From Calliopum simillimum (taxonomy: Eukaryota; Arthropoda; Insecta; Diptera; Lauxaniidae), in NCBI GenBank assembly GCA_951812925.1, contig OX638371.1:82469697-82533696 (forward strand): a stretch of DNA of 64,000 nucleotides, in the 5' to 3' direction. The position numbers were made by a program, and so were the translations under genes. The notes beneath the pieces were generated by a model. It did no database searches, was not told the DNA's origin, and saw nothing but the letters and a program-made list of their open reading frames with translations. This document shows positions 1 to 64,000 of this stretch, piece after piece; positions within the stretch are counted from its first letter, which is position 1, and the number at the start of each line of letters is the position of its first letter.

Positions 1-299
1 TTACAGTCTTACATCAATTGGAGCATCAAGCGTATTTAACCATCTCTGTCTTTTTCATGTCCATCCAATTTATATGGAGCAAATCGAAACAGAGACGGTT
101 ACATTACGCTAACGCTCGACTAACGCTTCAATTTAGGTATGACAGTTAGAGGAAACAAAGTTGACAAGTTTCGAAATGCTATATCTCGCAAACTAAAAAA
201 GCTAGAGCGGTGAAAGATGGCATCTAAATAGCTTACAATATTGCAAAAAATTTGAAAAACTCAGATATGGGGTACACTAGATAGTATCGACCCACATAC

Positions 300-1075
300 A
301 AAAAAAAAAAATGTCAAATGATCGCGCCCAGTTTGAAAGCTAATATTGAAAGAATTTTGAGGCCTCTTAATTCAATGCGGTTTTGTTTTTATCTTATATC
401 TCCGGTATTTGACGTCCGATAAACAACTATAGATATCGTTGTAAATGTCTTAATATGGACTACATTTCATTCATTTATCTCAGATTTTTTTTTTCGAGTA
501 ATTGTACTCATTATCTCAGTTTCTACCACCCTAAGGTGCCAAGGACACCTTATAGAAATAAAGCCCACAAAAAATCATAAAATTCATCTCTGCAAAGTTT
601 CCTCAAATTGTTGAATTTGAAGAAGTTATATCGCGCCCGCAATATTCGTTTTTGAAACATCCTGTTTTTCATATTTTGTACTGAGCTTTTAGATTCGCTA
701 TAACTTCTTCAACTTAAATAATTTGAGGAAACTTCCTACCTATGAATTTTATAATTTTTTGTGGGCTTCAATTCTATAAGGTGTCCTTGGCACCTTACGG
801 TTGTAGAAACTGAGATAAAGAGAACAACTAGTCGGAAAAAAAAAAAATCTGAGATAAATGACTTCTATTAAGGAAATGTAGTCAATGTTGAGACATTACA
901 ACGATATACTATGCTTGTTGATCGGACGTCAAATGGCGGAGATATAAGAAAAAATCAAAACCGTATCGAATTTTGAGGCCGAAAAAAAAAATTATTTTTT
1001 CTTCAAGATTCTTCAAATGTTAGTTTTCAAACTGAGGGCGGTCAAGTGAACTTTTGTTTTGTATGGGGTAATGGG
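300..1075. repeat. Foldback element, copy 1
   Basis: Long inverted arms of about 300 bp meet near 640. The left arm (GCCCAGTTTGAAAGCTAATA, GACGTCCGAT, AAGGTGCCAAGGACACCTTA) recurs reversed on the right. No coding capacity. It is the uninterrupted copy of the element at 1.57 to 2.87 kb. Confidence 0.8.
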
Positions 1076-1213
1076 TAGGTAACCAAATTAACGTTCGATT
1101 GAAAGTACGTGATTTTGCACCCTCTTGAGAAGTACGTTCTCTGAAAGCTATAAGTAGTTTAAACTTTAAACATACGTTTTTATCAAATTCAAAAAACTTT
1201 ATTATTTACTTAC

Positions 1214-1237
1214 CATTTGATCAGGTGGACAACAATC
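1214..1237 (-). CDS. Micro-exon, 24 bp, second copy; last exon seen
   Basis: Encodes DCCPPDQM. Acceptor attgttag, donor gtaagtaa, phase 0. Its donor points off the left edge, so at least one more exon lies beyond position 1. Compared with the 7.43-kb copy, three codons differ and all change the residue. Confidence 0.85.
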
Positions 1238-1374
1238 CTAACAATTTATAGACAAAAATTAGTTCATATTTAATTTTGTATAAGCTCGTATTTCAAAATA
1301 ACTGTGAGTGATGTTTTGCTAAAGTATTTTATTCAAAATATTGGAACCGCAGACTTATAAGATGGGGGGCGGGT

Positions 1375-1560
1375 GTTCCCAAAAAAACTAATAAGGGTGT
1401 TACCTTTGGCCTGGTTAAAAATCAAAAACCCTATGCTGCAACATTTTGTAAATTTTTCTTATATGGGAGGTGCCACGTCTTCTTGTTCGAGCTCGCGTTG
1501 TTTTTGTTCAGAGCTGTGCGACATTTTGTTGCATCATGAAAACTTTGAGAGTATGGGCAG
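1375..1560. repeat. Fragment of the 142-bp-repeat element family
   Basis: Carries AAGGGTGTTA..TTGGCCTGG and TATGGGAGGTGCCACG, both also present at 6.30 to 6.40 kb. It sits between the two foldback copies. Confidence 0.55.
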
Positions 1561-1574
1561 TAGATATGTAGTTC

Positions 1575-2870
1575 GAAAGTTCGAATGACCACCCCCAGTT
1601 TGAAAGCTAATATTGAGAGAATTTTAAAAGAAAAAAACTAAAGTGTCAAGGACATTTTATAAAATTAAGGCCCACAAAAAATCATAAAATTCATTTCCAC
1701 AAAGTTTCCTCAAATTGTTGAAATTGAGGGGGTTAGAAGCAAAGGGGTACAAGTGACTTAAATTTTTTATTTTTTTGTAGTAAATAAAAAATAAAGCTAA
1801 AGATGCATAACGGCTCGCATAGCCTAAGAAACAATGAATTACTCCAATTTTAAGAATCTGTGATGAATTTTCTGTTTAGTGTATTTAGTGTATGTAGAAA
1901 ATTTTTCTAAGGGTTCTCTTTCAGAAGTTATCAGTACTTTACTAAAAGCCCTTGTACCCCTTTGCTTCTAACCGATTGAAAAATTATTTTTTACATTAGA
2001 ACAAAAATTTTAATAAAGCATTTTTGTTCAAATATGAAAATATATTTACAGATGCTTAGAAGCAAAGGGATACATGTGCAGTAGGCTTTCAGTAAAATAT
2101 TAATAACGTTTTACTGGTGATGCCTAGGCAATTTTTGAAAAAAAAGTAGGACAGAAGATGCTTTGGAAGTTCTGAAACAAGTCAAGTTTTAATGTTTAAC
2201 CCACACTGGAATTTACTAAATAACATTGACTTTACCTGTATTTTACTCAAAATTTACTTTTTATCACTTGTACCCCTTTGCTTCTAACCCCCTCAATTGA
2301 AGAAGTCATAGCGAATCTAAAAGCTCAGTACAAAATATGAAAAACAGGATGTTTCAAAAACTAAGACTATGCAATATTTTTTTTTCTCATTTATTTGCAT
2401 GCTGTTTGAAATGTCAAATAAAATAAATATTGCATAGTCCTTAGGGGCGATATTCGTTTTTGAAACATCCTGTTTTTCATATTATGTACAGAGCTTTTAG
2501 ATTCGCTATAACTTCTTCAATTTCAACAATTCGAGGAAACTTTGTAGAAATGAATTTTATAATTTTTTGTGGGCTTCAGTTTTATAAGGTGTCCTTGGCA
2601 CCTTAGGGTGATAGAAACTGAGATAATGAGCACAACTAGTCGAAAAAAAATCTGGGGTAAATGACTTCTATGAATGAAATGTAGTCTATTTACAACGATA
2701 TACTATACTTGTTGATCGAACGTCAAATGACGGAGATATAAGAAAAAAACAAAACCGCATCGAACTTAGAGCCCGAAAAAAAAATTTGTTTTTTCTTTTA
2801 AAATGCTTTCAATATTAGCTTTCAAACTGGGGGTGGTCATTCGAACTTTTTTTTTTTTGTGATACTATCT
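1575..2870. repeat. Foldback element, copy 2, interrupted
   Basis: Same arms as the 0.3-kb copy but split by an insertion at 1726 to 2294 and holding a small palindrome at 2366 to 2446 (ACTATGCAATATTT facing AAATATTGCATAGT). Confidence 0.75.
1726..2294. mobile_element. MITE with GAGGGGGTTAGAAGC termini
   Basis: About 31 bp of terminal inverted repeat (GAGGGGGTTAGAAGCAAAGG... on both ends). The AAGCAAAGGG(G/A)TAC motif is repeated inside near 1960 and 2055. Copy 1 of the host foldback, near 615, shows the site without the insertion; ATT or AATT is repeated on both sides. Confidence 0.75.
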
Positions 2871-3032
2871 AATGGGCAGTGCCACGTACTCTTTTCCAAA
2901 TAGGCGAAGTTTTCTGATAATACAGTCATGTGGGACTACAAAAAGGGGTAGTCTGGTATGTTTTCCGGGATTTTGGAAAATGAGTAATTTTTTGGATTCC
3001 GATATGCTCTTACCAAATTTTAACTTTGCCAC

Positions 3033-3287
3033 TAGCCCAGGCAAATTAGCATAATAATAGATGTTAAATAACAATAATTAGGGGAAAGCTGAAAATCGGT
3101 TCAGACCTTAGAACCACGATTACAAATAATCTGTAATAAGTCCCCATTGATCCCATTTGAGCTAAAAAAGCTATTCAAGGTCAAAGGACACAAAAATTGC
3201 TTTTTTTTTTAATCAAAATTTTTGGACCGATTTTCAGCTTTCCCCTAATTATTGCTATTTCATATGCTAATTTGCCTGGACTATACC
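3033..3287. repeat. Small inverted-repeat element
   Basis: Arms of about 65 bp: CAGGCAAATTAGCAT ... AGGGGAAAGCTGAAAATCGG on the left and the reverse on the right, around a 115-bp loop. Confidence 0.75.
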
Positions 3288-3758
3288 ACATAACTTGTCT
3301 ACTTGCGCTGCCGTATTGGAATACTCGCGCCTGAAATCAGTTTTTTCCAATTATATCTCTAACGGTTACTTCTAGAGGAAAATATTGTTGGACAATAGTG
3401 CAACTTATATTTCTTTCTCTCTGCATGCTAGTTCATAGAACTATGTTGAATTTCTAGTCGCGTTATCTCATGACCTTCGTAGTGAACTGCATGTTCTACA
3501 AAAACGCATAACAAAATTTTTTCAAGGGCACATCATTTCGGAGATATTTTGCAGAAACCTTGTTTTTTCTTTATTTAAGGATTTTCAAAAAATTCTATTA
3601 ACTTTGGTTCCTTAGGGACTAAAGACTTTTTTTTTATGTCTACAGAACTTAGTCAGGTTACAATTGCAGCTGCCTGTATCTCATTATCTGAATTGAATTA
3701 CAAAACAATTACTAAGATTCCTTATTTTGAAGAAAGTATTTAATTTCAATTAACTTAC

Positions 3759-3803
3759 CGGTTGTTGATAATGTGAACAGTTATCAGCTGCAGGACCTTG
3801 TTG
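3759..3803 (-). CDS. Micro-exon, 45 bp, second copy
   Basis: Encodes QQGPAADNCSHYQQP. Acceptor ttcatag, donor gtaagtta, phase 0. One Pro/Ala change and one silent change relative to the 7.63-kb copy. Confidence 0.85.
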
Positions 3804-3893
3804 CTATGAAATTGAAGAGAAAAGTTGAAAAAAATAATTTTATATAAACGATGATTTTATTTCATATAAAATTAAGCTTAAAGAATTTGAATA

Positions 3894-6129
3894 ATAACAC
3901 TGGTCTACACGATTTTCGACTGGACCAACCAAATAGTGTTCCTAGAGTTATTTGGTGCGCTGAATTCGAATCTGCAATCGGTTTTTCTCTATCAGGTCAG
4001 GTTTTGGAGATAATCGACCTTTTAAATTTTTTAGGTTATAGCTCCATTTTTTCGAACATATTTTGAGAAACCCAATTTCGATCGAATATGTTTTTACACT
4101 TTTATAGACAAAAATTCTTAAACTTTTAATAAGTGTTCCAATATCTAAGATCCGATTCAAATTGGCTGAGTTATAGCAACGAAAAGTTCATTTTTATAGT
4201 AGTTTTTTACACTTTTTCGTGTTTAAGCCAAATTAAACACGGTTTTTTTGCCAGTCGCTTATACATAAATATATTTTTTATATTTTAGTTCAATATTGTA
4301 TTTAATTACAAATATTTGAAGTTCAATTTTAGTCAAATTGGATCATTTTTTAAAAAGTAATTAAGGTTTTAGTGAAATAAGATTATTTCGATTTTGAATG
4401 AATTTGTTCAACAAAAATTTAAAAATAATTTGTGTTTTCTACGAAAATCGAAATGGTCTTATTTCACTAAAACCTTAATAACTTTTTAACACATTGGCTG
4501 CCAGACCAATTTTTGTACTGTTTCCCAGGGTGCCAAAAATTTTTTTTTCTATTTTCATGTTTTTTATGAAATAACAGTCATTGTTAGGTATTTCGTTGCG
4601 TTTCTACAACTTTTGGAAGTCCTAAAATAGATTTAGTCCTGGCTATTGAATATCATAGCCACGGCACCCTGTGTAATGATAGACGTTTATCCGTTTGCCA
4701 AGTGCCATGGCTATTATTTTCAATAGCCAGAAACAAGAAAGAAGTGTTATAAAGTTAACAGTACTGTATATAAATATATAGGGGACGTTTCACGTCAACC
4801 AGGCCACCTCCATCGCTAGAATTTGTTCGGACGGAAAGTAAAGTTTTGGATCCCAAAATTTTCGTTTTTTAAAAGCTTTCGAAAGCCCAGTGGCGTTTTT
4901 AAAAATTTCAATATGGCGACGTTGTAAAACGCTCCGAAAGAGGGCGTAAAATAAATTTTTCTTTTTAGTATTTTGGAGTAAATTTTATCACCCGGGGGTT
5001 TTGGGTCGCTGATTACGAATCTAAAGCCAGAATTTGAGAATTCTTTAATCTAAGATGGCGCGTCTCATAGTGTGGAAAAATCCAAATAGCTAGAAGTCGA
5101 AAAAATTATGCTAGAGTTCTCAAACTAAGCAAGCATGATTCCTAAAAATTTCTAAGCTATATGTGTAAGCTTGTACGAATTTGAACAATTCTTCGTGATT
5201 CGTGATCAGCGCGCCCTAAATCCCCCGAGTTTACGCCAAAATGTTTAAATTTTTATAAGCGCCACTCGGCTTTCGAAAGCTTTTAAAAAACGAAAATTTT
5301 GGTATCCCAAACGCTATTTCCCGCTCGCACAAATCCTGGAGGTGGCTCGGTTAACATGAAACGTCCCGTATGTATGTATGTACAAACTCTTTATAATAAG
5401 TAATTAAAATATGAAATAGTTTTTATTACTTCTCAAAACAAATCGCTATAAAATCTGAACAAACCACAAACTCCTCAAACCAAGTTCATTTAGCACTAAG
5501 AGTGGTACTAGGCTTTTCGTTTTGTATTGAATTTTGTTTCTAGAGGCTATGCATTTTTCATGACGAGGCAAAATAACAAAAAACTACTGGCTATGGAAAT
5601 CCATAGCCACAAGCATGAATGAAACTGTACTGGCTATTGAAATCAATAGCCATGGCAGCCAATGTGTTAAAAAATGATCCGATTTTACTAAAATTGAACT
5701 CCAAATTAAATACACTATTGAACTAAAATATAAAAAAACATATATTTGAATAAGGTACTGGCAAACAAACCGTGTTTAATTTGGCTTAAACACGAAAAAG
5801 TGTAAAAAACTAATATAAAAAAGAACTTTTCGTTGCTATAACTCAGCCAATTTGAATCGGATCTTAGATATTGGTACACTTGTCAAAAGTTTACAAATTT
5901 TTCTCTATAATAGTGTAAAAACATATTCGATCGAAATTGGGTTTCTCAAAATATGTTCAAAAAAATGGAGCTATAACCTCAAAAATCGAAAAGGTCGATT
6001 ATCTCCAAAACCTGACCTGATAGAGAAAAACCGATTGCAGATTCAAATTCAGCGCACCCAAATTACTTAAGAAACATCATCCTCTTCTCCAGTCAAAATT
6101 TTTTCGAAAATTTGTTGACCAGTGTAATC
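3894..6129. repeat. Large foldback element with a nested foldback
   Basis: Arms of about 600 bp: AACACTGGTC at 3894 mirrors GACCAGTG at 6117, including the AACACGGTTT...GCTTAAACACG block and the GGCTATTGAAA...CAATAGCC block. It begins 90 bp upstream of the 3.76-kb micro-exon. Confidence 0.8.
4780..5369. mobile_element. Foldback MITE nested in the loop
   Basis: Terminal repeats GGGACGTTTCACGTCAACC and its reverse, with TA on both sides. Inner arms include CTTTCGAAAGC and AAAACGAAAATTTTGG. No open frame. Confidence 0.75.
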
Positions 6130-6299
6130 TTTTTACGCTTAAAAAAAAAATGTCGCTCAGAAGCCGATACGGATAGTTAAATTTTTCGAAATTTTCGGAT
6201 TTTTGCAAATTTTAGCAGAAAAAATAACATTCCTCTTGGTCTTTAATACAGCCTTTTTTTATAGATTCTCGGAAATTTCCTATTCTAAATTTTAACTAG

Positions 6300-6900
6300 T
6301 AAGGGTGTTAATTTTGGCCTGGCCAAAAAATAAATACCCTGCACTGCAGTATTTTGAAAAGTTTGCTTATATGGGAGGTGCCACGCCCTCTTGTCCGAGT
6401 ACACCCAGTTTTTGTTCAGAGCTTGCATTTATAGTTTTTAGTGTCAGAGTGAAATTTAGTTGGATTATCTCAAAAAACTCTTTCAGTATAGCATTCTGAA
6501 TCTTTTGCTTATATGGGAGGTGCCACGCCCCCTTGTCTGATTTCACCCAATTTTTGCTGAGAGCTTTCATTTATAATTCTTAGTGTCTGAGTCAAATTTG
6601 GTTCGAATATCTCAAAAAACGCTTTCAGTATAGCGTTTTTCAGCATTTGCTTCTATGGGAGGTGCCACGCCCTCTTGTCCGAATTCACTCAGTTTTTTCT
6701 CAGAGCTTGCGCTTACAATTTTTAGTATTTATGCGTATTTTGGTTGCATTGTCGTGAAAAATACTCCTTAAATTGCATTTTGAATATATTTTTTGTATGG
6801 GCGGTAGGCGTGTCCGTTGACCGATTTCGCTCATTTTCAATCCCCCAAGCTAACTTTGGTGACGGAGGCAGTGTACCAAATTTCATTGAATTATCTTGCT
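6300..6900 (+). repeat. 142-bp tandem repeat, four units
   Basis: The phrase ATGGGAGGTGCCACGCC starts at 6371, 6513 and 6655, and a diverged copy (ATGGGCGGTAGGCG) starts at 6797, so the unit is exactly 142 bp three times over. Each unit also has CAGAGCTTGC and a CTCAAAAA..CTTTCAGTAT block. Confidence 0.85.
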
Positions 6901-7110
6901 CAGTTTTCCCAAAAAGTGTATTTCAACACACAGCCAGCCAGCCAGCCACCCAGCCAGCCAGCCAGACAGACGGACAGACGGACATGGCTATATCGACTCA
7001 GGAGGTGACGCTGATCAAGAATATATATAATTTTCTATACCTGCCACGCCTCCTTCTCTGCGTTACAAACGGAAGGACAAAGTGAATATACCCTGGGTGT
7101 AGGGTATAAA
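6900..7110 (+). mobile_element. Fly-type repeat 3' tail with CCAGCCAG microsatellite
   Basis: CAGCCAGCCAGCC, then GACAGACGGACAGACGGACA, TGGCTATATCGACTCAGG, and ATATACCCTGGGTGTAGGG. This tail is common in fly intergenic DNA and usually marks the end of a dispersed element; the parent element is not certain. It continues directly from the 142-bp array. Confidence 0.6.
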
Positions 7111-7433
7111 AATGTGCAAAAAAACATATTTTTTCATTATATTAGTCAACGATATTTCTGATAAAATTACAGCTATCGACATAAGATTTTTCAGAATTTC
7201 TTGTTAAATAGCTTTATTGTTATAGTTTGCGCAAATTCAGTTGGCTTAAGTTAAATCTAGAGGGCTGCGTACATGATTCGCACTGTATGAGTTCACGTGA
7301 TCACATCAAATTCACGTTCGATTGAAAGTGCTTGATTTCGAACCCTCTAGTAAAGTACGTTCTCTGTCCGCTATAGTTTAAACTTCAAACCTACGTTTTT
7401 GATCAAATTCAAATAACATTATCATTTACTTAC

Positions 7434-7457
7434 CGATTGTTCAGGTGGACAACAAGC
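7434..7457 (-). CDS. Micro-exon, 24 bp (duplicate of the 1.21-kb exon)
   Basis: Encodes ACCPPEQS. Acceptor atttttag, donor gtaagtaa, phase 0. It pairs with the 7.63-kb exon as the second half of a duplicated two-exon unit. Confidence 0.85.
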
Positions 7458-7628
7458 CTAAAAATTTGTTTAGAAAAATTAGTTCTTAGTTAAGTTTATA
7501 TATGTACAATTATAATAAATTACAATTGCTGTGGCGTCTATCTCATTATCTGACTCGAATTACAAAAATATTTTCCAATTACTAAGATTCCTGATTTTGA
7601 TGAAAGTATTAAATTTTAATTTACTTAC

Positions 7629-7673
7629 CGGTTGTTGATAATGTGAACAATTATCAGCTGCAGCACCTTGTTG
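7629..7673 (-). CDS. Micro-exon, 45 bp (duplicate of the 3.76-kb exon)
   Basis: Encodes QQGAAADNCSHYQQP. Acceptor ttcatag, donor gtaagtaa, phase 0. Two of 45 bases differ from the 3.76-kb copy, and the intron on the acceptor side stays nearly identical for at least 50 bases. Confidence 0.85.
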
Positions 7674-8008
7674 CTATGAAATTGAAGAGAAAATTTGAAA
7701 AAAATAATTTTATATAAACCATGATTTTATTTTATAAAAAATTAAACTTAGAATTGAGCGCGTAAAATTAATGAAGGATAAAGAATTTGAATATTTAAAT
7801 TTGGACACTTAAATAAAAAAGTCGCCCAAAAGTCAATGCGGCCAATTCGATTTTTTGATATTTTCAGATTTTTGCAAATTTAAACAGAATAAATAACATT
7901 CCCCTTGGTTTTTGAAGGATGTACTCGTTTTTTTTTTTTTTTTTTTTTTTTTTCTAATAGCTTCTGAACATTTTTCAGTATAATTTCATAAGAATTTTTA
8001 AAAATACA

Positions 8009-8363
8009 AGGCGGTGGAATGGCGTGTTCGATCCAAACATGAAATTCCTAAAGATCGTGTTTCTTTGGGTTTTCTAAGCACCGAGGAAAAAAAATTTTAA
8101 AATCCGTTTTGCTGTTTGTGAAAAATCTTATTTTGAATATTGTACTAAAATTTCCAAATAAAAGGAAAAACCGTAAAAATAAAACCAACAAATGAGGGGT
8201 ATAGAAGCAAAGGCAGCAATCTCCATTTTTTTTCTGAGTGTGTCTGTTAGTGTTTGACCACAAGTTATCATCAAATGCAAGATGATGGCATTGATATGGT
8301 GTTTGAAAGTACAAGAAATTCAACTGAGCACTCATTTTTGGATCGAACGCTCCATTCCGCCGC
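8009..8363. repeat. Short inverted-repeat element
   Basis: GGCGGTGGAATGGCGTGTTC at the left faces GAACGCTCCATTCCGCC at the right. It abuts the next element at 8364 with no gap. Confidence 0.6.
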
Positions 8364-9247
8364 CGCACAGTGTGAGATTTTGCCAATCTAGGACGTCAAA
8401 ATGAAAAAAAAAAAAAAACAATGTGCTTGAAAATCGATCATATATTGTATGTTTTTAGAAAAGACCCCAATTGTTACGAAAATAGGCATAAAAGAGAATA
8501 AAAGTAATGTCAGCACATACAATTGAACAGCATGCAAAAACAAATTTTCAAGCTTGCATCGATAACAAAACTTTGAGCGATCAAATTGAAGTTGTGCGCG
8601 TTTGTTTTTTGGCAAAAAGTTTTTTGCATTAAAGGTTAATACTTTCACTAAAAATTTTTGCTATACACAACCCTTACATTTGCACTTAAGTATTTTAATC
8701 AAATTATTTTATAATCAGCTAAAAGGTAAGACAAATTTCAAAAATCTTGAATCTTTCATAGACTATAACTTACAAGTTGGGCGTGGTTAGGCTATGACAA
8801 AACATAAAGGATAAGCATACATACTAATAGAATAGACTTAAAAAATAAAATATTGCCCATTTTTTGCCAAAAGACTACATTTTTTACAATGACTGAAGTG
8901 TTATAATGAACAATTGCACTGAAATCATGAAAAAAAAAAAATGTATGTTATCTTTTTTAATCACTCCCATTTTTTGACAGTAGTATTTAGTTACCACTGA
9001 AATGGCAAATGAAAATTTTCAAGTTGATATCTTCATTACAACCAATTTTTTTAAATTTTTTTTTCCAAAAAAAAAGGAACATTTGTATGGGAGGTGCAAG
9101 TAGATTTTGTCCGATTTTTTTCATCTCTAAACCAAACTTCCGCATAAAGAATTAAAGCACATTTAAAAAATTTCAACTCGATATCTTTGAAACTACGGCA
9201 ATAATTGGATTTTGACGTACTAGATTGGCAAAATCTCACACTGTGCG
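8364..9247. mobile_element. MITE with CGCACAGTGTGAGATTTTGC termini
   Basis: A 28-bp terminal inverted repeat (CGCACAGTGTGAGATTTTGC..) is intact at both ends. The 880-bp interior has only short chance frames. Confidence 0.75.
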
Positions 9248-9705
9248 CTGTAAATAGGTATATTTATGTTTTTTGTATTGTACTTAACCGCATTGCTGAG
9301 TGACTCAATTAACAATCACAAATAGTGTTCAATATCACTATCCCACGCACGGTTGTCTTGAAGAATCGATAGGTGTGATGAAAATGCGAAAATATTGGCT
9401 TTCGGGACTTCATAAACTAGTTTTCAACATAAGCATACTTCAGCGTCAAAACAAACAATAAAAGTTTTTATAAACTATAAAAAATAACTCAACTAAACTC
9501 GTAAAATATAAACAATTTCGGTTGGTCAGAATAATAGGTGCGCCCAAAAAACTTGGTAGTAAATATTGAAATTTTATTCGTTATGGTCCCGAACTTTACT
9601 GAATTGATTAAAACGCATTTAATACCTTGAATATCCGCCATTATTATTGATGAATTTTCGATTTTTTGGCATTAGCAAAAACGGTATTTTTTGCTTGTTT
9701 AGAAT

Positions 9706-9955
9706 TAGTGATGAGCAAAATTAAACTTTGTCTTGGTCTTGATAATTTTATGAGACCAAGACGCTGATATAATTTCAAACTCAAGATCAAGACTGCTATG
9801 ATCTTCAAGACCAAGACTGCTTTTCAGTCAGATAAAATCATCTATCATTTTGGAAATTTTGAAAACTCAACAAACTTTAGAAATTTTTTCAAGACCAAGA
9901 CTTATTGCCCAAGATCAAGACCTTAGAAGTCTTCGTCTTGGTTTCCTTATCACTA
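9706..9955. mobile_element. Short hAT-like MITE
   Basis: Ends TAGTGATGAGC and CTTATCACTA. The flanks TTTAGAAT and TTTAAGAT could be a decayed 8-bp target duplication. The interior is made of repeated AAGACCAAGAC/GTCTTGGTCTT motifs. Confidence 0.5.
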
Positions 9956-10028
9956 TTTAAGATATCTTAATGGAGATATTTTTATTTTTGTTTTTTGTGT
10001 TTTTTTTACAGTTTTTTTAATATATATC

Positions 10029-10995
10029 GCAATCCACGCCAAGTTGATCTACCAGCTGAAAAATTTTTTTTTCTCCGATTTCGCTCGAATTTGACAATAT
10101 GGTAGATCCAGTGTGCAAGAACAACAGGATTTGGTCCTACTACCATTTGCTGTTATAGTACAGGGTGTTGAAGTTGCCGTTTTTAGTCATTTTCATGAAA
10201 AGGGTGTTTTTTCAAAAATTAATAGCTTTCACTAAAGTTTGTAAATTGATAAATCTAAGTTACTGTTCCCATTAATTTTGAATTGTTCTTTTTATAAAAA
10301 AATATGTGGTTTTTGGCTTTTGAAAGCCCGCGGCAGACTAAAATCTTTTTTTACTCGAGAGGAAAGCATCTTACATAAAAAGTGTACAAGGCAAAAAATG
10401 CTTAGAATCGTCCATGTAATACGTGTGAAAAATTTTTGCAAAAATTATTCAAAGGAAAAAAAATATTTTTTTTTTAACTTTCCTAAATATTTCAAAAAAA
10501 ATCACACGTATTATTTTGATGATTCTAAGCATTTTTTGCTTTGTACACTTTTTATGTAAGATGCTTTCCTATCGAGTAAAAAAAGCGTTTTGCCTGCCGC
10601 GGGCTTTCAAAAGCCAAAAACTCCCATGTAGCGTCCGAATCCCATCTTGAGTCATATATCATTTTAAAGCTTATAAATTATGCTTTAATCTTAAGTACTT
10701 TTAAAAAAAATCTATATTTTTTTTAAAAAAAAAGAAAACTTCAAAATGAATGCGACCAGTAACTTTGATTTATCAATTTACAAATTTTGGTGTAAGCTAT
10801 AAATTTTTGAAAAACACCCTTTTCATGAAAATGACTAAAAACGCCAACTTGAACACTCTGTATTTTAAAAACAAATGGTACTAGAACCAAATCCTCCTGG
10901 AATGTTGTTCTTGCACAACGGATCTACCATATTGCCAAATTTGAGCGAAATCAGAGAAAACAAAATTTTGAGCTGGTACACTTGGCGTGGATTGC
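10029..10995. repeat. Foldback element (ATCCACGCCAAG family)
   Basis: GCAATCCACGCCAAG faces CTTGGCGTGGATTGC, with long imperfect arms. Arm blocks such as ATGCTTAGAATCGTCCATG and TACACTTTTTATGTAAGATGC recur at 14.1 to 14.55 kb and 47.2 to 47.9 kb. Confidence 0.8.
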
Positions 10996-11120
10996 TTCAT
11001 TTATGGAATATGTATTTTTGCGATGTTTCGCGAAGACGATCACCTAGGATTTCGGGGCTTGCATTTTTAAGACCACTAAACTAGTATCATTTGTACGAAT
11101 GAAATCCCGAAAGCCGATTT
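10996..11120. repeat. Arm fragment of the 30.3 to 34.5-kb element
   Basis: ATATGTATTTTTGCGATGTTTCGCG and TTTCGGGGCTTGCATTTTTAAGACC match the arm near 33.66 kb closely. No matching second arm nearby. Confidence 0.6.
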
Positions 11121-11213
11121 TTCCCGCATTTTCAGCACTCGACTCTACAAAACAACCATGCACGTGCTCATATCTACTCAATTGAGATTAAGAACTAAAA
11201 AAATTTAAAATAC

Positions 11214-11234
11214 CTGATAATTATCATAGCTGGC
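11214..11234 (-). CDS. Micro-exon, 21 bp
   Basis: Encodes ASYDNYQ. Acceptor ttactttag, donor gtatttta, phase 0. A pogo-like relic occupies the upstream intron. Confidence 0.7.
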
Positions 11235-11577
11235 CTAAAGTAAAAAAGAAAAAAAAAATTTAAAAAAGTAGGATCATTAAATTTAAGAGAGAAACAAGAC
11301 AACATACTAGTGAATGGTTAATACAGAAAATATACTTATGTATGTATGTATTTATATACGACTATAAACTAGAGAGTGTAATAGCTGGACTGACCAAAAA
11401 TGTTTTGAATAACTCTGTCAGCATACCGTCTTCATTTTTGTTGCTCCCATTAAGTTTTTCACTCTCGCTTGGACAGATTTGAACTTATTTTAAATTAGGC
11501 TTTCACGAGCAATTTCTGGTACTTGTGTGAAGTTTGGTTGAAGGTATTTCTAACTTTTAAACTTATGAAATTATATA

Positions 11578-12780
11578 GGGGAAGGGTACCGCCAGCGGGC
11601 AGGGTCCGGGTGTGGGCACTCCCCCCCCCGTAACTTTTGACAGAAAACAAATGCCGCTGTTCTTTCAAATATAGAGCGCGTGTAATGACGTGTAATGAAG
11701 TTTTTGTGCATTTACCGAAGCAAACAGACGCATTTGCTTGATGCTGAGAAGAAAATAATTTTTGAATGAGTAAAAGTCAACACAAAAGTTTTTTTCAATA
11801 ATTTTCCAAGTGCGATAAATCGAAGTGAATTCATCGAAAATTTGAATGCAATCTATATTTATGCAGTGAATTTATTTTTTTTTGTGATTCAAAACCGAAT
11901 GCAACCAAAATGTTCACACAACAGAATTTGCTCATTGCTTTTCAAAAGGGCTATCAAAGTCGAGTATGGGCCCCGAATTGATCCGGGTGTGGGCACCCCT
12001 CTTTTTTTATTTAAAGCGTGTGTTTTACTGAAATATCGTCGTGGACGCCAACGTTACTAATCTTAATGGTATTCTTATGCCATTTTATGCTTCTTTAGTG
12101 GAAAGGAAAGAACCAGTGGGCTTTTTAAAGATGTCGTAGCAAAAAAAGGTTATTTTAATTAAGTGCGGGTGTTGAGGTGGCATAACACTTTGCAAATCTC
12201 GGTATTGAGTTTCCAACCAATAAGACGAGGAGCAGATAGCGGGCATGGATTGGTACAAAAAAATCATGCTTGGCAAAAGAGCAATGCCAACAAGGGCCAG
12301 AGATTACGTCACCTAGCTAGCTTAGTTTGAAAAAAAATTGATCTGTCACCAGCCGATGATAATTAAGTCTGGTTTCGGGGCAACAGGTATGATGCCATTC
12401 GATCCAGACGTTTTCAGTGATGCTGATTTTGCTAAAGCCGTTGAGCAGAATTTGTTCAATTTTTTTGAGTCAATGTCTCCGAAATAAGTTAATTTAGCTT
12501 TCTTCTCCATTTGATTGCTTTTAATTTCATATTTTCCCATTTTCAGTCGATTTTCTAAGGGTGCCCACAGCCGGACCCAAAATTTTTTTTTGTCAAAAAT
12601 GATCACTTCACTATTTTTTTTATATAATTTTTCCAACTGATGAAATCAATTTACTTTCTTCACCAATAGTTAGCTAAGGTCTTTAGCTTTCCATTGACAT
12701 TTATATGTCAGCATAATATACATTTGGTCAAAAGTTATGTGTCAAAAACAAAACGGTGCCCACAACCGGTACCCTTGCCC
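11578..12780 (+). mobile_element. pogo-like DNA transposon relic
   Basis: Ends GGGGAAGGGTACCG and CGGTACCCTTGCCC with TA on each side, as for Tc1/mariner-superfamily elements. The plus strand retains a transposase C-terminal piece. Most of the catalytic region is lost or full of stops. Confidence 0.75.
12365..12487 (+). pseudogene. pogo/Tigger-like transposase C-terminal remnant
   Basis: KSGFGATGMMPFDPDVFSDA continues as DFAKAVEQN to a stop. The GF.ATG..PF.PDVFSD.DF pattern is a hallmark of the C-terminal part of pogo-group transposases. Upstream codons are interrupted by stops and frameshifts. Confidence 0.7.
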
Positions 12781-12865
12781 TACATATGCATATCGAATTG
12801 AAGCTATACATAAACTTCCACTACTAGTATATTTAAAAAATTAATTTTGTAAAATATAAACTTAC

Positions 12866-12889
12866 TTGTTGGGAGTATTGATAATTAGG
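12866..12889 (-). CDS. Micro-exon, 24 bp, Gln/Tyr-rich
   Basis: Encodes PNYQYSQQ. Acceptor attttttag, consensus donor gtaagttt, phase 0. Confidence 0.8.
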
Positions 12890-13093
12890 CTAAAAAATAG
12901 AAAACGAAATTATTACATGTTCATTTAAATGGGGCCAAATTAACGGAATTAGAAATAAGCATGAAAAATTTTCTTGAATTTAACTTTGGTTTTCATTTAT
13001 GTATCACTTATTTCCAACGCTTACTATTTAGACCCGAATTCAAACTATAAATTACCGAAATTAAAAAAGTATTTGATTCAAAGTTAGCTTACC

Positions 13094-13141
13094 AGAGGAC
13101 AAGATTGTTGGTTAGGCGGTTGCGCAGATGGACATTGCGGC
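13094..13141 (-). CDS. Micro-exon, 48 bp, Cys-Pro/Gln-rich
   Basis: Encodes PQCPSAQPPNQQSCPL. Acceptor acattttag, donor gtaagcta, phase 0. The two CP dipeptides echo the CP-type exons upstream of the protease. Confidence 0.8.
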
Positions 13142-13372
13142 TAAAATGTTTAAAATAAATGTATTCTTATTTTATCGAAGGATGTAGACTAAGTCGATTG
13201 TTAGTAATCGTTCAAAATTTAACTCTATCCTTCCATCCCGACTTAATGATACACATCGCCATAAAAACAGCACTTTTACTATCAACATTCATTCAAACCA
13301 AAGAAGACTTTAGATTAAAAATGCGTTTAACTCCGTAAAAAATAAAGTGGATTAAATTTAGTACTAGGTATA

Positions 13373-13781
13373 TTAGGCCGGGTCAAATTATTTTGCGGCA
13401 AAGAGTATAGCAACAAAAAAATCTATGGAAAATTCCAAGAAACTTTGCCCAAGAAACCATGGGTCTAAAATCAATATCGAGCCGCCGTAAATTTCGTTGA
13501 AGTTTTGTATGTAGTACTTTAAAATTCAATAAAAAAAATCAAAAAATTCAAATACTTTGAATAATTTTATATGAAACAAGTAAAAAAAAATTTGAGTTTT
13601 TTATTTTTCTTGTTGTATTTTAAAGTACTACATACAAAACTTCAACGCAATTTACGGCGGCTCGATATTGATTTTAGACCCATGGTTTCCTGGGCAAAGT
13701 TTTTTAGAATTTTCCATAGATTTTTTTGTTGCTATACTCTTTGCCAATTTTTTGCCTCCCGAACAAATTGACCCGGCCTAA
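13373..13781. repeat. Foldback MITE (TTAGGCCGGGTC termini)
   Basis: Near-perfect 200-bp arms: TTAGGCCGGGTCAAATTA... facing ...GACCCGGCCTAA, including CCATGGGTCTAAAATCAATA and its reverse. It sits 230 bp upstream of the 13.1-kb micro-exon. Confidence 0.85.
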
Positions 13782-14129
13782 GGTATATATATTAGACTGG
13801 TTCGATTTTGAATGAAGCAAAAAAAAAAAAAAAACTTCCCAAATTTAACTCAAAAGGACGCTTTGAAACGATATCTGCATCATTTTTTTTTTTTTCATTC
13901 CGAGAAAAAACCAACGGAGCACTTTTGATTCTACTGAAAGCCCATTTTGGCTAAAAAAAAACACGTTTTTTTTTTCATTACAAAATAGATATGCAAGGGT
14001 GCTTTGAAAACAAATATTTTTACAAAAATTTTGGCGTTTAAAAATTATAATTTTTTTTAGGTCGTATAGATAATATTCGATTCCCAAAATCGATTTTTTA
14101 CGATTTTCAATTCCGCGGTCAAAAAACTA

Positions 14130-14560
14130 TTTTTGACTCAAAAGCTAGGCATCTAACGGAAAAATAGTTTACGTCAAAAAATTCTCAGAACTGTCCAAGG
14201 AATACGTGTGAGTTTGTTTAGGACTTTTTGAGTTTTCAGCTGTTGAGCTCACGTTTGTCAGAAAATGCTAGGTTTACTAAAAAAAGAGGTCTACAAAAAA
14301 ATTTTATGTGACGTTAAATACTCAAAAATCTTCAAAGAATAGATGTGGATTTTTTCAGACATTTTGGAAACTTTTTTATTTTGATTTTTGTTTTTTTTTT
14401 TTTTGATAAAATTTTGGAGAATTCTAAAATATATCAAAAAATTCTGAAAAAATGCACGCTTACTATTTGGACAATTCTAAGCATTTTTTTGATTATACAC
14501 TTTTTTCGTAAGATGCCGTGCTTTTGAGTAAAAAAGAGTTTATCCGACGGCGCAATTTAG
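14130..14560. repeat. Diverged copy of the 10.0-kb foldback family
   Basis: Shares CAATTCTAAGCATTTTTT, ACACTTTTTTCGTAAGATGC and an AATACGTGTGA block with the 10.0-kb element. Confidence 0.55.
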
Positions 14561-14583
14561 CTTTAAAAAATATTTTTAATTAC

Positions 14584-14625
14584 CTGGGATGTATTCATTC
14601 CGGTTGCTCCCGCAAATTGATTGTT
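14584..14625 (-). CDS. Micro-exon, 42 bp
   Basis: Encodes NNQFAGATGMNTSQ. Acceptor ttcacttag, donor gtaattaa, phase 0. Confidence 0.7.
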
Positions 14626-14724
14626 CTAAGTGAAAAACATTGTTTTACTTACTATTACATAAACGAGTTAAAATTTTTTCTAAGAATTTTTATGAAGCAT
14701 GAGATTTTTGTATCAATTTAAATA

Positions 14725-14998
14725 GATATGGGTATTTCTCAGAAACTTTTAACCTAAAGTTGTCGTCAAGTTTTGATGTCAAGTCAAACGTGTAAGGTGC
14801 ATGGTATGTACAATTGATTCAAATATTTCTAAAAAAAATTTAATCCATATACTTGTTAATGTTTGAACAATATGTGCGCGGGCCAATGTTCACAAAAAAA
14901 TCATTACTATTGTACATACCATGCACCTTACGCGTTTGATTTGACATCAAAACTTGACGACAACTTTAGGTTAAAAGTTTCTGAGGAATGCCCATATA
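14725..14998. repeat. Inverted-repeat element abutting an exon
   Basis: Arms of about 100 bp: ATATGGGTATTTCTCAGAAA and TTGTCGTCAAGTTTTGATGT, mirrored at 14.93 to 15.0 kb. It ends 14 bp from the donor side of the 15.01-kb exon. Confidence 0.85.
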
Positions 14999-15011
14999 CC
15001 ATATTATTCAC

Positions 15012-15095
15012 ATTAGCTGCATAATCTAATGCAGTTGCATTCATACGGTTTCTAAATTCTTGAAATTGCTGAGCAAGTGGATTTGGAGTAGCGCT
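15012..15095 (-). CDS. Exon, 84 bp, helical
   Basis: Begins SATPNPLAQQFQEFRNR and ends MNATALDYAAN. Acceptor ttctcttag, donor gtgaataa, phase 0. It is the longest micro-exon seen. A 275-bp inverted repeat starts 14 bp beyond its donor. Confidence 0.75.
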
Positions 15096-15166
15096 CTAAG
15101 AGAAAAAACATTAGAAAAAATAGTGAAATCAATAAAAATAAAACAAAGTAATTATTATTATAAAAC

Positions 15167-15235
15167 CGTTAGTCTTGAACCGGTTGATCGACATCGTCGA
15201 CTTGGAGTGGATTGGCTGCTGTTGGGCTTTGAAGT
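15167..15235 (-). CDS. Probable micro-exon, 69 bp, Ser/Arg-rich
   Basis: Begins TSKPNSSQSTPSRRC and ends RSTGSRLT in phase 0. The acceptor (tatcgaag) and donor (ACGgttttat) are weaker than at neighbouring exons. A second frame (QQQPIHSK...) is also open, so the limits are less certain. Confidence 0.45.
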
Positions 15236-15291
15236 CTTCGATAGAATATATAAATTAAAATACAATATACGGTAAGATTAAGCAATATTAC

Positions 15292-15369
15292 TTGATCCAT
15301 GTAACAGCTTGATTTTTGGTTATAGACGTTAGGCGACGAGTAACCACGACATGCCTCTGGTGAACTTCT
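15292..15369 (-). CDS. Micro-exon, 78 bp, first clear exon of the downstream set
   Basis: Begins RSSPEACRGYSSPNVY and ends NQKSSCYMDQ. Acceptor tttctttag, donor gtaatatt, phase 0. It opens behind an acceptor, so an earlier exon must exist, either between 15.4 and 20.1 kb or upstream of the protease exon by alternative splicing. Confidence 0.75.
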
Positions 15370-15589
15370 CTAAAGAAATGAGATAATGTATTTAGCGTTT
15401 ATTAGAATGCACAAAAAATTGACGCTGATGAAATATATAAATATTTTTGGTTTGGTTGATTTTCTCGAACACGAAAAATTACAGAAATGATATGTCAAAA
15501 ATCGGAATGAATAAAAGTTAAAAATCTGGAGGTAAACTTAAGCCATTCATTATTTTACCTTATGACATTTTTTTTTCGATACGTATATA

Positions 15590-15852
15590 ATATCGTCAGG
15601 TTAAAGCTACAACTAGACATCTACATATACTAATGTTTTGAGATAAGTATACAGAAACATGAAGAAAAAACGGATCTTGGCCCCAATCTAGTCGGTTATT
15701 TGATATGTAGTCCTCATCTAATATTACATAAAGAATAAAAAGTAGAAAACTGCAAAATCCCATACAAAAAACTAATTTCAAAAAACTTAAAACGCTTTTT
15801 TCTCAAAACATGAAAAATGTAGATGTCTAGTTGTAGTTTTAACCCGACGATA
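15590..15852. repeat. Inverted-repeat element
   Basis: ATATCGTCAGGTTAAAGCTA...CTAGACATCTACAT faces ATGTAGATGTCTAG...AACCCGACGATAT. Confidence 0.75.
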
Positions 15853-16263
15853 TAAAAACACTATCTAGAGTTCAACATACGTTTACTGATATAACATTCT
15901 AACTGGACCTATCATTAGTAGTTCAGATATATGGTATATGATGTTTGGGAAATTTTATCAGCTCAAAATATATACATATTTCATCTTTGTCAACTAATTT
16001 TTTTTTTATTTATAAAAATTTACTTTGACCAGTCAAATCAGAGATTAGCTAAACATATGATTTTTGCTCTTATTCCAAGGTTCATAAAACCTATACCAAT
16101 CGATAAAGTTCGCAATTTTTCCAGGAAATTATGTAAATTGGGGCTTTCGAAGTTAAGGTTAGGTTAGGTTAGATCCGGGAGATGAACATGTTGTCATCAT
16201 TAACTTAGGCCTCGAGAAAGGGCCCATTGTATACCCGATACTAAGAGCTTTAGCAGAGAAAGT

Positions 16264-16551
16264 CTAAGAGAACCACTTGGATGCACACATATACTTCCAT
16301 ATTGATTTAAGACACCTCTCAGATAGTGAGTCAAGCGATTCCAAATTGAAATGACCAAAATTCCTTCTACGTCTAGGCGCAAGCGCTGGATATTCACAAA
16401 AGAAATGAAAGGCTGTTTCTTCCATATCAGGGTCTTTACAACTTCTGCAAAGGTCGCCAATGTTTGAGAAACCTAAACGAGATGCATGGATTCCCATGGC
16501 ACAATGTCCAGTAATAGCACCGATTACGATCCGTACATTATGTTTCTCCAT
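16264..16551 (-). pseudogene. Non-LTR retrotransposon RNase H C-terminal relic
   Basis: The minus strand reads ITGHCAMGIHASRLG, then a CRSCKDPDMEET..H.FCEYPALA zinc-knuckle-like stretch. TGH...H..RLG...CR.C...EET..H.LC.CPAL is the usual end of Jockey-group ORF2. The upstream reverse transcriptase is missing, and GGTTAGGTTAGGTTAG lies past its 3' side near 16160. A 5'-truncated insertion. Confidence 0.75.
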
Positions 16552-16655
16552 TGCTATTAAAAATTTAGTACAATTAGTACAATTTATACTATATGTTGGC
16601 CAAATAGATCTAATATGAGTGAAAGAAACACCACGTAAAAAATTTTGATGTTTCC

Positions 16656-16876
16656 AATTTGATTATGTTATACCTATAAATGTCCTCAATCCAGATACAA
16701 AATATTTTCATAGCATAAGGTCTGATTAACGAGCTAAGGAGCTTTAAAAATTTGATTACACATTCCTTGCGATTATTCAAAATTTTTAGGTCCTCTAGCT
16801 CGTCAACCAGACTTTATACTGTGAAAATATTTTTGTTCAGGATTAAGGACATTTATAGGTATAACATGATCAAATT
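16656..16876. repeat. Inverted-repeat element
   Basis: ATTATGTTATACCTATAAATG facing CATTTATAGGTATAACATGAT, with further pairing of AAAATATTTTCATAGCATAAG. Confidence 0.7.
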
Positions 16877-17740
16877 TTAAAATCACGGACATCAAAGTTT
16901 TGTGCCTGCTGCTTCACGTGGAAAACCCCACTTTGCATAATTTCTCGGAAAAATTGCAAGGGTTAATTTTCATTTTTAATTTTGATTTGTTGTTCAGATT
17001 GGTGTAGACTTTATAAGCCCTGGAGTTAGTGCAAGCATCATGTCTAATTACAATGTTTCTGGGTTAAAAAAAATTGTTTTTGTTATTTTGGTAAAAGATC
17101 GCGTAAAGGTGTTTTAATTTGGAACCCCTGGTCCATGGCAGAGTCAAGTTTTTGAAACAGACACAGTAAAAACTCAAGTTTTGTGATCGTTTTTTGAAGA
17201 AAATTTGACTAAGATTATTGCAAGTGAATTTTTATATAATAAAACCAGAAGTATAGACAAACATTTACAATATGAGTAAAAGTCTAGTAGTAAAAAGAAA
17301 AAATTTAAAATATCAGTAAAAGCAAAAGGATCGAAAAACATATAAAATATCAGAAAAAAACTAGGACTATTAAAAAACATCTTAAATATCGGTAAAAGTT
17401 CGGAGTATCAAAAAACACGAAGCAATGAAGCCTACGGATGTTCTTCGGAAACCTTCGTAAGCCTTCGTGTATAGCAAAAGAAGCTAAACATACGGAAGCA
17501 CACTCAACACACTCAATTTTCAGCTGAATTAGCCGTTCAGATTCTAAGTGATGATGTTTAAGACACTCACATAGTATTTTTTATTGATTCCCCATAAAAG
17601 CTTGCACCCCCATTTCACCCATTTAGGGGATATGATCAGAGACAGAACTTTCTTAGGTGTCAAACTATCTTCAAACCAAATTTCATCCAAATCAGTACAG
17701 CATTTAAGGCGAGAAAAGGTAACAAACTGAGTAAGTTTCT

Positions 17741-19627
17741 AGCCCAGGAAAATTAGAATATTTCTGCGAAAAAATTCCAAGTGAATTTTTTTCACCGGAA
17801 TTATATTTATTTATGCAAGGTTAATAATGTGTAAAACGTCCATTGAAGTCCATTGTGCGCATTAAAAGTTATTAAGGCTCAAAGGTCGCTAAAATCAGTT
17901 TTTTGCAAATATCTCGCTACGCAAACTTTTACAGAAACATTTTTTTCCACAATTTTGTAACACAGGAAATTTCCCATGTAAAAATGTAAAAAAAATTTTT
18001 TGTGTAGCTTATAGTTTAGGAGATAACCCAATTTAAAAAGTTTTGCACAGTTTTTATATGTAAATGCTACGTATAAGTTCATATGAAAATATCTTACTTT
18101 TAAAATTGCGAATACCTACTCTTTTACGAGGAGTCGTACAAAAAAATTTAAAAAACCTTTCAGAAGATAATTGGATTCTGTATACACCGTATTAAATTTT
18201 AGTCTAAAAGATTTTCTTCAAAAACCGTTAAGTTTTTGAAGGATATCTCTGAAACGGTAAGTCATATGGTAAAAAGCACCGGTATCAATTTTGTAGAGAA
18301 TCACAAGATCTACAAAAAATAAGCCATATGTGTACACATTGAAGTAACCGTTTAGAAGTTATTCAATAAAAACTGGTTTTTTGCCATTTAAAGGTTTTTT
18401 TTGAATATCTTCTAAACGTTAACTCCAATGTGTACACTAGGGTGTCTCTTATTTGGGAAAAGTCAAAATTTTATGTCGCACTCTCCCAGAATCGAAAGAC
18501 TTTGAGAAAAAAATGAGATCCCCCAAATTACAGGTTTTTTTAAACGAATTAACCTGTGCCACGAAGACATTCAAATTTAAATGAAAATTAACATAGATTT
18601 TATATACAAGTGTCAAAATTAAATTTTGGCAGCTGTCAACGGCTACACGTGTCGACGCAAGCTACCGGTTTAACCTCCATTTCTCAGTGTTTTGATTTGA
18701 ATCCAGCTGTCAAAATTTAATTTTGACACTTGCATCGTATTCAGCAACCCGAAAAACAATAAGATACACATTTGATGGCGAAAAATATTTCAGGTAACGC
18801 GATTCCCAGCAAGTTAAAACAAGAAGTATATAAAATCTATGTTAATTTTCATTTAAATTTGAATGTCTTCGTGGCACAGGTTAATTCGTTTAAAAAAACC
18901 TGTAATTTGGGGGATCTCATTTTTTTCTCAAAGTCTTTCGATTCTGGGAGAGTGCGACATAAAATTTTGACTTTTCCCAAATAAGAGACACCCTAGTGTA
19001 CAGTGTACACATATGGCTCATGTTTTGTAGATTTTGTGATTCTCTACGAAATAAGTGCCATTACTTTTTATCGTATGACTTACCGTTTCAGAGATATCAT
19101 CCAAAAACCAGTATTTTTGAAAACTTAACGGTTTTTGAAGAATATCTTTTAGACCATGAGTGGCTCCAAAAAAAATTTAATAAAGTGTATACAGAATCCA
19201 ATTATCTTCTGAAAGGTTTTTTAAATTTTTTTGTACGACTCCTCGTTAAAGAGTATTCGCAATTTTAAAAGTAAGATATTTTAATATGAACTTATACGTA
19301 GCATTTACATATAAAAACTGTGCACATTTTTTTAAATTGGGTTATCTCCTAAACTGTAAGCTGCACGAAAACATTTTTTACATCTTTAAATAGGAAGTTT
19401 CCTGTGTTACAAAATTATTTTTCTGTAAAAGTTTGCGTTAGCGAGATATTTGCAAAAAACTGATTATAGCGACCTTTGAGCCTTAATAACTTTTTATGCG
19501 CACAATGGACTTCAATGGACTTTTTACACATTATCAACCATGCTTTAATAAATATAATTCCGTTGAATAAAATTCACTTGGAATTATTTGGCACAGCAGC
19601 TATTTTTTCATCTAATTTTCCTGGGCT
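17741..19627. repeat. Large foldback element with a nested foldback
   Basis: TAGCCCAGGAAAATTAGA faces TCTAATTTTCCTGGGCTA, with about 690-bp arms (TTGCGTTAGCGAGATATTTG, GTCCATTGAAGTCCATTGTG). A half copy is at 50.79 to 51.06 kb. It fills much of the gap between the protease exon and the downstream exon set. Confidence 0.8.
18435..18998. mobile_element. TA-flanked foldback MITE nested at the centre
   Basis: Ends CACTAGGGTGTCTC and GAGACACCCTAGTG with TA on each side. The arms include CTCCCAGAATCGAAAGACTT and its reverse. Confidence 0.75.
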
Positions 19628-20106
19628 ATTCGCATTTAGTATGTATGTTCTTTTAAAACATCAAAATTCCTGTACCGTGGTTGTCTTCAGTGACAAAAGT
19701 TGAATTTCGACCCAGTTTAATTACTTCCATGACGTTCTTAACATATTAGTATTAACCGTTGTATAATATTAACCAAATTGTGAATTGGCTTATGGACACA
19801 TTCACCGTTATATGTGAGAAACAATGACTCGAAGCACAAACTGAATAATGTTTTCTTGATGATCACTTTTTCAGAACAGATAAATCAGCATTAGTTACTA
19901 TTTCAGCATTACAAATTGACAGGAATCATGATCCCTACTGATAAAAGTACAAAAGTACCTTTAAGCAAATGAAAAACGCAGCGATTACAATTGACAATGT
20001 TTCATATTATGCTTAATATTGTAGCTCTTGATAATAATACTTATATTTAGTTGATATTATTTATACTGAAGATAGTTAAAAACTGAGGAAACTACTGGTT
20101 ATGTAC

Positions 20107-20136
20107 ATACAACATTTCATCACAGGAACATTTTTT
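20107..20136 (-). CDS. Possible micro-exon downstream of the protease stop, 30 bp
   Basis: With acceptor aacacgcag and donor gtacat it would encode KKCSCDEMLY in phase 0. A better-looking donor four bases earlier (gtatgt) gives 26 nt and breaks phase. It lies 58 bp past the protease stop codon. It could belong to the downstream exon set or be chance. Confidence 0.2.
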
Positions 20137-20193
20137 CTGCGTGTTAAACCAAAATAGTCGGATCAAGGAATAAAACCGGACATTTTTATAAAC

Positions 20194-20931
20194 TTATTCT
20201 GAAACCTTTTTTTTTCCATTACGCACCTGTTTTTCTTTGAGTTCGTAAATGAGATTCAAGATTTCTTCGCGTTTTCGTCCTGGCATTGTATGACAATATT
20301 TGATTAGCATGGGATTCTCTTTGCCTTCATAAACGTTTTTAATAAACTCCTCTATGTTCTGTAGCATAAATAAGCCGCAATCATAGCCGTTTCGTTGCTG
20401 TGGAATCGCGACATCAACAGATTTCGGCATTCCATCAAAGCATACCTCTTGTTTTAAGAATAACATTAATGCTTTGATGATTTTTCTTCGCGGATGGATT
20501 GTTAACATTTGCTGTTGGTTGAAACATTTTCCGCAGTTCATGGAATCGAGTATATAAATGACCGGATCGATTGTGTTGAACTCATTTCGTTGTCTTATTA
20601 TAGCGACGAACCAATGATGATTTTGCATTATGGGTACGATAAGGAAATTATGGTTTTTAAGATCGGCATTCATCCATGTTTTTGTCACATTTTTATATGA
20701 TTGGTTTGAAGAAGCGATAAAATCTAGCGCTTCATAGAAATTGGAATTGAAGATATGTATTCGTTTTTGTAATCCTCTATTATATATAACTTCCCTGCTG
20801 ATATATATGGAGTAAAATAACACTATATTGTCATCCAGCCACTGTCTTGGTTCTAGTGATTTTAAATCTTTGCCGGTAATGATGACGGTTTTTTCATCGG
20901 GTGGATACTCTAATACTGTTTCATTATCACA
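20194..20931 (-). CDS. Terminal exon encoding a Ulp1/SENP-type SUMO protease domain
   Basis: The exon opens after an acceptor (aacatctag) in phase 0 with Cys-Asp-Asn-Glu and runs 245 codons to a TAA. It carries the C48 (Ulp1/SENP) layout: a YPP segment near residue 10, LEPRQWLDDNIVLFY near 25 to 40 (the family's substrate-entry helix), NHHWFVAI with the catalytic His at about 106, YILDSM with the Asp at about 129, and PQQRNGYDCG with the oxyanion Gln at about 179 and the nucleophile Cys at about 185. The family cleaves SUMO precursors or removes SUMO from nuclear proteins. The YPP start and the DLKSLEP spacing look closest to the SENP6/7 (velo) branch; this is inference. It is the only large exon in the window and is preceded by micro-exons in the same frame. 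No canonical AATAAA is seen in the 450 bases after the stop; an ATTAAA lies on the minus strand near 19721. Confidence 0.9.
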   Translation of the reverse strand, partial: CDNETVLEYPPDEKTVIITGKDLKSLEPRQWLDDNIVLFYSIYISREVIYNRGLQKRIHIFNSNFYEALDFIASSNQSYKNVTKTWMNADLKNHNFLIVPIMQNHHWFVAIIRQRNEFNTIDPVIYILDSMNCGKCFNQQQMLTIHPRRKIIKALMLFLKQEVCFDGMPKSVDVAIPQQRNGYDCGLFMLQNIEEFIKNVYEGKENPMLIKYCHTMPGRKREEILNLIYELKEKQVRNGKKKVSE

Positions 20932-21003
20932 CTAGATGTTGACAAAATATGTAATTTACAATATAAGTGGAAAGAATGACATCGAATAAAATATATAACA
21001 TAC

Positions 21004-21039
21004 CACTGGTGTCCTGGGCACTGTTGGTGTGGCTCGTTC
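21004..21039 (-). CDS. Micro-exon, 36 bp, joined to the SUMO protease exon
   Basis: Encodes ERATPTVPRTPV. Acceptor ttttgcag and donor gtatgtta; phase 0 at both ends. It sits only 72 bp upstream of the protease exon, so the two splice in frame. The Pro/Thr-rich peptide would be a linker before the catalytic domain. Confidence 0.8.
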
Positions 21040-21447
21040 CTGCAAAATATATGTACATATATTTTTTTTTTTTGATTATAAATTAATTATTTTAAGCAAA
21101 CTCTTTGCGTGATTAGAAGCTTGTAGTGTTGCAAAATATAGAGGATATTATGCAGTTGCGAGACGGGTTTTGTTTTTGCACTTGAACTGCTGCAAAATCA
21201 CTATATTCTGCATATCTGAAATTCTAGTTTAACATTAATAGTAGCTATGAGTTCTCTGTTTTCGTCAGTTTTGTCAAAATTAAATCACACGGAAAAAACA
21301 TTCATTTCTCGAAAACTCGAATGGGGAGTTGTGAGAAACAAAAAAAAAAAAAAAAAAAGGTCATGTGCCAGTATGGAGACACCCCCAAACCAAATATGAC
21401 GATAAAAAATCATTCTGATAGCCCATTTTCTCGCTAACACCACCTAC

Positions 21448-22015
21448 CTCCCCTCTTAGGGGCGAAATTCCACTTGGCATAAACATTCGAAATTGTATGT
21501 ACTTATAAGTTTTGATTATTTGATGCGCTATAGCCAAATAAAATCATAAAAAATTATTTTAGCTGCTCATTCTCCCCTTAGAACTTCCTTATAACCGCCC
21601 TAAGAGGGTTGAAAGTTAATTTTTTATGTATTTTTGGGTTTTTAAGTGTTTTCATAAAAATTTTTGTTTCAAAATCACCATGAAATTGAACAGTTTTCTT
21701 AAATATCTTGAACCATTATATTCTATTTTTATGGGTTTTTTGACTCTTTCTTCTAAAAACTGGGTTATAATGCGTTGATTTACTATACGAAAAATTTCAT
21801 TAGATATTTTAGAAAATTGTTTGTTGAGTGATTTCGTAGTGATCTTTGAACAAAAATTTTTACGAAAACACTTTCAACCCTCTTAGGGCGGTTATAAGGG
21901 GGCTCTGAGGAGAGAATGAGCAGCTAAAATCTTATTTGGTTATAGCGCACCAAAATATCTGAACACATGCATACATTTTTGAATGTATACACCAAGTAGA
22001 ATTCCGAGAAGAGGT
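21448..22015. repeat. Inverted-repeat element
   Basis: CTTAGGGGCGAAATTCCACTTGG faces ACCAAGTAGAATTCCGAGAAG, with GAACTTCC..ACCGCCCTAAGAGGGTTGAAAG paired inside. Lies in the intron upstream of the 21.0-kb micro-exon. Confidence 0.7.
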
Positions 22016-22039
22016 GATAGAAATTATTGTGACAGATTC

Positions 22040-22550
22040 AATTTTATGATTGAACGTGACAAAAATCGGTTTTTTTCAAATAACTCGCTGACATTTACTT
22101 TCACAGAAAAATTTCCGATAACAGTTGGAACTTAGTCCATTTTTAATTCCATGCTAGTGTGCATCATTGACTCAAGCAGCACCGTGCGCAGGATTTGCTC
22201 TTGGGGGGGGCCTTTTCATAAATAAAAAAGAGGGGACACTATATGAAATACTAAATATGTACCATTATATATGGGTAACCCCCTTTCTGGGGGTTTTGAA
22301 CCCCCCAAAGACCCCCGTGTGCACGGGCCTGGTCTCAAGTTTCATTAAAATGCTTCCATCCTTTCATGAGAAAGCTCAGGCACAGTTATAGAAACATGTC
22401 TTTTTAAGATAATAAAAAAATCTATTACATCGTTTCATAAGAAGTGCTTTTAGCTATAACACTGTTGCCGGAATTTTTTCTGTAAAAGTAACCGTTAGCG
22501 AGTTATTTCTAAAAAAAAACTGATTTTCGTGATTATTCACCATGAAATTG
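22040..22550. repeat. Inverted-repeat element carrying a hAT MITE
   Basis: AATAACTCGCTGACATTTACTTT faces AAAAGTAACCGTTAGCGAGTTATT; the ends are GATTGAACGTGA and TCGTGATTATTCACC. Related in wording to the 17.7- and 55.7-kb foldbacks. Confidence 0.65.
22177..22331. mobile_element. 155-bp hAT-type MITE
   Basis: Ends CAGCACCGTGCGCAGG and CACGGGCCTG (inverse CAGGCCCGTG), flanked by GACTCAAG and GTCTCAAG, an 8-bp duplication with one mismatch. The interior has G-runs and C-runs that can pair. Confidence 0.65.
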
Positions 22551-22956
22551 GGCATGTATCGCCGTAGTAATTTTTCCTGCAATCTTCTAGCTTTCAATCT
22601 TCTATCTGCAATCTTTCTATTGATATTTGTTAGAAAAAGTAAGTTTTTATTTGCCACCAACTCCTATATTTGACGAATTTTCTGCGTGAGCTGCAGTATA
22701 AATAAATAAATTTACAACAAAATTAAAATTGTTGAAAAAAAAATATAAGACAATAATCTTAGTCCTAGTACCCTTACAAATCGACCAAAATATTTTGAGC
22801 TGAGCAACTAAGTTTTTACTGTGTCCGTTTCAAAAAACTCTAGTTTTAAATAAGTGGTATGAAATGCTTTTTGAAAGTCTTATCAAATGAATAACACATA
22901 CTGTAGAAATTGAAATTTTGAACCATCTTATTGTACGACAATTTTCAGAAATAATT

Positions 22957-23088
22957 GGGAGATTCCTTTAAACGTGTAAAAGCCTCGAAAACCTCGTCAA
23001 CTCGTAAAAGTTGTCAAACAGTTGTTGTTTGACAGTTTTACGAGTTTACGAGGTTTTCGAGGCTTTTACACGTTAAAAGGAATCCCCC
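22957..23088. repeat. Short near-perfect palindrome
   Basis: Arms of about 60 bp with ACGTGTAAAAGCCTCGAAAA facing TTTTCGAGGCTTTTACACGT, and a loop around CAAACAGTTGTTGTTTG. Confidence 0.8.
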
Positions 23089-23143
23089 AAATATTTTTTA
23101 AGAGGACCTAAAAAATCTGAATCAATTATGCATACTATCAAAT

Positions 23144-23402
23144 GCCAGGCACAAATTTTAAGTGGCGATGAAATGCTGGGGAAATGATCAACAAAAACTA
23201 TTACAATGGTACAAACGTGAACAAACCCGTCCTAGTTGAATATCTCCTTTTCGATTTTTAATGAGTATTTCCTATTTTACCTTTTCTTCTAGGAGACTGC
23301 CTTAGCTACAAAATGGTCGACCAATATTTGTCTACGTATATAAAGATATTTGCTGAAAGTATTTTTTGTGACTTTTATCGCCACTTAAACTTTGCACTGG
23401 GT
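23144..23402. repeat. Inverted-repeat element
   Basis: AAATTTTAAGTGGCGATGAAA faces TTTTATCGCCACTTAAACTTT; the arms are short (about 30 bp). Confidence 0.55.
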
Positions 23403-24234
23403 ATCAAACTGAGTGAACACAGTCCATTCACTATTTTTCATGGTTTAATGGAAATTTTTCAGTAGGTTTTGAGGATGTCCATATATACGTAATAATGTCG
23501 CTACGCATAAAGTTTTGGGGAAGCAACAAGTTGAGAAAATGTTCTGAGCCTTTTAATTTTAAATTCTTCATAAGTTTTCCGCTGGATTTATATACTGCGC
23601 ATGAATGGTGTGCTTATTATCGTCACCTGGATTTCTGATTTTAGATTTTTTATTTTTTCTTTTACTTTACCCGTCTTTGCTGCGTATTTCGTCTTTCTGC
23701 CATTTGTTATTTCTTGAAATGAATGTAAGCAGATCACTGTGGACCCTTTTTCTTTTACTGAACACTATGCAATTTTTGTTTTTGCTGAAAAATATCGAAC
23801 ATGTTTTAAAAATTTCACTTAATCATCTTGCTTCCAACTTACACTATTTTTAAAATTTTTTTTGTAAAACAATTTAATTATAAACTAAACTAAACCATTC
23901 GATTGAAAGAATACAGATCAAAAGTTGTTAATTTGGAATTGGTGGACGTTTTTGTTCAAAATATTATTATTATTTTTATGTATGTCAAAAATTTCAAAAG
24001 TTAAATGAACGTTAAAAGCACGTTCGGAAAAGGGAAAAAGTAATAAATAAGAGTTATTAATAAATAAGAGTTATATTCAGACCTATCATCGTATATTCGA
24101 ATTCCGTTGAAACTAAAAAGAGCATTCGAATCGCTAAAATTTGTAGACTGGGATTACGTAATCCATCCGAAACTAAAAATTTAAATTTTCCACGACTGTT
24201 ATCGGACAAGCATCGTAACTTTATTTGGACAGTG

Positions 24235-24466
24235 TTGTGCAATAATGAGTCAACCCGCTCGAAACAAGTTTTGAGATATTTACGTTTTTGTGTAGATGTC
24301 GTTGAACAAATAAGTCAACCCTCAAAAAAATTTTGTTCTTTCAACCTTTTATTAACAAAATATTGGTTAATTTTTTTTTTTTAATAGGTGCTTCTTATTA
24401 TTTAGAATCGAACTGCATTCATAAGTCGAAAAAAATTTGTTTGAGGGTTGACTCGTTATTGCATAA
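24235..24466. repeat. Inverted-repeat element
   Basis: GCAATAATGAGTCAACCC...AACAAGTTTT faces AAATTTGTTTGAGGGTTGAC...TTATTGCA. Confidence 0.6.
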
Positions 24467-25882
24467 CAGCTCCATTCAAGAAGTATTTCATTCGAGTTCA
24501 ATAATAACACTTTCGTGGTTTCTACAAAATTGGAATCTACGATGAACAGTCCTGATTATATAGGTCCTCGTCTCTATTTGTTTTAGTTAACCTCAAGCCA
24601 GTCTACGATTTTAGTCACCGATCCTTAGACCAAAAATTTTAGCAAAACCGTTCGATCGATGACAAGATAAGAAGAGATCTAATTACAACAAAAAAGCCGG
24701 AGGATTATTTCTGTGAAATTTTGAGTCCTACCTAGGCCATATCTCCTCAACTAGATAGATGGATAAAAGATATATAAAATAAAGTAAAGACTTTAAAATT
24801 AAGATTAAAGGGTTGTAAACCGAAGTTTAGACTACCAAAATCGTTCAGTTAAACTTACACGCCGACTCGACTAGCAATTCTTCCACGTTTAGCATTCATT
24901 GAAAGTCTCATTTCTAAGTTCAAACTTATTTGAAATTAGAAAATGCAGAAAGTTTTTGCATGTTTGTATGCTAAAAAATGAATACCGGAAAGTCCATCCG
25001 AGCTAGGTAAAATATACCAACTCCCGAAATATTTTCAATATAACTGTTTAAGTAACTTCCATACCTAAATTGGAGCGTTAGACCAATATAATAGCAGTAG
25101 AAATACTGTTAAAGAGTTATAGAGAAAGCAATTTTGACTCTTTTAGTACACTTTTTACTGTACTATGAAATTAAGTTTTGTCGGTTAAATCTTTTTGGCA
25201 GTTATGGCTCCATATTAAATTTGATATAAGGTACTCTTCATTCATTAAGTGAATAGGTGAAGGTCGATTTCTATAAGGACTTCAAGACTATGGATTCCTA
25301 AGAAATATTTTAGTTGAGCGCTTCAAACATTCCGGCTTCTTCGGTTTTTTTGTCACCCCCTAAGATCCGTAGATATCAGTCGATATGCATATTTTGAGCT
25401 CTTTTTAACAATGACATTTCAGTCAATTGCAGTAGCTTAACAAGTTTCAGTGGCGTTATTTCCCAATTGAGGGCATACTTACTTACTTTCGTTTAAACTA
25501 AGTTTTATTAAACTCGTTTAAATTGTTAAACTCGTTTAACAATGAAATGACTTTTTAGTGCGAGTTTATCTCCAACTCGATACTTTGATTTTTTGTAGGC
25601 ATTACTGAAAAATGACGTTAAAAATGACATTGACGAATTTGAAGTGGAGTTTGTTTATGTAATTTTTTTATTTTAAAACTTCAAGATAAATGAAATACGA
25701 AGATTTTCTGCTGTAAATTTTGGAATTGTTTTCATTTATTTGTAATAATAAAGACAAATGTTTATTGCATCAATTGAAATTATGAAATAAACATGAATAA
25801 AAATTAAAATACAGAAATTTAATTTATATTTGTTTTCTGCCAAGACCACCGCCGCCAAATGTTCTAGCCTTTACGTGCTATT

Positions 25883-26125
25883 TTATAATTCAAATCCTCC
25901 GGTATTGTGTACTTTTTTTGACCAAAAAATTGTTTCAATGTCACCGTAGGAGTTAATGAGCACAATAGAATGCTTTGGCCCGGTACCGTTAATTCCTAAT
26001 CGCAATCGACAAAGGTCATTGAACTTATTGTTGGTCAACTCGAAACCTTGTGAAATTTTATCGTGTTTTATTTCATGGATATACATTTTACGTGGCTCAC
26101 GAAAAGTCAAATGCCGTAAAACTAA
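25883..26125 (-). CDS. Candidate gene fragment, terminal exon
   Basis: After an acceptor (gggtctag) the frame reads LVLRHLTFREPRKM... for 80 codons to KKVHNTGGFEL and a stop. It joins in phase 0 to the exon at 26.25 kb across a 126-bp intron. Two AATAAA signals lie on the minus strand at about 25740 and 25765, so this looks like the 3' end of a real transcript. Function unknown. Confidence 0.3.
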   Translation of the reverse strand, partial: LVLRHLTFREPRKMYIHEIKHDKISQGFELTNNKFNDLCRLRLGINGTGPKHSIVLINSYGDIETIFWSKKVHNTGGFEL

Positions 26126-26251
26126 CTAGACCCAAAAAATAATGCGTCCATATCTTCTATTGCTGTGGCAAACACACTGCACCTCGGCTCCACATCGCGT
26201 CTACATAAGATACACCCATAAAACGCAGCAGATCTTTTGCCTTATTTACAC

Positions 26252-26374
26252 GTTTGTTACCCGGACTAATCGATCATGGAATTTCTCTAAATCTGCCTCA
26301 TCACCTGATCCTTTAGCTTTCTTAAGCGCTTCTTCTTCTTCAAGCCGTTCAGCATGTTTTTCATTTGTAGTTTT
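26252..26374 (-). CDS. Candidate gene fragment, charged helical exon
   Basis: An open stretch of 41 codons starting just after a stop, including HAERLEEEEALKKAKG and ending DRLVRVTN before a gtgtaaat donor. No start codon or acceptor is clear. It lies inside an inverted-repeat element (25.4 to 26.6 kb), so it may be a captured host gene piece. I do not recognise it. Confidence 0.25.
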
Positions 26375-26881
26375 TTAAATTTATTAATTTTTTGTTTTGA
26401 CAGCGATTTGAAAATTTAATTATTTTTTATTTACGACAGCAACTGTCAAAATCATGAAGTATGTTAAACGAAGTTTAAATGGGCAATATCGTTCAGTTAA
26501 ACTTAGTTTAAACTACGTTTAAAATTCACTGAAAAACTCATTCCTGAGTTTAAACTTAATTTAAACCAGAAAATGAGTTAAACTTGCACTGAAAAACTGG
26601 CCCTTAGTAGTATTGAGGTGACGAAATATTTTTACTTAATTTTTTATTAATTTTTTTGATTTTTATTAAAATTATTTTATAAAATATAATCGTATGCCAA
26701 ATAAATTTCCAATTAAAAACGAATTGCATAAGACTTTATAGCTTTTATAACATTAAATAAAAAAATAATTTTTACGTAGATTTTGATATGCCTAAATTTC
26801 TGATGGTATTACTTTGCGAAAAAGCGAAGATACCCTTTTCCATGATGGATATATTACTCCAGTCGTTTTCTGTTCAATTGC

Positions 26882-26926
26882 TCAAAAATTATGCAATAAA
26901 TTGAAAATAACACCAATACAAAGTTG
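26882..26926 (-). CDS. Small candidate gene, second coding exon
   Basis: After a 60-bp intron with a fine polypyrimidine acceptor (tctcttttcag) the frame continues QLCIGVIFNLLHNF and stops at TGA. The whole product would be 76 residues. AATAAA signals on the minus strand lie about 215 bp downstream (TTTATT near 26642 and 26664 on the plus strand). Confidence 0.35.
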   Translation of the reverse strand, partial: QLCIGVIFNLLHNF

Positions 26927-26986
26927 CTGAAAAGAGAAAATAAAAAAAATTCATTTTAGAATACATTTTTAAAATTATAAACTCAC

Positions 26987-27172
26987 TTGATGATCTTTGT
27001 GTAGGAAACTCATTTGGTAAATGTCTTTGTCTATGTTGCTATTTTCAAATCTAGCGCATAGTTTTCGTGTAACTAAACAAAAATTTTCTTTTGTTGGCAG
27101 CAAATATAAACTATCCCCAGATACTGTGGTAGCTTCATTAATATTTATTGATAAATGAAGGTTAATCTTCAT
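26987..27172 (-). CDS. Small candidate gene, first coding exon
   Basis: Begins with ATG (MKINLHLSININEA...), 62 codons, ending FLHKDHQ before a consensus donor (CAA|gtgagttt). The same exon seems to start at an acceptor at 27317 (ttttatttag) behind a possible 5' UTR exon ending at 27385 (donor gtaagc). I do not recognise the protein; it has no signal peptide or obvious motif. It could also be a gene fragment or a noncoding transcript. Confidence 0.35.
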
Positions 27173-27520
27173 CCTAAGGCTGTATTTGCCAAGTAATGGT
27201 CCGTTTAGTAAACTTCAAGTACTGTTTGCACATATTATGGTTGTTTTCATTTCAGCAGCGTTGGTTGTTAAGTTGATGTTGGTAAATTTTATTCTCGGCT
27301 AATGAAGAGGAATTTTCCTAAATAAAAATACGGAAGTAATAAAATTATTGAAATAAAATTTAAATATTGTGAATTTCTGCTTACGCTGATTTAAAACTGA
27401 TGGTCACTGATATCCCAATGATCTGGATATGATGATTCATGCTCAAAACTGTACAGAACTATTTTTTCTAACATATTCGAATCATAATTTGAAAAGAAAT
27501 TGAAAAAGTTAAATTAAAAG

Positions 27521-27713
27521 TAATATATCGTCGGCTGAGTATTATTTTGCCGTAAACGCCACTTCGTTGAAAAAGCAAAAGTACATAACTTGTGTAGAGA
27601 CGAGCACAAGTTATCTGCTTTTGCTTTTTCAACGAAGCACAAGTTATGTACTTTTGCTTTTTCAACGAAGTGGCGTTTACGGCAAAATAATACTCAGCCG
27701 ACGATATGTATTA
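27521..27713. repeat. Near-perfect hairpin with an internal direct repeat
   Basis: Arms of about 75 bp (TAATATATCGTCGGCTGAGT, GCCGTAAACGCCACTTCG) pair with their reverse. TTTTGCTTTTTCAACGAAG occurs twice in the right arm. Confidence 0.85.
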
Positions 27714-28052
27714 CCTTTCTTTTTCTTGAGATCCATTATAGCTTAAGTAAAAGTAAAAATCGCTCGGCCAAGCGACAGTAAAAGTTTTCTTATACTCGTA
27801 ATTAGTACTATCGTCGTGCATAAGATTGATTGGGCTGGCAATTTCTTTCGTTTCCTAAGCCGATTGCAGATCCTATCATTCGCCTCACCTAATATGGGAA
27901 ATTTTTGTTATTATATGTTCTACATTAATTAATACTTAAATTCAATGGAAGACCAGCAAAATTAAAGTAAGGACTGTATCGAAAAGAAACTGCACACTTC
28001 CATATGTAACGAAACTGTTTTTATTAAATTTTTCTTTTAACTTTTTTTCATA

Positions 28053-28933
28053 GGGGAGATGTGTGTACCTTGGTCCGCTTTTCAGTTTTTTCAATGTGCT
28101 GGACTTTCCAAAAAAGATTCTTTAGTTTTTTGATTAAGTTATATTTCTACAATGCTTGCAGCATCAAATGACGTGACAATGATATTTCTATGTCTTACCA
28201 TTGAGTAGAAATATTACTTTTTCCGTTGCAATCTCAAACGGTCCAAGGTACACCATGCATGTGTACCTTGGACTTTAAAAAAAAAAGAGAATACATTGTA
28301 TATAGGTAATGAATTATGAAAAAACCATTTATTATGTAATCAAAAGTAAAATTTTTTTCAATAAAAAAAAAATTAATCATAAACAAAAATTATAACAGAA
28401 AAAAGTGCATTTAGTAAAAAACAATTAATTAAACAAAAATTGTTGCGAATAAATACATTAATCACATAAATCATAATAATAATTTTATATTGAAAGGCGA
28501 TTATGGCTTTTTGGTTGCCCTTCGAAAAAGGCTCGCAGGTCAATAAGCATAGGTCCAAGGTACACACAGACAGCATGTTTTAAAACCTGTCAACACCCAT
28601 AACATATATTAATGAAAATACATCTAAAACACACTAAAAGCTTAAAACAATAACTAAACTTCCTTCCTGATGTTGTAAAACTGAAATATGTCAAGTAAGT
28701 ATCTCACAAAACGTGTAGTAGTTTACTCCAAAAACAAATTTTTGCACACCAAAAACACTTTTTCCGTCACTTTGTAAACACGCATACAGCTTGACGGTCT
28801 GAAGTCTACTAATATCAGTCAGTGGTATAAGTGGAAAATTCCATAGAAGAACATTATCGTACACGTGCTACTGTTGAGTGACAACCGACACTCGGACCGA
28901 GGTACACTCGGACCAAGGTACACACATCTCCCC
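28053..28933. mobile_element. TA-flanked MITE with repeated CCAAGGTACAC motif
   Basis: Ends GGGGAGATGTGTGTACCTTG and its exact reverse, with TA on both sides. The word GTCCAAGGTACAC recurs inside near 28242 and 28551 and twice near the right end. The GGGGAG start and TA site are pogo-like. No transposase. Confidence 0.8.
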
Positions 28934-29056
28934 TACCATGAAAAAAAAAAAACAATTTAATTCACTTTCTACTAAAGCTCAGAAAACCAAACTATTAACT
29001 TAGCTTAAGTGAAATTTTATGTTTGACTACATTTTTTTAATTCTGCACACACTTAC

Positions 29057-29078
29057 CTTTTGAACGACACTGCTTGGC
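29057..29078 (-). CDS. Possible micro-exon, 22 nt, breaks the phase rule
   Basis: There is an excellent donor (AAAAGgtaagtgt) and a plausible acceptor (ctggcacag) around GCCAAGCAG...CAAAAG. In frame 0 it would read AKQCRSK plus one base. Its length is not a multiple of three, unlike every other exon here, so inclusion would shift the frame into the protease. It may be a regulated poison exon, a decayed exon or a chance match. Confidence 0.25.
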
Positions 29079-29141
29079 CTGTGCCAGTTTTTTTTTTTTA
29101 AATTCTTAAATTCCTGAATATTGTATTAAATTTTTACTTAC

Positions 29142-29171
29142 ATTTGCAAATTTTTCCGCAAAAGCCCTCAT
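29142..29171 (-). CDS. Micro-exon, 30 bp
   Basis: Encodes MRAFAEKFAN. Acceptor tttcgtag, strong donor gtaagtaa, phase 0. The next well-supported exon downstream is at 21.0 kb, so the following intron is about 8 kb and filled with repeats. Confidence 0.75.
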
Positions 29172-29672
29172 CTACGAAAGATATAGATATAAGTAATGTA
29201 AATTGAGGATAAAATACTAAGGAAATTTGAAAGATAAATAATAGCCAATTTATAATCCAAATAAACTTATCCGAAAAAAAGTTCTTCGCTAAGAATAACG
29301 TTTAGTTCTACCTTCAGTTGAAATAAAGAAAAAGAGTTAATTCAATTATGAAACTGTCAATTAAAGTTCTCCACTTAACAACAACCCTTTATCAGTTCTT
29401 TGTAAATTGGTATACGTATTGTGTTTGTAGGACTTTATTAAAACAAATAATGATATTTTTACCAATATCTTTCATAAAGTTATTCCTTTGAAGAACGATA
29501 TCAAATGCATTGGGTCGGGATAAGGACTGTAAAATGTAAGGTCAGACTACATAAGTTTAGTAAGACATATTATAAACGATTAAGTTTATTAAATTAAATT
29601 TGTTTTTGCAATTTTATTTTATTGGCATTATTTAATCTTACTTCAGATAATGTTATCTTATTTAATAAATAC

Positions 29673-29699
29673 CTCTTGTTCCTTTTCTTGAGCTGTTTG
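29673..29699 (-). CDS. Micro-exon, 27 bp, Gln/Glu-rich
   Basis: Encodes QTAQEKEQE. Acceptor ttttatag, donor gtattt, phase 0. A near-perfect hairpin (29755 to 29900) lies 56 bp upstream in the preceding intron. Confidence 0.75.
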
Positions 29700-29754
29700 C
29701 TATAAAATAAAATCATTTTTTAATATTTTCTGCAAATGCAATGTAATGTTATGT

Positions 29755-29900
29755 AATTTACGTTACTATAAACTTCGTTATGAAATATAACGAACTCTGG
29801 AAATGCCATAATTAACTTGCCAAAGTAAAATTTTCAAGTTAATTATGGCATTTCCATAGTTCGTTATATTTCATAACGAAGTTTATAGTAACGTAAATTT
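29755..29900. repeat. Near-perfect 146-bp hairpin
   Basis: AATTTACGTTACTATAAACTTCG...GGAAATGCCATAATTAACTTG pairs almost base for base with the right half; the loop is about 20 bp. Confidence 0.85.
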
Positions 29901-30123
29901 TTTATCTTTTTATTTTATTGCGTATGATTTTTTGTAAACTTTTCAAACTCTGTTTGAAGAAATGTTTTTGATTCCAAATTTGAGTATATAATATTTTTTA
30001 TCAAAAGAAGGGAAGAGAAAGAATAGTTATAAAAAAAAAAAACAGAAATTTGGTTAATCAATACAAACTTTAAATCTCAACATCACATAAGTCTACATCA
30101 GATAAATCAACTTCATATTGGTC

Positions 30124-30201
30124 AATAGCCTAGTTGTCTAACGTCTCGTGTATGAAGAAGTAATACCCCGGGAGCTTGGGTTCGCCTCCCGGCCGGGCTA
30201 G
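30124..30201 (+). tRNA. tRNA-like sequence, probably a tRNA pseudogene or SINE head
   Basis: TAGCCTAGTTGTC resembles an A box and GGGTTCGCCTCCC a B box; TAGCC and GGCTA at the ends can pair as a shortened acceptor stem, and TTGGG/CCCGG closes a 7-base T loop. A long T tract follows. No confident anticodon arm. Confidence 0.35.
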
Positions 30202-31310
30202 TAATTTTTTTTTTTTTTTGTTATTTTGTTTTTTTTTTTAATTAAAAATAAGCGCTTCATCATTTTTCTTTTTTTTTTATAAGCAGCAATAACATTATTA
30301 AAAGCGAATCCGTTTTGAATTCGTTTTTTATGTAGGGTAAGGGAGGGAAATATGGACCACTCATCGTTCTTTTTTAAATAAAACCCAAAATACATAAAAC
30401 AAAACAATTAATTTTATGTCATTCAGTAAAGGAAACTATTTACTTTTATTCTGATTCACTTTTAGATTAATATCTCATCAGGATAAAGAAAAAAAGTTAA
30501 AAAACTGAAAATACTCAAAATGAAGATCAAAAAAAAGTGTAGTGTAATATGGACCATATAGTCCACGGTGCTCTTGAACAGTCGATAGGTTTTTTGAATA
30601 TGTGGAGAAAATCTGTGAATGGGGTTTCATTTGTATTAGCTTAGTGGTCTGAAAAATGCAAACCCCAAAATCGTAGCTGATCATCCCCGCGAAATATCGC
30701 AAAAATGCATATCCCATATAAAATAAAAAAAAATTCAGAAAAAAACGCAACAAACAAATATAAAAATAGTTATTTTTAATGTATTTTGCAATGCTTAATC
30801 CGAATCCGGCCTTAGAATTGCTGTATCTTATACGGTTTTTGAGATATCTAGGCCTAAACAAGGAAAAAAAGCCGACGCTATGTTTTATTGTTGTGTTTTG
30901 GAGCTATACAACAGGACGTATATCCATAAATTCTGATGCAGAAATGGAAAGCTTTAATTAATGTTCTAAATCTAATTCAAATAATGTCGATGTCTTTATT
31001 TTTCTCAGAGATATCCTAACCTAAAAAGTTAAAAAAGTGCTAAAAACGTGTTTTGTCATTATTTCAGTCTACGATATTTCAGAGAAAAATTAAGCTATTG
31101 TCATAATTTAAATGCGGTTTTAAAGAAAAAGATTGCAGCTTTCAGATAATGTATCAAATTTTGTGTATGAATTAGGGATTTCAGTCCCGGGATTCCGGGA
31201 TCCCGGGATCCCGGGATTCGAGCCTTTTTGCAGTCCCGAAAATCCCGGGATTAGTGCTACCAATCCCGGGATTTCTTTTGTAAGTTTTTTAGGTTAGAAA
31301 AATTGTTAGA

Positions 31311-31655
31311 ATGTTCCAAAAATCACCAACAAAAAGCGAAGTCTTACAACATTATGTTAAAATTGAACATAATAAAGAGCTGAAGTTAATCGTAGATTGC
31401 AAAATGAGATGGAGTAGTCTTTTAGATATGCTGCAGCACTTTATTATGCTTGAGAGTAGCATAAAAACAGCTTGTATTGACTTAAAGGTTTCTTCGATCC
31501 ACTGTAGCGAACTTAAAATTATTGAACAATTAGCTCGAACTCTTCAACCAATCAAAATCACTATTGATATTATAAAGAAAGATAAATCTGCTTTGAGTAA
31601 TATCATTTTTGCTAAAAGGCACTTCAGACTAGTTCTCTTATGTTTTTCTGTATGA
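31311..31655 (+). pseudogene. hAT transposase fragment, central part
   Basis: Contains KMRWSSLLDMLQHFIMLESS followed by a LKIIEQLARTLQPIK helix, the conserved RW.S...ML.R...L and L..L...L.P segments of hAT transposases (hobo/Ac/BED group). The N-terminal zinc finger and RNase H start are missing. Confidence 0.75.
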
Positions 31656-31934
31656 TTTTTTCTCTGACTGTCAATTTTTTATTGTTTTTAATTTATATTG
31701 TTGAAATTGTTTTAATTTTTTATTTTTCAAACAACATTTAAAAATTTGAAAACACCTATGACTTCTATTTTCAAATAGACTCAAATCTAATGCCAAAATA
31801 ACTCATATGAGTTTTCTTCTGATAAATCATTTGTGTAATAAACTTACATTCCCACTATCAGAGTTGAAAGAAATTGATATATTTTGTAATGTGGTGATAG
31901 GGGTTATTTCCTCCAGAAAACATTCGATTATCTT

Positions 31935-32075
31935 TCTTCAATTCAACCAACAAGTGTTGAATCAGAAAGATGCTTTTCGTGTGCGGGTTATATACGTAAT
32001 AAATTTAGATCTAAATTGGATGATAAAATAATAAATGCTTTAATTTTCCAAAAATCATATTTTAATAATAAGTAA
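31935..32075 (+). pseudogene. hAT transposase C-terminal dimerisation fragment
   Basis: In frame: SVESERCFSCAGYIRNKFRS followed by KLDDKIINALIF and a stop. S.ESER.FS.AG.I...R..L.....L is the hAT dimerisation motif. It is in a different frame from the fragment at 31.3 kb, so the gene is broken. Confidence 0.85.
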
Positions 32076-32183
32076 TAAAACTGATTAAAACAAAAGTTAA
32101 TTCTTCCAAGTCCAACACTTGTTAAAACTTTGATCTCACTATTTTATATAATTAAATATGTATGATATTTTATATATCAATAC

Positions 32184-33081
32184 CTTAGAGCGCTATAGTC
32201 CTATCTCCACTTTTTGCGATTTTTGCAGATATGGTATCCTTGTGGGCTTCTTTACCGAGTGGAATTCTGTGGGATGTCAAAATACCACTAAAACACCGAA
32301 ATATTCGAGAATTAAGAAAAATCGTATCTCCAAACTGTAATTTTTTGAAGAGCGCCACTGTGCTATCTCCTCTGAATATTTAAATAAGTCACATTTTTAA
32401 GAAAATTTTTCCATTTTTTTCGTCTTTTCTACACGTTTCATGACATTTTACATCTTTTTAGTGGAAACATTTTCTTTTTCACCCAAAGGTCAGAACCAGA
32501 AATTTTTGAAACTTTCTTGTTTTTTCCATGATACGAAAAAAAATAATTTTTCATGTCTCTGAAATCATTTAAAGGATATGGATGAGATGTGGTATGTGTA
32601 TTAAGAGTCACGGGACAAATAGTGTCTAAGGGAAAAATGGGCGGTCCCACGTGCTTAAAAAAGTATCATACCTCTGAAACTATCTAATGCTCTGAAACTA
32701 TCTAGATGAGTTTTGGTGCGCATATAAATTGCATCGGAGCAATTTACATTCATTGGTTTAATGGGAAATGCTCTGCCCTCCGTACAAAAGAAGCTATCGC
32801 AACGCACACCGGGAAATGCTGGTCGCTTATAAAATTTACTAAATGTGTAGTTTATTTTTATAGTAGTGCAATTCCATATAATTCGTTAAATTGATTTTGT
32901 TAAAAATTAATAAAAGAATTTTTTAACATAAAATTATGTTAAAATATACTAAGGTAAAATTATTGCATGTATAGTTTTTTCAAAATCGCAGCCAATTCTA
33001 AATAACCACTGTTTGAAGTATTCTTTTTGCATTTCCCAATAATTGAAAAAATTGAGATAGGACTATAGCGCTCTAAGGTAT
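32184..33081. mobile_element. TA-flanked MITE inside the hAT relic
   Basis: Ends CCTTAGAGCGCTATAGTCCT and its reverse, with TA at each side. About 900 bp and noncoding. It lies between the transposase stop and the hAT right end. Confidence 0.8.
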
Positions 33082-34499
33082 CGATATGTATTTAACTAAG
33101 CATATAATGCTGCAATGTACCTTTATGCTTTTTTTTGAAGCAAATAAGTATTTATGAATTTTTGTTTTTAAAAAAAGGCGTGAATTAATAATAAAATGTA
33201 CCTGCTTTAAGAAATTGTTCTTTAATATTTTTGACACTTTTTAAATAAAATATCTTTGTAGGGGTGTAGTAGGGGTATATAAGACAAAATATTAGGAATT
33301 TTTAATACTGAATTCTGTCTATTTAGGAAGAAAAAAAAAATTCATACGAATCCCGAAAAATCCCGGGATCCCGGGATTCAAATTTTCTCGATCCCGAAAT
33401 CCCGGGATCGCAAAAAGTCAAAAAATTGGAATCCCTAGTATGAATGTTCTATATTCTAGTTATATAGCTTCAAAATATAGCAAAAACGGTCTTTTTTCCT
33501 TGTTTAGGCTAAGATATCTCAAAAATCGTATGAGATATAGCAATTTTAAGGCCGGATTCAGATTCACCATTGCAAAATACATTAAATGTAACTATTTTTA
33601 TATTTGTTTGTTGCGTTCTTTTTCCGATTTTTTGTTTTTTTTATATGGGATATGTATTTTTGCGATATTTCGCGGGGATGATCAGCTACGATTTCGGGGT
33701 TTGCATTTTCCAGACCACTAAAATAATACAAATGAAATCCTATTCACAGATTTTCTCCACATAGCCAAAAAACCTATCGACTGTTCAAGAGCACCGTGAG
33801 TCCATTTGGTACAGAAGTTGCATATAAAAATGTCACTTCTACATTTGGCACATTTTTCATGACTCCAAGAACGTCAGATTACACATTCAACCCAAAATTC
33901 GCCACGTCGATCTTCTGAGTAAAGGGTATAACATAATTTGCATTTTTTATAATTTTTTTCCATTGTAGTTAACGAATTACATATAATGACCATCAGACTC
34001 GTCATGAAAACTGCAACTAGATTCCCCATCTGAAAAAGGTGATAAATACATTTGTTTTTGAGGCTTTTTTCTTTGGTGGTCCATATTACCCACATCACGT
34101 GTTGGTGAAATAAATGGTTTTTTTTACCAAAAACTCTTTTGGTTAATGAACTTATTTGTGCTAATAAATTATAAATGTATTCACTGACTTTATATAACTA
34201 ACCATTTATTTAAAAACGCGATGTCTTTAAAGTGAAATAATGAAATATACTCACTAGAAAAAAATTATCACTGACCTTTTTTTTAGAAAAATCAACTTTA
34301 CAAAAACATGCGACTTCACCGAACGCTAAAATCGCCCTATTAAAAGCTTTAGGTATTAGCGTTAAGTTTGAACATGAATAACGGTAAATCTTATGTATGC
34401 AGTGTGAAATAACCGTGTGGTCCATATTACCCACGTAGTCCATATTTCCCTCCCTTACCCTACGTTACAAGGTTCGAAACGGAAAGTAGAAAAAACGAT

Positions 34500-34630
34500 T
34501 CGTTTTTTTTTTTAGAAATTCTTTCCGCAAACGGATCAGTTACGGATACGTAACGGATTCCGTAACGGATAAAAAGTACGAAAATATGAACCTGTTACGG
34601 ATTCGAAACGAGTCCGTTTGGGTTATGACT
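34500..34630. repeat. Short repeats of an ACGGATTCGTAACGGA word
   Basis: Several variants of GTTACGGAT(T/A)CGTAACGG occur in a row immediately outside the right end of the 30.3-kb element. Confidence 0.5.
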
Positions 34631-34740
34631 TTTCCCAAACATGAATTTTTTAATATGTTTATAATAAAATATCTATAAAATGATTAAGAGAACAACACAT
34701 TTGATGATTGCCCTCATTTAATTTAATTTGTATATATGAA

Positions 34741-35004
34741 CATTAGGGTGATAGTTAAAATATCCGTTTCTATACAAATAAAAAAAAAGCCTCCGAAAAT
34801 GATAGGGGTAGAGAGAAAAAAAGTTGATTGAAATTTTTTTATAAAAATTCCATAGTAATTCATATGAGAAAAAATAAGGCTCTTAGGGCGCATCTTAGAA
34901 TTGAAATAGATGGCTCAAATTTTCAGGGGGTTTTCTTTAATCAATTCCGAGGGGGCGACACGCCAAAAATTATAAAAAATGTGTTTTTAACTGTCACCCT
35001 AATG
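34741..35004. mobile_element. MITE with CATTAGGGTGA termini
   Basis: CATTAGGGTGATAGTTAAAA faces TTTTAACTGTCACCCTAATG, one base different. 264 bp and noncoding. Confidence 0.75.
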
Positions 35005-36690
35005 TACGTACATAAATAACATTAAAGAAAATTTAATTTTTAGTGTATAAATACCAGTGGTCCTCGGTTGGGTGTAGCGCAAGTTGCTGTTTGCTATAAA
35101 TTAAATATTAGTTATTATTTACTCAGGTGAATAATATATGAGGAACGTATGGAAAAGCTAAAACAAAAGGGTTTAATTAAACACAGTTAAATTGGATTGT
35201 TTTATTAATAACCACGAATTAGCTGTGTGAATGTTGCCGTTTTACACTGAATATTAACCGGATTTTAACATAGTGATCACACATTTTCAGCGAAAAAAAA
35301 TGCCGCACAGTGTGGCGAGTGCGGCCAAAAGGGTCAAGTTAAAGTCTGAAATATAATCTCAAAAAGGAAACTAATAAAACGAGATCCGTCAGTAAAAAAA
35401 CGTATGGATCGAGTTTTCAGTTAAAATCTATTTTTTACACATATTTATGAATGGAGGAATATATTTTTGCTGGGTTGCCTATCAACATGTGGCTGCTAGT
35501 ATTTTCAATTGACTCATACAGACTCTGAGTTCAAAAATTTCAAAAGTCGACTTTTTACTTGTTATCGGAAAAAATATTTTTGTGGTTAGGAATTTTTTTA
35601 TTTTAACAATATCGACATGTGTGTGTTTTTATTATTTTAATTTCATCAATAAAACATCTTTAAAAAACCAAAATTAATTGAAAAGTCGTAGCATAAATTC
35701 AATAGTTTTGCGGACTTTTCTAAAAGTGTTGCATTCCACTTTATATCCACTTCCGTTTTGAAAGGGGAATCGGGAACAGGGCGGTATATCATTTCAATTT
35801 TGAACTCTAACGTCCATAACTTTTATGTTTCTTAACCGATCAGAATAAATCAAAGCTTTAAAGCTTAAAATTCCATCTTTTTAATTACATAGTTTTTAAT
35901 TTTTAAGTAAAAGTGTGCGTGAATTTCCTAAATAGAAATATTTTACTTTAATTTTAAGTTATAACTGCTTTATTTTTTTTCTTCTTATCAGATCGTTAAA
36001 TGTTAAAAAAAGGTTAATATTTAATCTTTTTCATTGTATAAAAAACCACGCCCATTTTCTAAAATTTTCATAATCTTAACAAAAGGCATAACTGTGCAAA
36101 ATTTTATCAAAATCGAATAACGTTTACTAGTTTTTGCCGCTCTATATATGGGCATGCGACACTGTGTGCTGACTTGAGCCTGGTATGAAATTTACTGAAC
36201 AGCCAACAAGTAATCTTTGAAGGAAAAATATCGTGGGTTTGCTACTACAAATAGATGTGTATGTTACTTATCTACACGGGTTAATAACGTTTTGAAAATT
36301 GAAAAACTTTCTTTTATGGTAGATGCCAGGCTGACATATTCAAACTATATCAAATAATTCACTATGTATATATTGCATTTTGAATTATAGTTTACTTTGT
36401 ATCGTCGAAAGGCGTGTCCTCGAAATAATTTCGTTCACTTCCTATCCCTCAAGTAAACTTGCACAACATAGCTATTTCCAAAGGTTGACAGTCACACAGA
36501 TGCAGTTTGCTCTTGATGTAGTGGATGGTGTACCATTATGCCACTCTGTGCGTCTTTTAAAAAGACAACTATGACTCCTTTTCTCGCTCGAGTAGTTTTT
36601 TTTTAATGAACGCTCCTCATTTTTAAATTAAATTAAATACATCGATTCTTCTTCTCCTAATTCTTCTCTAAAAATTTAAAAAGTACATAC
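35005..36690. other. Intron stretch, little recognisable
   Basis: No exon meeting the splice and phase criteria is seen. The part from 36290 to 36600 is a decayed piece of the 142-bp-repeat family (AAAGGCGTGTCC..ATTTCGTTCACTTCC). The rest is unique-looking AT-rich sequence. Confidence 0.5.
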
Positions 36691-36735
36691 CTGTCTCGAC
36701 TGTTCTCCTAGTGCTTGTGCTATATTTCGCCTGAC
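36691..36735 (-). CDS. Micro-exon, 45 bp, RR type (duplicate of the 38.0-kb exon)
   Basis: Encodes VRRNIAQALGEQSRQ. Acceptor ttttatag, donor gtatgtac, phase 0. It aligns without gaps to the 38.04-kb exon, with 9 of 45 bases changed. Intron flanks are also alike (acctataaaataatta on the upstream side), so the pair arose by tandem duplication. Confidence 0.85.
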
Positions 36736-37114
36736 CTATAAAATAATTATATATATGTTATGATATAATATCGTCCCTGTACAAATGAAAAACACTATGA
36801 CAGTTTTTTCTAGTTTTGAGTTATTTAGTATTTCTGGTTACAAAATATTTTAGTCATTAGCCTGAAAAGAACCATTAAGCCATATCTCTTTTAAAAAGTG
36901 ATTATTTTTATCATAAAAGTTAAAGCAAAATACCGATTTCCCAACAAAATACAATATTTAAAATTAATATTTCAAAATTTTAAGAACTGACTAAGTGTTT
37001 TTCACTTGTATATAATTTATTATAAAGAAGTTGATCAATATCATTGGGAATAAGTTTAAACATTAAAACAGTCCCACTTCTTTTTTATTGATATTATTTA
37101 ATATACATACATAC

Positions 37115-37165
37115 CTCACCAATTGACATATGACGTCCACCAGAAAGCGGTGATCGGCAAGGTTC
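37115..37165 (-). CDS. Micro-exon, 51 bp, CP type
   Basis: Encodes EPCRSPLSGGRHMSIGE. Acceptor ttaaaacag, donor gtatgtat, phase 0. Its two ends align with the 72-bp exons at 39.3 and 40.8 kb, with about 21 bp missing in the middle, so it is a shortened member of that type. Confidence 0.8.
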
Positions 37166-38039
37166 CTGTTTTAAAATAACATATTTGTAAATATTTTTAT
37201 ACAATATAGACTCTAAATTTAAGATCAACATAATGTGCTGCCGCTTGAAGTTTTTTGCGAAGGATCAGCAGCAAATCACCTGATGGACCCAATGTGAAGC
37301 GGCACACCGGGAATTCAGTTATTGAAAAAAGCATAACAATAGTTAACTAAGAAAGTGAAGGGGATTGTTGTGGGCAACGCAATTGAATGACAACTTAAGT
37401 TTGAAATACATCCAGATGGCTTAGGGTCCGGATACACCCTTACAAAATTTAACGCCAAGCCCCTTCATGGAATCTACAAGGCAGTAGAGGACAAGGTAGA
37501 TAAAAAATGAAAATCAAATTTAAACATGGGGAGAGATCAGACTCAACCCAAAGAATCGCATTCTTGGAAAAAAAAAAGAATCTTCATATTCCCTAAACAA
37601 ATCAGCAAAAACTATAATAATTCGCAGTTTATTTACCATGCATAAATAAAAATTTTTTTAATGGAAAAATTTCACTTGGATTTTTCTCCTCAAAAATCCA
37701 AACTATTTTTTGTTAAATTTCTAATTGTGGTCGCCATTTAGAATTTCGAAATTTTCTAAAAAATGGCCGTTGTTCGTTCGAAAGACCTTGAGCAGATGAA
37801 AATTTTGAGACCTTAAGACTCTGCTATACAGGTAGGTTGCTTTTCGACCGTAAGATTCCAAATGCTTCTAATTTTGCAGAGTTCAACCCAAAAAATAAAA
37901 TTCCTTGTCACCTTTTGCACCTTTGAAATACTCTAGAATTAATAAGTATTATGTAAGGAAAACATCGTTGTGGATTATTTTTTTCACATTTTTCTACAAA
38001 TGACTCACAAAATTTATCCAAAAAATTAAAAATTCATAC

Positions 38040-38084
38040 CCGTCTCGGCTGTTCTCCAATTGCTGTTGCTAATTTTCGCCTGAT
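38040..38084 (-). CDS. Micro-exon, 45 bp, RR type
   Basis: Encodes IRRKLATAIGEQPRR. Acceptor ttttatag, donor gtatgaat, phase 0. Duplicate of the 36.69-kb exon: seven codons differ and all seven change the amino acid. Confidence 0.85.
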
Positions 38085-38129
38085 CTATAAAATAATTACA
38101 AATATGTTTTAGTATAATACATATATACC

Positions 38130-38258
38130 TATATCTGTGGCAGGAAGGAAAAACTGCTTAAATCGATTTTTGATTAGAAAGCAAAGTATAGAATTTATGT
38201 CGCTTTGCTTTTTAATCGAATATCGACTTAAGCAGTTTTTCCTTATCGCCACAGATAT
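38130..38258. repeat. Hairpin
   Basis: ATATCTGTGGCAGGAAGGAAA...GCTTAAATCGAT faces ATCGACTTAAGC..TTTTTCCTTATCGCCACAGATAT. Confidence 0.8.
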
Positions 38259-38283
38259 AATTTATCTCTTATTTTGGATTATA

Positions 38284-38984
38284 ACACGCTTCAACACAAA
38301 ATTTGGGATGGGGTTCTAACCTAGCACTTTCGATTACCATTGGAGAGTGGAAAAAAACTGCCGAAGGATTTTTCAAAGTTCGGTAGCTAAGCGGCGCTAT
38401 AACGGTTCAAATTTTGAAAAATCAAGTACTATGGAAAAAATCGTACTTTTAGGTTAAAAACTAAAATTTTTTACATAAAATCTTCATTTCTGGTTTATGA
38501 TGTCTTCTGAACATAACTTAAACAAACTCTAATGATTATTTTCGTCCCAAATATTAAAAGCATATCTTGTACCGTTTTGGATAAATTTACAGAAAACTGT
38601 AAAAAATAAAAAAATTTTCAATTTTGCATTTTTTCCCTGCCACGATCAATGCAAATTTTTCAGTTTTCTGTAAATTTCTACAAAACGGTACAAGATATGC
38701 TTTTAATATTTGGGAAGAAAATAATCATTAGAGTTTGTTTAGGTTATGTTCAGAAGACATCATAAACGAGAAATGAATATTTTATGTAAAAAATTTGAAT
38801 TTTTAACCTAAAAGTACGATTTTTCCATAGTACTTGATTTTTTGAACTTTGAACCGTTATAGCGCAGCTTAACGACCGAACTTCGAAAAATTCTTTGGCA
38901 ATTTTTTTCTACTCATCAATGGCAATCAAAAGTGCTAGGTTAGAACCCATCCCAAAAAAAAATTAAATTTTTGTTGAAGCGTGT
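38284..38984. repeat. Long inverted-repeat element
   Basis: ACACGCTTCAAC...CTAACCTAGCACTTTCGATT faces AATCAAAAGTGCTAGGTTAG...GTTGAAGCGTGT; arms of about 330 bp run to a small loop. Confidence 0.85.
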
Positions 38985-39263
38985 AATATATTCAAGTAGC
39001 CCAGACTCATTAGGGAAAACATGTCAAATATTGTTGAACATGCACCAATTTTCATTGGGCAAGGCATGTTTTGCTTTAAAAAACTAAGATCATTTTAAAA
39101 TAACGTGTTGAAAGTTAAAAATCAACTAAAGATTCTCATACGATTTAGAATTATAATTTCATAATTATTTTTAGCCCTAATCAAATGTTTTACCGTGGGA
39201 AAACTTTTGGATTTACGATATTAAAATTTTTCATACAATTTTGGGCCAGTCTAATATACATAC

Positions 39264-39335
39264 CTGATCAATTGGTATCTGAGATCCACTAGGGGGTGCT
39301 CGTGGAACGACGTTGGTCGGTAATGGGCAAGAAAC
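39264..39335 (-). CDS. Micro-exon, 72 bp, CP type (duplicate of the 40.8-kb exon)
   Basis: Begins VSCPLPTNVVPRAPP and ends SGSQIPIDQ. Acceptor tataacag, donor gtatgtat, phase 0. Against the 40.78-kb exon, 56 of 72 bases match, and both have CP near the start and PP in the middle. Confidence 0.85.
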
Positions 39336-39539
39336 CTGTTATAATAATAATATATAAATATTTCTATATGATTGAGACTCATCAAATACTTAATCCAGAT
39401 GTGCAAGTTTACAAAATTTAAGGCAGAAACGAAAATAATAAGAATTGCTAAAGGCGTTTTTTTTTTAATACTGGAATTGGAACTTTAAATATTTGTTTCT
39501 TAAATGTTAAAGAGTGGCATAAAGATATTGTTCTGAATG

Positions 39540-40560
39540 TAGTGTATCGAAAATAATTTATTTTCACGAAATCACGCTCTAGATCAAAGACTTTATATTG
39601 ATGGCTCAAGTAAATCGACGACACTGAAACGTGTAAGCGATGGAGTTACGATGGGAGTGGGATACAGAAATGCTAGTCTCACTTTTATAGCAATTCAAGC
39701 AGATTTCAAAGAGGCATGTGAAATAGCAAATAAATTATTAAGCCTTTCTCAAAAGCACGCAAAGCTTGTTCGTCAGAACTTGACTCATATAAGAAGCTAT
39801 TTAAAGAGAAATGGAGTACCGTTCGCGAATGAGCAATTTACTGGTGAGGTGTGTCTATACGGTAAGCTTCATCACAGCACTTTTCAAATGAGTGAAGAAA
39901 GTCTTTAAAGTGCGGTCGTATCGTTCATGCTGTTCATGTCGTGAACCAATGCCAAAGACTTCAGTTAAAAGATGACTTCTCCCATTTTCGATTTGTTAAC
40001 TGTATCAAGAAAAACAAACAGACGTGGATGATCGTCTGAAGAACTTTAGAGAGTTGGTGCATAATTCTTATGGTCACGATATAAAAATCTTATGAACTCT
40101 ATACAGCAGAGCAGAATGGGTCTACAGGACGAGAGTTGAGAACTATAGTAGAGACTTTAAGGAATATGGTGCATTTTTGAAGTATGGATCAGAAATTTTG
40201 TGCGGAAGCCAAAAGTGTAGCGTTTTTGCGCTAAATCGTACGGAAACGAGAATAGTTACTGAAAAAACTATGGTGCAATAAAAAACTCGTTTTGACAACT
40301 TTTATCCTTTTGGAAAAGGAGTGTTTGTACCTACATTTTCCAAAGGAAAATATGAAGAAGCTGATTAAAAAGGCTGAAAGGTGTATTTTTACGGGATACG
40401 ATAAGAAAGTAAGGCTTTTGTACTTGGAATAAAGCTACAAAGAAAACTCAGATCACTTGCGATATTAATGAGCTATCTACTTAGTATCAGTGAAATGCAG
40501 TTCAAAGCTCAGAAAGTTGTTTATGACGCCGAAGAAGTAGGTAATATCTGATGATGCTAA
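39540..40560 (+). pseudogene. Ty1/copia retrotransposon pol relic
   Basis: Fragments in all three plus frames: a polyprotein piece with GSSKSTTLKRVSDG, a GAG-pre-integrase-like stretch (GEVCLYGKLHHSTF), and an integrase part with shifted frames (HVVNQCQ-like zinc end, YGHDIK, a GKGVFVP..FSKGKYEEADKKAE piece and CIFTGYDKK). Many stops and frameshifts; no LTRs found. Sense strand opposite to the host gene. Confidence 0.7.
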
Positions 40561-40778
40561 TGACAATTTTCATGACGCCGTCGCATGAATTTTAACTCGC
40601 ATTCTGAAAACTTAATTAACTGGGTGTATCTATCATTCAATAAAAATGACACAGCGTGATGTGATATGTACAATTTGTAGCACTATTTTCAACCATTGAC
40701 CAAAATCATCGGAAAAATGTCAAGCATTATACCTGTAAAAATACTTTTTTATTGATCTTATTTAATATACATACATAC

Positions 40779-40850
40779 CCGATTAATTGGTAACTGAGGT
40801 CTCCTAGGGGGTGTTGGTGGACAGACGTTGATCCGAATTGGGCAAATAAC
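40779..40850 (-). CDS. Micro-exon, 72 bp, CP type
   Basis: Begins VICPIRINVCPPTPP and ends RRPQLPINR. Acceptor tataacag, donor gtatgtat, phase 0. Thirteen codons differ from the 39.26-kb copy and all are nonsynonymous. A copia relic on the plus strand occupies the intron between the two copies. Confidence 0.85.
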
Positions 40851-41629
40851 CTGTTATAGAAAAAGCATATAAATATTATTATATAATTTATACTCTTTAT
40901 TTTAGACCCATTTTTTTATTGAAGAGTGGGTCAAAAAGACCCATGCGACTAGAAACGATGTTTGGTAAAATTGTTCTTTACATGAGGTTAAATTTCGAAA
41001 ATACTTTTTTGTGGTTATTTTCGCTAAAAACAATATGTGTGATTAATTTAAGGTTCTACTTAGCCATTAAATTTGTATATACCTTGATTCAAGATGATAT
41101 GTACTACTCAATCCGACCATTTTGGAAATTGTAATAAAATACAGTCCGAATCAATCCGAGACTTTGCTTTAATCAAAGTTGCGCGACCTCTTAATGGCCT
41201 TCGAAATCAAAAAAAAATGACTCAGCTCACTTTTTTGACACCCACCCTCAGATTTTTGGTCGTAATCGTGAAATTTCCAAAAATGTCGTTTTTTAAATCA
41301 GTCTAATATACACTCGTACTTTTAAAACTGGTTGGCATAACTATTTTAAAGGACTATTCACGCTTTGATTTTATTAATCGAAAAATTTACTTAGAGATTT
41401 TTATAAAAACTTTAGGAGGAAAGTTTCTAAGCCTTAATTTATTTTGAACATGTTTCTCTACCTTAAGATGTTCTTTCGACTGATAAGGTTTTTTTATTCG
41501 TAAGTAAATAAACTGTTTAAAACTGTAACATACGTCTTTTGAATTTGCGCTTTTATCAGGATTTTGAATATCCTTGTGGATAATTTAGGAAAAGTGTGTT
41601 TTTTACTGTATTTGAATATGTTTCACAGC

Positions 41630-42360
41630 AACCGGAAAAAAATAGTTTTTTCAAAATAGCTTCAAAACAGTTCGTTCTAGAAAAAAAAAAAATTTCTCGC
41701 ATTTTGTAGAACGTTCAATTCTCTCCGATTTGTTTTTTCGTCCGACTTACCGTTTATGGGAAAACGCGTCTTGAAAATTATTCAAAATTGAACATTGTAC
41801 TATACTCTATACTATATTCAAATTTGAATGATTTTCAAGTCGCGATATCTCATGAAAGGTAAGTCTGACGAAAAAATAGTCCTAAACTATAGGTTATGTG
41901 AAAAAAGAAAACAAAACCAGCTGAAAGTGGAAGTAATTCTCTATAAATAGGTGTTTTTGCTTTGAACGTGTGACTCACCGTTCATGAGTTATCGTAATTT
42001 TAACTCAACACATCACTGTGCCAACTCATAAGCGGCATGCACAATTTACTAATTTTTTTCAAATTTTGAATTAGGATATCTCCTGAGTTATAAGTCGTAC
42101 GAAAACAATTTATAGAAAATTTTATAAGCTACAATATTGCGGCACAATATTTTTCTTTAAATGTAACCGTTAAAGAGATATTTGTAAAAAACTGATTTTG
42201 GACGCCATTTTTTCAATATGGCGGCGAGAGCGTACACGATTCGAGGTAGCAAAGTTGAAATTCTGAAAGAGCACATCGAAATCTATAAAACAACTCATTT
42301 GCAAAAATCCCGCAAAACTTTCCAGGTAACATCATTTTATTCTCCCAAATGATTGTAAAT
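41630..42360. repeat. Half copy of the 55.7 to 58.7-kb foldback, with the empty insertion site
   Basis: ACCGTTCATGAGTTATCGTA, ATAAGCGGCATGCACAATTT, CACGATTCGAGGTAGCAAAG and CCCGCAAAACTTTCCAGGTA all match both arms of the larger element. At 42080 it reads straight through CTGAGTTATAAGTCGTACG, where the other copy is interrupted. Confidence 0.8.
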
Positions 42361-42435
42361 ACTATCAATGAAATTTATTTTATTTCGCCTATATACTAAG
42401 GCAGTTTTGATATTTAACGGCACATTTAAACTTAC

Positions 42436-42456
42436 CGGTCTTTCTGGCACACTTGG
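42436..42456 (-). CDS. Micro-exon, 21 bp
   Basis: Encodes PSVPERP. Acceptor cttttcag and a near-consensus donor gtaagttt, phase 0. One of the shortest exons in the gene. Confidence 0.75.
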
Positions 42457-42659
42457 CTGAAAAGAAAAAAAAAATAGAATAATTTACTGAGTATAAAAAC
42501 ATGAATTTTGCATTCAAAAGAAATGCTGGGAAGAGAAAAAAATGGTTGTCGGTGAAATTTTTTTCTTTTTTTGACAACAAGAAATTTTTTAGTGCTCCTT
42601 TAACCAAGTTTTTGTATATCAAAAAATTTTTAGAAAATGGGTCCATCCCATAGTTTGCC

Positions 42660-43280
42660 CATTTTTAAGGCAGTCTTAAAAATTTTCAAAAAACTTTGAA
42701 TAAAATCGGAGATCATCATAATCATTGTTACAAAAAAGAATTTATTTTTGAAACTTCGATATTGTTATGGTATGCGAAAGTTACTCTAAAAAATTAATGA
42801 ATTCCATTTCGAATTGCTTCCCCATCTACCCTATTGTACAGATTTGTCAGCTAGCGACTAAATAAATGCTCATTTGAAAGACACTTGGCTCAAATGTGGA
42901 GGTGATCGCCGAAAAAAACGCCTAGTTTGAGGCGAAATATAAATCGTTCTACAAGAAAGTTATGGAAATGTTGGAGAAGTGATGGGAAAATTATATCGCT
43001 CCATACAAATATTGTGTTTTTGCCCAAAAAAAAAAACTAAATTTTCCCTTAATAAAGTTTTCACCAGAAGTAAAATATTTTGTGAAAAGTTAAACATAAG
43101 TTAAGGAATATATTACAATTGTTACCAGAAAAAAATTTTTTGGCGAACAGTTTTAATACACATATATAAAATATATACTGCAAGAAATACAGTTTTTTTC
43201 ATTGCACCATACTGTTTTTCAAAACTTTTGTGTGAAATATACTATTTTTGGCACAAAAAAGATACAATCGTTACGCATAC
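42660..43280. other. Intron stretch without recognised features
   Basis: AT-rich, no exon candidate and no clear repeat pairing seen. Confidence 0.4.
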
Positions 43281-43287
43281 CACAAGA

Positions 43288-44752
43288 TACCATACAAATA
43301 CGCCCAAACTTGCTTGGTGAACACCTTATATTCCGCCAGCGAGAAGGTAAGTAAATCTTGAGACGTTAAAACTCGAAAAATTTAATCCCTGCCTCTACCT
43401 CCTTATGCGATGGTATTTTTTTTTTGCTCCACGCTACAAGAGGTAAATTTTTGGCTAGTTTTAACGTCACTAAGCTAATAGGCAGCCCCTTTCAACTGGC
43501 ACTGACGATATTTACCTTTCGGCCGACGCACTATGGATTTTTTTGTACTAAAAAGTGCACACAAAAATAATTCACTGCAAGGACACTTTTTTTTTAAAAA
43601 ATCAACTGCAAAATTAAAGGCTATACATTGAGCTATCTGAAAAGATTCCCGCTTTTGCTAGCACTTGATCCACAAATTTGGGACAGAGGTCGAAATCTCA
43701 TAAATTTAAAAAAAAACGGTTTTTCTGTTTAAAAATGTTAGTCGCATTAAACGCAGGAGTTATATATGAATAAATTTGTATGTATTCAATCAAATCAAGT
43801 AAGACAAAATCAACTCAAAGTGAAAATGGGCGGTGCCACGCCCCAAAAACAAATTCGTCATATCTCCGAAACTATTAGACACAGATAGATAAGATTCGGT
43901 ATGTTTGTAACAGGCAAAGAAAGAAATAAAATTCACTGAAAAAGTGGGCGGTGCCACGCCCTACAAATATAAAACTTACCATATCTCCGAAACGGTTAAA
44001 GCTATCGGGCTGAGTTTTGGTATGTATATAAAAAATAGTAAGTCAAATAACATTTGCTGAAAAAAAGGGCGGTACCACACCCAAAAATAAACATAACCTC
44101 ATTAATTGCGCCTCTGTTCTATAGGAAACAAGTTCATTCATATAGCTCTGCTTTTGGGCGTGGCACCACATATTTTTTCAGCAGACATTATTTGTCTTGA
44201 TGACTTTTATATACAAACCGAATTTCATCCACATGAGTCAAATAAATTCGGAGATATGATGTGTTTTATAGTTGTGGGGCGTGGCACCGCCTATTTTTCT
44301 AGTAAATATTATTTCTTTCTATGCCTGTTAAAAACATACCGAATATTATCTATCTGCGTCTATTAGTTTCGGAGATATGACGAATTTGTTTTTGGGGCGT
44401 GGCACCGCCCATTTTCACTTTGAGTTCATTTCATCGTAATTGATTTGATTGAATCTTATAAATTTATTCATGTATCACTCCTGCATTTAATGTGACTAAC
44501 ATTTTGAAACAGAAAAACCGTTTTTTTTCAAAATTTATGAGATTTCGACCTCTGTCCCAAATTTGTGTATCAAATGCTAGAAAAAGCGGGCATCTTTTCA
44601 AATAGCTCAATGTATAACCTTTAATTTTGCATTTGATTTTTGAAAAAAAAAGGGTCCGTTTAGTGAATTATTTTTGTGTGCACTTTTTAGTCAAAAAAAA
44701 AAACCATAGTGCGACGGATTGTAAAGTGTTCACCAAATGGGTTTGTATGGTA
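43288..44752. repeat. Large foldback with tandem units in each arm
   Basis: ACCATACAAA...TTGGTGAACACC faces GTGTTCACCAAA...TTTGTATGGT. Each arm holds three units of about 120 bp keyed by GGGCGGTGCCACGCC (43828, 43945, 44067; reversed near 44158, 44278, 44395). Confidence 0.8.
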
Positions 44753-45101
44753 TGGGCTAATGGCCAACGTACGATTAATCGAAAACCTCACTTTGACTCA
44801 TTCCTGTGCCATGCACATGTTGACAAGTGTCGGTTTTTGAATTGCTATAGATAGTTTGATCCTTTGGATATAAATTCTCATTATACCCTCAAATCCCCAT
44901 CCCTTCTAACTACTGGAAGCGGGTGTGGAAGTGATAAATAATATTTTCAAACTGCCAGAAAATCAAGGTAATATAAGGCATTATGTATATTCCTGAAATC
45001 ATTTACTTCCATAGTTTAAAAAATTATCGATAATGGACAATTTTATTGTTCGATTAATAGGGCAGTAGCCAAAATTAAGTTAAGAAAATTAAATATCGTA
45101 C

Positions 45102-45140
45102 CTGTCTGCATAAACTCTGCCTCCAATCTGCTCGCCTCAC
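45102..45140 (-). CDS. Micro-exon, 39 bp, RR type
   Basis: Encodes VRRADWRQSLCRQ. Acceptor aattatag, donor gtacgata, phase 0. It starts VRR and ends RQ like the 36.7-kb exon, but is two codons shorter and has diverged in the middle. Confidence 0.8.
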
Positions 45141-45561
45141 CTATAATTAAATTATTTGTTGACATTTTATAGAAAAAGTGATATTTAAAAATTTAATTTT
45201 AAAGCGAATTACGACTGAAGCCATAAATGTCTAAAAGTATATGTACTTGTGATGCGATCTGACAAAATCATACTTAACTTGATACTTACTTTGATCAGAC
45301 TGCATAAAAAATAAAAAGAAGAGAACGAACTTAAATTTCTGAAATGTTCGGGATACAGGTCGTTTTCAGAAATATTAATTTAAAGTTAATCTGAAGATAC
45401 TTGTATGCAAGTAAGTAGCGTTTGGTGAAAGAGATACAAAACATAAAATTATAATTAACTATTTACCAACAAATCAGGTGTCAAGTGAATCTGAAGATCC
45501 CATATGGTTATGGGTGAAACGTATCGAAAACCAACCTACCAACAATTTTTTGGTTTTTTTA

Positions 45562-46471
45562 GGGTAGAAGGGGGAGGTTTCGACATGTGGGAGGCTTCAT
45601 CAGTGCCAAATTTTGCGATTTCTATTCGCACTTATTCCCGCGTGTGAACCAAAAAGCCTTACTCCTAATGGTACGCAGCTATCATAAAAATTTCTCTGCG
45701 CAATTCTGCTAGGGTGCGTAGTTAGTCGTGATTTTGTATTTTTATAGCAAGTTGATGTAATATTTGCTTGTTGCTTTTTGTGTGATACTCGGTTTCCGTT
45801 TTTTAGCAAATACTTAAAGAAATTTTTACTGTTAATACTACATTAAAGGCTTTTGCAAAATAAACAAAAGATAACTGAGGAATTTTGGAAATTTAGGAAC
45901 AAGTGGATAAGGGAGGATTCGTCAAATGTAAATGGGAGGATTCGACATCAGAAATTTATTCATATGATTCAATTATCTTCCATGAATCTGATTTTTCACA
46001 AGATATGGAGTTAGGTACTAGTGCCGATGTATAAATGGATATAGAATCAGCCAGAATCATGTCTTGAACTCGTTCAAGGCTCTGACTTTCCTGATCTAAA
46101 TGATTTGCTGGATATGGCCCCGATTGAAGACGACATCCCTAATTTTCGTTCTCCCATTGTATCACCGGAGGGGATTCGTCTTTTAGCATCTACATTCAAA
46201 AGGTCGAAGGTTTCAAAAAATCAAGGGAATCAAGAATTTATATGACTGACGAAGCCTCCCCAAAAGTGGGAGGTTTCGTCATTTATTTTAACATTGGTTT
46301 ATTGGTCACATTTCCGAAAATAGCAAACATATTGATTTTTTTGTAATTTACACAAGAAGCACACATATTCATGCATAGTCTAAGTGTGTTCAACATAACA
46401 TGCACAATTGCATTTGGAGGATATAAGGACTTTTTTGTTAGGGTGTCGAAACCTCCCCCTTCTCCCATACC
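45562..46471 (+). mobile_element. pogo-like transposon relic (GGGGGAGGTTTCGACA termini)
   Basis: AAGGGGGAGGTTTCGACA occurs at the left end and reversed at the right, with TA just outside each. GGAGGATTCG and GGGAGGTTTCGTC words recur inside. It keeps a short transposase-like C-terminal frame. Confidence 0.65.
46045..46245 (+). pseudogene. Transposase-like C-terminal remnant, pogo group
   Basis: 66 codons: acidic LVQGSDFPDLNDLLDMAPIE then SPEGIRLLASTFKRSKVSKN. A SPE.IRP.PKA-type basic motif at the end is typical of pogo/Tigger transposases; the match is partial and the assignment is inference. Confidence 0.45.
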
Positions 46472-46999
46472 TATGCATTTTGCCTTGTTTATGTAATGTT
46501 GTTGTTTTTACTCAAAAACACAGAACAGTAAGCTCACAGCACAGATTCACTTGACACGTGAATTGTTGGTAGCTAGTTAATGGAAATCATTATCTGTTCA
46601 AAACAAAAAAAAATAAAATTATAACTTGACTTTGTTTCTACTGGAAATTTTGTTTTGGCAAAGTAAGTATGGTTTTATCAGATCGCGTCAAGTATGCCTA
46701 CATTGGCTGACATCGAAATCCGGACTTAGATATATCTCTATTTTTAAAGAAATTATTGTATACGTTTTAGACTTTCTGATAGATCACTAGTTTCCTCTGA
46801 AATGAGGAAATGAAATTTGTGACTCGCTCATTTCTTATAATTTGTCCAGTAATTTAAACACTTCATAATAAATAAAAATGCACCTTAATGTACCCCTTGA
46901 ATGCATTTTTAACATTTGTCAGGATTTCTGTGGCTGCCGGTATATATGTATGAATATACAATTTTTCTTTACATATCTAATAAAAAAATGTCAACTTAC

Positions 47000-47020
47000 T
47001 GGTGTGCTAAATGATCTCGG
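47000..47020 (-). CDS. Micro-exon, 21 bp
   Basis: Encodes PRSFSTP. Acceptor ttccttag, donor gtaagttg, phase 0. Same length as the 42.4-kb exon, and both begin and end in Pro, so it may be its duplicate. Confidence 0.75.
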
Positions 47021-47164
47021 CTAAGGAAAAATTTAAATAATTTATTTATTTATTGTTATTTTTTAAAACATCGTCTAAATTAGATTTCTCTTTTAAAGAT
47101 GTACAAACTTATTTTAACATACAAATGAAACATTTAAAATACTTAAATATAAAACAATATATGA

Positions 47165-47900
47165 AGTAAAACACGCCAAGTGTACCAGCTGAAAATTTTT
47201 TTGTCTCCGATTTCGCTAAAATTTGACAATATGATAGATCCGGTACATCGGACATGTGCAAAAACAATCATCCGGGAGAACTTGGTCCTAGTACCATTTG
47301 TTGTTAAAATATAGAGTGTTGAAGTTAGTGTTTTTAGTTATTTTCATGAAAAGGGTGTTTTTTCAAAAACTTATAGCTTACAACAAAGTTTGTCCCATTC
47401 ATTTTTAAGTGCTCTTTTTATAAGAAAATATTACTTGGTAAAATTTTTTTTTTCCACCAAAATTGTTTAAACTTGAAAATACTTTTAATCTTTTTTTTTT
47501 TTAAAAACCCCCCTTGAATTTTTTTTTAAAAGTACTTTATATTAAAGCACAATACATAAGCTTTAAAATGATGTATGACTCAAGATGTGATTCGGTTGCT
47601 AGATGAGAGTTTTTGGCTTTTGAACACCCGCGGTAGGTAAAACTCTTTGTTTACTCAAGAGGATGGCATCTTACGAAAAAAGTGTACCAGGCATAAAATG
47701 CTTAGAATTGTCCAGGAAATACGTGTGAAATTTTTGGGAATTTTGAATAATTTTTAAAGAAATTTAAAAAAAACTTTTTTTTTTCAAAAATTATTAAAAA
47801 AAATTTTTAAAAGAAATTCTAATAAAATTCACACGTATTTCTTCCGCAAAGTTTCTTTAAGATTTTACGATTTTTTCTGAGCCAGATCGGTAAAAACGTT
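47165..47900. repeat. Decayed copy of the 10.0-kb foldback family
   Basis: CACGCCAAGTGTACCAGCTGAAAA, ATTTTCATGAAAAGGGTGTTT and ATGCTTAGAATTGTCCAGGAAATACGTGTGA match. The right arm is incomplete. Confidence 0.65.
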
Positions 47901-48101
47901 CGGCCCCTCCTCATGTACATACATACGTACATATTTCAGCTCTGTTTATGAAAAGTCAAAAAATATCCGTTTTCTTTACCCAAATAAAAAATTTATCAAG
48001 AGAGGATGGGTTAAATTTGATCCAAAGACCAAATGAAGAAAATAAAAATTCTTTATTTTTACAAAATAATATTCAAACATTATGATTCAAATCTCCATTA
48101 C

Positions 48102-48137
48102 CTGAAAATCTCTCGAATAGTTTAGGTCCGGTTGGCT
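48102..48137 (-). CDS. Micro-exon, 36 bp
   Basis: Encodes SQPDLNYSRDFQ. Acceptor tattttag, donor gtaatgga, phase 0. No clear duplicate found in the window. Confidence 0.75.
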
Positions 48138-48399
48138 CTAAAATAAACCAAGTATTATTTTTAATTTGTAAAGTAAAGTTGATATTCTTTATTAGTTATA
48201 TAAGCGTTAATTTTTAACAAAATTTATTCAATAAAAAAACCGACTTTAAAATCATTTAATAACTCCAAGAACTGCACTTTTATTGGGACCGTATAAAACA
48301 AATTTACGCTCTTATTTATTATGATTTAATCGTAAATGATCATAATTTGAATAAACTTATATTTTCAATTCTATACTTTTTTTTGAAGAAATCAATTAC

Positions 48400-48456
48400 C
48401 TGTCTAAATGCACATTCCCTCCTTTCTGCGCTAGGTCCTGTTGTATGTCGCCTCAT
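48400..48456 (-). CDS. Micro-exon, 57 bp, RR type
   Basis: Encodes MRRHTTGPSAERRECAFRQ. Acceptor aatcgtag, donor gtaattga, phase 0. It shares the xRR start and the RQ end with the other RR-type exons. The intron to the next exon is about 260 bp. Confidence 0.8.
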
Positions 48457-48975
48457 CTACGATTGGTAAAACATGTAAAAGTATTAAGCGACATATTTTA
48501 CAAATAAATGTCTTAAAAATATATAAGTTATGCCCGTGCCTTAATTTTGGCCATTCACCTAAAGATGAATACACTTTTTTCGAGTGACGTTTTTTATAAA
48601 AGAAAGCAAGAATATTGAGTATTGACAGAACTCAATACTCGTAGAAACCTTTTTTGAATGTAGAAGGTTAAGTTTATGTTCAAACCGAATAACATAAAAA
48701 TTGGTGTAGTGGCTTAACCGTGATAGCCTATGTACTTTTGGGAGAGAGGCACCTTCTACTAAAACATAAAAAATTAATATTCCTTCTCGAAATTTGGTCT
48801 ATCTCCAGTCCGAATTTCATATATATCGATTAAGCCACTCACGTGTGACAACCTATTTTCTCTTTAAGAGCATGCTAGCATATAATTTTTTAGTTTTCTT
48901 CCCCGGGGCTTATTCCACCTCTATACCAAATTTCATAAGAACCGGTGTTACAGTTCAGCCATGACAGAGAACAGT

Positions 48976-49507
48976 TAGTTCGGTTAATGTGGTCACCTTT
49001 TTCTTTCTGCCAAAGTAAAGGTAGTAGGTTAGTTTGGTCAATTAATTTGTATCAGTTATTCTATTGTTTTTACTATTTGATGATTCATAAACTAAAATAT
49101 TAACATTTTCAAACGTGAGGCCAGATAAATTGAAAGTACCTAAAAATAGCTGAAAAAGAAAAGTGTTGGGTAATGTGGATCACCTAGCGAATTTCCTAAA
49201 ATAGTACCGCTATTCCCAACTTTTGTTGACTAAAAGTCGAGTAGTACTATTTAAGATTAAATATGCTATAAAATAGCTATATACATAGGCCTATTAAAGA
49301 ATATTTTTTAGTAGGATAAACCAAATTCATACTAGCAAGTGAATAAGTAAGAAGGGATACCGAATCATACGCAAATAGTACTCCATATTACTCAAACTCT
49401 CACACATGTAATGATATTTTTAAGTTGTAATAGTAATAAGAGTTGATATACGGTGTATAATATGGGGTAGTCCACATTACCCGAACACATCACTTTTTAA
49501 AATAATC
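48976..49507. repeat. Element with TAATGTGG/CCACATTA ends, copy 1
   Basis: GGTTAATGTGGTCACC at the left and GTAGTCCACATTACCC at the right; the interior shares TAGTAGGTTAG..TTGGTCAA and GTTGATATACGGT.TATAATATGGGG with the 53.96-kb copy. Confidence 0.7.
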
Positions 49508-49701
49508 ATTTGATATAAAAAAGAAATGTGGAATCAGACTTCCTTATGCATTTCTTCGTTGAATAATAGTTTCACAATTGCATTGGAGTTATTTCATTTT
49601 CAGAAAACAGAGTTCTGAGGAAATTATTTAATTATTCAGAGCGTACTAAAAAAAAGTCAACTTGACCTCACAGCATATATCAAGAATTTGCACACGGTAC
49701 A

Positions 49702-49831
49702 TAATCCCCACGGACATAACCCCCATTGGGATTATGTCTGAAAAATTTGCGGACATAACCCCCAATACCAAAATGGGGATTATGACCGAAAATCCCCATT
49801 TACGAAGTGGGGACTATGTCCGTTGGGATTA
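49702..49831. repeat. Clustered GGACATAACCCCCA palindromic repeats
   Basis: GGACATAACCCCCA occurs twice directly, and its reverse parts (GGGGATTATG, GGGACTATGTCC, GGGATTATGTC) follow, so the block can fold on itself. Confidence 0.7.
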
Positions 49832-50044
49832 TGTCTGGTAACCATGTAAGACCATTTGCACCGGATCGTGAACATGGCTATTATATAGTGATCAGTGCAA
49901 TTTGTGGGCTTGAATACATATGTTTATTCTAAAAAAAAAACTTTGATAATTCTTTACTTTCTTATGTTTTAAGTTAATTTTAAACTAAGTATATCTATGC
50001 ATACATACATACATAAGTAAAAATAACTGTGAGTGTATAGTTAC

Positions 50045-50107
50045 CAATCCAGTTTGACATTGCGGCCCCCATGAAGCCGATGGTTCTTGGGATGGACAAG
50101 TTGAGTG
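50045..50107 (-). CDS. Micro-exon, 63 bp, CP type
   Basis: Begins HSTCPSQEPSASWG and ends PQCQTGL. Acceptor tttcgtag, donor gtaactat, phase 0. Cys-Pro near the start places it with the CP type; it follows the RR-like exon at 50.6 kb. Confidence 0.8.
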
Positions 50108-50599
50108 CTACGAAAAATAATTACATTTTATTATTTCATATATAACATATTATGATGGAGCTTCTGAATTGGTCAACATAAAATATGATATTCCATAGGT
50201 AAAGCGAGAGTTTCAAAATCTTGAATTAAAAATCAAAATTCAAGTTTGTAAATAGCGAAGTTAAAATTTGACAAATTTTACAGAGCTTTCCCGATATATG
50301 AGAAGCGAGTTAGGAAACGAAAATCTTCATTTCATATAAAAAAAATTGTATCTTTCATTTTTAGTTTCATTTAGATTATGATTCTATACGGCCAGTGCAT
50401 CTATATTAATTAATGTTCATCACCTTTCCACCAAATTTATTATTTCACTTGGGGGTTCACAGCCAAGTTTTTGCTATAAGAAATGTTTCAAAGATGTGGT
50501 ATGTTTAAAAATAAAAGGCCAGAATATTTTCTTCGAATATCATAACTTTTTACTAATTTTTGTTGACCAAATCACCAAATAAATTATTTACATAATTAC

Positions 50600-50656
50600 C
50601 ATTTTGGATAAACTATTTCTCGTTTCTGCGAGTGCTCTTTCAATTCTTTGCTTCAC
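50600..50656 (-). CDS. Micro-exon, 57 bp, RR-like
   Basis: Encodes VKQRIERALAETRNSLSKM. Acceptor ttaatag, donor gtaattat, phase 0. The IERALAE core resembles the IAQALGE core of the 36.7-kb exon. The amphipathic pattern suggests a helix. Confidence 0.8.
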
Positions 50657-50794
50657 CTATTAAAATATTTTTTTATTGTTTTAGTGGAGGATATTGGAAA
50701 GTATCTTCAGCAAACAAATTGGAATAATGACGCAACAAAAACAAATAACAATTAATTATAAAGTACACTTTTCACCGAGAAAACAATGAAAACA

Positions 50795-51060
50795 TTTTTT
50801 ACATCTTTACATAGGAAATTTCCTGTGTTACAAAAATGTGTAGCAAAATTTTTCTGTAAAAGTTTGCGTTAGCGAGATATTTGCAAAAACCTGGCTTTAG
50901 CGACCTTTGAGCCTGAATAACTTTTAATGCGCACAATGGACTTCAATGGACTTTTTACACATTATTAACCATGCATAAATAAATATAATTCCGGTGAAAA
51001 AAATTCACTTGGATTTTTTTCGCAGAAATATTCTAATTTTCCTGGGCTATAAAGCGTTGA
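50795..51060. repeat. Half copy of the 17.7 to 19.6-kb foldback
   Basis: TTGCGTTAGCGAGATATTTG, AGCGACCTTTGAGCC, GCGCACAATGGACTTCAATG and TTTTCCTGGGCTA match the right arm there in order. Confidence 0.8.
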
Positions 51061-51145
51061 ATCGTTTTCCGGAACTAAAATTTTTTAAATTTTATTTTAT
51101 TCAAAATATCGACTTTGAAGTGCAAATACGTAGGTTGCCTTTTTA

Positions 51146-51855
51146 TATTTCGGGATTGGGCAACACTAATGTCAATAGCTAAAATCTGGCAACACCATAA
51201 TAAAGTTTGACATTTTTTAGCATAAACGTTCTCAGAACGTTTTGACGTACGACCATCATTTGTGTTGCTTACAGTGACTTGAAAAAATCAATTTGGCAAA
51301 AAAATGGAATTAACTCGTGAGATTTTTCGTGCGATCATTTTTCACAACTTTCGACGTGAATAATCACGACAAGAGTGCATCGATGAACTTAAACCTTTGT
51401 ATGGCGATGAAGCACCATCCTATAGCACTGTGAAAAACTGGTTTAATGAATTCAATCGTGGCCTTCGCTCACTCCAAGACGAATTTCGTGAAGGTCGTCC
51501 AAAATCAGATATTGTTCCGGAAACCATTGATGCTGTGCGCCAACTTATATTGCAATATCGTCATGTGACCTATCGTGAGATTGAGACAACCTTAGGCATT
51601 AGTGGGACCAGCATACATTCAATATTGCATGAAAACCTGGCCGTAAAAAAGGTTTGTTCTCGTTGGAAACCCCATAATTTATCAATTGCTTAAATTTCCA
51701 ATGGAAAAATTGATTTTCTTAACTCACTGTAAACAAAACAAATAGCACTTGTACATCAAAACGCTGTGAGTACGTTTATGCTAAAAAATGTCAAACTTTA
51801 TTATGGTGTTGCCAGATTTTAGCTATTGACATTAGTGTTGCCCAATCCCGAAATA
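51146..51855 (+). mobile_element. Internally deleted mariner transposon
   Basis: About 95 bp of inverted repeat (TATTTCGGGATTGGGCAACA...) at both ends with TA just outside each. About 710 bp in total against about 1.3 kb for a full mariner. Confidence 0.85.
51304..51693 (+). pseudogene. mariner transposase N-terminal fragment
   Basis: Opens MELTREIFRAIIFHNFRRE then an in-frame stop, then continues QECIDELKPLYGDEAPSYST, WFNEFNRG and TYREIETTLGISGTSIHSIL, the two helix-turn-helix DNA-binding motifs of mariner. It ends after HNLSIA at a stop, with the whole DDD catalytic part deleted. Confidence 0.9.
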
Positions 51856-52639
51856 TAAAAGTCAATCCTCGTATATGTACTAAATGTTAAATAAAGAACA
51901 TAAAAATAAATTTTTGAAAGTAAGTGGACATATAAAATTATTTCTGCATACAAAAATTTATAATTTATATATTAAATTTATTACGTCTAGCACACTAAAA
52001 CGATACACTGTGCGACGTAATGTGCATAGCAATATATTGATTTCCGAATTGCGATAACTCATGAATGGTTCGTCGCACGAAAAAAAACAAAATTACATGA
52101 TTATAGGAAGTTTTGATCTCTTTAACTAAAAAGAAGTATTCTTCTACAAACAACTACTTTCTTTCGAGAATGTCTGATTTACTAAATTCAGTGCATACCC
52201 TTGAAAACTGGTTTTTGAAGATATTGGGGGAGGCGATCGAAAAAAAGTCAGTAACGCAGGTTGAAAAATACTTCTAATACATATATCTAAAATTGATAGT
52301 TCGTGGTCGAATATGGGGTGCCACATGTTTAAAAAATAACATGTTTTTTTTTTCTAATAAGTCATATTGGCTGAGATTTCCCCATGTACCAAAATTTCTT
52401 AATTATAACAAATATTTTTTAGAATGTTTGATTTAATTTATTTCTTTGAGGGAAAGATACTTTTTTCTCAGTAGGGGCTTATAAGTTGTCAGTGCTTGTT
52501 CAAAAACTTTTCGATCGCGTGGTACTAATAACAGTGAAATTATATAGTTTATTAAAAAAAAACATTTTTTGAAGATTTTGCGTCTTATCCCTTTTTGATC
52601 GCTGGGTTATCACGTAATATTTTATACTTAAAACAATAC

Positions 52640-52693
52640 CTCTTGATCTGTTAGATAATCGCCTTTTGATGATCCTGGGGCTGAACAAGTCCT
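52640..52693 (-). CDS. Micro-exon, 54 bp, CP-like
   Basis: Encodes RTCSAPGSSKGDYLTDQE. Acceptor aataacag, donor gtattgtt, phase 0. Cys at position 3 and the Gly/Ser middle place it loosely with the CP type. Confidence 0.75.
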
Positions 52694-52999
52694 CTGTTAT
52701 TAAATAAATTAACGTTTTAAAAAGTATAAAATATACAATTATCGATAAATCTTGAAAATATTGACAAAAAAATTAACAAAGTACATTAGAAAATGTTGAT
52801 GAACTTGGATGTATGTTGTATCTAGGTTAAGAAACATAAAAAACCGAATAAAAGAATATATAAAAATAAAATATCAAAACGTCCATAAATTCTTGAGTGT
52901 AACACTAATAAACGAAAGTATGCTCTTTTTTTCAATGCCAATAATTAAAAATTGAAATTATTGCTTTGTTTCAGAAATTTTGAAAAATTATTCAAAGTT

Positions 53000-53600
53000 A
53001 ATAACACAGGTCTTCAAAAAAAAAATGTCATGGCGTTTTGAACAGACTATGTGTTTCCTAGGGACTTTGACGTCCTGAATCCGAATCCGGGGTCCGTTTT
53101 TTTCCAGAACGTCTGAGAAAAAATATTTCAAGGTCATATGGAGGTCATATGTCGTTTATTGATAAATTCGCTAAAATTAAAAAAACTAATTTTTTATCAT
53201 TGAATTCTTAGGCCTTAAAAAGAATAAAATACCATTCATATAACACCAATATTTTGCAAGTTCATCCAGGAGTTCCCAACTCATAGCGGTTTTCATAGAA
53301 AATATATCCGGATCTTCCGATGGCTATATCTCCGAAACTAGGTCCGAGATACTCTTTTTGATCACATATTCTTTTTAAGGACTAAGAATACAATGATAAA
53401 AAATTAGTTTCAGAATTTTAGCGAATTTATCACTAAACGACACATGACTTCCATATGACCTTGAAATATTTTTTCTCAGACGTTCTAAAAAAAAAACGGA
53501 CCCCGGATTCGGATTCAGGAAGTCAAAGTCCCTAGGAAACACATAGTCTGGTCAAAACGCCATGATATTTTTTTTTTTTTTTTTGTAAACCTGTGTTATT
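53000..53600. repeat. Foldback element abutting the GC-donor exon
   Basis: AATAACACAGGT...GGCGTTTTGAACAGACTATG faces CATAGTCTGGTCAAAACGCC...ACCTGTGTTATT, with CCCTAGGAAACACATAG and GAATCCGG.GTCCG in both arms. Confidence 0.85.
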
Positions 53601-53622
53601 CTTCAATAAAATAAATTCTTGC

Positions 53623-53667
53623 CTGTCGTGATCCTCCATCTGATGATCTCGCCATCATTCGTCGCGT
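53623..53667 (-). CDS. Micro-exon, 45 bp, RR type, with a GC donor
   Basis: Encodes TRRMMARSSDGGSRQ. Acceptor tttttaag after a long T tract; the donor reads CAG|gcaaga, a GC-AG intron with an otherwise good consensus. It has the same 45-bp length, RR start and RQ end as the 36.7-kb exon. A 600-bp foldback ends 23 bp past the donor. Confidence 0.7.
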
Positions 53668-53752
53668 CTTAAAAAAAAAACTTTAATATAACAAATATTG
53701 TCTTCATAAAGCACGACTTTGATGGTCGTTGAAAATTTTTAAATACATGTAC

Positions 53753-53782
53753 CTGTGCAATACTTTCCATCTCTAACCTTTT
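53753..53782 (-). CDS. Micro-exon, 30 bp
   Basis: Encodes KRLEMESIAQ. Acceptor tcttttttag, donor gtacatgt, phase 0. The introns on either side are only about 80 bp, close to the minimum for flies, so three exons sit within 280 bp here. Confidence 0.8.
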
Positions 53783-53860
53783 CTAAAAAAGATAAATAAG
53801 CAGCATTAAGAAAGAAACTTTTAGAATGAATACTGAGATTTTAATTTTTTGTGTAAGTAC

Positions 53861-53899
53861 CAGTCGTTCTGCTACTCTTGCGGCATTTTGTTGAGATTC
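53861..53899 (-). CDS. Micro-exon, 39 bp, helical
   Basis: Encodes ESQQNAARVAERL. Acceptor attttcaag, donor gtacttac, phase 0. Confidence 0.8.
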
Positions 53900-53955
53900 C
53901 TTGAAAATAAATTCGCATTATTATATTATTTGCAAATATTTGCTGTATAGACTAA

Positions 53956-54968
53956 CTTAGGGTAATGTGGTAACCTTCTTTTTTTTTGTCAATTTCTACC
54001 AAAGTAATGGTAGTAGGTTAGCTTGGTCAACTTATTTGTATTATTTGTTCTATTGTTTTTACTATTTGATTATTCATAACTAAAATATTAGCATTTTCAA
54101 GCGTGTCAAGCAAGTTAAATTGAAAGTACTTAAAAATGGTTGAAAAAGGAAAGTGTCTGGTTTTGTGGATCACCCTGTTCATTTCCTAAAGTAGTACCGT
54201 TATTCGCAATTTTTGTCGACTTGTAGTATTTTTTAGATTATATTTGCAATAAAATAGCATTTTAGGCTTATTAAAGAATATTTTTTAGTAAGTTAAAACA
54301 AATTCATACTAACAAGTGAATAAGTAATGAGGGTTACCGAATCATACGTGAAATAGAGTACTCCACATAGTGGCGGATCCAGAGGGGAGGGGGGGGTCGA
54401 TGGGGCGATCGCCCCCTCTCTCAAACCTTCTGTTATTATCTAGAAATGTAGTCAATCGGGCCCCCCTCTTGACAACGCTGGATCCGCCACTGACTCCACA
54501 TTACTCAAACTCGGGTGTCCCAAACATGCAGTTAGCTTTTAAAGGTGTAATAGTAATCAAAGTTGATATACGGTATATAATATGGGGTAGTCCACATTAC
54601 CCGAACATATCATTTTTTTGAAATAATCATTGAATGTACAAAAGAAATGTAAAATCAGACGTGCTTATGCATTTTTTCGTTGAATAATAGCTTCACAAAT
54701 ACATTAGAGTTATTTGAGTTTTAGAAAACAGAATTATGAGGAAGTAATTTACTTATTCAGAGCGTACAAAAAAAAAGTCAACTTGACCTCACAGCATATG
54801 TTAAGAAATTTTTCACTTGTAAGGAGCATAATAGAAAAGCCAAAGAGCGTAAATATTAAATTTTTCGCGCTTTAATATCCACAAATAATCAGAATTGTTG
54901 TACAGTCTTTAATATGGGAAATAAAAGGGTGAACCACATTACCCGCATAGTCCACATTACCCTAACTT
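53956..54968. mobile_element. Element with TAGGGTAATGTGG/CCACATTACCCTA ends, copy 2
   Basis: TTAGGGTAATGTGG at the left and CCACATTACCCTAA at the right. A second CCACATTACCCGAAC lies at about 54600, matching the end of the 49-kb copy. It carries a hAT MITE at 54368. Confidence 0.7.
54368..54492. mobile_element. 125-bp hAT MITE with 8-bp target duplication
   Basis: Ends TAGTGGCGGATCCAG and CTGGATCCGCCACTG, flanked exactly by ACTCCACA on both sides. The interior is G- and C-run rich, unlike its surroundings. Confidence 0.85.
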
Positions 54969-55455
54969 ACTATACACATATTTTTTTTTTTTGTTTGAAA
55001 GTTTAGTTCATATACTTAAATAATAGTGTTTTTATCCACCATGGCTAGCGCAACAAGATCTGCCACACCCCTTCCGATTTCGTTGAAATTTGGTACATGA
55101 TTTCGTTTCATGCCTAATCTTTTAGAAATGGCAAAAAAAAACTTTGCGACTTTTTTGTGGCTTGTGAAGTTGTAAAAAGTGTGGAAAATCGGTAAATTGT
55201 GACAAAGTCTCCTCATATAATTGTAAATAACTTAGACATTTCTTAAGTAACGTCATATACTTTTCATTTCATACTTATTTCTCTTTTACTTAAATACAAA
55301 AGATGGTTGAAAATACTTTATCAATATAAAATTGTTTTTTTAGATTCAATATTCAAAAGTCACCTATAGTTATCGTTAAATAAAATATACATAATCATTT
55401 GAAAAAATTCCGAATGAGCTTATAATAAAAAACTATTTTAATTATACATACATAC

Positions 55456-55485
55456 CGATGTAGTTGCACATTGCTGTCTTCTTTC
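55456..55485 (-). CDS. Micro-exon, 30 bp
   Basis: Encodes ERRQQCATTS. Acceptor ataagtag, donor gtatgtat, phase 0. The upstream intron (to 58.86 kb) is filled by a nested foldback element. Confidence 0.75.
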
Positions 55486-55700
55486 CTACTTATAAATAAT
55501 TTTTTTATGTAGATAACAATTAAAAAATTAAAAACTGGAGATATTGTACTTAATAATAATTTTGCTGGGAACAATCCGAAAATTTGTTTAATTTTCAAGA
55601 AATCGTACATGCATTGTCGTAAAACAACTTTTCAGACTATTTCCATTCATACACCAAAAAAAAAAAAAAAAAAACAGACAAAAAAACTTTGAAATCATAG

Positions 55701-58660
55701 TACAATCATTTGGAAGAATAAAATGATGTTACCTGGAAAGTTTTGCGGGATTTCTGCAAATGGGTTATTTTATAGATTTCGATGTGCTCTTTCAGAATTT
55801 CAACTTTGCTACCTCGAATCGTGTTCGCTCGCGCCGCCATATTGGAAAAATGGCGCCCATACTCAGTTTTTTACAAACATCTCTCTAACGGTTACATTTG
55901 GAGAAAAATATCGTGGAGCAATATTGTACCTTATAAAATTTTCTATAAAATGACCTTTCAATTGTTTTCGTACAACTTATAACTCAGGAGATATCCTTAA
56001 TCAAAATTTGGAAAAAAATTTGTAAATTGTGCATGCCGCTTATGAGTAGGCACAGTTATGTGTTGAGCTTAAAATTACGATAACTCATGAACGGTGAATC
56101 ACACGATTAAAGTAAAAATATTTGTTTATAGGGAATTACTTGTACTACAAGCCACATATGTTTTTTTTCCGTATAAACTATAGTTAAGGAGATATTTTTT
56201 GAATAAACCAGAAATTTAGAAAAAAACCGTTTTTTCAAAATAGCTCCAAAACAGTTCGTCCTAGAAAAAATATTGTTCATTGTTCATATGTAGCTTGTAG
56301 TACAAGTAATTTCCTATAAATAAATATTTTTACTTTAATCGTGTGATTCACCGTTCATGAGTTATCGTAATTTTAAGCTCAACACATAACTGTGCCTACT
56401 CATAAGCGGCATGCACAATTTACAAATTTTTTTCCAAATTTTGATTAAGGATATCTCCTGAGTTATATGAATGGGTTTTTTTGAAAGTGGAATAAGTCCA
56501 CTTTTTCATAAACTGAGATATTGAAGGGTTTGCGTACGACTCAATTTAAAAATATTGGCAAGCGCTATTTAACTGGTGTTAAGTGTTTACCACTGTAAAT
56601 TTACCAAATTTTGTTATGCTGTAAAAATTTTTACAGGTGTAATAGAAAATAGTCGAGTTTTTTTGGTCTGAATGGACTTATTCCACTTTCATTTATAATA
56701 AATTTAAAAATTTGTTATACTTTTGTATGACTTACTCCATTTTTACTCACAAAATATTTTGTAAACTAAAGCAAAGGAAAGTTAAAACTTAGAAAAATTT
56801 TACTTTAAAAACTGTAGTTGTTTTTTTTTCTTTTATTTTTGCCCAAATAGGGCTCTGGGAAATAATTACAACAATAACAAAAACAAAAAGTTCTTGTCGG
56901 ACCTACTTTCGGAGGTATAGCCATCGGAAGATCGAGATATATCTTTTATAAAAACTGTTATAAGTTGGGCACCCCTACAAGGATTTCAATAATGTTAGTG
57001 TCATACGAAAGATATATTAATTTGCTATAAAATCAACCCGAAAAAATTTTTAATGCGAGTGGTGGTTATGGAGATATTGCAAATTTCCAGAAATTTTGAT
57101 ATTTTTTTTTTTTTAAAGCACTATTTTTCCAAAAACTGTATCATTAACGCATAGTTTTAGTAACATAATATGAAAGCCCAATTTATTTCCTTTCATCTAA
57201 CATGTAATTTGTACCTGATTTCTTGCACTAGCATACTTTTTTTTATAGGAAAACAAAAAAGTAAACTAAAGAAATTTTCATGAAATTTTGCAAAACATTA
57301 CAAGAACAACAATAATACCAGCAACAACAACAACAAAAATAACAATAACAACAATAACGATGTTTTTGCATAGTTTTCGATCAATTCCGATTCCTGTAGA
57401 CTTTTCGATGCTTTTCAATAACTTACTTTTTTGTTTTCCTATAAAAAAAAATTTGTAATGCAAGAAATCAGGCACAAATTACATGTTGAATGAAAAGAAA
57501 TAAATTGAGCTTTCATTTAATGTTACTAAAACTATGCGTTAATGATACAGTTTTTGGAAAAATAGTGCTTTAAAAAAAAAAATTATCAAAATTTTCGTGA
57601 AATTTGCAATATCTCTAAAACCCCCACTCGCATTAAAAATTTTTTCAGGTTGATTTTATAGAAAATTAACATGTCTTTCGTATGACACTTATATTATTAA
57701 AATCCTTTCAGGGGTTCCCAACTTATAATAGTTTTTATAAAAGATATATCTCGATCTTCCGATGGCTATATCTCCGAAAGTAGGTCCGACAAGAACTTTT
57801 TGTTGTTGTTGTTGTTGTAATAATTTCCCAGAGCCCTATTTGGGCAAAAATAAAAGAAAAAAAAACAACAACAGTTTTTAAAGTAAAATTTTTCTAAGTT
57901 TTAATTTTCCTTTGCTTTAGTTTACAAAATATTTTGTGAGTAAAAATGGAATAAGTCATACAAAAGTATAACAAATTTTTAAATTTATTATAAATGAAAG
58001 TGGAATAAGTCCATTCAGACCAAAAAAACTCGACTATTTTCTATTACACCTGTAAAAATTTTTACAGCATAACAAAATTTGGTAAATTTACAGTGGTAAA
58101 CACTTAACACCAGTTAAATAGCGCTTGCCAATATTTTTAAATTGAATTAAAAGCAATATCTTCTGTCTAGCAGTAGATGAAAAAATGGACTTATTCCACT
58201 TTCAAAAAAATCATTTTTGTAAAAATGCTTTTCATGAAAAGTTCTTTTGAGAAATTTATGATGAAATCGTGGTCTAACGAGTCTGTAATTTTCAATATAA
58301 AAAGAGGACATATATAGCTAGCTATAACTACCATAAACTCAATTTTTCTGGAATTGGACTTATTCCACTTTCAAATAAACCCATTCATATGTCGTACGAA
58401 AACAATTGAAAGGTCATTTTTATAGAAAATTTTATAAGCTACAATATTGCACCACTATATTTTTCTCCAAATGTAACCGTTAGAGAGATGTTTGTAAAAA
58501 ACTGATTTTGGGCGCCATTTTTCCAATATGGCGGCGCGAGCGAACACGATTCGAGGTAGCAAAGTTGAAATTCTGAAAGAGCACATCGAAATCTATAAAA
58601 TAACCCATTTGCAGAAATCCCGCAAAACTTTCCAGGTAAAACTACCAAATGACTGTACTA
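55701..58660. repeat. Large foldback with nested foldback
   Basis: Arms of about 280 to 770 bp: ACCTGGAAAGTTTTGCGGGA, CTTTGCTACCTCGAATCGTG and GCGCCGCCATATTGG, mirrored at 58.4 to 58.65 kb. The left arm itself continues into a smaller inverted pair around 56250. Confidence 0.85.
56469..58388. mobile_element. TA-flanked foldback inserted in the larger one
   Basis: TGAATGGGTTTTTTTGAAAG faces CTTTCAAATAAACCCATTCA, with GTGGAATAAGTCCA and its reverse repeated several times. The arms run on through AAACAACAAC tracts and CGACCTACTTTCGGAG. The interrupted site is intact at 42080. Confidence 0.85.
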
Positions 58661-58861
58661 TCAAAAGAAAATGATTTTGAATCTAAAATTTTCAACACTT
58701 AACGGCGCTAAAAGCAAACACGTTTGTTTTAAAATCTTGTGTTTTTAAATCAAAAGTATTGCTTTTAAATCAAAAGCATATACGGTTAAAGTAAATTTCT
58801 TTTTTTAGTGTATAACTTACGACTTGTCGACTTACAAATAATAAATAAATAACATACACAC

Positions 58862-58897
58862 CCCTTTTGCAATAACATCTGCTAAATTTCTTCTCAC
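58862..58897 (-). CDS. Micro-exon, 36 bp, RR type
   Basis: Encodes VRRNLADVIAKG. Acceptor tttcatag; donor gtgtgtat, weaker than the others. It is close to the 36.7-kb exon over its first half (VRRNIAQAL versus VRRNLADVI). Confidence 0.7.
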
Positions 58898-58957
58898 CTA
58901 TGAAATTAATGGAAATTTACAAAATTTTTCATGTATTCCAAAAATTTTTTTTTAATA

Positions 58958-59415
58958 ACCGTATTCACGATCTTGTTGCATCGTAGCAAATGCAAAATTC
59001 TTTGAAATTACAAAAACAAATTCTATTGATTTTTCAAAAGCAAGAGTAAAGACCAAATTTGCAAGACAAAAACCTATTGCACGATTGATTTCCAAGAGTC
59101 TATTGTGATTGATTTTATTTTTTCGTTTGTGATTGGTACAATTGCTTAGCGACTTTTATTTTTTTGACAACAGTTTTTGTCACAAATTAACAAAACTGTG
59201 ATTTTCTTCTCAATAACTCAAAAACATTCAAAGAACTTTCTTTTAACTCAAAATGAGATACCAAATAAATTTTAAGTTCAAAAAATGTTTGACAGCAAAA
59301 CAAAAAACAGCTGTCCTGAAACGTTTGCAATAGCAATTTCCAACAGTGTATGCTCACAGTTATTTACTCTTGCAAATTTGCATTTGCTACGATGCAACAA
59401 GATCGTGAATACGGC
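58958..59415. mobile_element. TA-flanked MITE with CCGTATTCACGATC termini
   Basis: CCGTATTCACGATCTTGTTG...ATGCAAA faces its exact reverse at the right end; about 40 bp of terminal repeat. 458 bp and noncoding. Confidence 0.8.
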
Positions 59416-59771
59416 TAATATGAGTTGTTTTTAAATAACCTTCTTAATCACTAAAAACGGAACATGTTTTAGCACGTACTCATGCACACTTTTGTCTGTA
59501 GAAACTTTGAAAAACTAAAACTTTATCGCTTTAAGTGTACAAAAAAGGATCATGAAATTCGAAAATGGTCGAGTTAGTTATAAAAAAGTTATAATAAATA
59601 TGAATGAAAAATGTAGAATCAAATTACTAAATAAAAGTCGACAAAAATTAGAAAAACAGTTAGAGATTTTCTAAAAATGAAAATTCGGTCAAAGTCCGTT
59701 TATAAGTAAAACAAAAGGCTGAAGAAAATTTTAGGTATTTTTAGATAATGTTTGTAAAAAATGTTATTTAC

Positions 59772-59804
59772 CCACTTGACACGTTCTTTCTCAGGATTAT
59801 TCAA
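59772..59804 (-). CDS. Micro-exon, 33 bp
   Basis: Encodes LNNPEKERVKW. Acceptor ttttatag, donor gtaaataa, phase 0. Confidence 0.75.
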
Positions 59805-59955
59805 CTATAAAATAAATTGGTAGCATTAATTTCGCTATACTCATATAAAGAAATTTTTAAAAATACTAATGTTCTTTAATAAAATATTCGGAGTACAGCG
59901 AAAAATTTATTTTATTTAATATAAATTTTTTGCTATCATATATAAATTTAAATAC

Positions 59956-59994
59956 CATTATATCTTCTTGTTCTTCTCGACGCCTTCTCATGCT
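59956..59994 (-). CDS. Micro-exon, 39 bp, Arg/Glu-rich
   Basis: Encodes SMRRRREEQEDIM. Acceptor ttctacag, donor gtatttaa, phase 0. Strongly charged; with the exon at 60.53 kb it would form a helical or coiled stretch. Confidence 0.8.
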
Positions 59995-60528
59995 CTGTAG
60001 AAATAGAGATCTTGTTTTTAGTAATTTTATAGAACGATTGTCAATTATATGGGTGATACTCTGAAAAATCTACCATGCCTTTTTTTGTTCTCAATTATTT
60101 TTTATAAATTTTTTATAACTTAAGGATAAAGAATATGAACGCCTTAACTTCTGGAATAGGTTTAAGTTTAAACCATTTAAAAAATTTGACTTCACTTGTT
60201 TTCAGTATATTTTGAAAAATAAGTTAAAAATTTTGAAAATTGGAGCAAACTTGACTGTGTTAAATAAATAGTTAACATATAAATTTGAACTGTATATATA
60301 AATTTAAGCCACGCGGCATGGAATGAGGCTTTTTTCGGAGAACCACCCCTATATCCAATATACGGGTTAATACAAATTCCGGATAGGCCAAATAATTTTT
60401 AAAAATATATTTTTTTTTATATATATAATTTTTTTGAAATTGTTGATGAAATTATCAATTTTGTTTCCTTTTTAGAAATGAACCAGTATTTCTTAGCTTA
60501 AAAAGCAAAATATTTAATGTATAATTAC

Positions 60529-60561
60529 CAGCTCCCTTTCTTGTTCTCGTCTTATTCTTTC
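60529..60561 (-). CDS. Micro-exon, 33 bp, Arg/Glu-rich
   Basis: Encodes ERIRREQEREL. Acceptor ttccatag, donor gtaattat, phase 0. All residues favour a charged helix. Confidence 0.8.
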
Positions 60562-60741
60562 CTATGGAAATAAATTGAAAAGAATTTCGTTATTGAATAA
60601 TGATTTTCTATGTATGGTTTTATCAACAAGAATCTCCCAAAAATCTCAATAGTCCCATCTTCGGCTTAGTTTTTTTGTCAGTAGTCCCTTCAAAAACTAA
60701 AATAAATTCACTAATGACTTCAATTGTTTAAAACTATTTCG

Positions 60742-60891
60742 TCGCTGACTTGTAAAACGGCCCTAATTGACATTTATTTTTTTAAAATCCAGTTTATTAC
60801 ATATTCCTGAAAACCAACCTTAATACACCTAAAATATGTAATGAACTGGATTAAAAAAAAATGTCAATTAGGGCCGTTGTACAAGTGAGCG
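60742..60891. repeat. 150-bp hairpin
   Basis: ACGGCCCTAATTGACATTTA...ATCCAGTT.ATTACATATT pairs with its reverse across a loop of about 40 bp. Confidence 0.85.
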
Positions 60892-60938
60892 AAGATATAA
60901 AATAAAAATAACAGAAAAAAAAACACAAAAATATCTTT

Positions 60939-61216
60939 TTTCGTTGTATTTTGCGATGCTGAATCCGAATCTGGAAAATACAAAAACACTTGTAACTTTT
61001 CCAGCTGTGAAGATTCAGACGGCAAACTTTGTGTGGGTATTTCGAATTCGCAATGATAAATATTTTTGTTCAAAAATACCTTGTCTAGTTATACAACCTC
61101 CGATATTGCAAAGAACAGTAATTTCTTAACTTTTAGGTTAAAATATCCCAAATATTGTACGAGGTGTAGCGATTTTGAAGCAAGATTCGAACTGAGCATC
61201 GCAAAAAACATCGAAA
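60939..61216. repeat. Inverted-repeat element of the GCTGAATCCGAATC family
   Basis: TATTTTGCGATGCTGAATCC faces GAGCATCGCAAAAAACATCG. The words match the arms at 30.78 kb (CAATGCTTAATCCGAATCCGG) and 63.47 kb. Confidence 0.65.
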
Positions 61217-61276
61217 ATTACTAGTTTTGTTAATTTTTGTAATTTTCAAAATAAATTTAAAACTATGTAAAAATAC

Positions 61277-61300
61277 CTCTTCAGCTTGTTGTTGCAGCAT
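61277..61300 (-). CDS. Micro-exon, 24 bp, Gln-rich
   Basis: Encodes MLQQQAEE. Acceptor ttttgcag, donor gtattttt, phase 0. Confidence 0.75.
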
Positions 61301-61399
61301 CTGCAAAATAAATAAAAAATTTGTGAATAAATGACAAATGTGTCCTAGGTCCCACACAACAGGGAATTTAGTTTTGGCAGTATTTTGATATACACATAT

Positions 61400-62880
61400 C
61401 ATATACAGTGAGAAGCAAAACTATCAGCATGTTTGCTGCTATAGCGTCCATTCCGCTTACATGACCAACAAGTTATATGAAGCAAACGGAAGTTTCGAAA
61501 ACTTACTGACTGACAGTTTTGCACCACTTTAACTGATTTGCATACAGATCTGGAACGTGAAATTTTCCTAGTTTAAAAAAACTTGGGCATAAGATAAATT
61601 TTGATAATTAAAGCAAAAAAAAAAAAAACAATTTTACTATTTGTGCTTGATATCAAGGTCTTTTGTGCTTGTTTATCAAAAAATAAATAGTTTCATCCGT
61701 ATGTTTATGATTTCCAATATGCTTATGTCATTTATTGTTTACATAGTTTCTGCACAAGACCTATAATCTGATATTTTTTTTTGTTAAAAATAACCAGGAA
61801 GGACTTATGACCGGCATTCTAGACTACTTTGTGGCGTGTATATGGGCATATCCGAAAATAATCTGCTCTTATATGACCCAGGTCTTAAGAAACATTTTTT
61901 TTCCATGTTTAATTACCAAATGTGGTGGAATATATTCCCAGACGTATAAAATGAAATTCCCAATAGGTGAACAAAAAAATTTCGACCCGAGATGGTGTCA
62001 CAGGTCCTAAAATTCTGAAAAAATTCTAGCAAATTCTTTGATGAAAAATAAATTGATTTTGTTACGATATTTTTTTAAATTAAGCGCCCCCTGCCAAGCA
62101 AAAAATTAAAAACGAAAAATTTGGGGTAAAAAAATGCGATTTTTGGCGATATGCGTTACAATACAATCGTGCATAAAGTGCTGTTCGCACGTTACAAAAA
62201 ACAGAAGTCGTTGTGAAGATCAATGTACATTTTCAAAATTTTTTGGGAATTTTCCAGTATAAACGAAAAAAGCAAAATCCTCCAAAGAAAGAAGAATATT
62301 TGAGCATATCGAAACTGCTTTTGAGGGAATCAAAGAGTCCTTCATTCGTACACTCGTCTTGCGCACGTTACGTTGCGAAAGTTAAAATTTTTATTTTATA
62401 TATATACATAGGCTATCGAAAATTGATGTAGCCAATTTCCAATTGACTTAAGCACATTATATTCGCTTGATTTATTTGTGGAAAAGGATGTAAAGATGGG
62501 CAGTGCACACAAAAGTAAAATTTTTTCTAGGCACCGCATCTCACGGTAAAAAAACACTGTTGCAGCTCAACCACTGCATCGGTTTTTATGAAATTTGGAA
62601 TGCAACGTTATTAAAGACATTTTGTTATGTAGCTGCCGGTGCAACGCCCCTAAAAGCGAAATGCATTTCCGCGGCTAAACCGGTGGACCAATTTTTAGGA
62701 AACTCGGAATGGGGATTGAACCCTTAGAAAGCATATTAAAAACTTTAGTTATTTTGTGGGCAATACCACTAGCCTAGTGGCAAAATGCGCTTTTACGGCA
62801 ACTTTATAATTTTTCTCTTGGTTGACCTTTTTTCGGATATGCCCATATATTATTACAAAGTATATTCTTTTTAAGTTTAA
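61400..62880. other. Intron stretch without a recognised gene
   Basis: Starts with CAGTGAGAAGCAAAACTATC, which looks like a lone Tc1-type end, but I find no partner. No exon with good splice sites is seen. Open frames here (for example near 62.5 kb) have no coding look. Confidence 0.4.
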
Positions 62881-62887
62881 TACATAC

Positions 62888-62944
62888 CCTTTTTCTTTCT
62901 TCGGCTCTTGCAGCTCTTCCCTGTTGTAAGCGTAATCTTCTCTT
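62888..62944 (-). CDS. Most 5' micro-exon in the window, 57 bp, basic
   Basis: Encodes KRRLRLQQGRAARAEERKR. Acceptor ctttatag, donor gtatgtat, phase 0. It starts behind an acceptor, so it is not the first exon; the start codon must lie beyond position 64000. Confidence 0.8.
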
Positions 62945-63304
62945 CTATAAAGTAAGTAAATTTTCATTATCTAGAACAGAAACATGACAGCAAAATAATT
63001 TGAAATAAATTTGGCAATATTTTTTTGTACGCTTCCCAAATTCGCACTTTTTTACAGTAAATTTTGTTTAGCGATGAAGCTCATTTCTGTTTTTGGTAGC
63101 TTTCTCAATGTGGAGTGCCTTCTGATGAGATTAGTTCGACAAACTACATCATAAATATGCATCATCAGGCCAAAATTTTAATTTCCAGAATGGAGTTTTT
63201 GAAATGCTTCCTAATTGGCTTTAAATAAAATAATCTTCTTACTAAGAGAAAATGGTCTAATGGTATAGTTTTGTAATTTTAAATCCTCTTTCTCCTATCA
63301 CACC

Positions 63305-63795
63305 TATCTTCAATCAAAAATAATTGTCAAAAATATGCCTAATGAAACGGTTCGCGGCATTTTATTCCAGCCATTTAATAGCTTCGAAATCTGTTCCGAA
63401 TGAAAAACTAGCTGATCGTTTTTTTAAAACATCGAAAAACGGTAGGTACCTACGTTTGAAAGTACTTGTCAACCGAATCCGGTCTCGGAATTGCTCTATC
63501 ATTTTCAGTTTTTGAAATATTCTAACCTAAAAGTTGAAAAACTTGATTTTCGAAATTATATAGAGGACGCCCGATAAACTTCCATGTTTCATTTTAAAGT
63601 GGTCATAGATTTTTCGTGAACGAGAAATTTTTGTTTAGTTGTTTTTTATTCTTCATATGAACCTTATTTAAAAAAAAAAAACGATCAATAAGCATTTCAT
63701 TAAGAACAGATTCTGAAACTATGAAATAGCTGGAATAAGATGTCGTGAATCGTTTCATTAGACATATTTTAGACAATTATTTTTGATTGAAGATG
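63305..63795. repeat. Inverted-repeat element at the right edge
   Basis: ATCTTCAATCAAAAATAATTG...CTAATGAAACG faces CGTTTCATTAGAC...CAATTATTTTTGATTGAAGAT. The centre carries CCGAATCCGGTCTCGGAATTG, linking it to the 30- and 61-kb families. Confidence 0.75.
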
Positions 63796-64000
63796 GGTTT
63801 GTAGTATTCCTAGCGATGCAAATTTTTATGACATATGCAAAGTTTAAAATTTTAAACAGTAAGTCTTCTAGATGTCGTCTTTCATTTGGCGCCTGAACAT
63901 TGAGCCTTATTCACTTGACTTACCAAGAAATAGAGGCATGAGTAGGCATTAGTAGAACCAGGACACAAAAAATCTTAAAAAACTCGTCATTCGAAAATAC

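Follow-up and report, generated by a model that had tools for sequence, protein, structure and literature searches.

The window, i.e., the whole stretch of 64,000 nucleotides of Calliopum simillimum DNA analysed here, carries on its minus strand a SENP/Ulp2-type protease exon with micro-exons on both sides. The protease exon spans 20227..20931 (705 nt), with both ends in phase 0 provided that the donor CAG|gtgcgt is used; this donor scores 2.9, and the next in-frame GT scores -9.0. Beyond the donor-like site the frame stays open as far as a stop at 20194, where the original prediction had ended a 738-bp exon; the exon end is probably 20227, and the protease exon is probably not the end of a gene. 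The exon matches PF02902 (E 2.3e-24; 86.9 bits against a curated cut-off of 20.7), and the predicted intact His-Asp-Gln-Cys set was borne out by His106, Asp129, Gln179 and Cys185, which are invariant in 9/9 aligned copies and agree with the SENP7 alignment. By sequence and, tentatively, by fold, the best solved relatives are Ulp2 and SENP7; a Foldseek search with a predicted structure of low confidence (mean pLDDT 60) gave as best hits Ulp2 at E 6e-12 and SENP7 at E 3e-11, with a TM of about 0.5. A single protease exon as query recovered no homologues from a large protein set, and a nine-sequence profile recovered nine distant C48 proteins (23-31% identical). The exon is classified as SENP/Ulp-type, a member of the C48 family and a predicted SUMO protease.

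A 72-nt intron (20932..21003) with a weak acceptor (score -11.7) separates the protease exon from the last micro-exon. In the 5' direction, the final model placed 23 micro-exons of 21-72 nt between 21004 and 62944 at a score of at least 8, all on the minus strand. Nearest to the protease exon is ERATPTVPRTPV (21004..21039; final-model score 25.5), which has same-place counterparts in protease loci L004-L007 and none found in L002, L003 and L008. It is followed upstream by the weaker MRAFAEKFAN (29142..29171; 9.2, held-out 8.0), QTAQEKEQE (29673..29699; 24.2) and QTATCATPNRGPL (35055..35093; 24.1). The candidate RRIRRRRID (36641..36667; 9.0) is on both the final and the held-out list and is doubtful because its neighbour is only 23 nt away. 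Next lie VRRNIAQALGEQSRQ (36691..36735; 28.9), a copy of 38040-38084, EPCRSPLSGGRHMSIGE (37115..37165; 20.6) and IRRKLATAIGEQPRR (38040..38084; 19.8), then VSCPLPTNVVPRAPPSGSQIPIDQ (39264..39335; 27.5) and its copy VICPIRINVCPPTPPRRPQLPINR (40779..40850; 26.0). PSVPERP (42436..42456; 33.5) is also the top exon of the untrained scan. Further upstream are VRRADWRQSLCRQ (45102..45140; 10.9, held-out 6.8), PRSFSTP (47000..47020; 17.1), MRRHTTGPSAERRECAFRQ (48400..48456; 17.8), HSTCPSQEPSASWGPQCQTGL (50045..50107; 18.5), RTCSAPGSSKGDYLTDQE (52640..52693; 16.6), ESQQNAARVAERL (53861..53899; 17.9), ERRQQCATTS (55456..55485; 21.8) and VRRNLADVIAKG (58862..58897; 15.2). The most distal group comprises the weaker SMRRRREEQEDIM (59956..59994; 8.2, held-out 5.3), the 33-nt helix-type ERIRREQEREL (60529..60561; 24.8), MLQQQAEE (61277..61300; 23.8) and KRRLRLQQGRAARAEERKR (62888..62944; 22.9), the last of which is not the first of the array, as further micro-exons lie upstream.

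Eight further micro-exons were placed by the final model 3' of the protease exon, between 1214 and 15369 on the same strand: the weaker RSSPEACRGYSSPNVYNQKSSCYMDQ (15292..15369; 9.0), PQCPSAQPPNQQSCPL (13093..13140; 29.1), PNYQYSQQ (12866..12889; 20.0), ASYDNYQ (11214..11234; 20.9), QQGAAADNCSHYQQP (7629..7673; 34.0), ACCPPEQS (7434..7457; 26.4), QQGPAADNCSHYQQP (3759..3803; 31.3), which is a copy of 7629-7673 (95.6% identical), and DCCPPDQM (1214..1237; 22.4). The introns within the window also contain a transposase fragment and other, unassigned frames.

The scan relies on a splice-and-codon model that lists only exons whose length is divisible by three and whose frame is open. With the test stretch 20932-63000 withheld from training, the model called phase-0 micro-exons there almost exclusively on one strand: 18 on minus and 0 on plus at a score of at least 10, and 24 versus 1 at a score of at least 4; ten equally long Markov sequences gave 0-1 each. 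The final-model and held-out lists have 22 micro-exons in common, the latter lacking 48400-48456 and containing 41534 and 48102 in its place. Off-phase candidates (lengths 3n+1) at a score of at least 10 under the held-out model numbered 4 on the minus strand versus 0 on the plus strand. Over 271.7 contiguous kb, 125 micro-exons were found on the minus strand versus 1 on the plus strand at a score of at least 8, with three protease exons among them, and a consensus matrix that had received no training gave 47 versus 6 at its middle threshold. The phase class is 0-0 in 109/116 exons, and the median length is 42 nt, with 47/125 micro-exons no longer than 36 nt. As a statistical sequence signal, the micro-exons of the window are confirmed. 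The original prediction of at least 26 was about right in number (21-24 confirmed in the window), and its in-frame multiples of three, 21-72 in size, hold for the 23 at a score of at least 8, frame being required by the scan.

The array is not confined to 20194..62944, the extent first proposed: it is present there, but it also lies 3' of the protease exon and passes the upper end of the window, reaching 82597897 before protease C and 82691607 beyond it. In contig coordinates, blind samples between 82.33 and 83.32 Mb contained micro-exons, all on the same strand, and those at 82.15, 83.60 and 70.0 Mb contained none on the array strand at a score of at least 10. Every sample from inside the interval contains micro-exons, including one midway in an otherwise unread 0.44-Mb gap before the next protease, and held-out samples within the array (58.7 kb in total) gave 30 on the minus strand versus 0 on the plus strand at a score of at least 10. 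Since about 330 kb of the ~1-Mb interval was read, continuity is sampled rather than traced. As sampled, the array is about 1 Mb long and on one strand, the window being a small part of it, and extrapolation gives a total of about 500 micro-exons.

This interval and its vicinity contain eight SENP/Ulp2-type protease exons, and a phase-0 donor-like site occurs at one common place in 9/9 aligned protease exons. Acceptor scores are weak in seven copies (-3.2 to -12.4) and strong in L7b (6.4) and L8 (7.7); on account of these two, a weak acceptor was dropped as a general trait of protease exons or a sign of optional use, and the comparison with micro-exons is in any case biased, the micro-exons having been selected by score. 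Among copies A, B and C, dS is 0.19-0.30. For A, B, C and L004-L006, protease dN/dS is 0.31-0.69, and for L7 versus these it is 0.89-1.05. Some protease copies elsewhere in the genome contain stops.

That A, B and C arose by tandem duplication of a whole gene was rejected, as their common sequence amounts to about 790-800 bp around the protease exon when flanks are compared out to 6 kb at most (1.4 kb on the 3' side of A). Beyond this, B and C have an 84-bp colinear match (71%) and further non-colinear pieces of 57-187 bp, A has one short non-colinear match with B and one with C, and B and L4 have about 1 kb in common. Exon-sized copying and gene conversion both fit these patterns. Within the APAANT exon family, 15/15 pairs have higher similarity in the exon than in either 100-bp flank; third positions are not favoured by substitutions, and dN exceeds dS in 6/15 pairs. 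Conversely, in five module pairs picked for alike flanks and different-looking exons, the first two with shared history, similarity is lower in the exon than in the flanks (Fisher p 0.0015, 0.0094, 0.044, 0.13 and 0.0031). Because the trend runs the other way in several recent copies and in the APAANT family, accelerated exon change is not claimed in general.

Other searches bear on the joined products. With 33 of the 58 B-stretch exons as query, no spliced retrocopies were found in a search of low sensitivity that recovered 13 own-exon places; each of its 14 matches covered a single exon, always on C4 minus, and 13 were exons belonging to the query. The joined micro-exon peptides of B and A yielded one Pfam match, at E 0.38 and below the cut-off, and SUMO-interaction-like motifs were not enriched (2 observed versus 4.5 expected by shuffling).

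We lean towards reading the window as part of one large modular SUMO-protease locus, as suggested by the sequence features described above. The modular in-phase region that had been predicted beside a SENP-type protease exon is supported. Its role as the N-terminal part of one gene ending in one protease exon is not supported, in view of the donor-like site in 9/9 copies, the 3' micro-exons, the exon family flanking protease A and the lack of a credible phase-0 initial exon in 6/6 gaps. In such a locus, about eight SENP/Ulp2-type exons would sit as further phase-0 modules inside a one-strand array of phase-0 micro-exons of ~1 Mb. The micro-exons would be spliced to each other, and because nearly all exons are 0-0, any subset would keep the frame and several isoforms are possible. 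A protease exon may be included or skipped, with the message terminating there if its donor is unused. The product would be a long, mostly disordered chain, rich in Pro/Ser/Gln/Cys and with charged helical modules, that may act as the tether between at least one deSUMOylating domain and particular partners, and the locus may evolve by copying, or conversion, of exon-sized DNA pieces. In the most far-reaching form, put forward tentatively and less likely than not, the whole locus would be one transcription unit longer than 1 Mb; its roughly 500 in-phase micro-exons and some eight optional SENP exons would yield many SUMO proteases with differing disordered and helical tethers, or several protease domains per chain.

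The main rival to the one-locus reading is that separate micro-exon genes stand in tandem, as repeats of the gene originally proposed, each with its own terminal protease exon, so that 3' micro-exons belong to the next gene; we give it a substantial but minority probability. Separate genes are possible because candidate start exons occur within the array: one at 82682458-82682532 (score 12.3) precedes protease C, and one at 82456381-82456404 (score 14.6) precedes protease A. No sure first exon was found. Each protease frame stays open beyond the donor-like site until it meets a stop. The short post-donor tail, stop included, shows partial likeness among L004-L007, so the protease could be the last exon there. 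The stretches before A, B and C also differ in composition. Against this, the tail has a 2-nt shift in B and has diverged in A and C, and one micro-exon family continues across protease A. Little space is left for a promoter and first exon at protease 3, where an intron of only 76 nt lies between the donor-like site and the next micro-exon, or at protease 1, where that distance is 184 nt, and a search for phase-0 coding starts found no initial exon scoring above 5.1 in 6/6 protease-to-next-exon gaps.

A decaying or non-coding relic, whether of a former micro-exon gene or of transposon-spread material that has lost expression, is improbable. It would suit the transposase fragment and other frames in the introns, the stops in protease copies elsewhere, the missing third-position preference of the APAANT exons and the fact that C has no recognisable last micro-exon; openness of the listed exons, a scan requirement, is no evidence against it. 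What opposes it is the protease dN/dS below one outside the L7 comparisons, the higher likeness of the APAANT exon than of its flanks, and the invariance of the catalytic set in nine copies. Splice-like motifs picked from AT-rich DNA by chance would explain the array only with a very small probability. Short exons with loose consensus sites are frequent at random, and a model trained on Markov sequence or on the plus strand likewise gives 2-15 self-fitted "exons" at a score of at least 10; however, the held-out, opposite-strand, Markov and outside-region controls, including three outside samples with none at that score, together with the single strand and nearly single phase class, rule chance out on sequence statistics.

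If the one-locus reading is true, it would show that in-phase micro-exon arrays can be used as a construction kit by which a catalytic domain, here one of the SUMO pathway, is targeted on a megabase scale, and it would provide a genetically accessible insect order in which the recognition and ordering of hundreds of tiny exons could be tested. Confirmation by RNA would establish an unusual route to a very modular protein. Titin is the yardstick for exon number, which a single unit of more than 1 Mb would exceed. No described case of such a locus was found among the literature matches listed, most subscription papers lying outside the search.

Several known systems resemble parts of this architecture. 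The catalytic domain, with its His-Asp-Gln-Cys set, is like that of SENP6/SENP7/Ulp2 (C48, PF02902); here, however, the catalytic exon, whose activity is predicted, occurs about eight times in or near a micro-exon array and ends at a donor-like site. Insect Dscam and mod(mdg4) each combine many optional exons of one phase in one locus, whereas the present array consists of tiny pieces varying in kind and length plus repeated enzyme exons. Genes built mostly of micro-exons are known from schistosomes (MEGs) and aphids (bicycle genes), where they act as effectors. Short symmetric exons of 6-36 bp form most of the coding part of MEGs, the products are almost always secreted or membrane-anchored, exon duplication and shuffling have been proposed, and splicing variation is regarded as the point (PMC5825161). 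The likeness lies in short symmetric exons (here 109/116 are 0-0) and is one of architecture; here the median is 42 nt with 47/125 at or below 36 nt, compared with 6-36 bp in MEGs, and the array extends over about 1 Mb and includes a catalytic domain. Bicycle genes have many small internal exons in one phase, almost all phase 2, with about 17 exons per gene and fast-changing products (PMC9168663). The likeness is again architectural; the array described here differs in phase (109/116 exons being 0-0), in its far larger number of exons and in its enzyme domain.

The micro-exons on the minus strand around the window's protease exon are real as sequence objects. The window covers bases 82469697–82533696 of contig C4. 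In a first scan of 263.7 kb with an untrained splice matrix, 44 short, open, phase-0 candidates were found on the minus strand at the middle threshold versus six on the plus strand. For lengths divisible by three, frames 0, 1 and 2 gave 42, 35 and 18 candidates on the minus strand and 5, 6 and 8 on the plus strand; lengths not divisible by three gave 12–16 and 3–6, respectively, so that the in-frame class (frame 0, length a multiple of three) shows the largest excess. The remaining minus-strand classes were raised as well, which was put down to additional sites near the same exons. A splice-and-codon model trained on the minus strand returned 110 minus-strand and no plus-strand exons at a score of at least 10, and the same training applied to the plus strand or to Markov sequence yielded 2–15 self-fitted items. 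Training can thus fit noise, and the fair test is therefore a held-out one: a model trained without window 20932–63000 and then run there found 18 exons on the minus strand and none on the plus strand at ≥10 (24 versus 1 at ≥4), with 0–1 on Markov sequence. Off-phase lengths at ≥10 numbered four versus zero for 3n+1 and zero on both strands for 3n+2. Stretches of the array fetched later (58.7 kb) gave 30 versus 0 at ≥10. With all nine phase classes competing and a codon table trained on frame 0, 109 of 116 exons fell into class 0-0. The GC content of the exons is 45%, that of the region 32%.

Across 271.7 contiguous kb, 125 minus-strand exons and one plus-strand exon scored at least 8. The median length of the 125 was 42 nt, and three exceeded 150 nt; the longest, long among micro-exons at 642 nt (L014, C4:82551684–82552325; C4 is the window's contig), codes for degenerate repeats around 'RPRTPAACAAPSSRTSIG'. 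A 10-kb sample from the middle of the unread 0.44-Mb stretch that precedes the next protease contained nine minus-strand exons and no plus-strand exon at ≥4. A 6-kb sample at 83.32 Mb held three minus-strand exons and one at 82.33 Mb held five, with none on the plus strand in either. Samples at 82.15 and 83.60 Mb held no exons, and one at 70.0 Mb held none on the minus strand and two, both weak, on the plus strand. By these samples, the array is probably confined to 82.155–83.600 Mb. It probably spans at least about 82.33 to 83.41 Mb, including a protease at 83412628 with its two micro-exons, with continuity sampled and some 330 kb of the interval read; extrapolation from 0.46 exons per kb suggests a total of about 500 exons.

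The window's protease exon has at least 29 matches in the 690-Mb genome, eight of them on the C4 minus strand at 82.431–83.414 Mb. A close copy 24 Mb away at 58.69 Mb (L005, C4:58690583–58694302) is preceded by the micro-exon ERSSVARQPV and perhaps marks a second array. A micro-exon lying some 70 bp ahead of the protease is present in the window's copy and in loci L004–L007, and was not found in L002, L003 or L008. Among the copies A, B (the window's) and C of the contiguous region and L004–L006, dN/dS is 0.31–0.69; for L007 (C4:83219801–83220541) against these six it is 0.89–1.05, i.e., dN near dS. The L007 protease has DCA in place of DCG at the catalytic Cys.

A, B and C have about 790–800 bp in common around the protease exon; outside it, B and C share one weak 84-bp colinear match, and some short pieces match in a different order. 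Exon dS among the three is 0.19–0.30, and the pattern was read as exon-sized copying or gene conversion. Micro-exons recur together with their flanks, in exon-holding matching stretches of 110–792 bp. When 118 exons were used as queries, every listed copy coincided with another predicted exon, apart from one that overlapped an exon by just 2 bases. The exon was less alike than its flanks in five picked pairs, and more alike in several recent copies and in the APAANT micro-exon family.

Between the array's micro-exons, window 51364–51693 (plus strand) holds a Mos1-like transposase fragment with helix-turn-helix domains (HTH_32, HTH_48). Open frames of 120–132 codons at 16264–16662 (minus), 31293–31655 (plus) and 39543–39908 (plus), which had no Pfam match above cut-off, are perhaps transposon pieces. 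Tandem repeats occupy 6362–6726 (142-bp units) and 44156–44415 (121-bp units), the latter with GC-rich stretches such as GGGCGTGGCACC and similar sequence in locus L019. Elsewhere, a dense GST gene cluster at C3:115.49–115.57 Mb accounts for 19 of 48 GST_N matches. The best match of one GST gene of this genome is a solved 'Glutathione s-transferase 6B' (293.7 bits), followed by a protein named LD04004p; these are house fly and Drosophila proteins, in line with a higher fly.

We lean towards one modular locus in which the protease serves as a cassette; tandem genes, each with a protease at its end, are the less likely alternative. The protease exon is probably internal. In the last 160–200 nt of nine protease copies, the best in-frame donor lies at one common place in all nine: CAG/GTGCGT in six, AAG/GTGCGT in L5, TTT/GTAAGT in L7 and CAG/GTGTGT in L8. 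The next-best donor scores −0.5 or less in the eight copies with other candidates, and L7b has no other listed. These donors score 0.2–3.6 and are modest, given a 10th percentile of 2.8 for micro-exon donors. Past the site, B carries a 2-nt frame shift and the sequence of A and C has diverged. The micro-exon SQARRQPPCPTPMA, with a T run ahead of its acceptor, lies 76 nt beyond protease 3, and the micro-exon RPRLKEAVQM lies 184 nt beyond protease 1. One exon family flanks protease A: four members are on its far side, and the four exons that immediately precede it include two more. In none of the six protease-to-next-exon gaps did a phase-0 coding initial exon score above 5.1, and the candidate with that score is two codons long. 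Against an internal exon stand candidate start exons within the array, at C4:82682458–82682532 (MMRETGDSEIFSQSFLDEENTSYDP, then gtaagtaa) before protease C and at C4:82456381–82456404 (MSCECPND, then gtaagtat) before protease A, as well as the short, partly similar tail and stop retained in L004–L007. Seven protease copies have weak acceptors; those of L7b and L8 are good. Together, donors, gaps, starts, tails and acceptors are compatible with mixed use: a protease exon internal in some messages and terminal in others would fit.

Pro, Ala, Gln, Ser and Arg are abundant in the joined micro-exon peptides. The 33-nt exons (11 residues, n = 13; e.g., window 60529–60561), a length class noticed first and tested afterwards, have a helix-former fraction of 0.73, compared with 0.41 for the 112 other exons (p = 1.1e-5), and are nearly proline-free (2 of 143 residues). 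As eleven residues make three helical turns, these exons may extend charged helices stepwise. In the modular locus, disordered and helical modules would act as tethers for the protease domain, and the common phase would let exon choice alter the tether while keeping the frame. His106, Asp129, Gln179 and Cys185 are invariant in nine aligned copies; on family knowledge, the conserved SENP/Ulp2-type domain points to a predicted role in SUMO removal, and its best solved relatives, by sequence and by a structure model of low confidence, are SENP7 and Ulp2.
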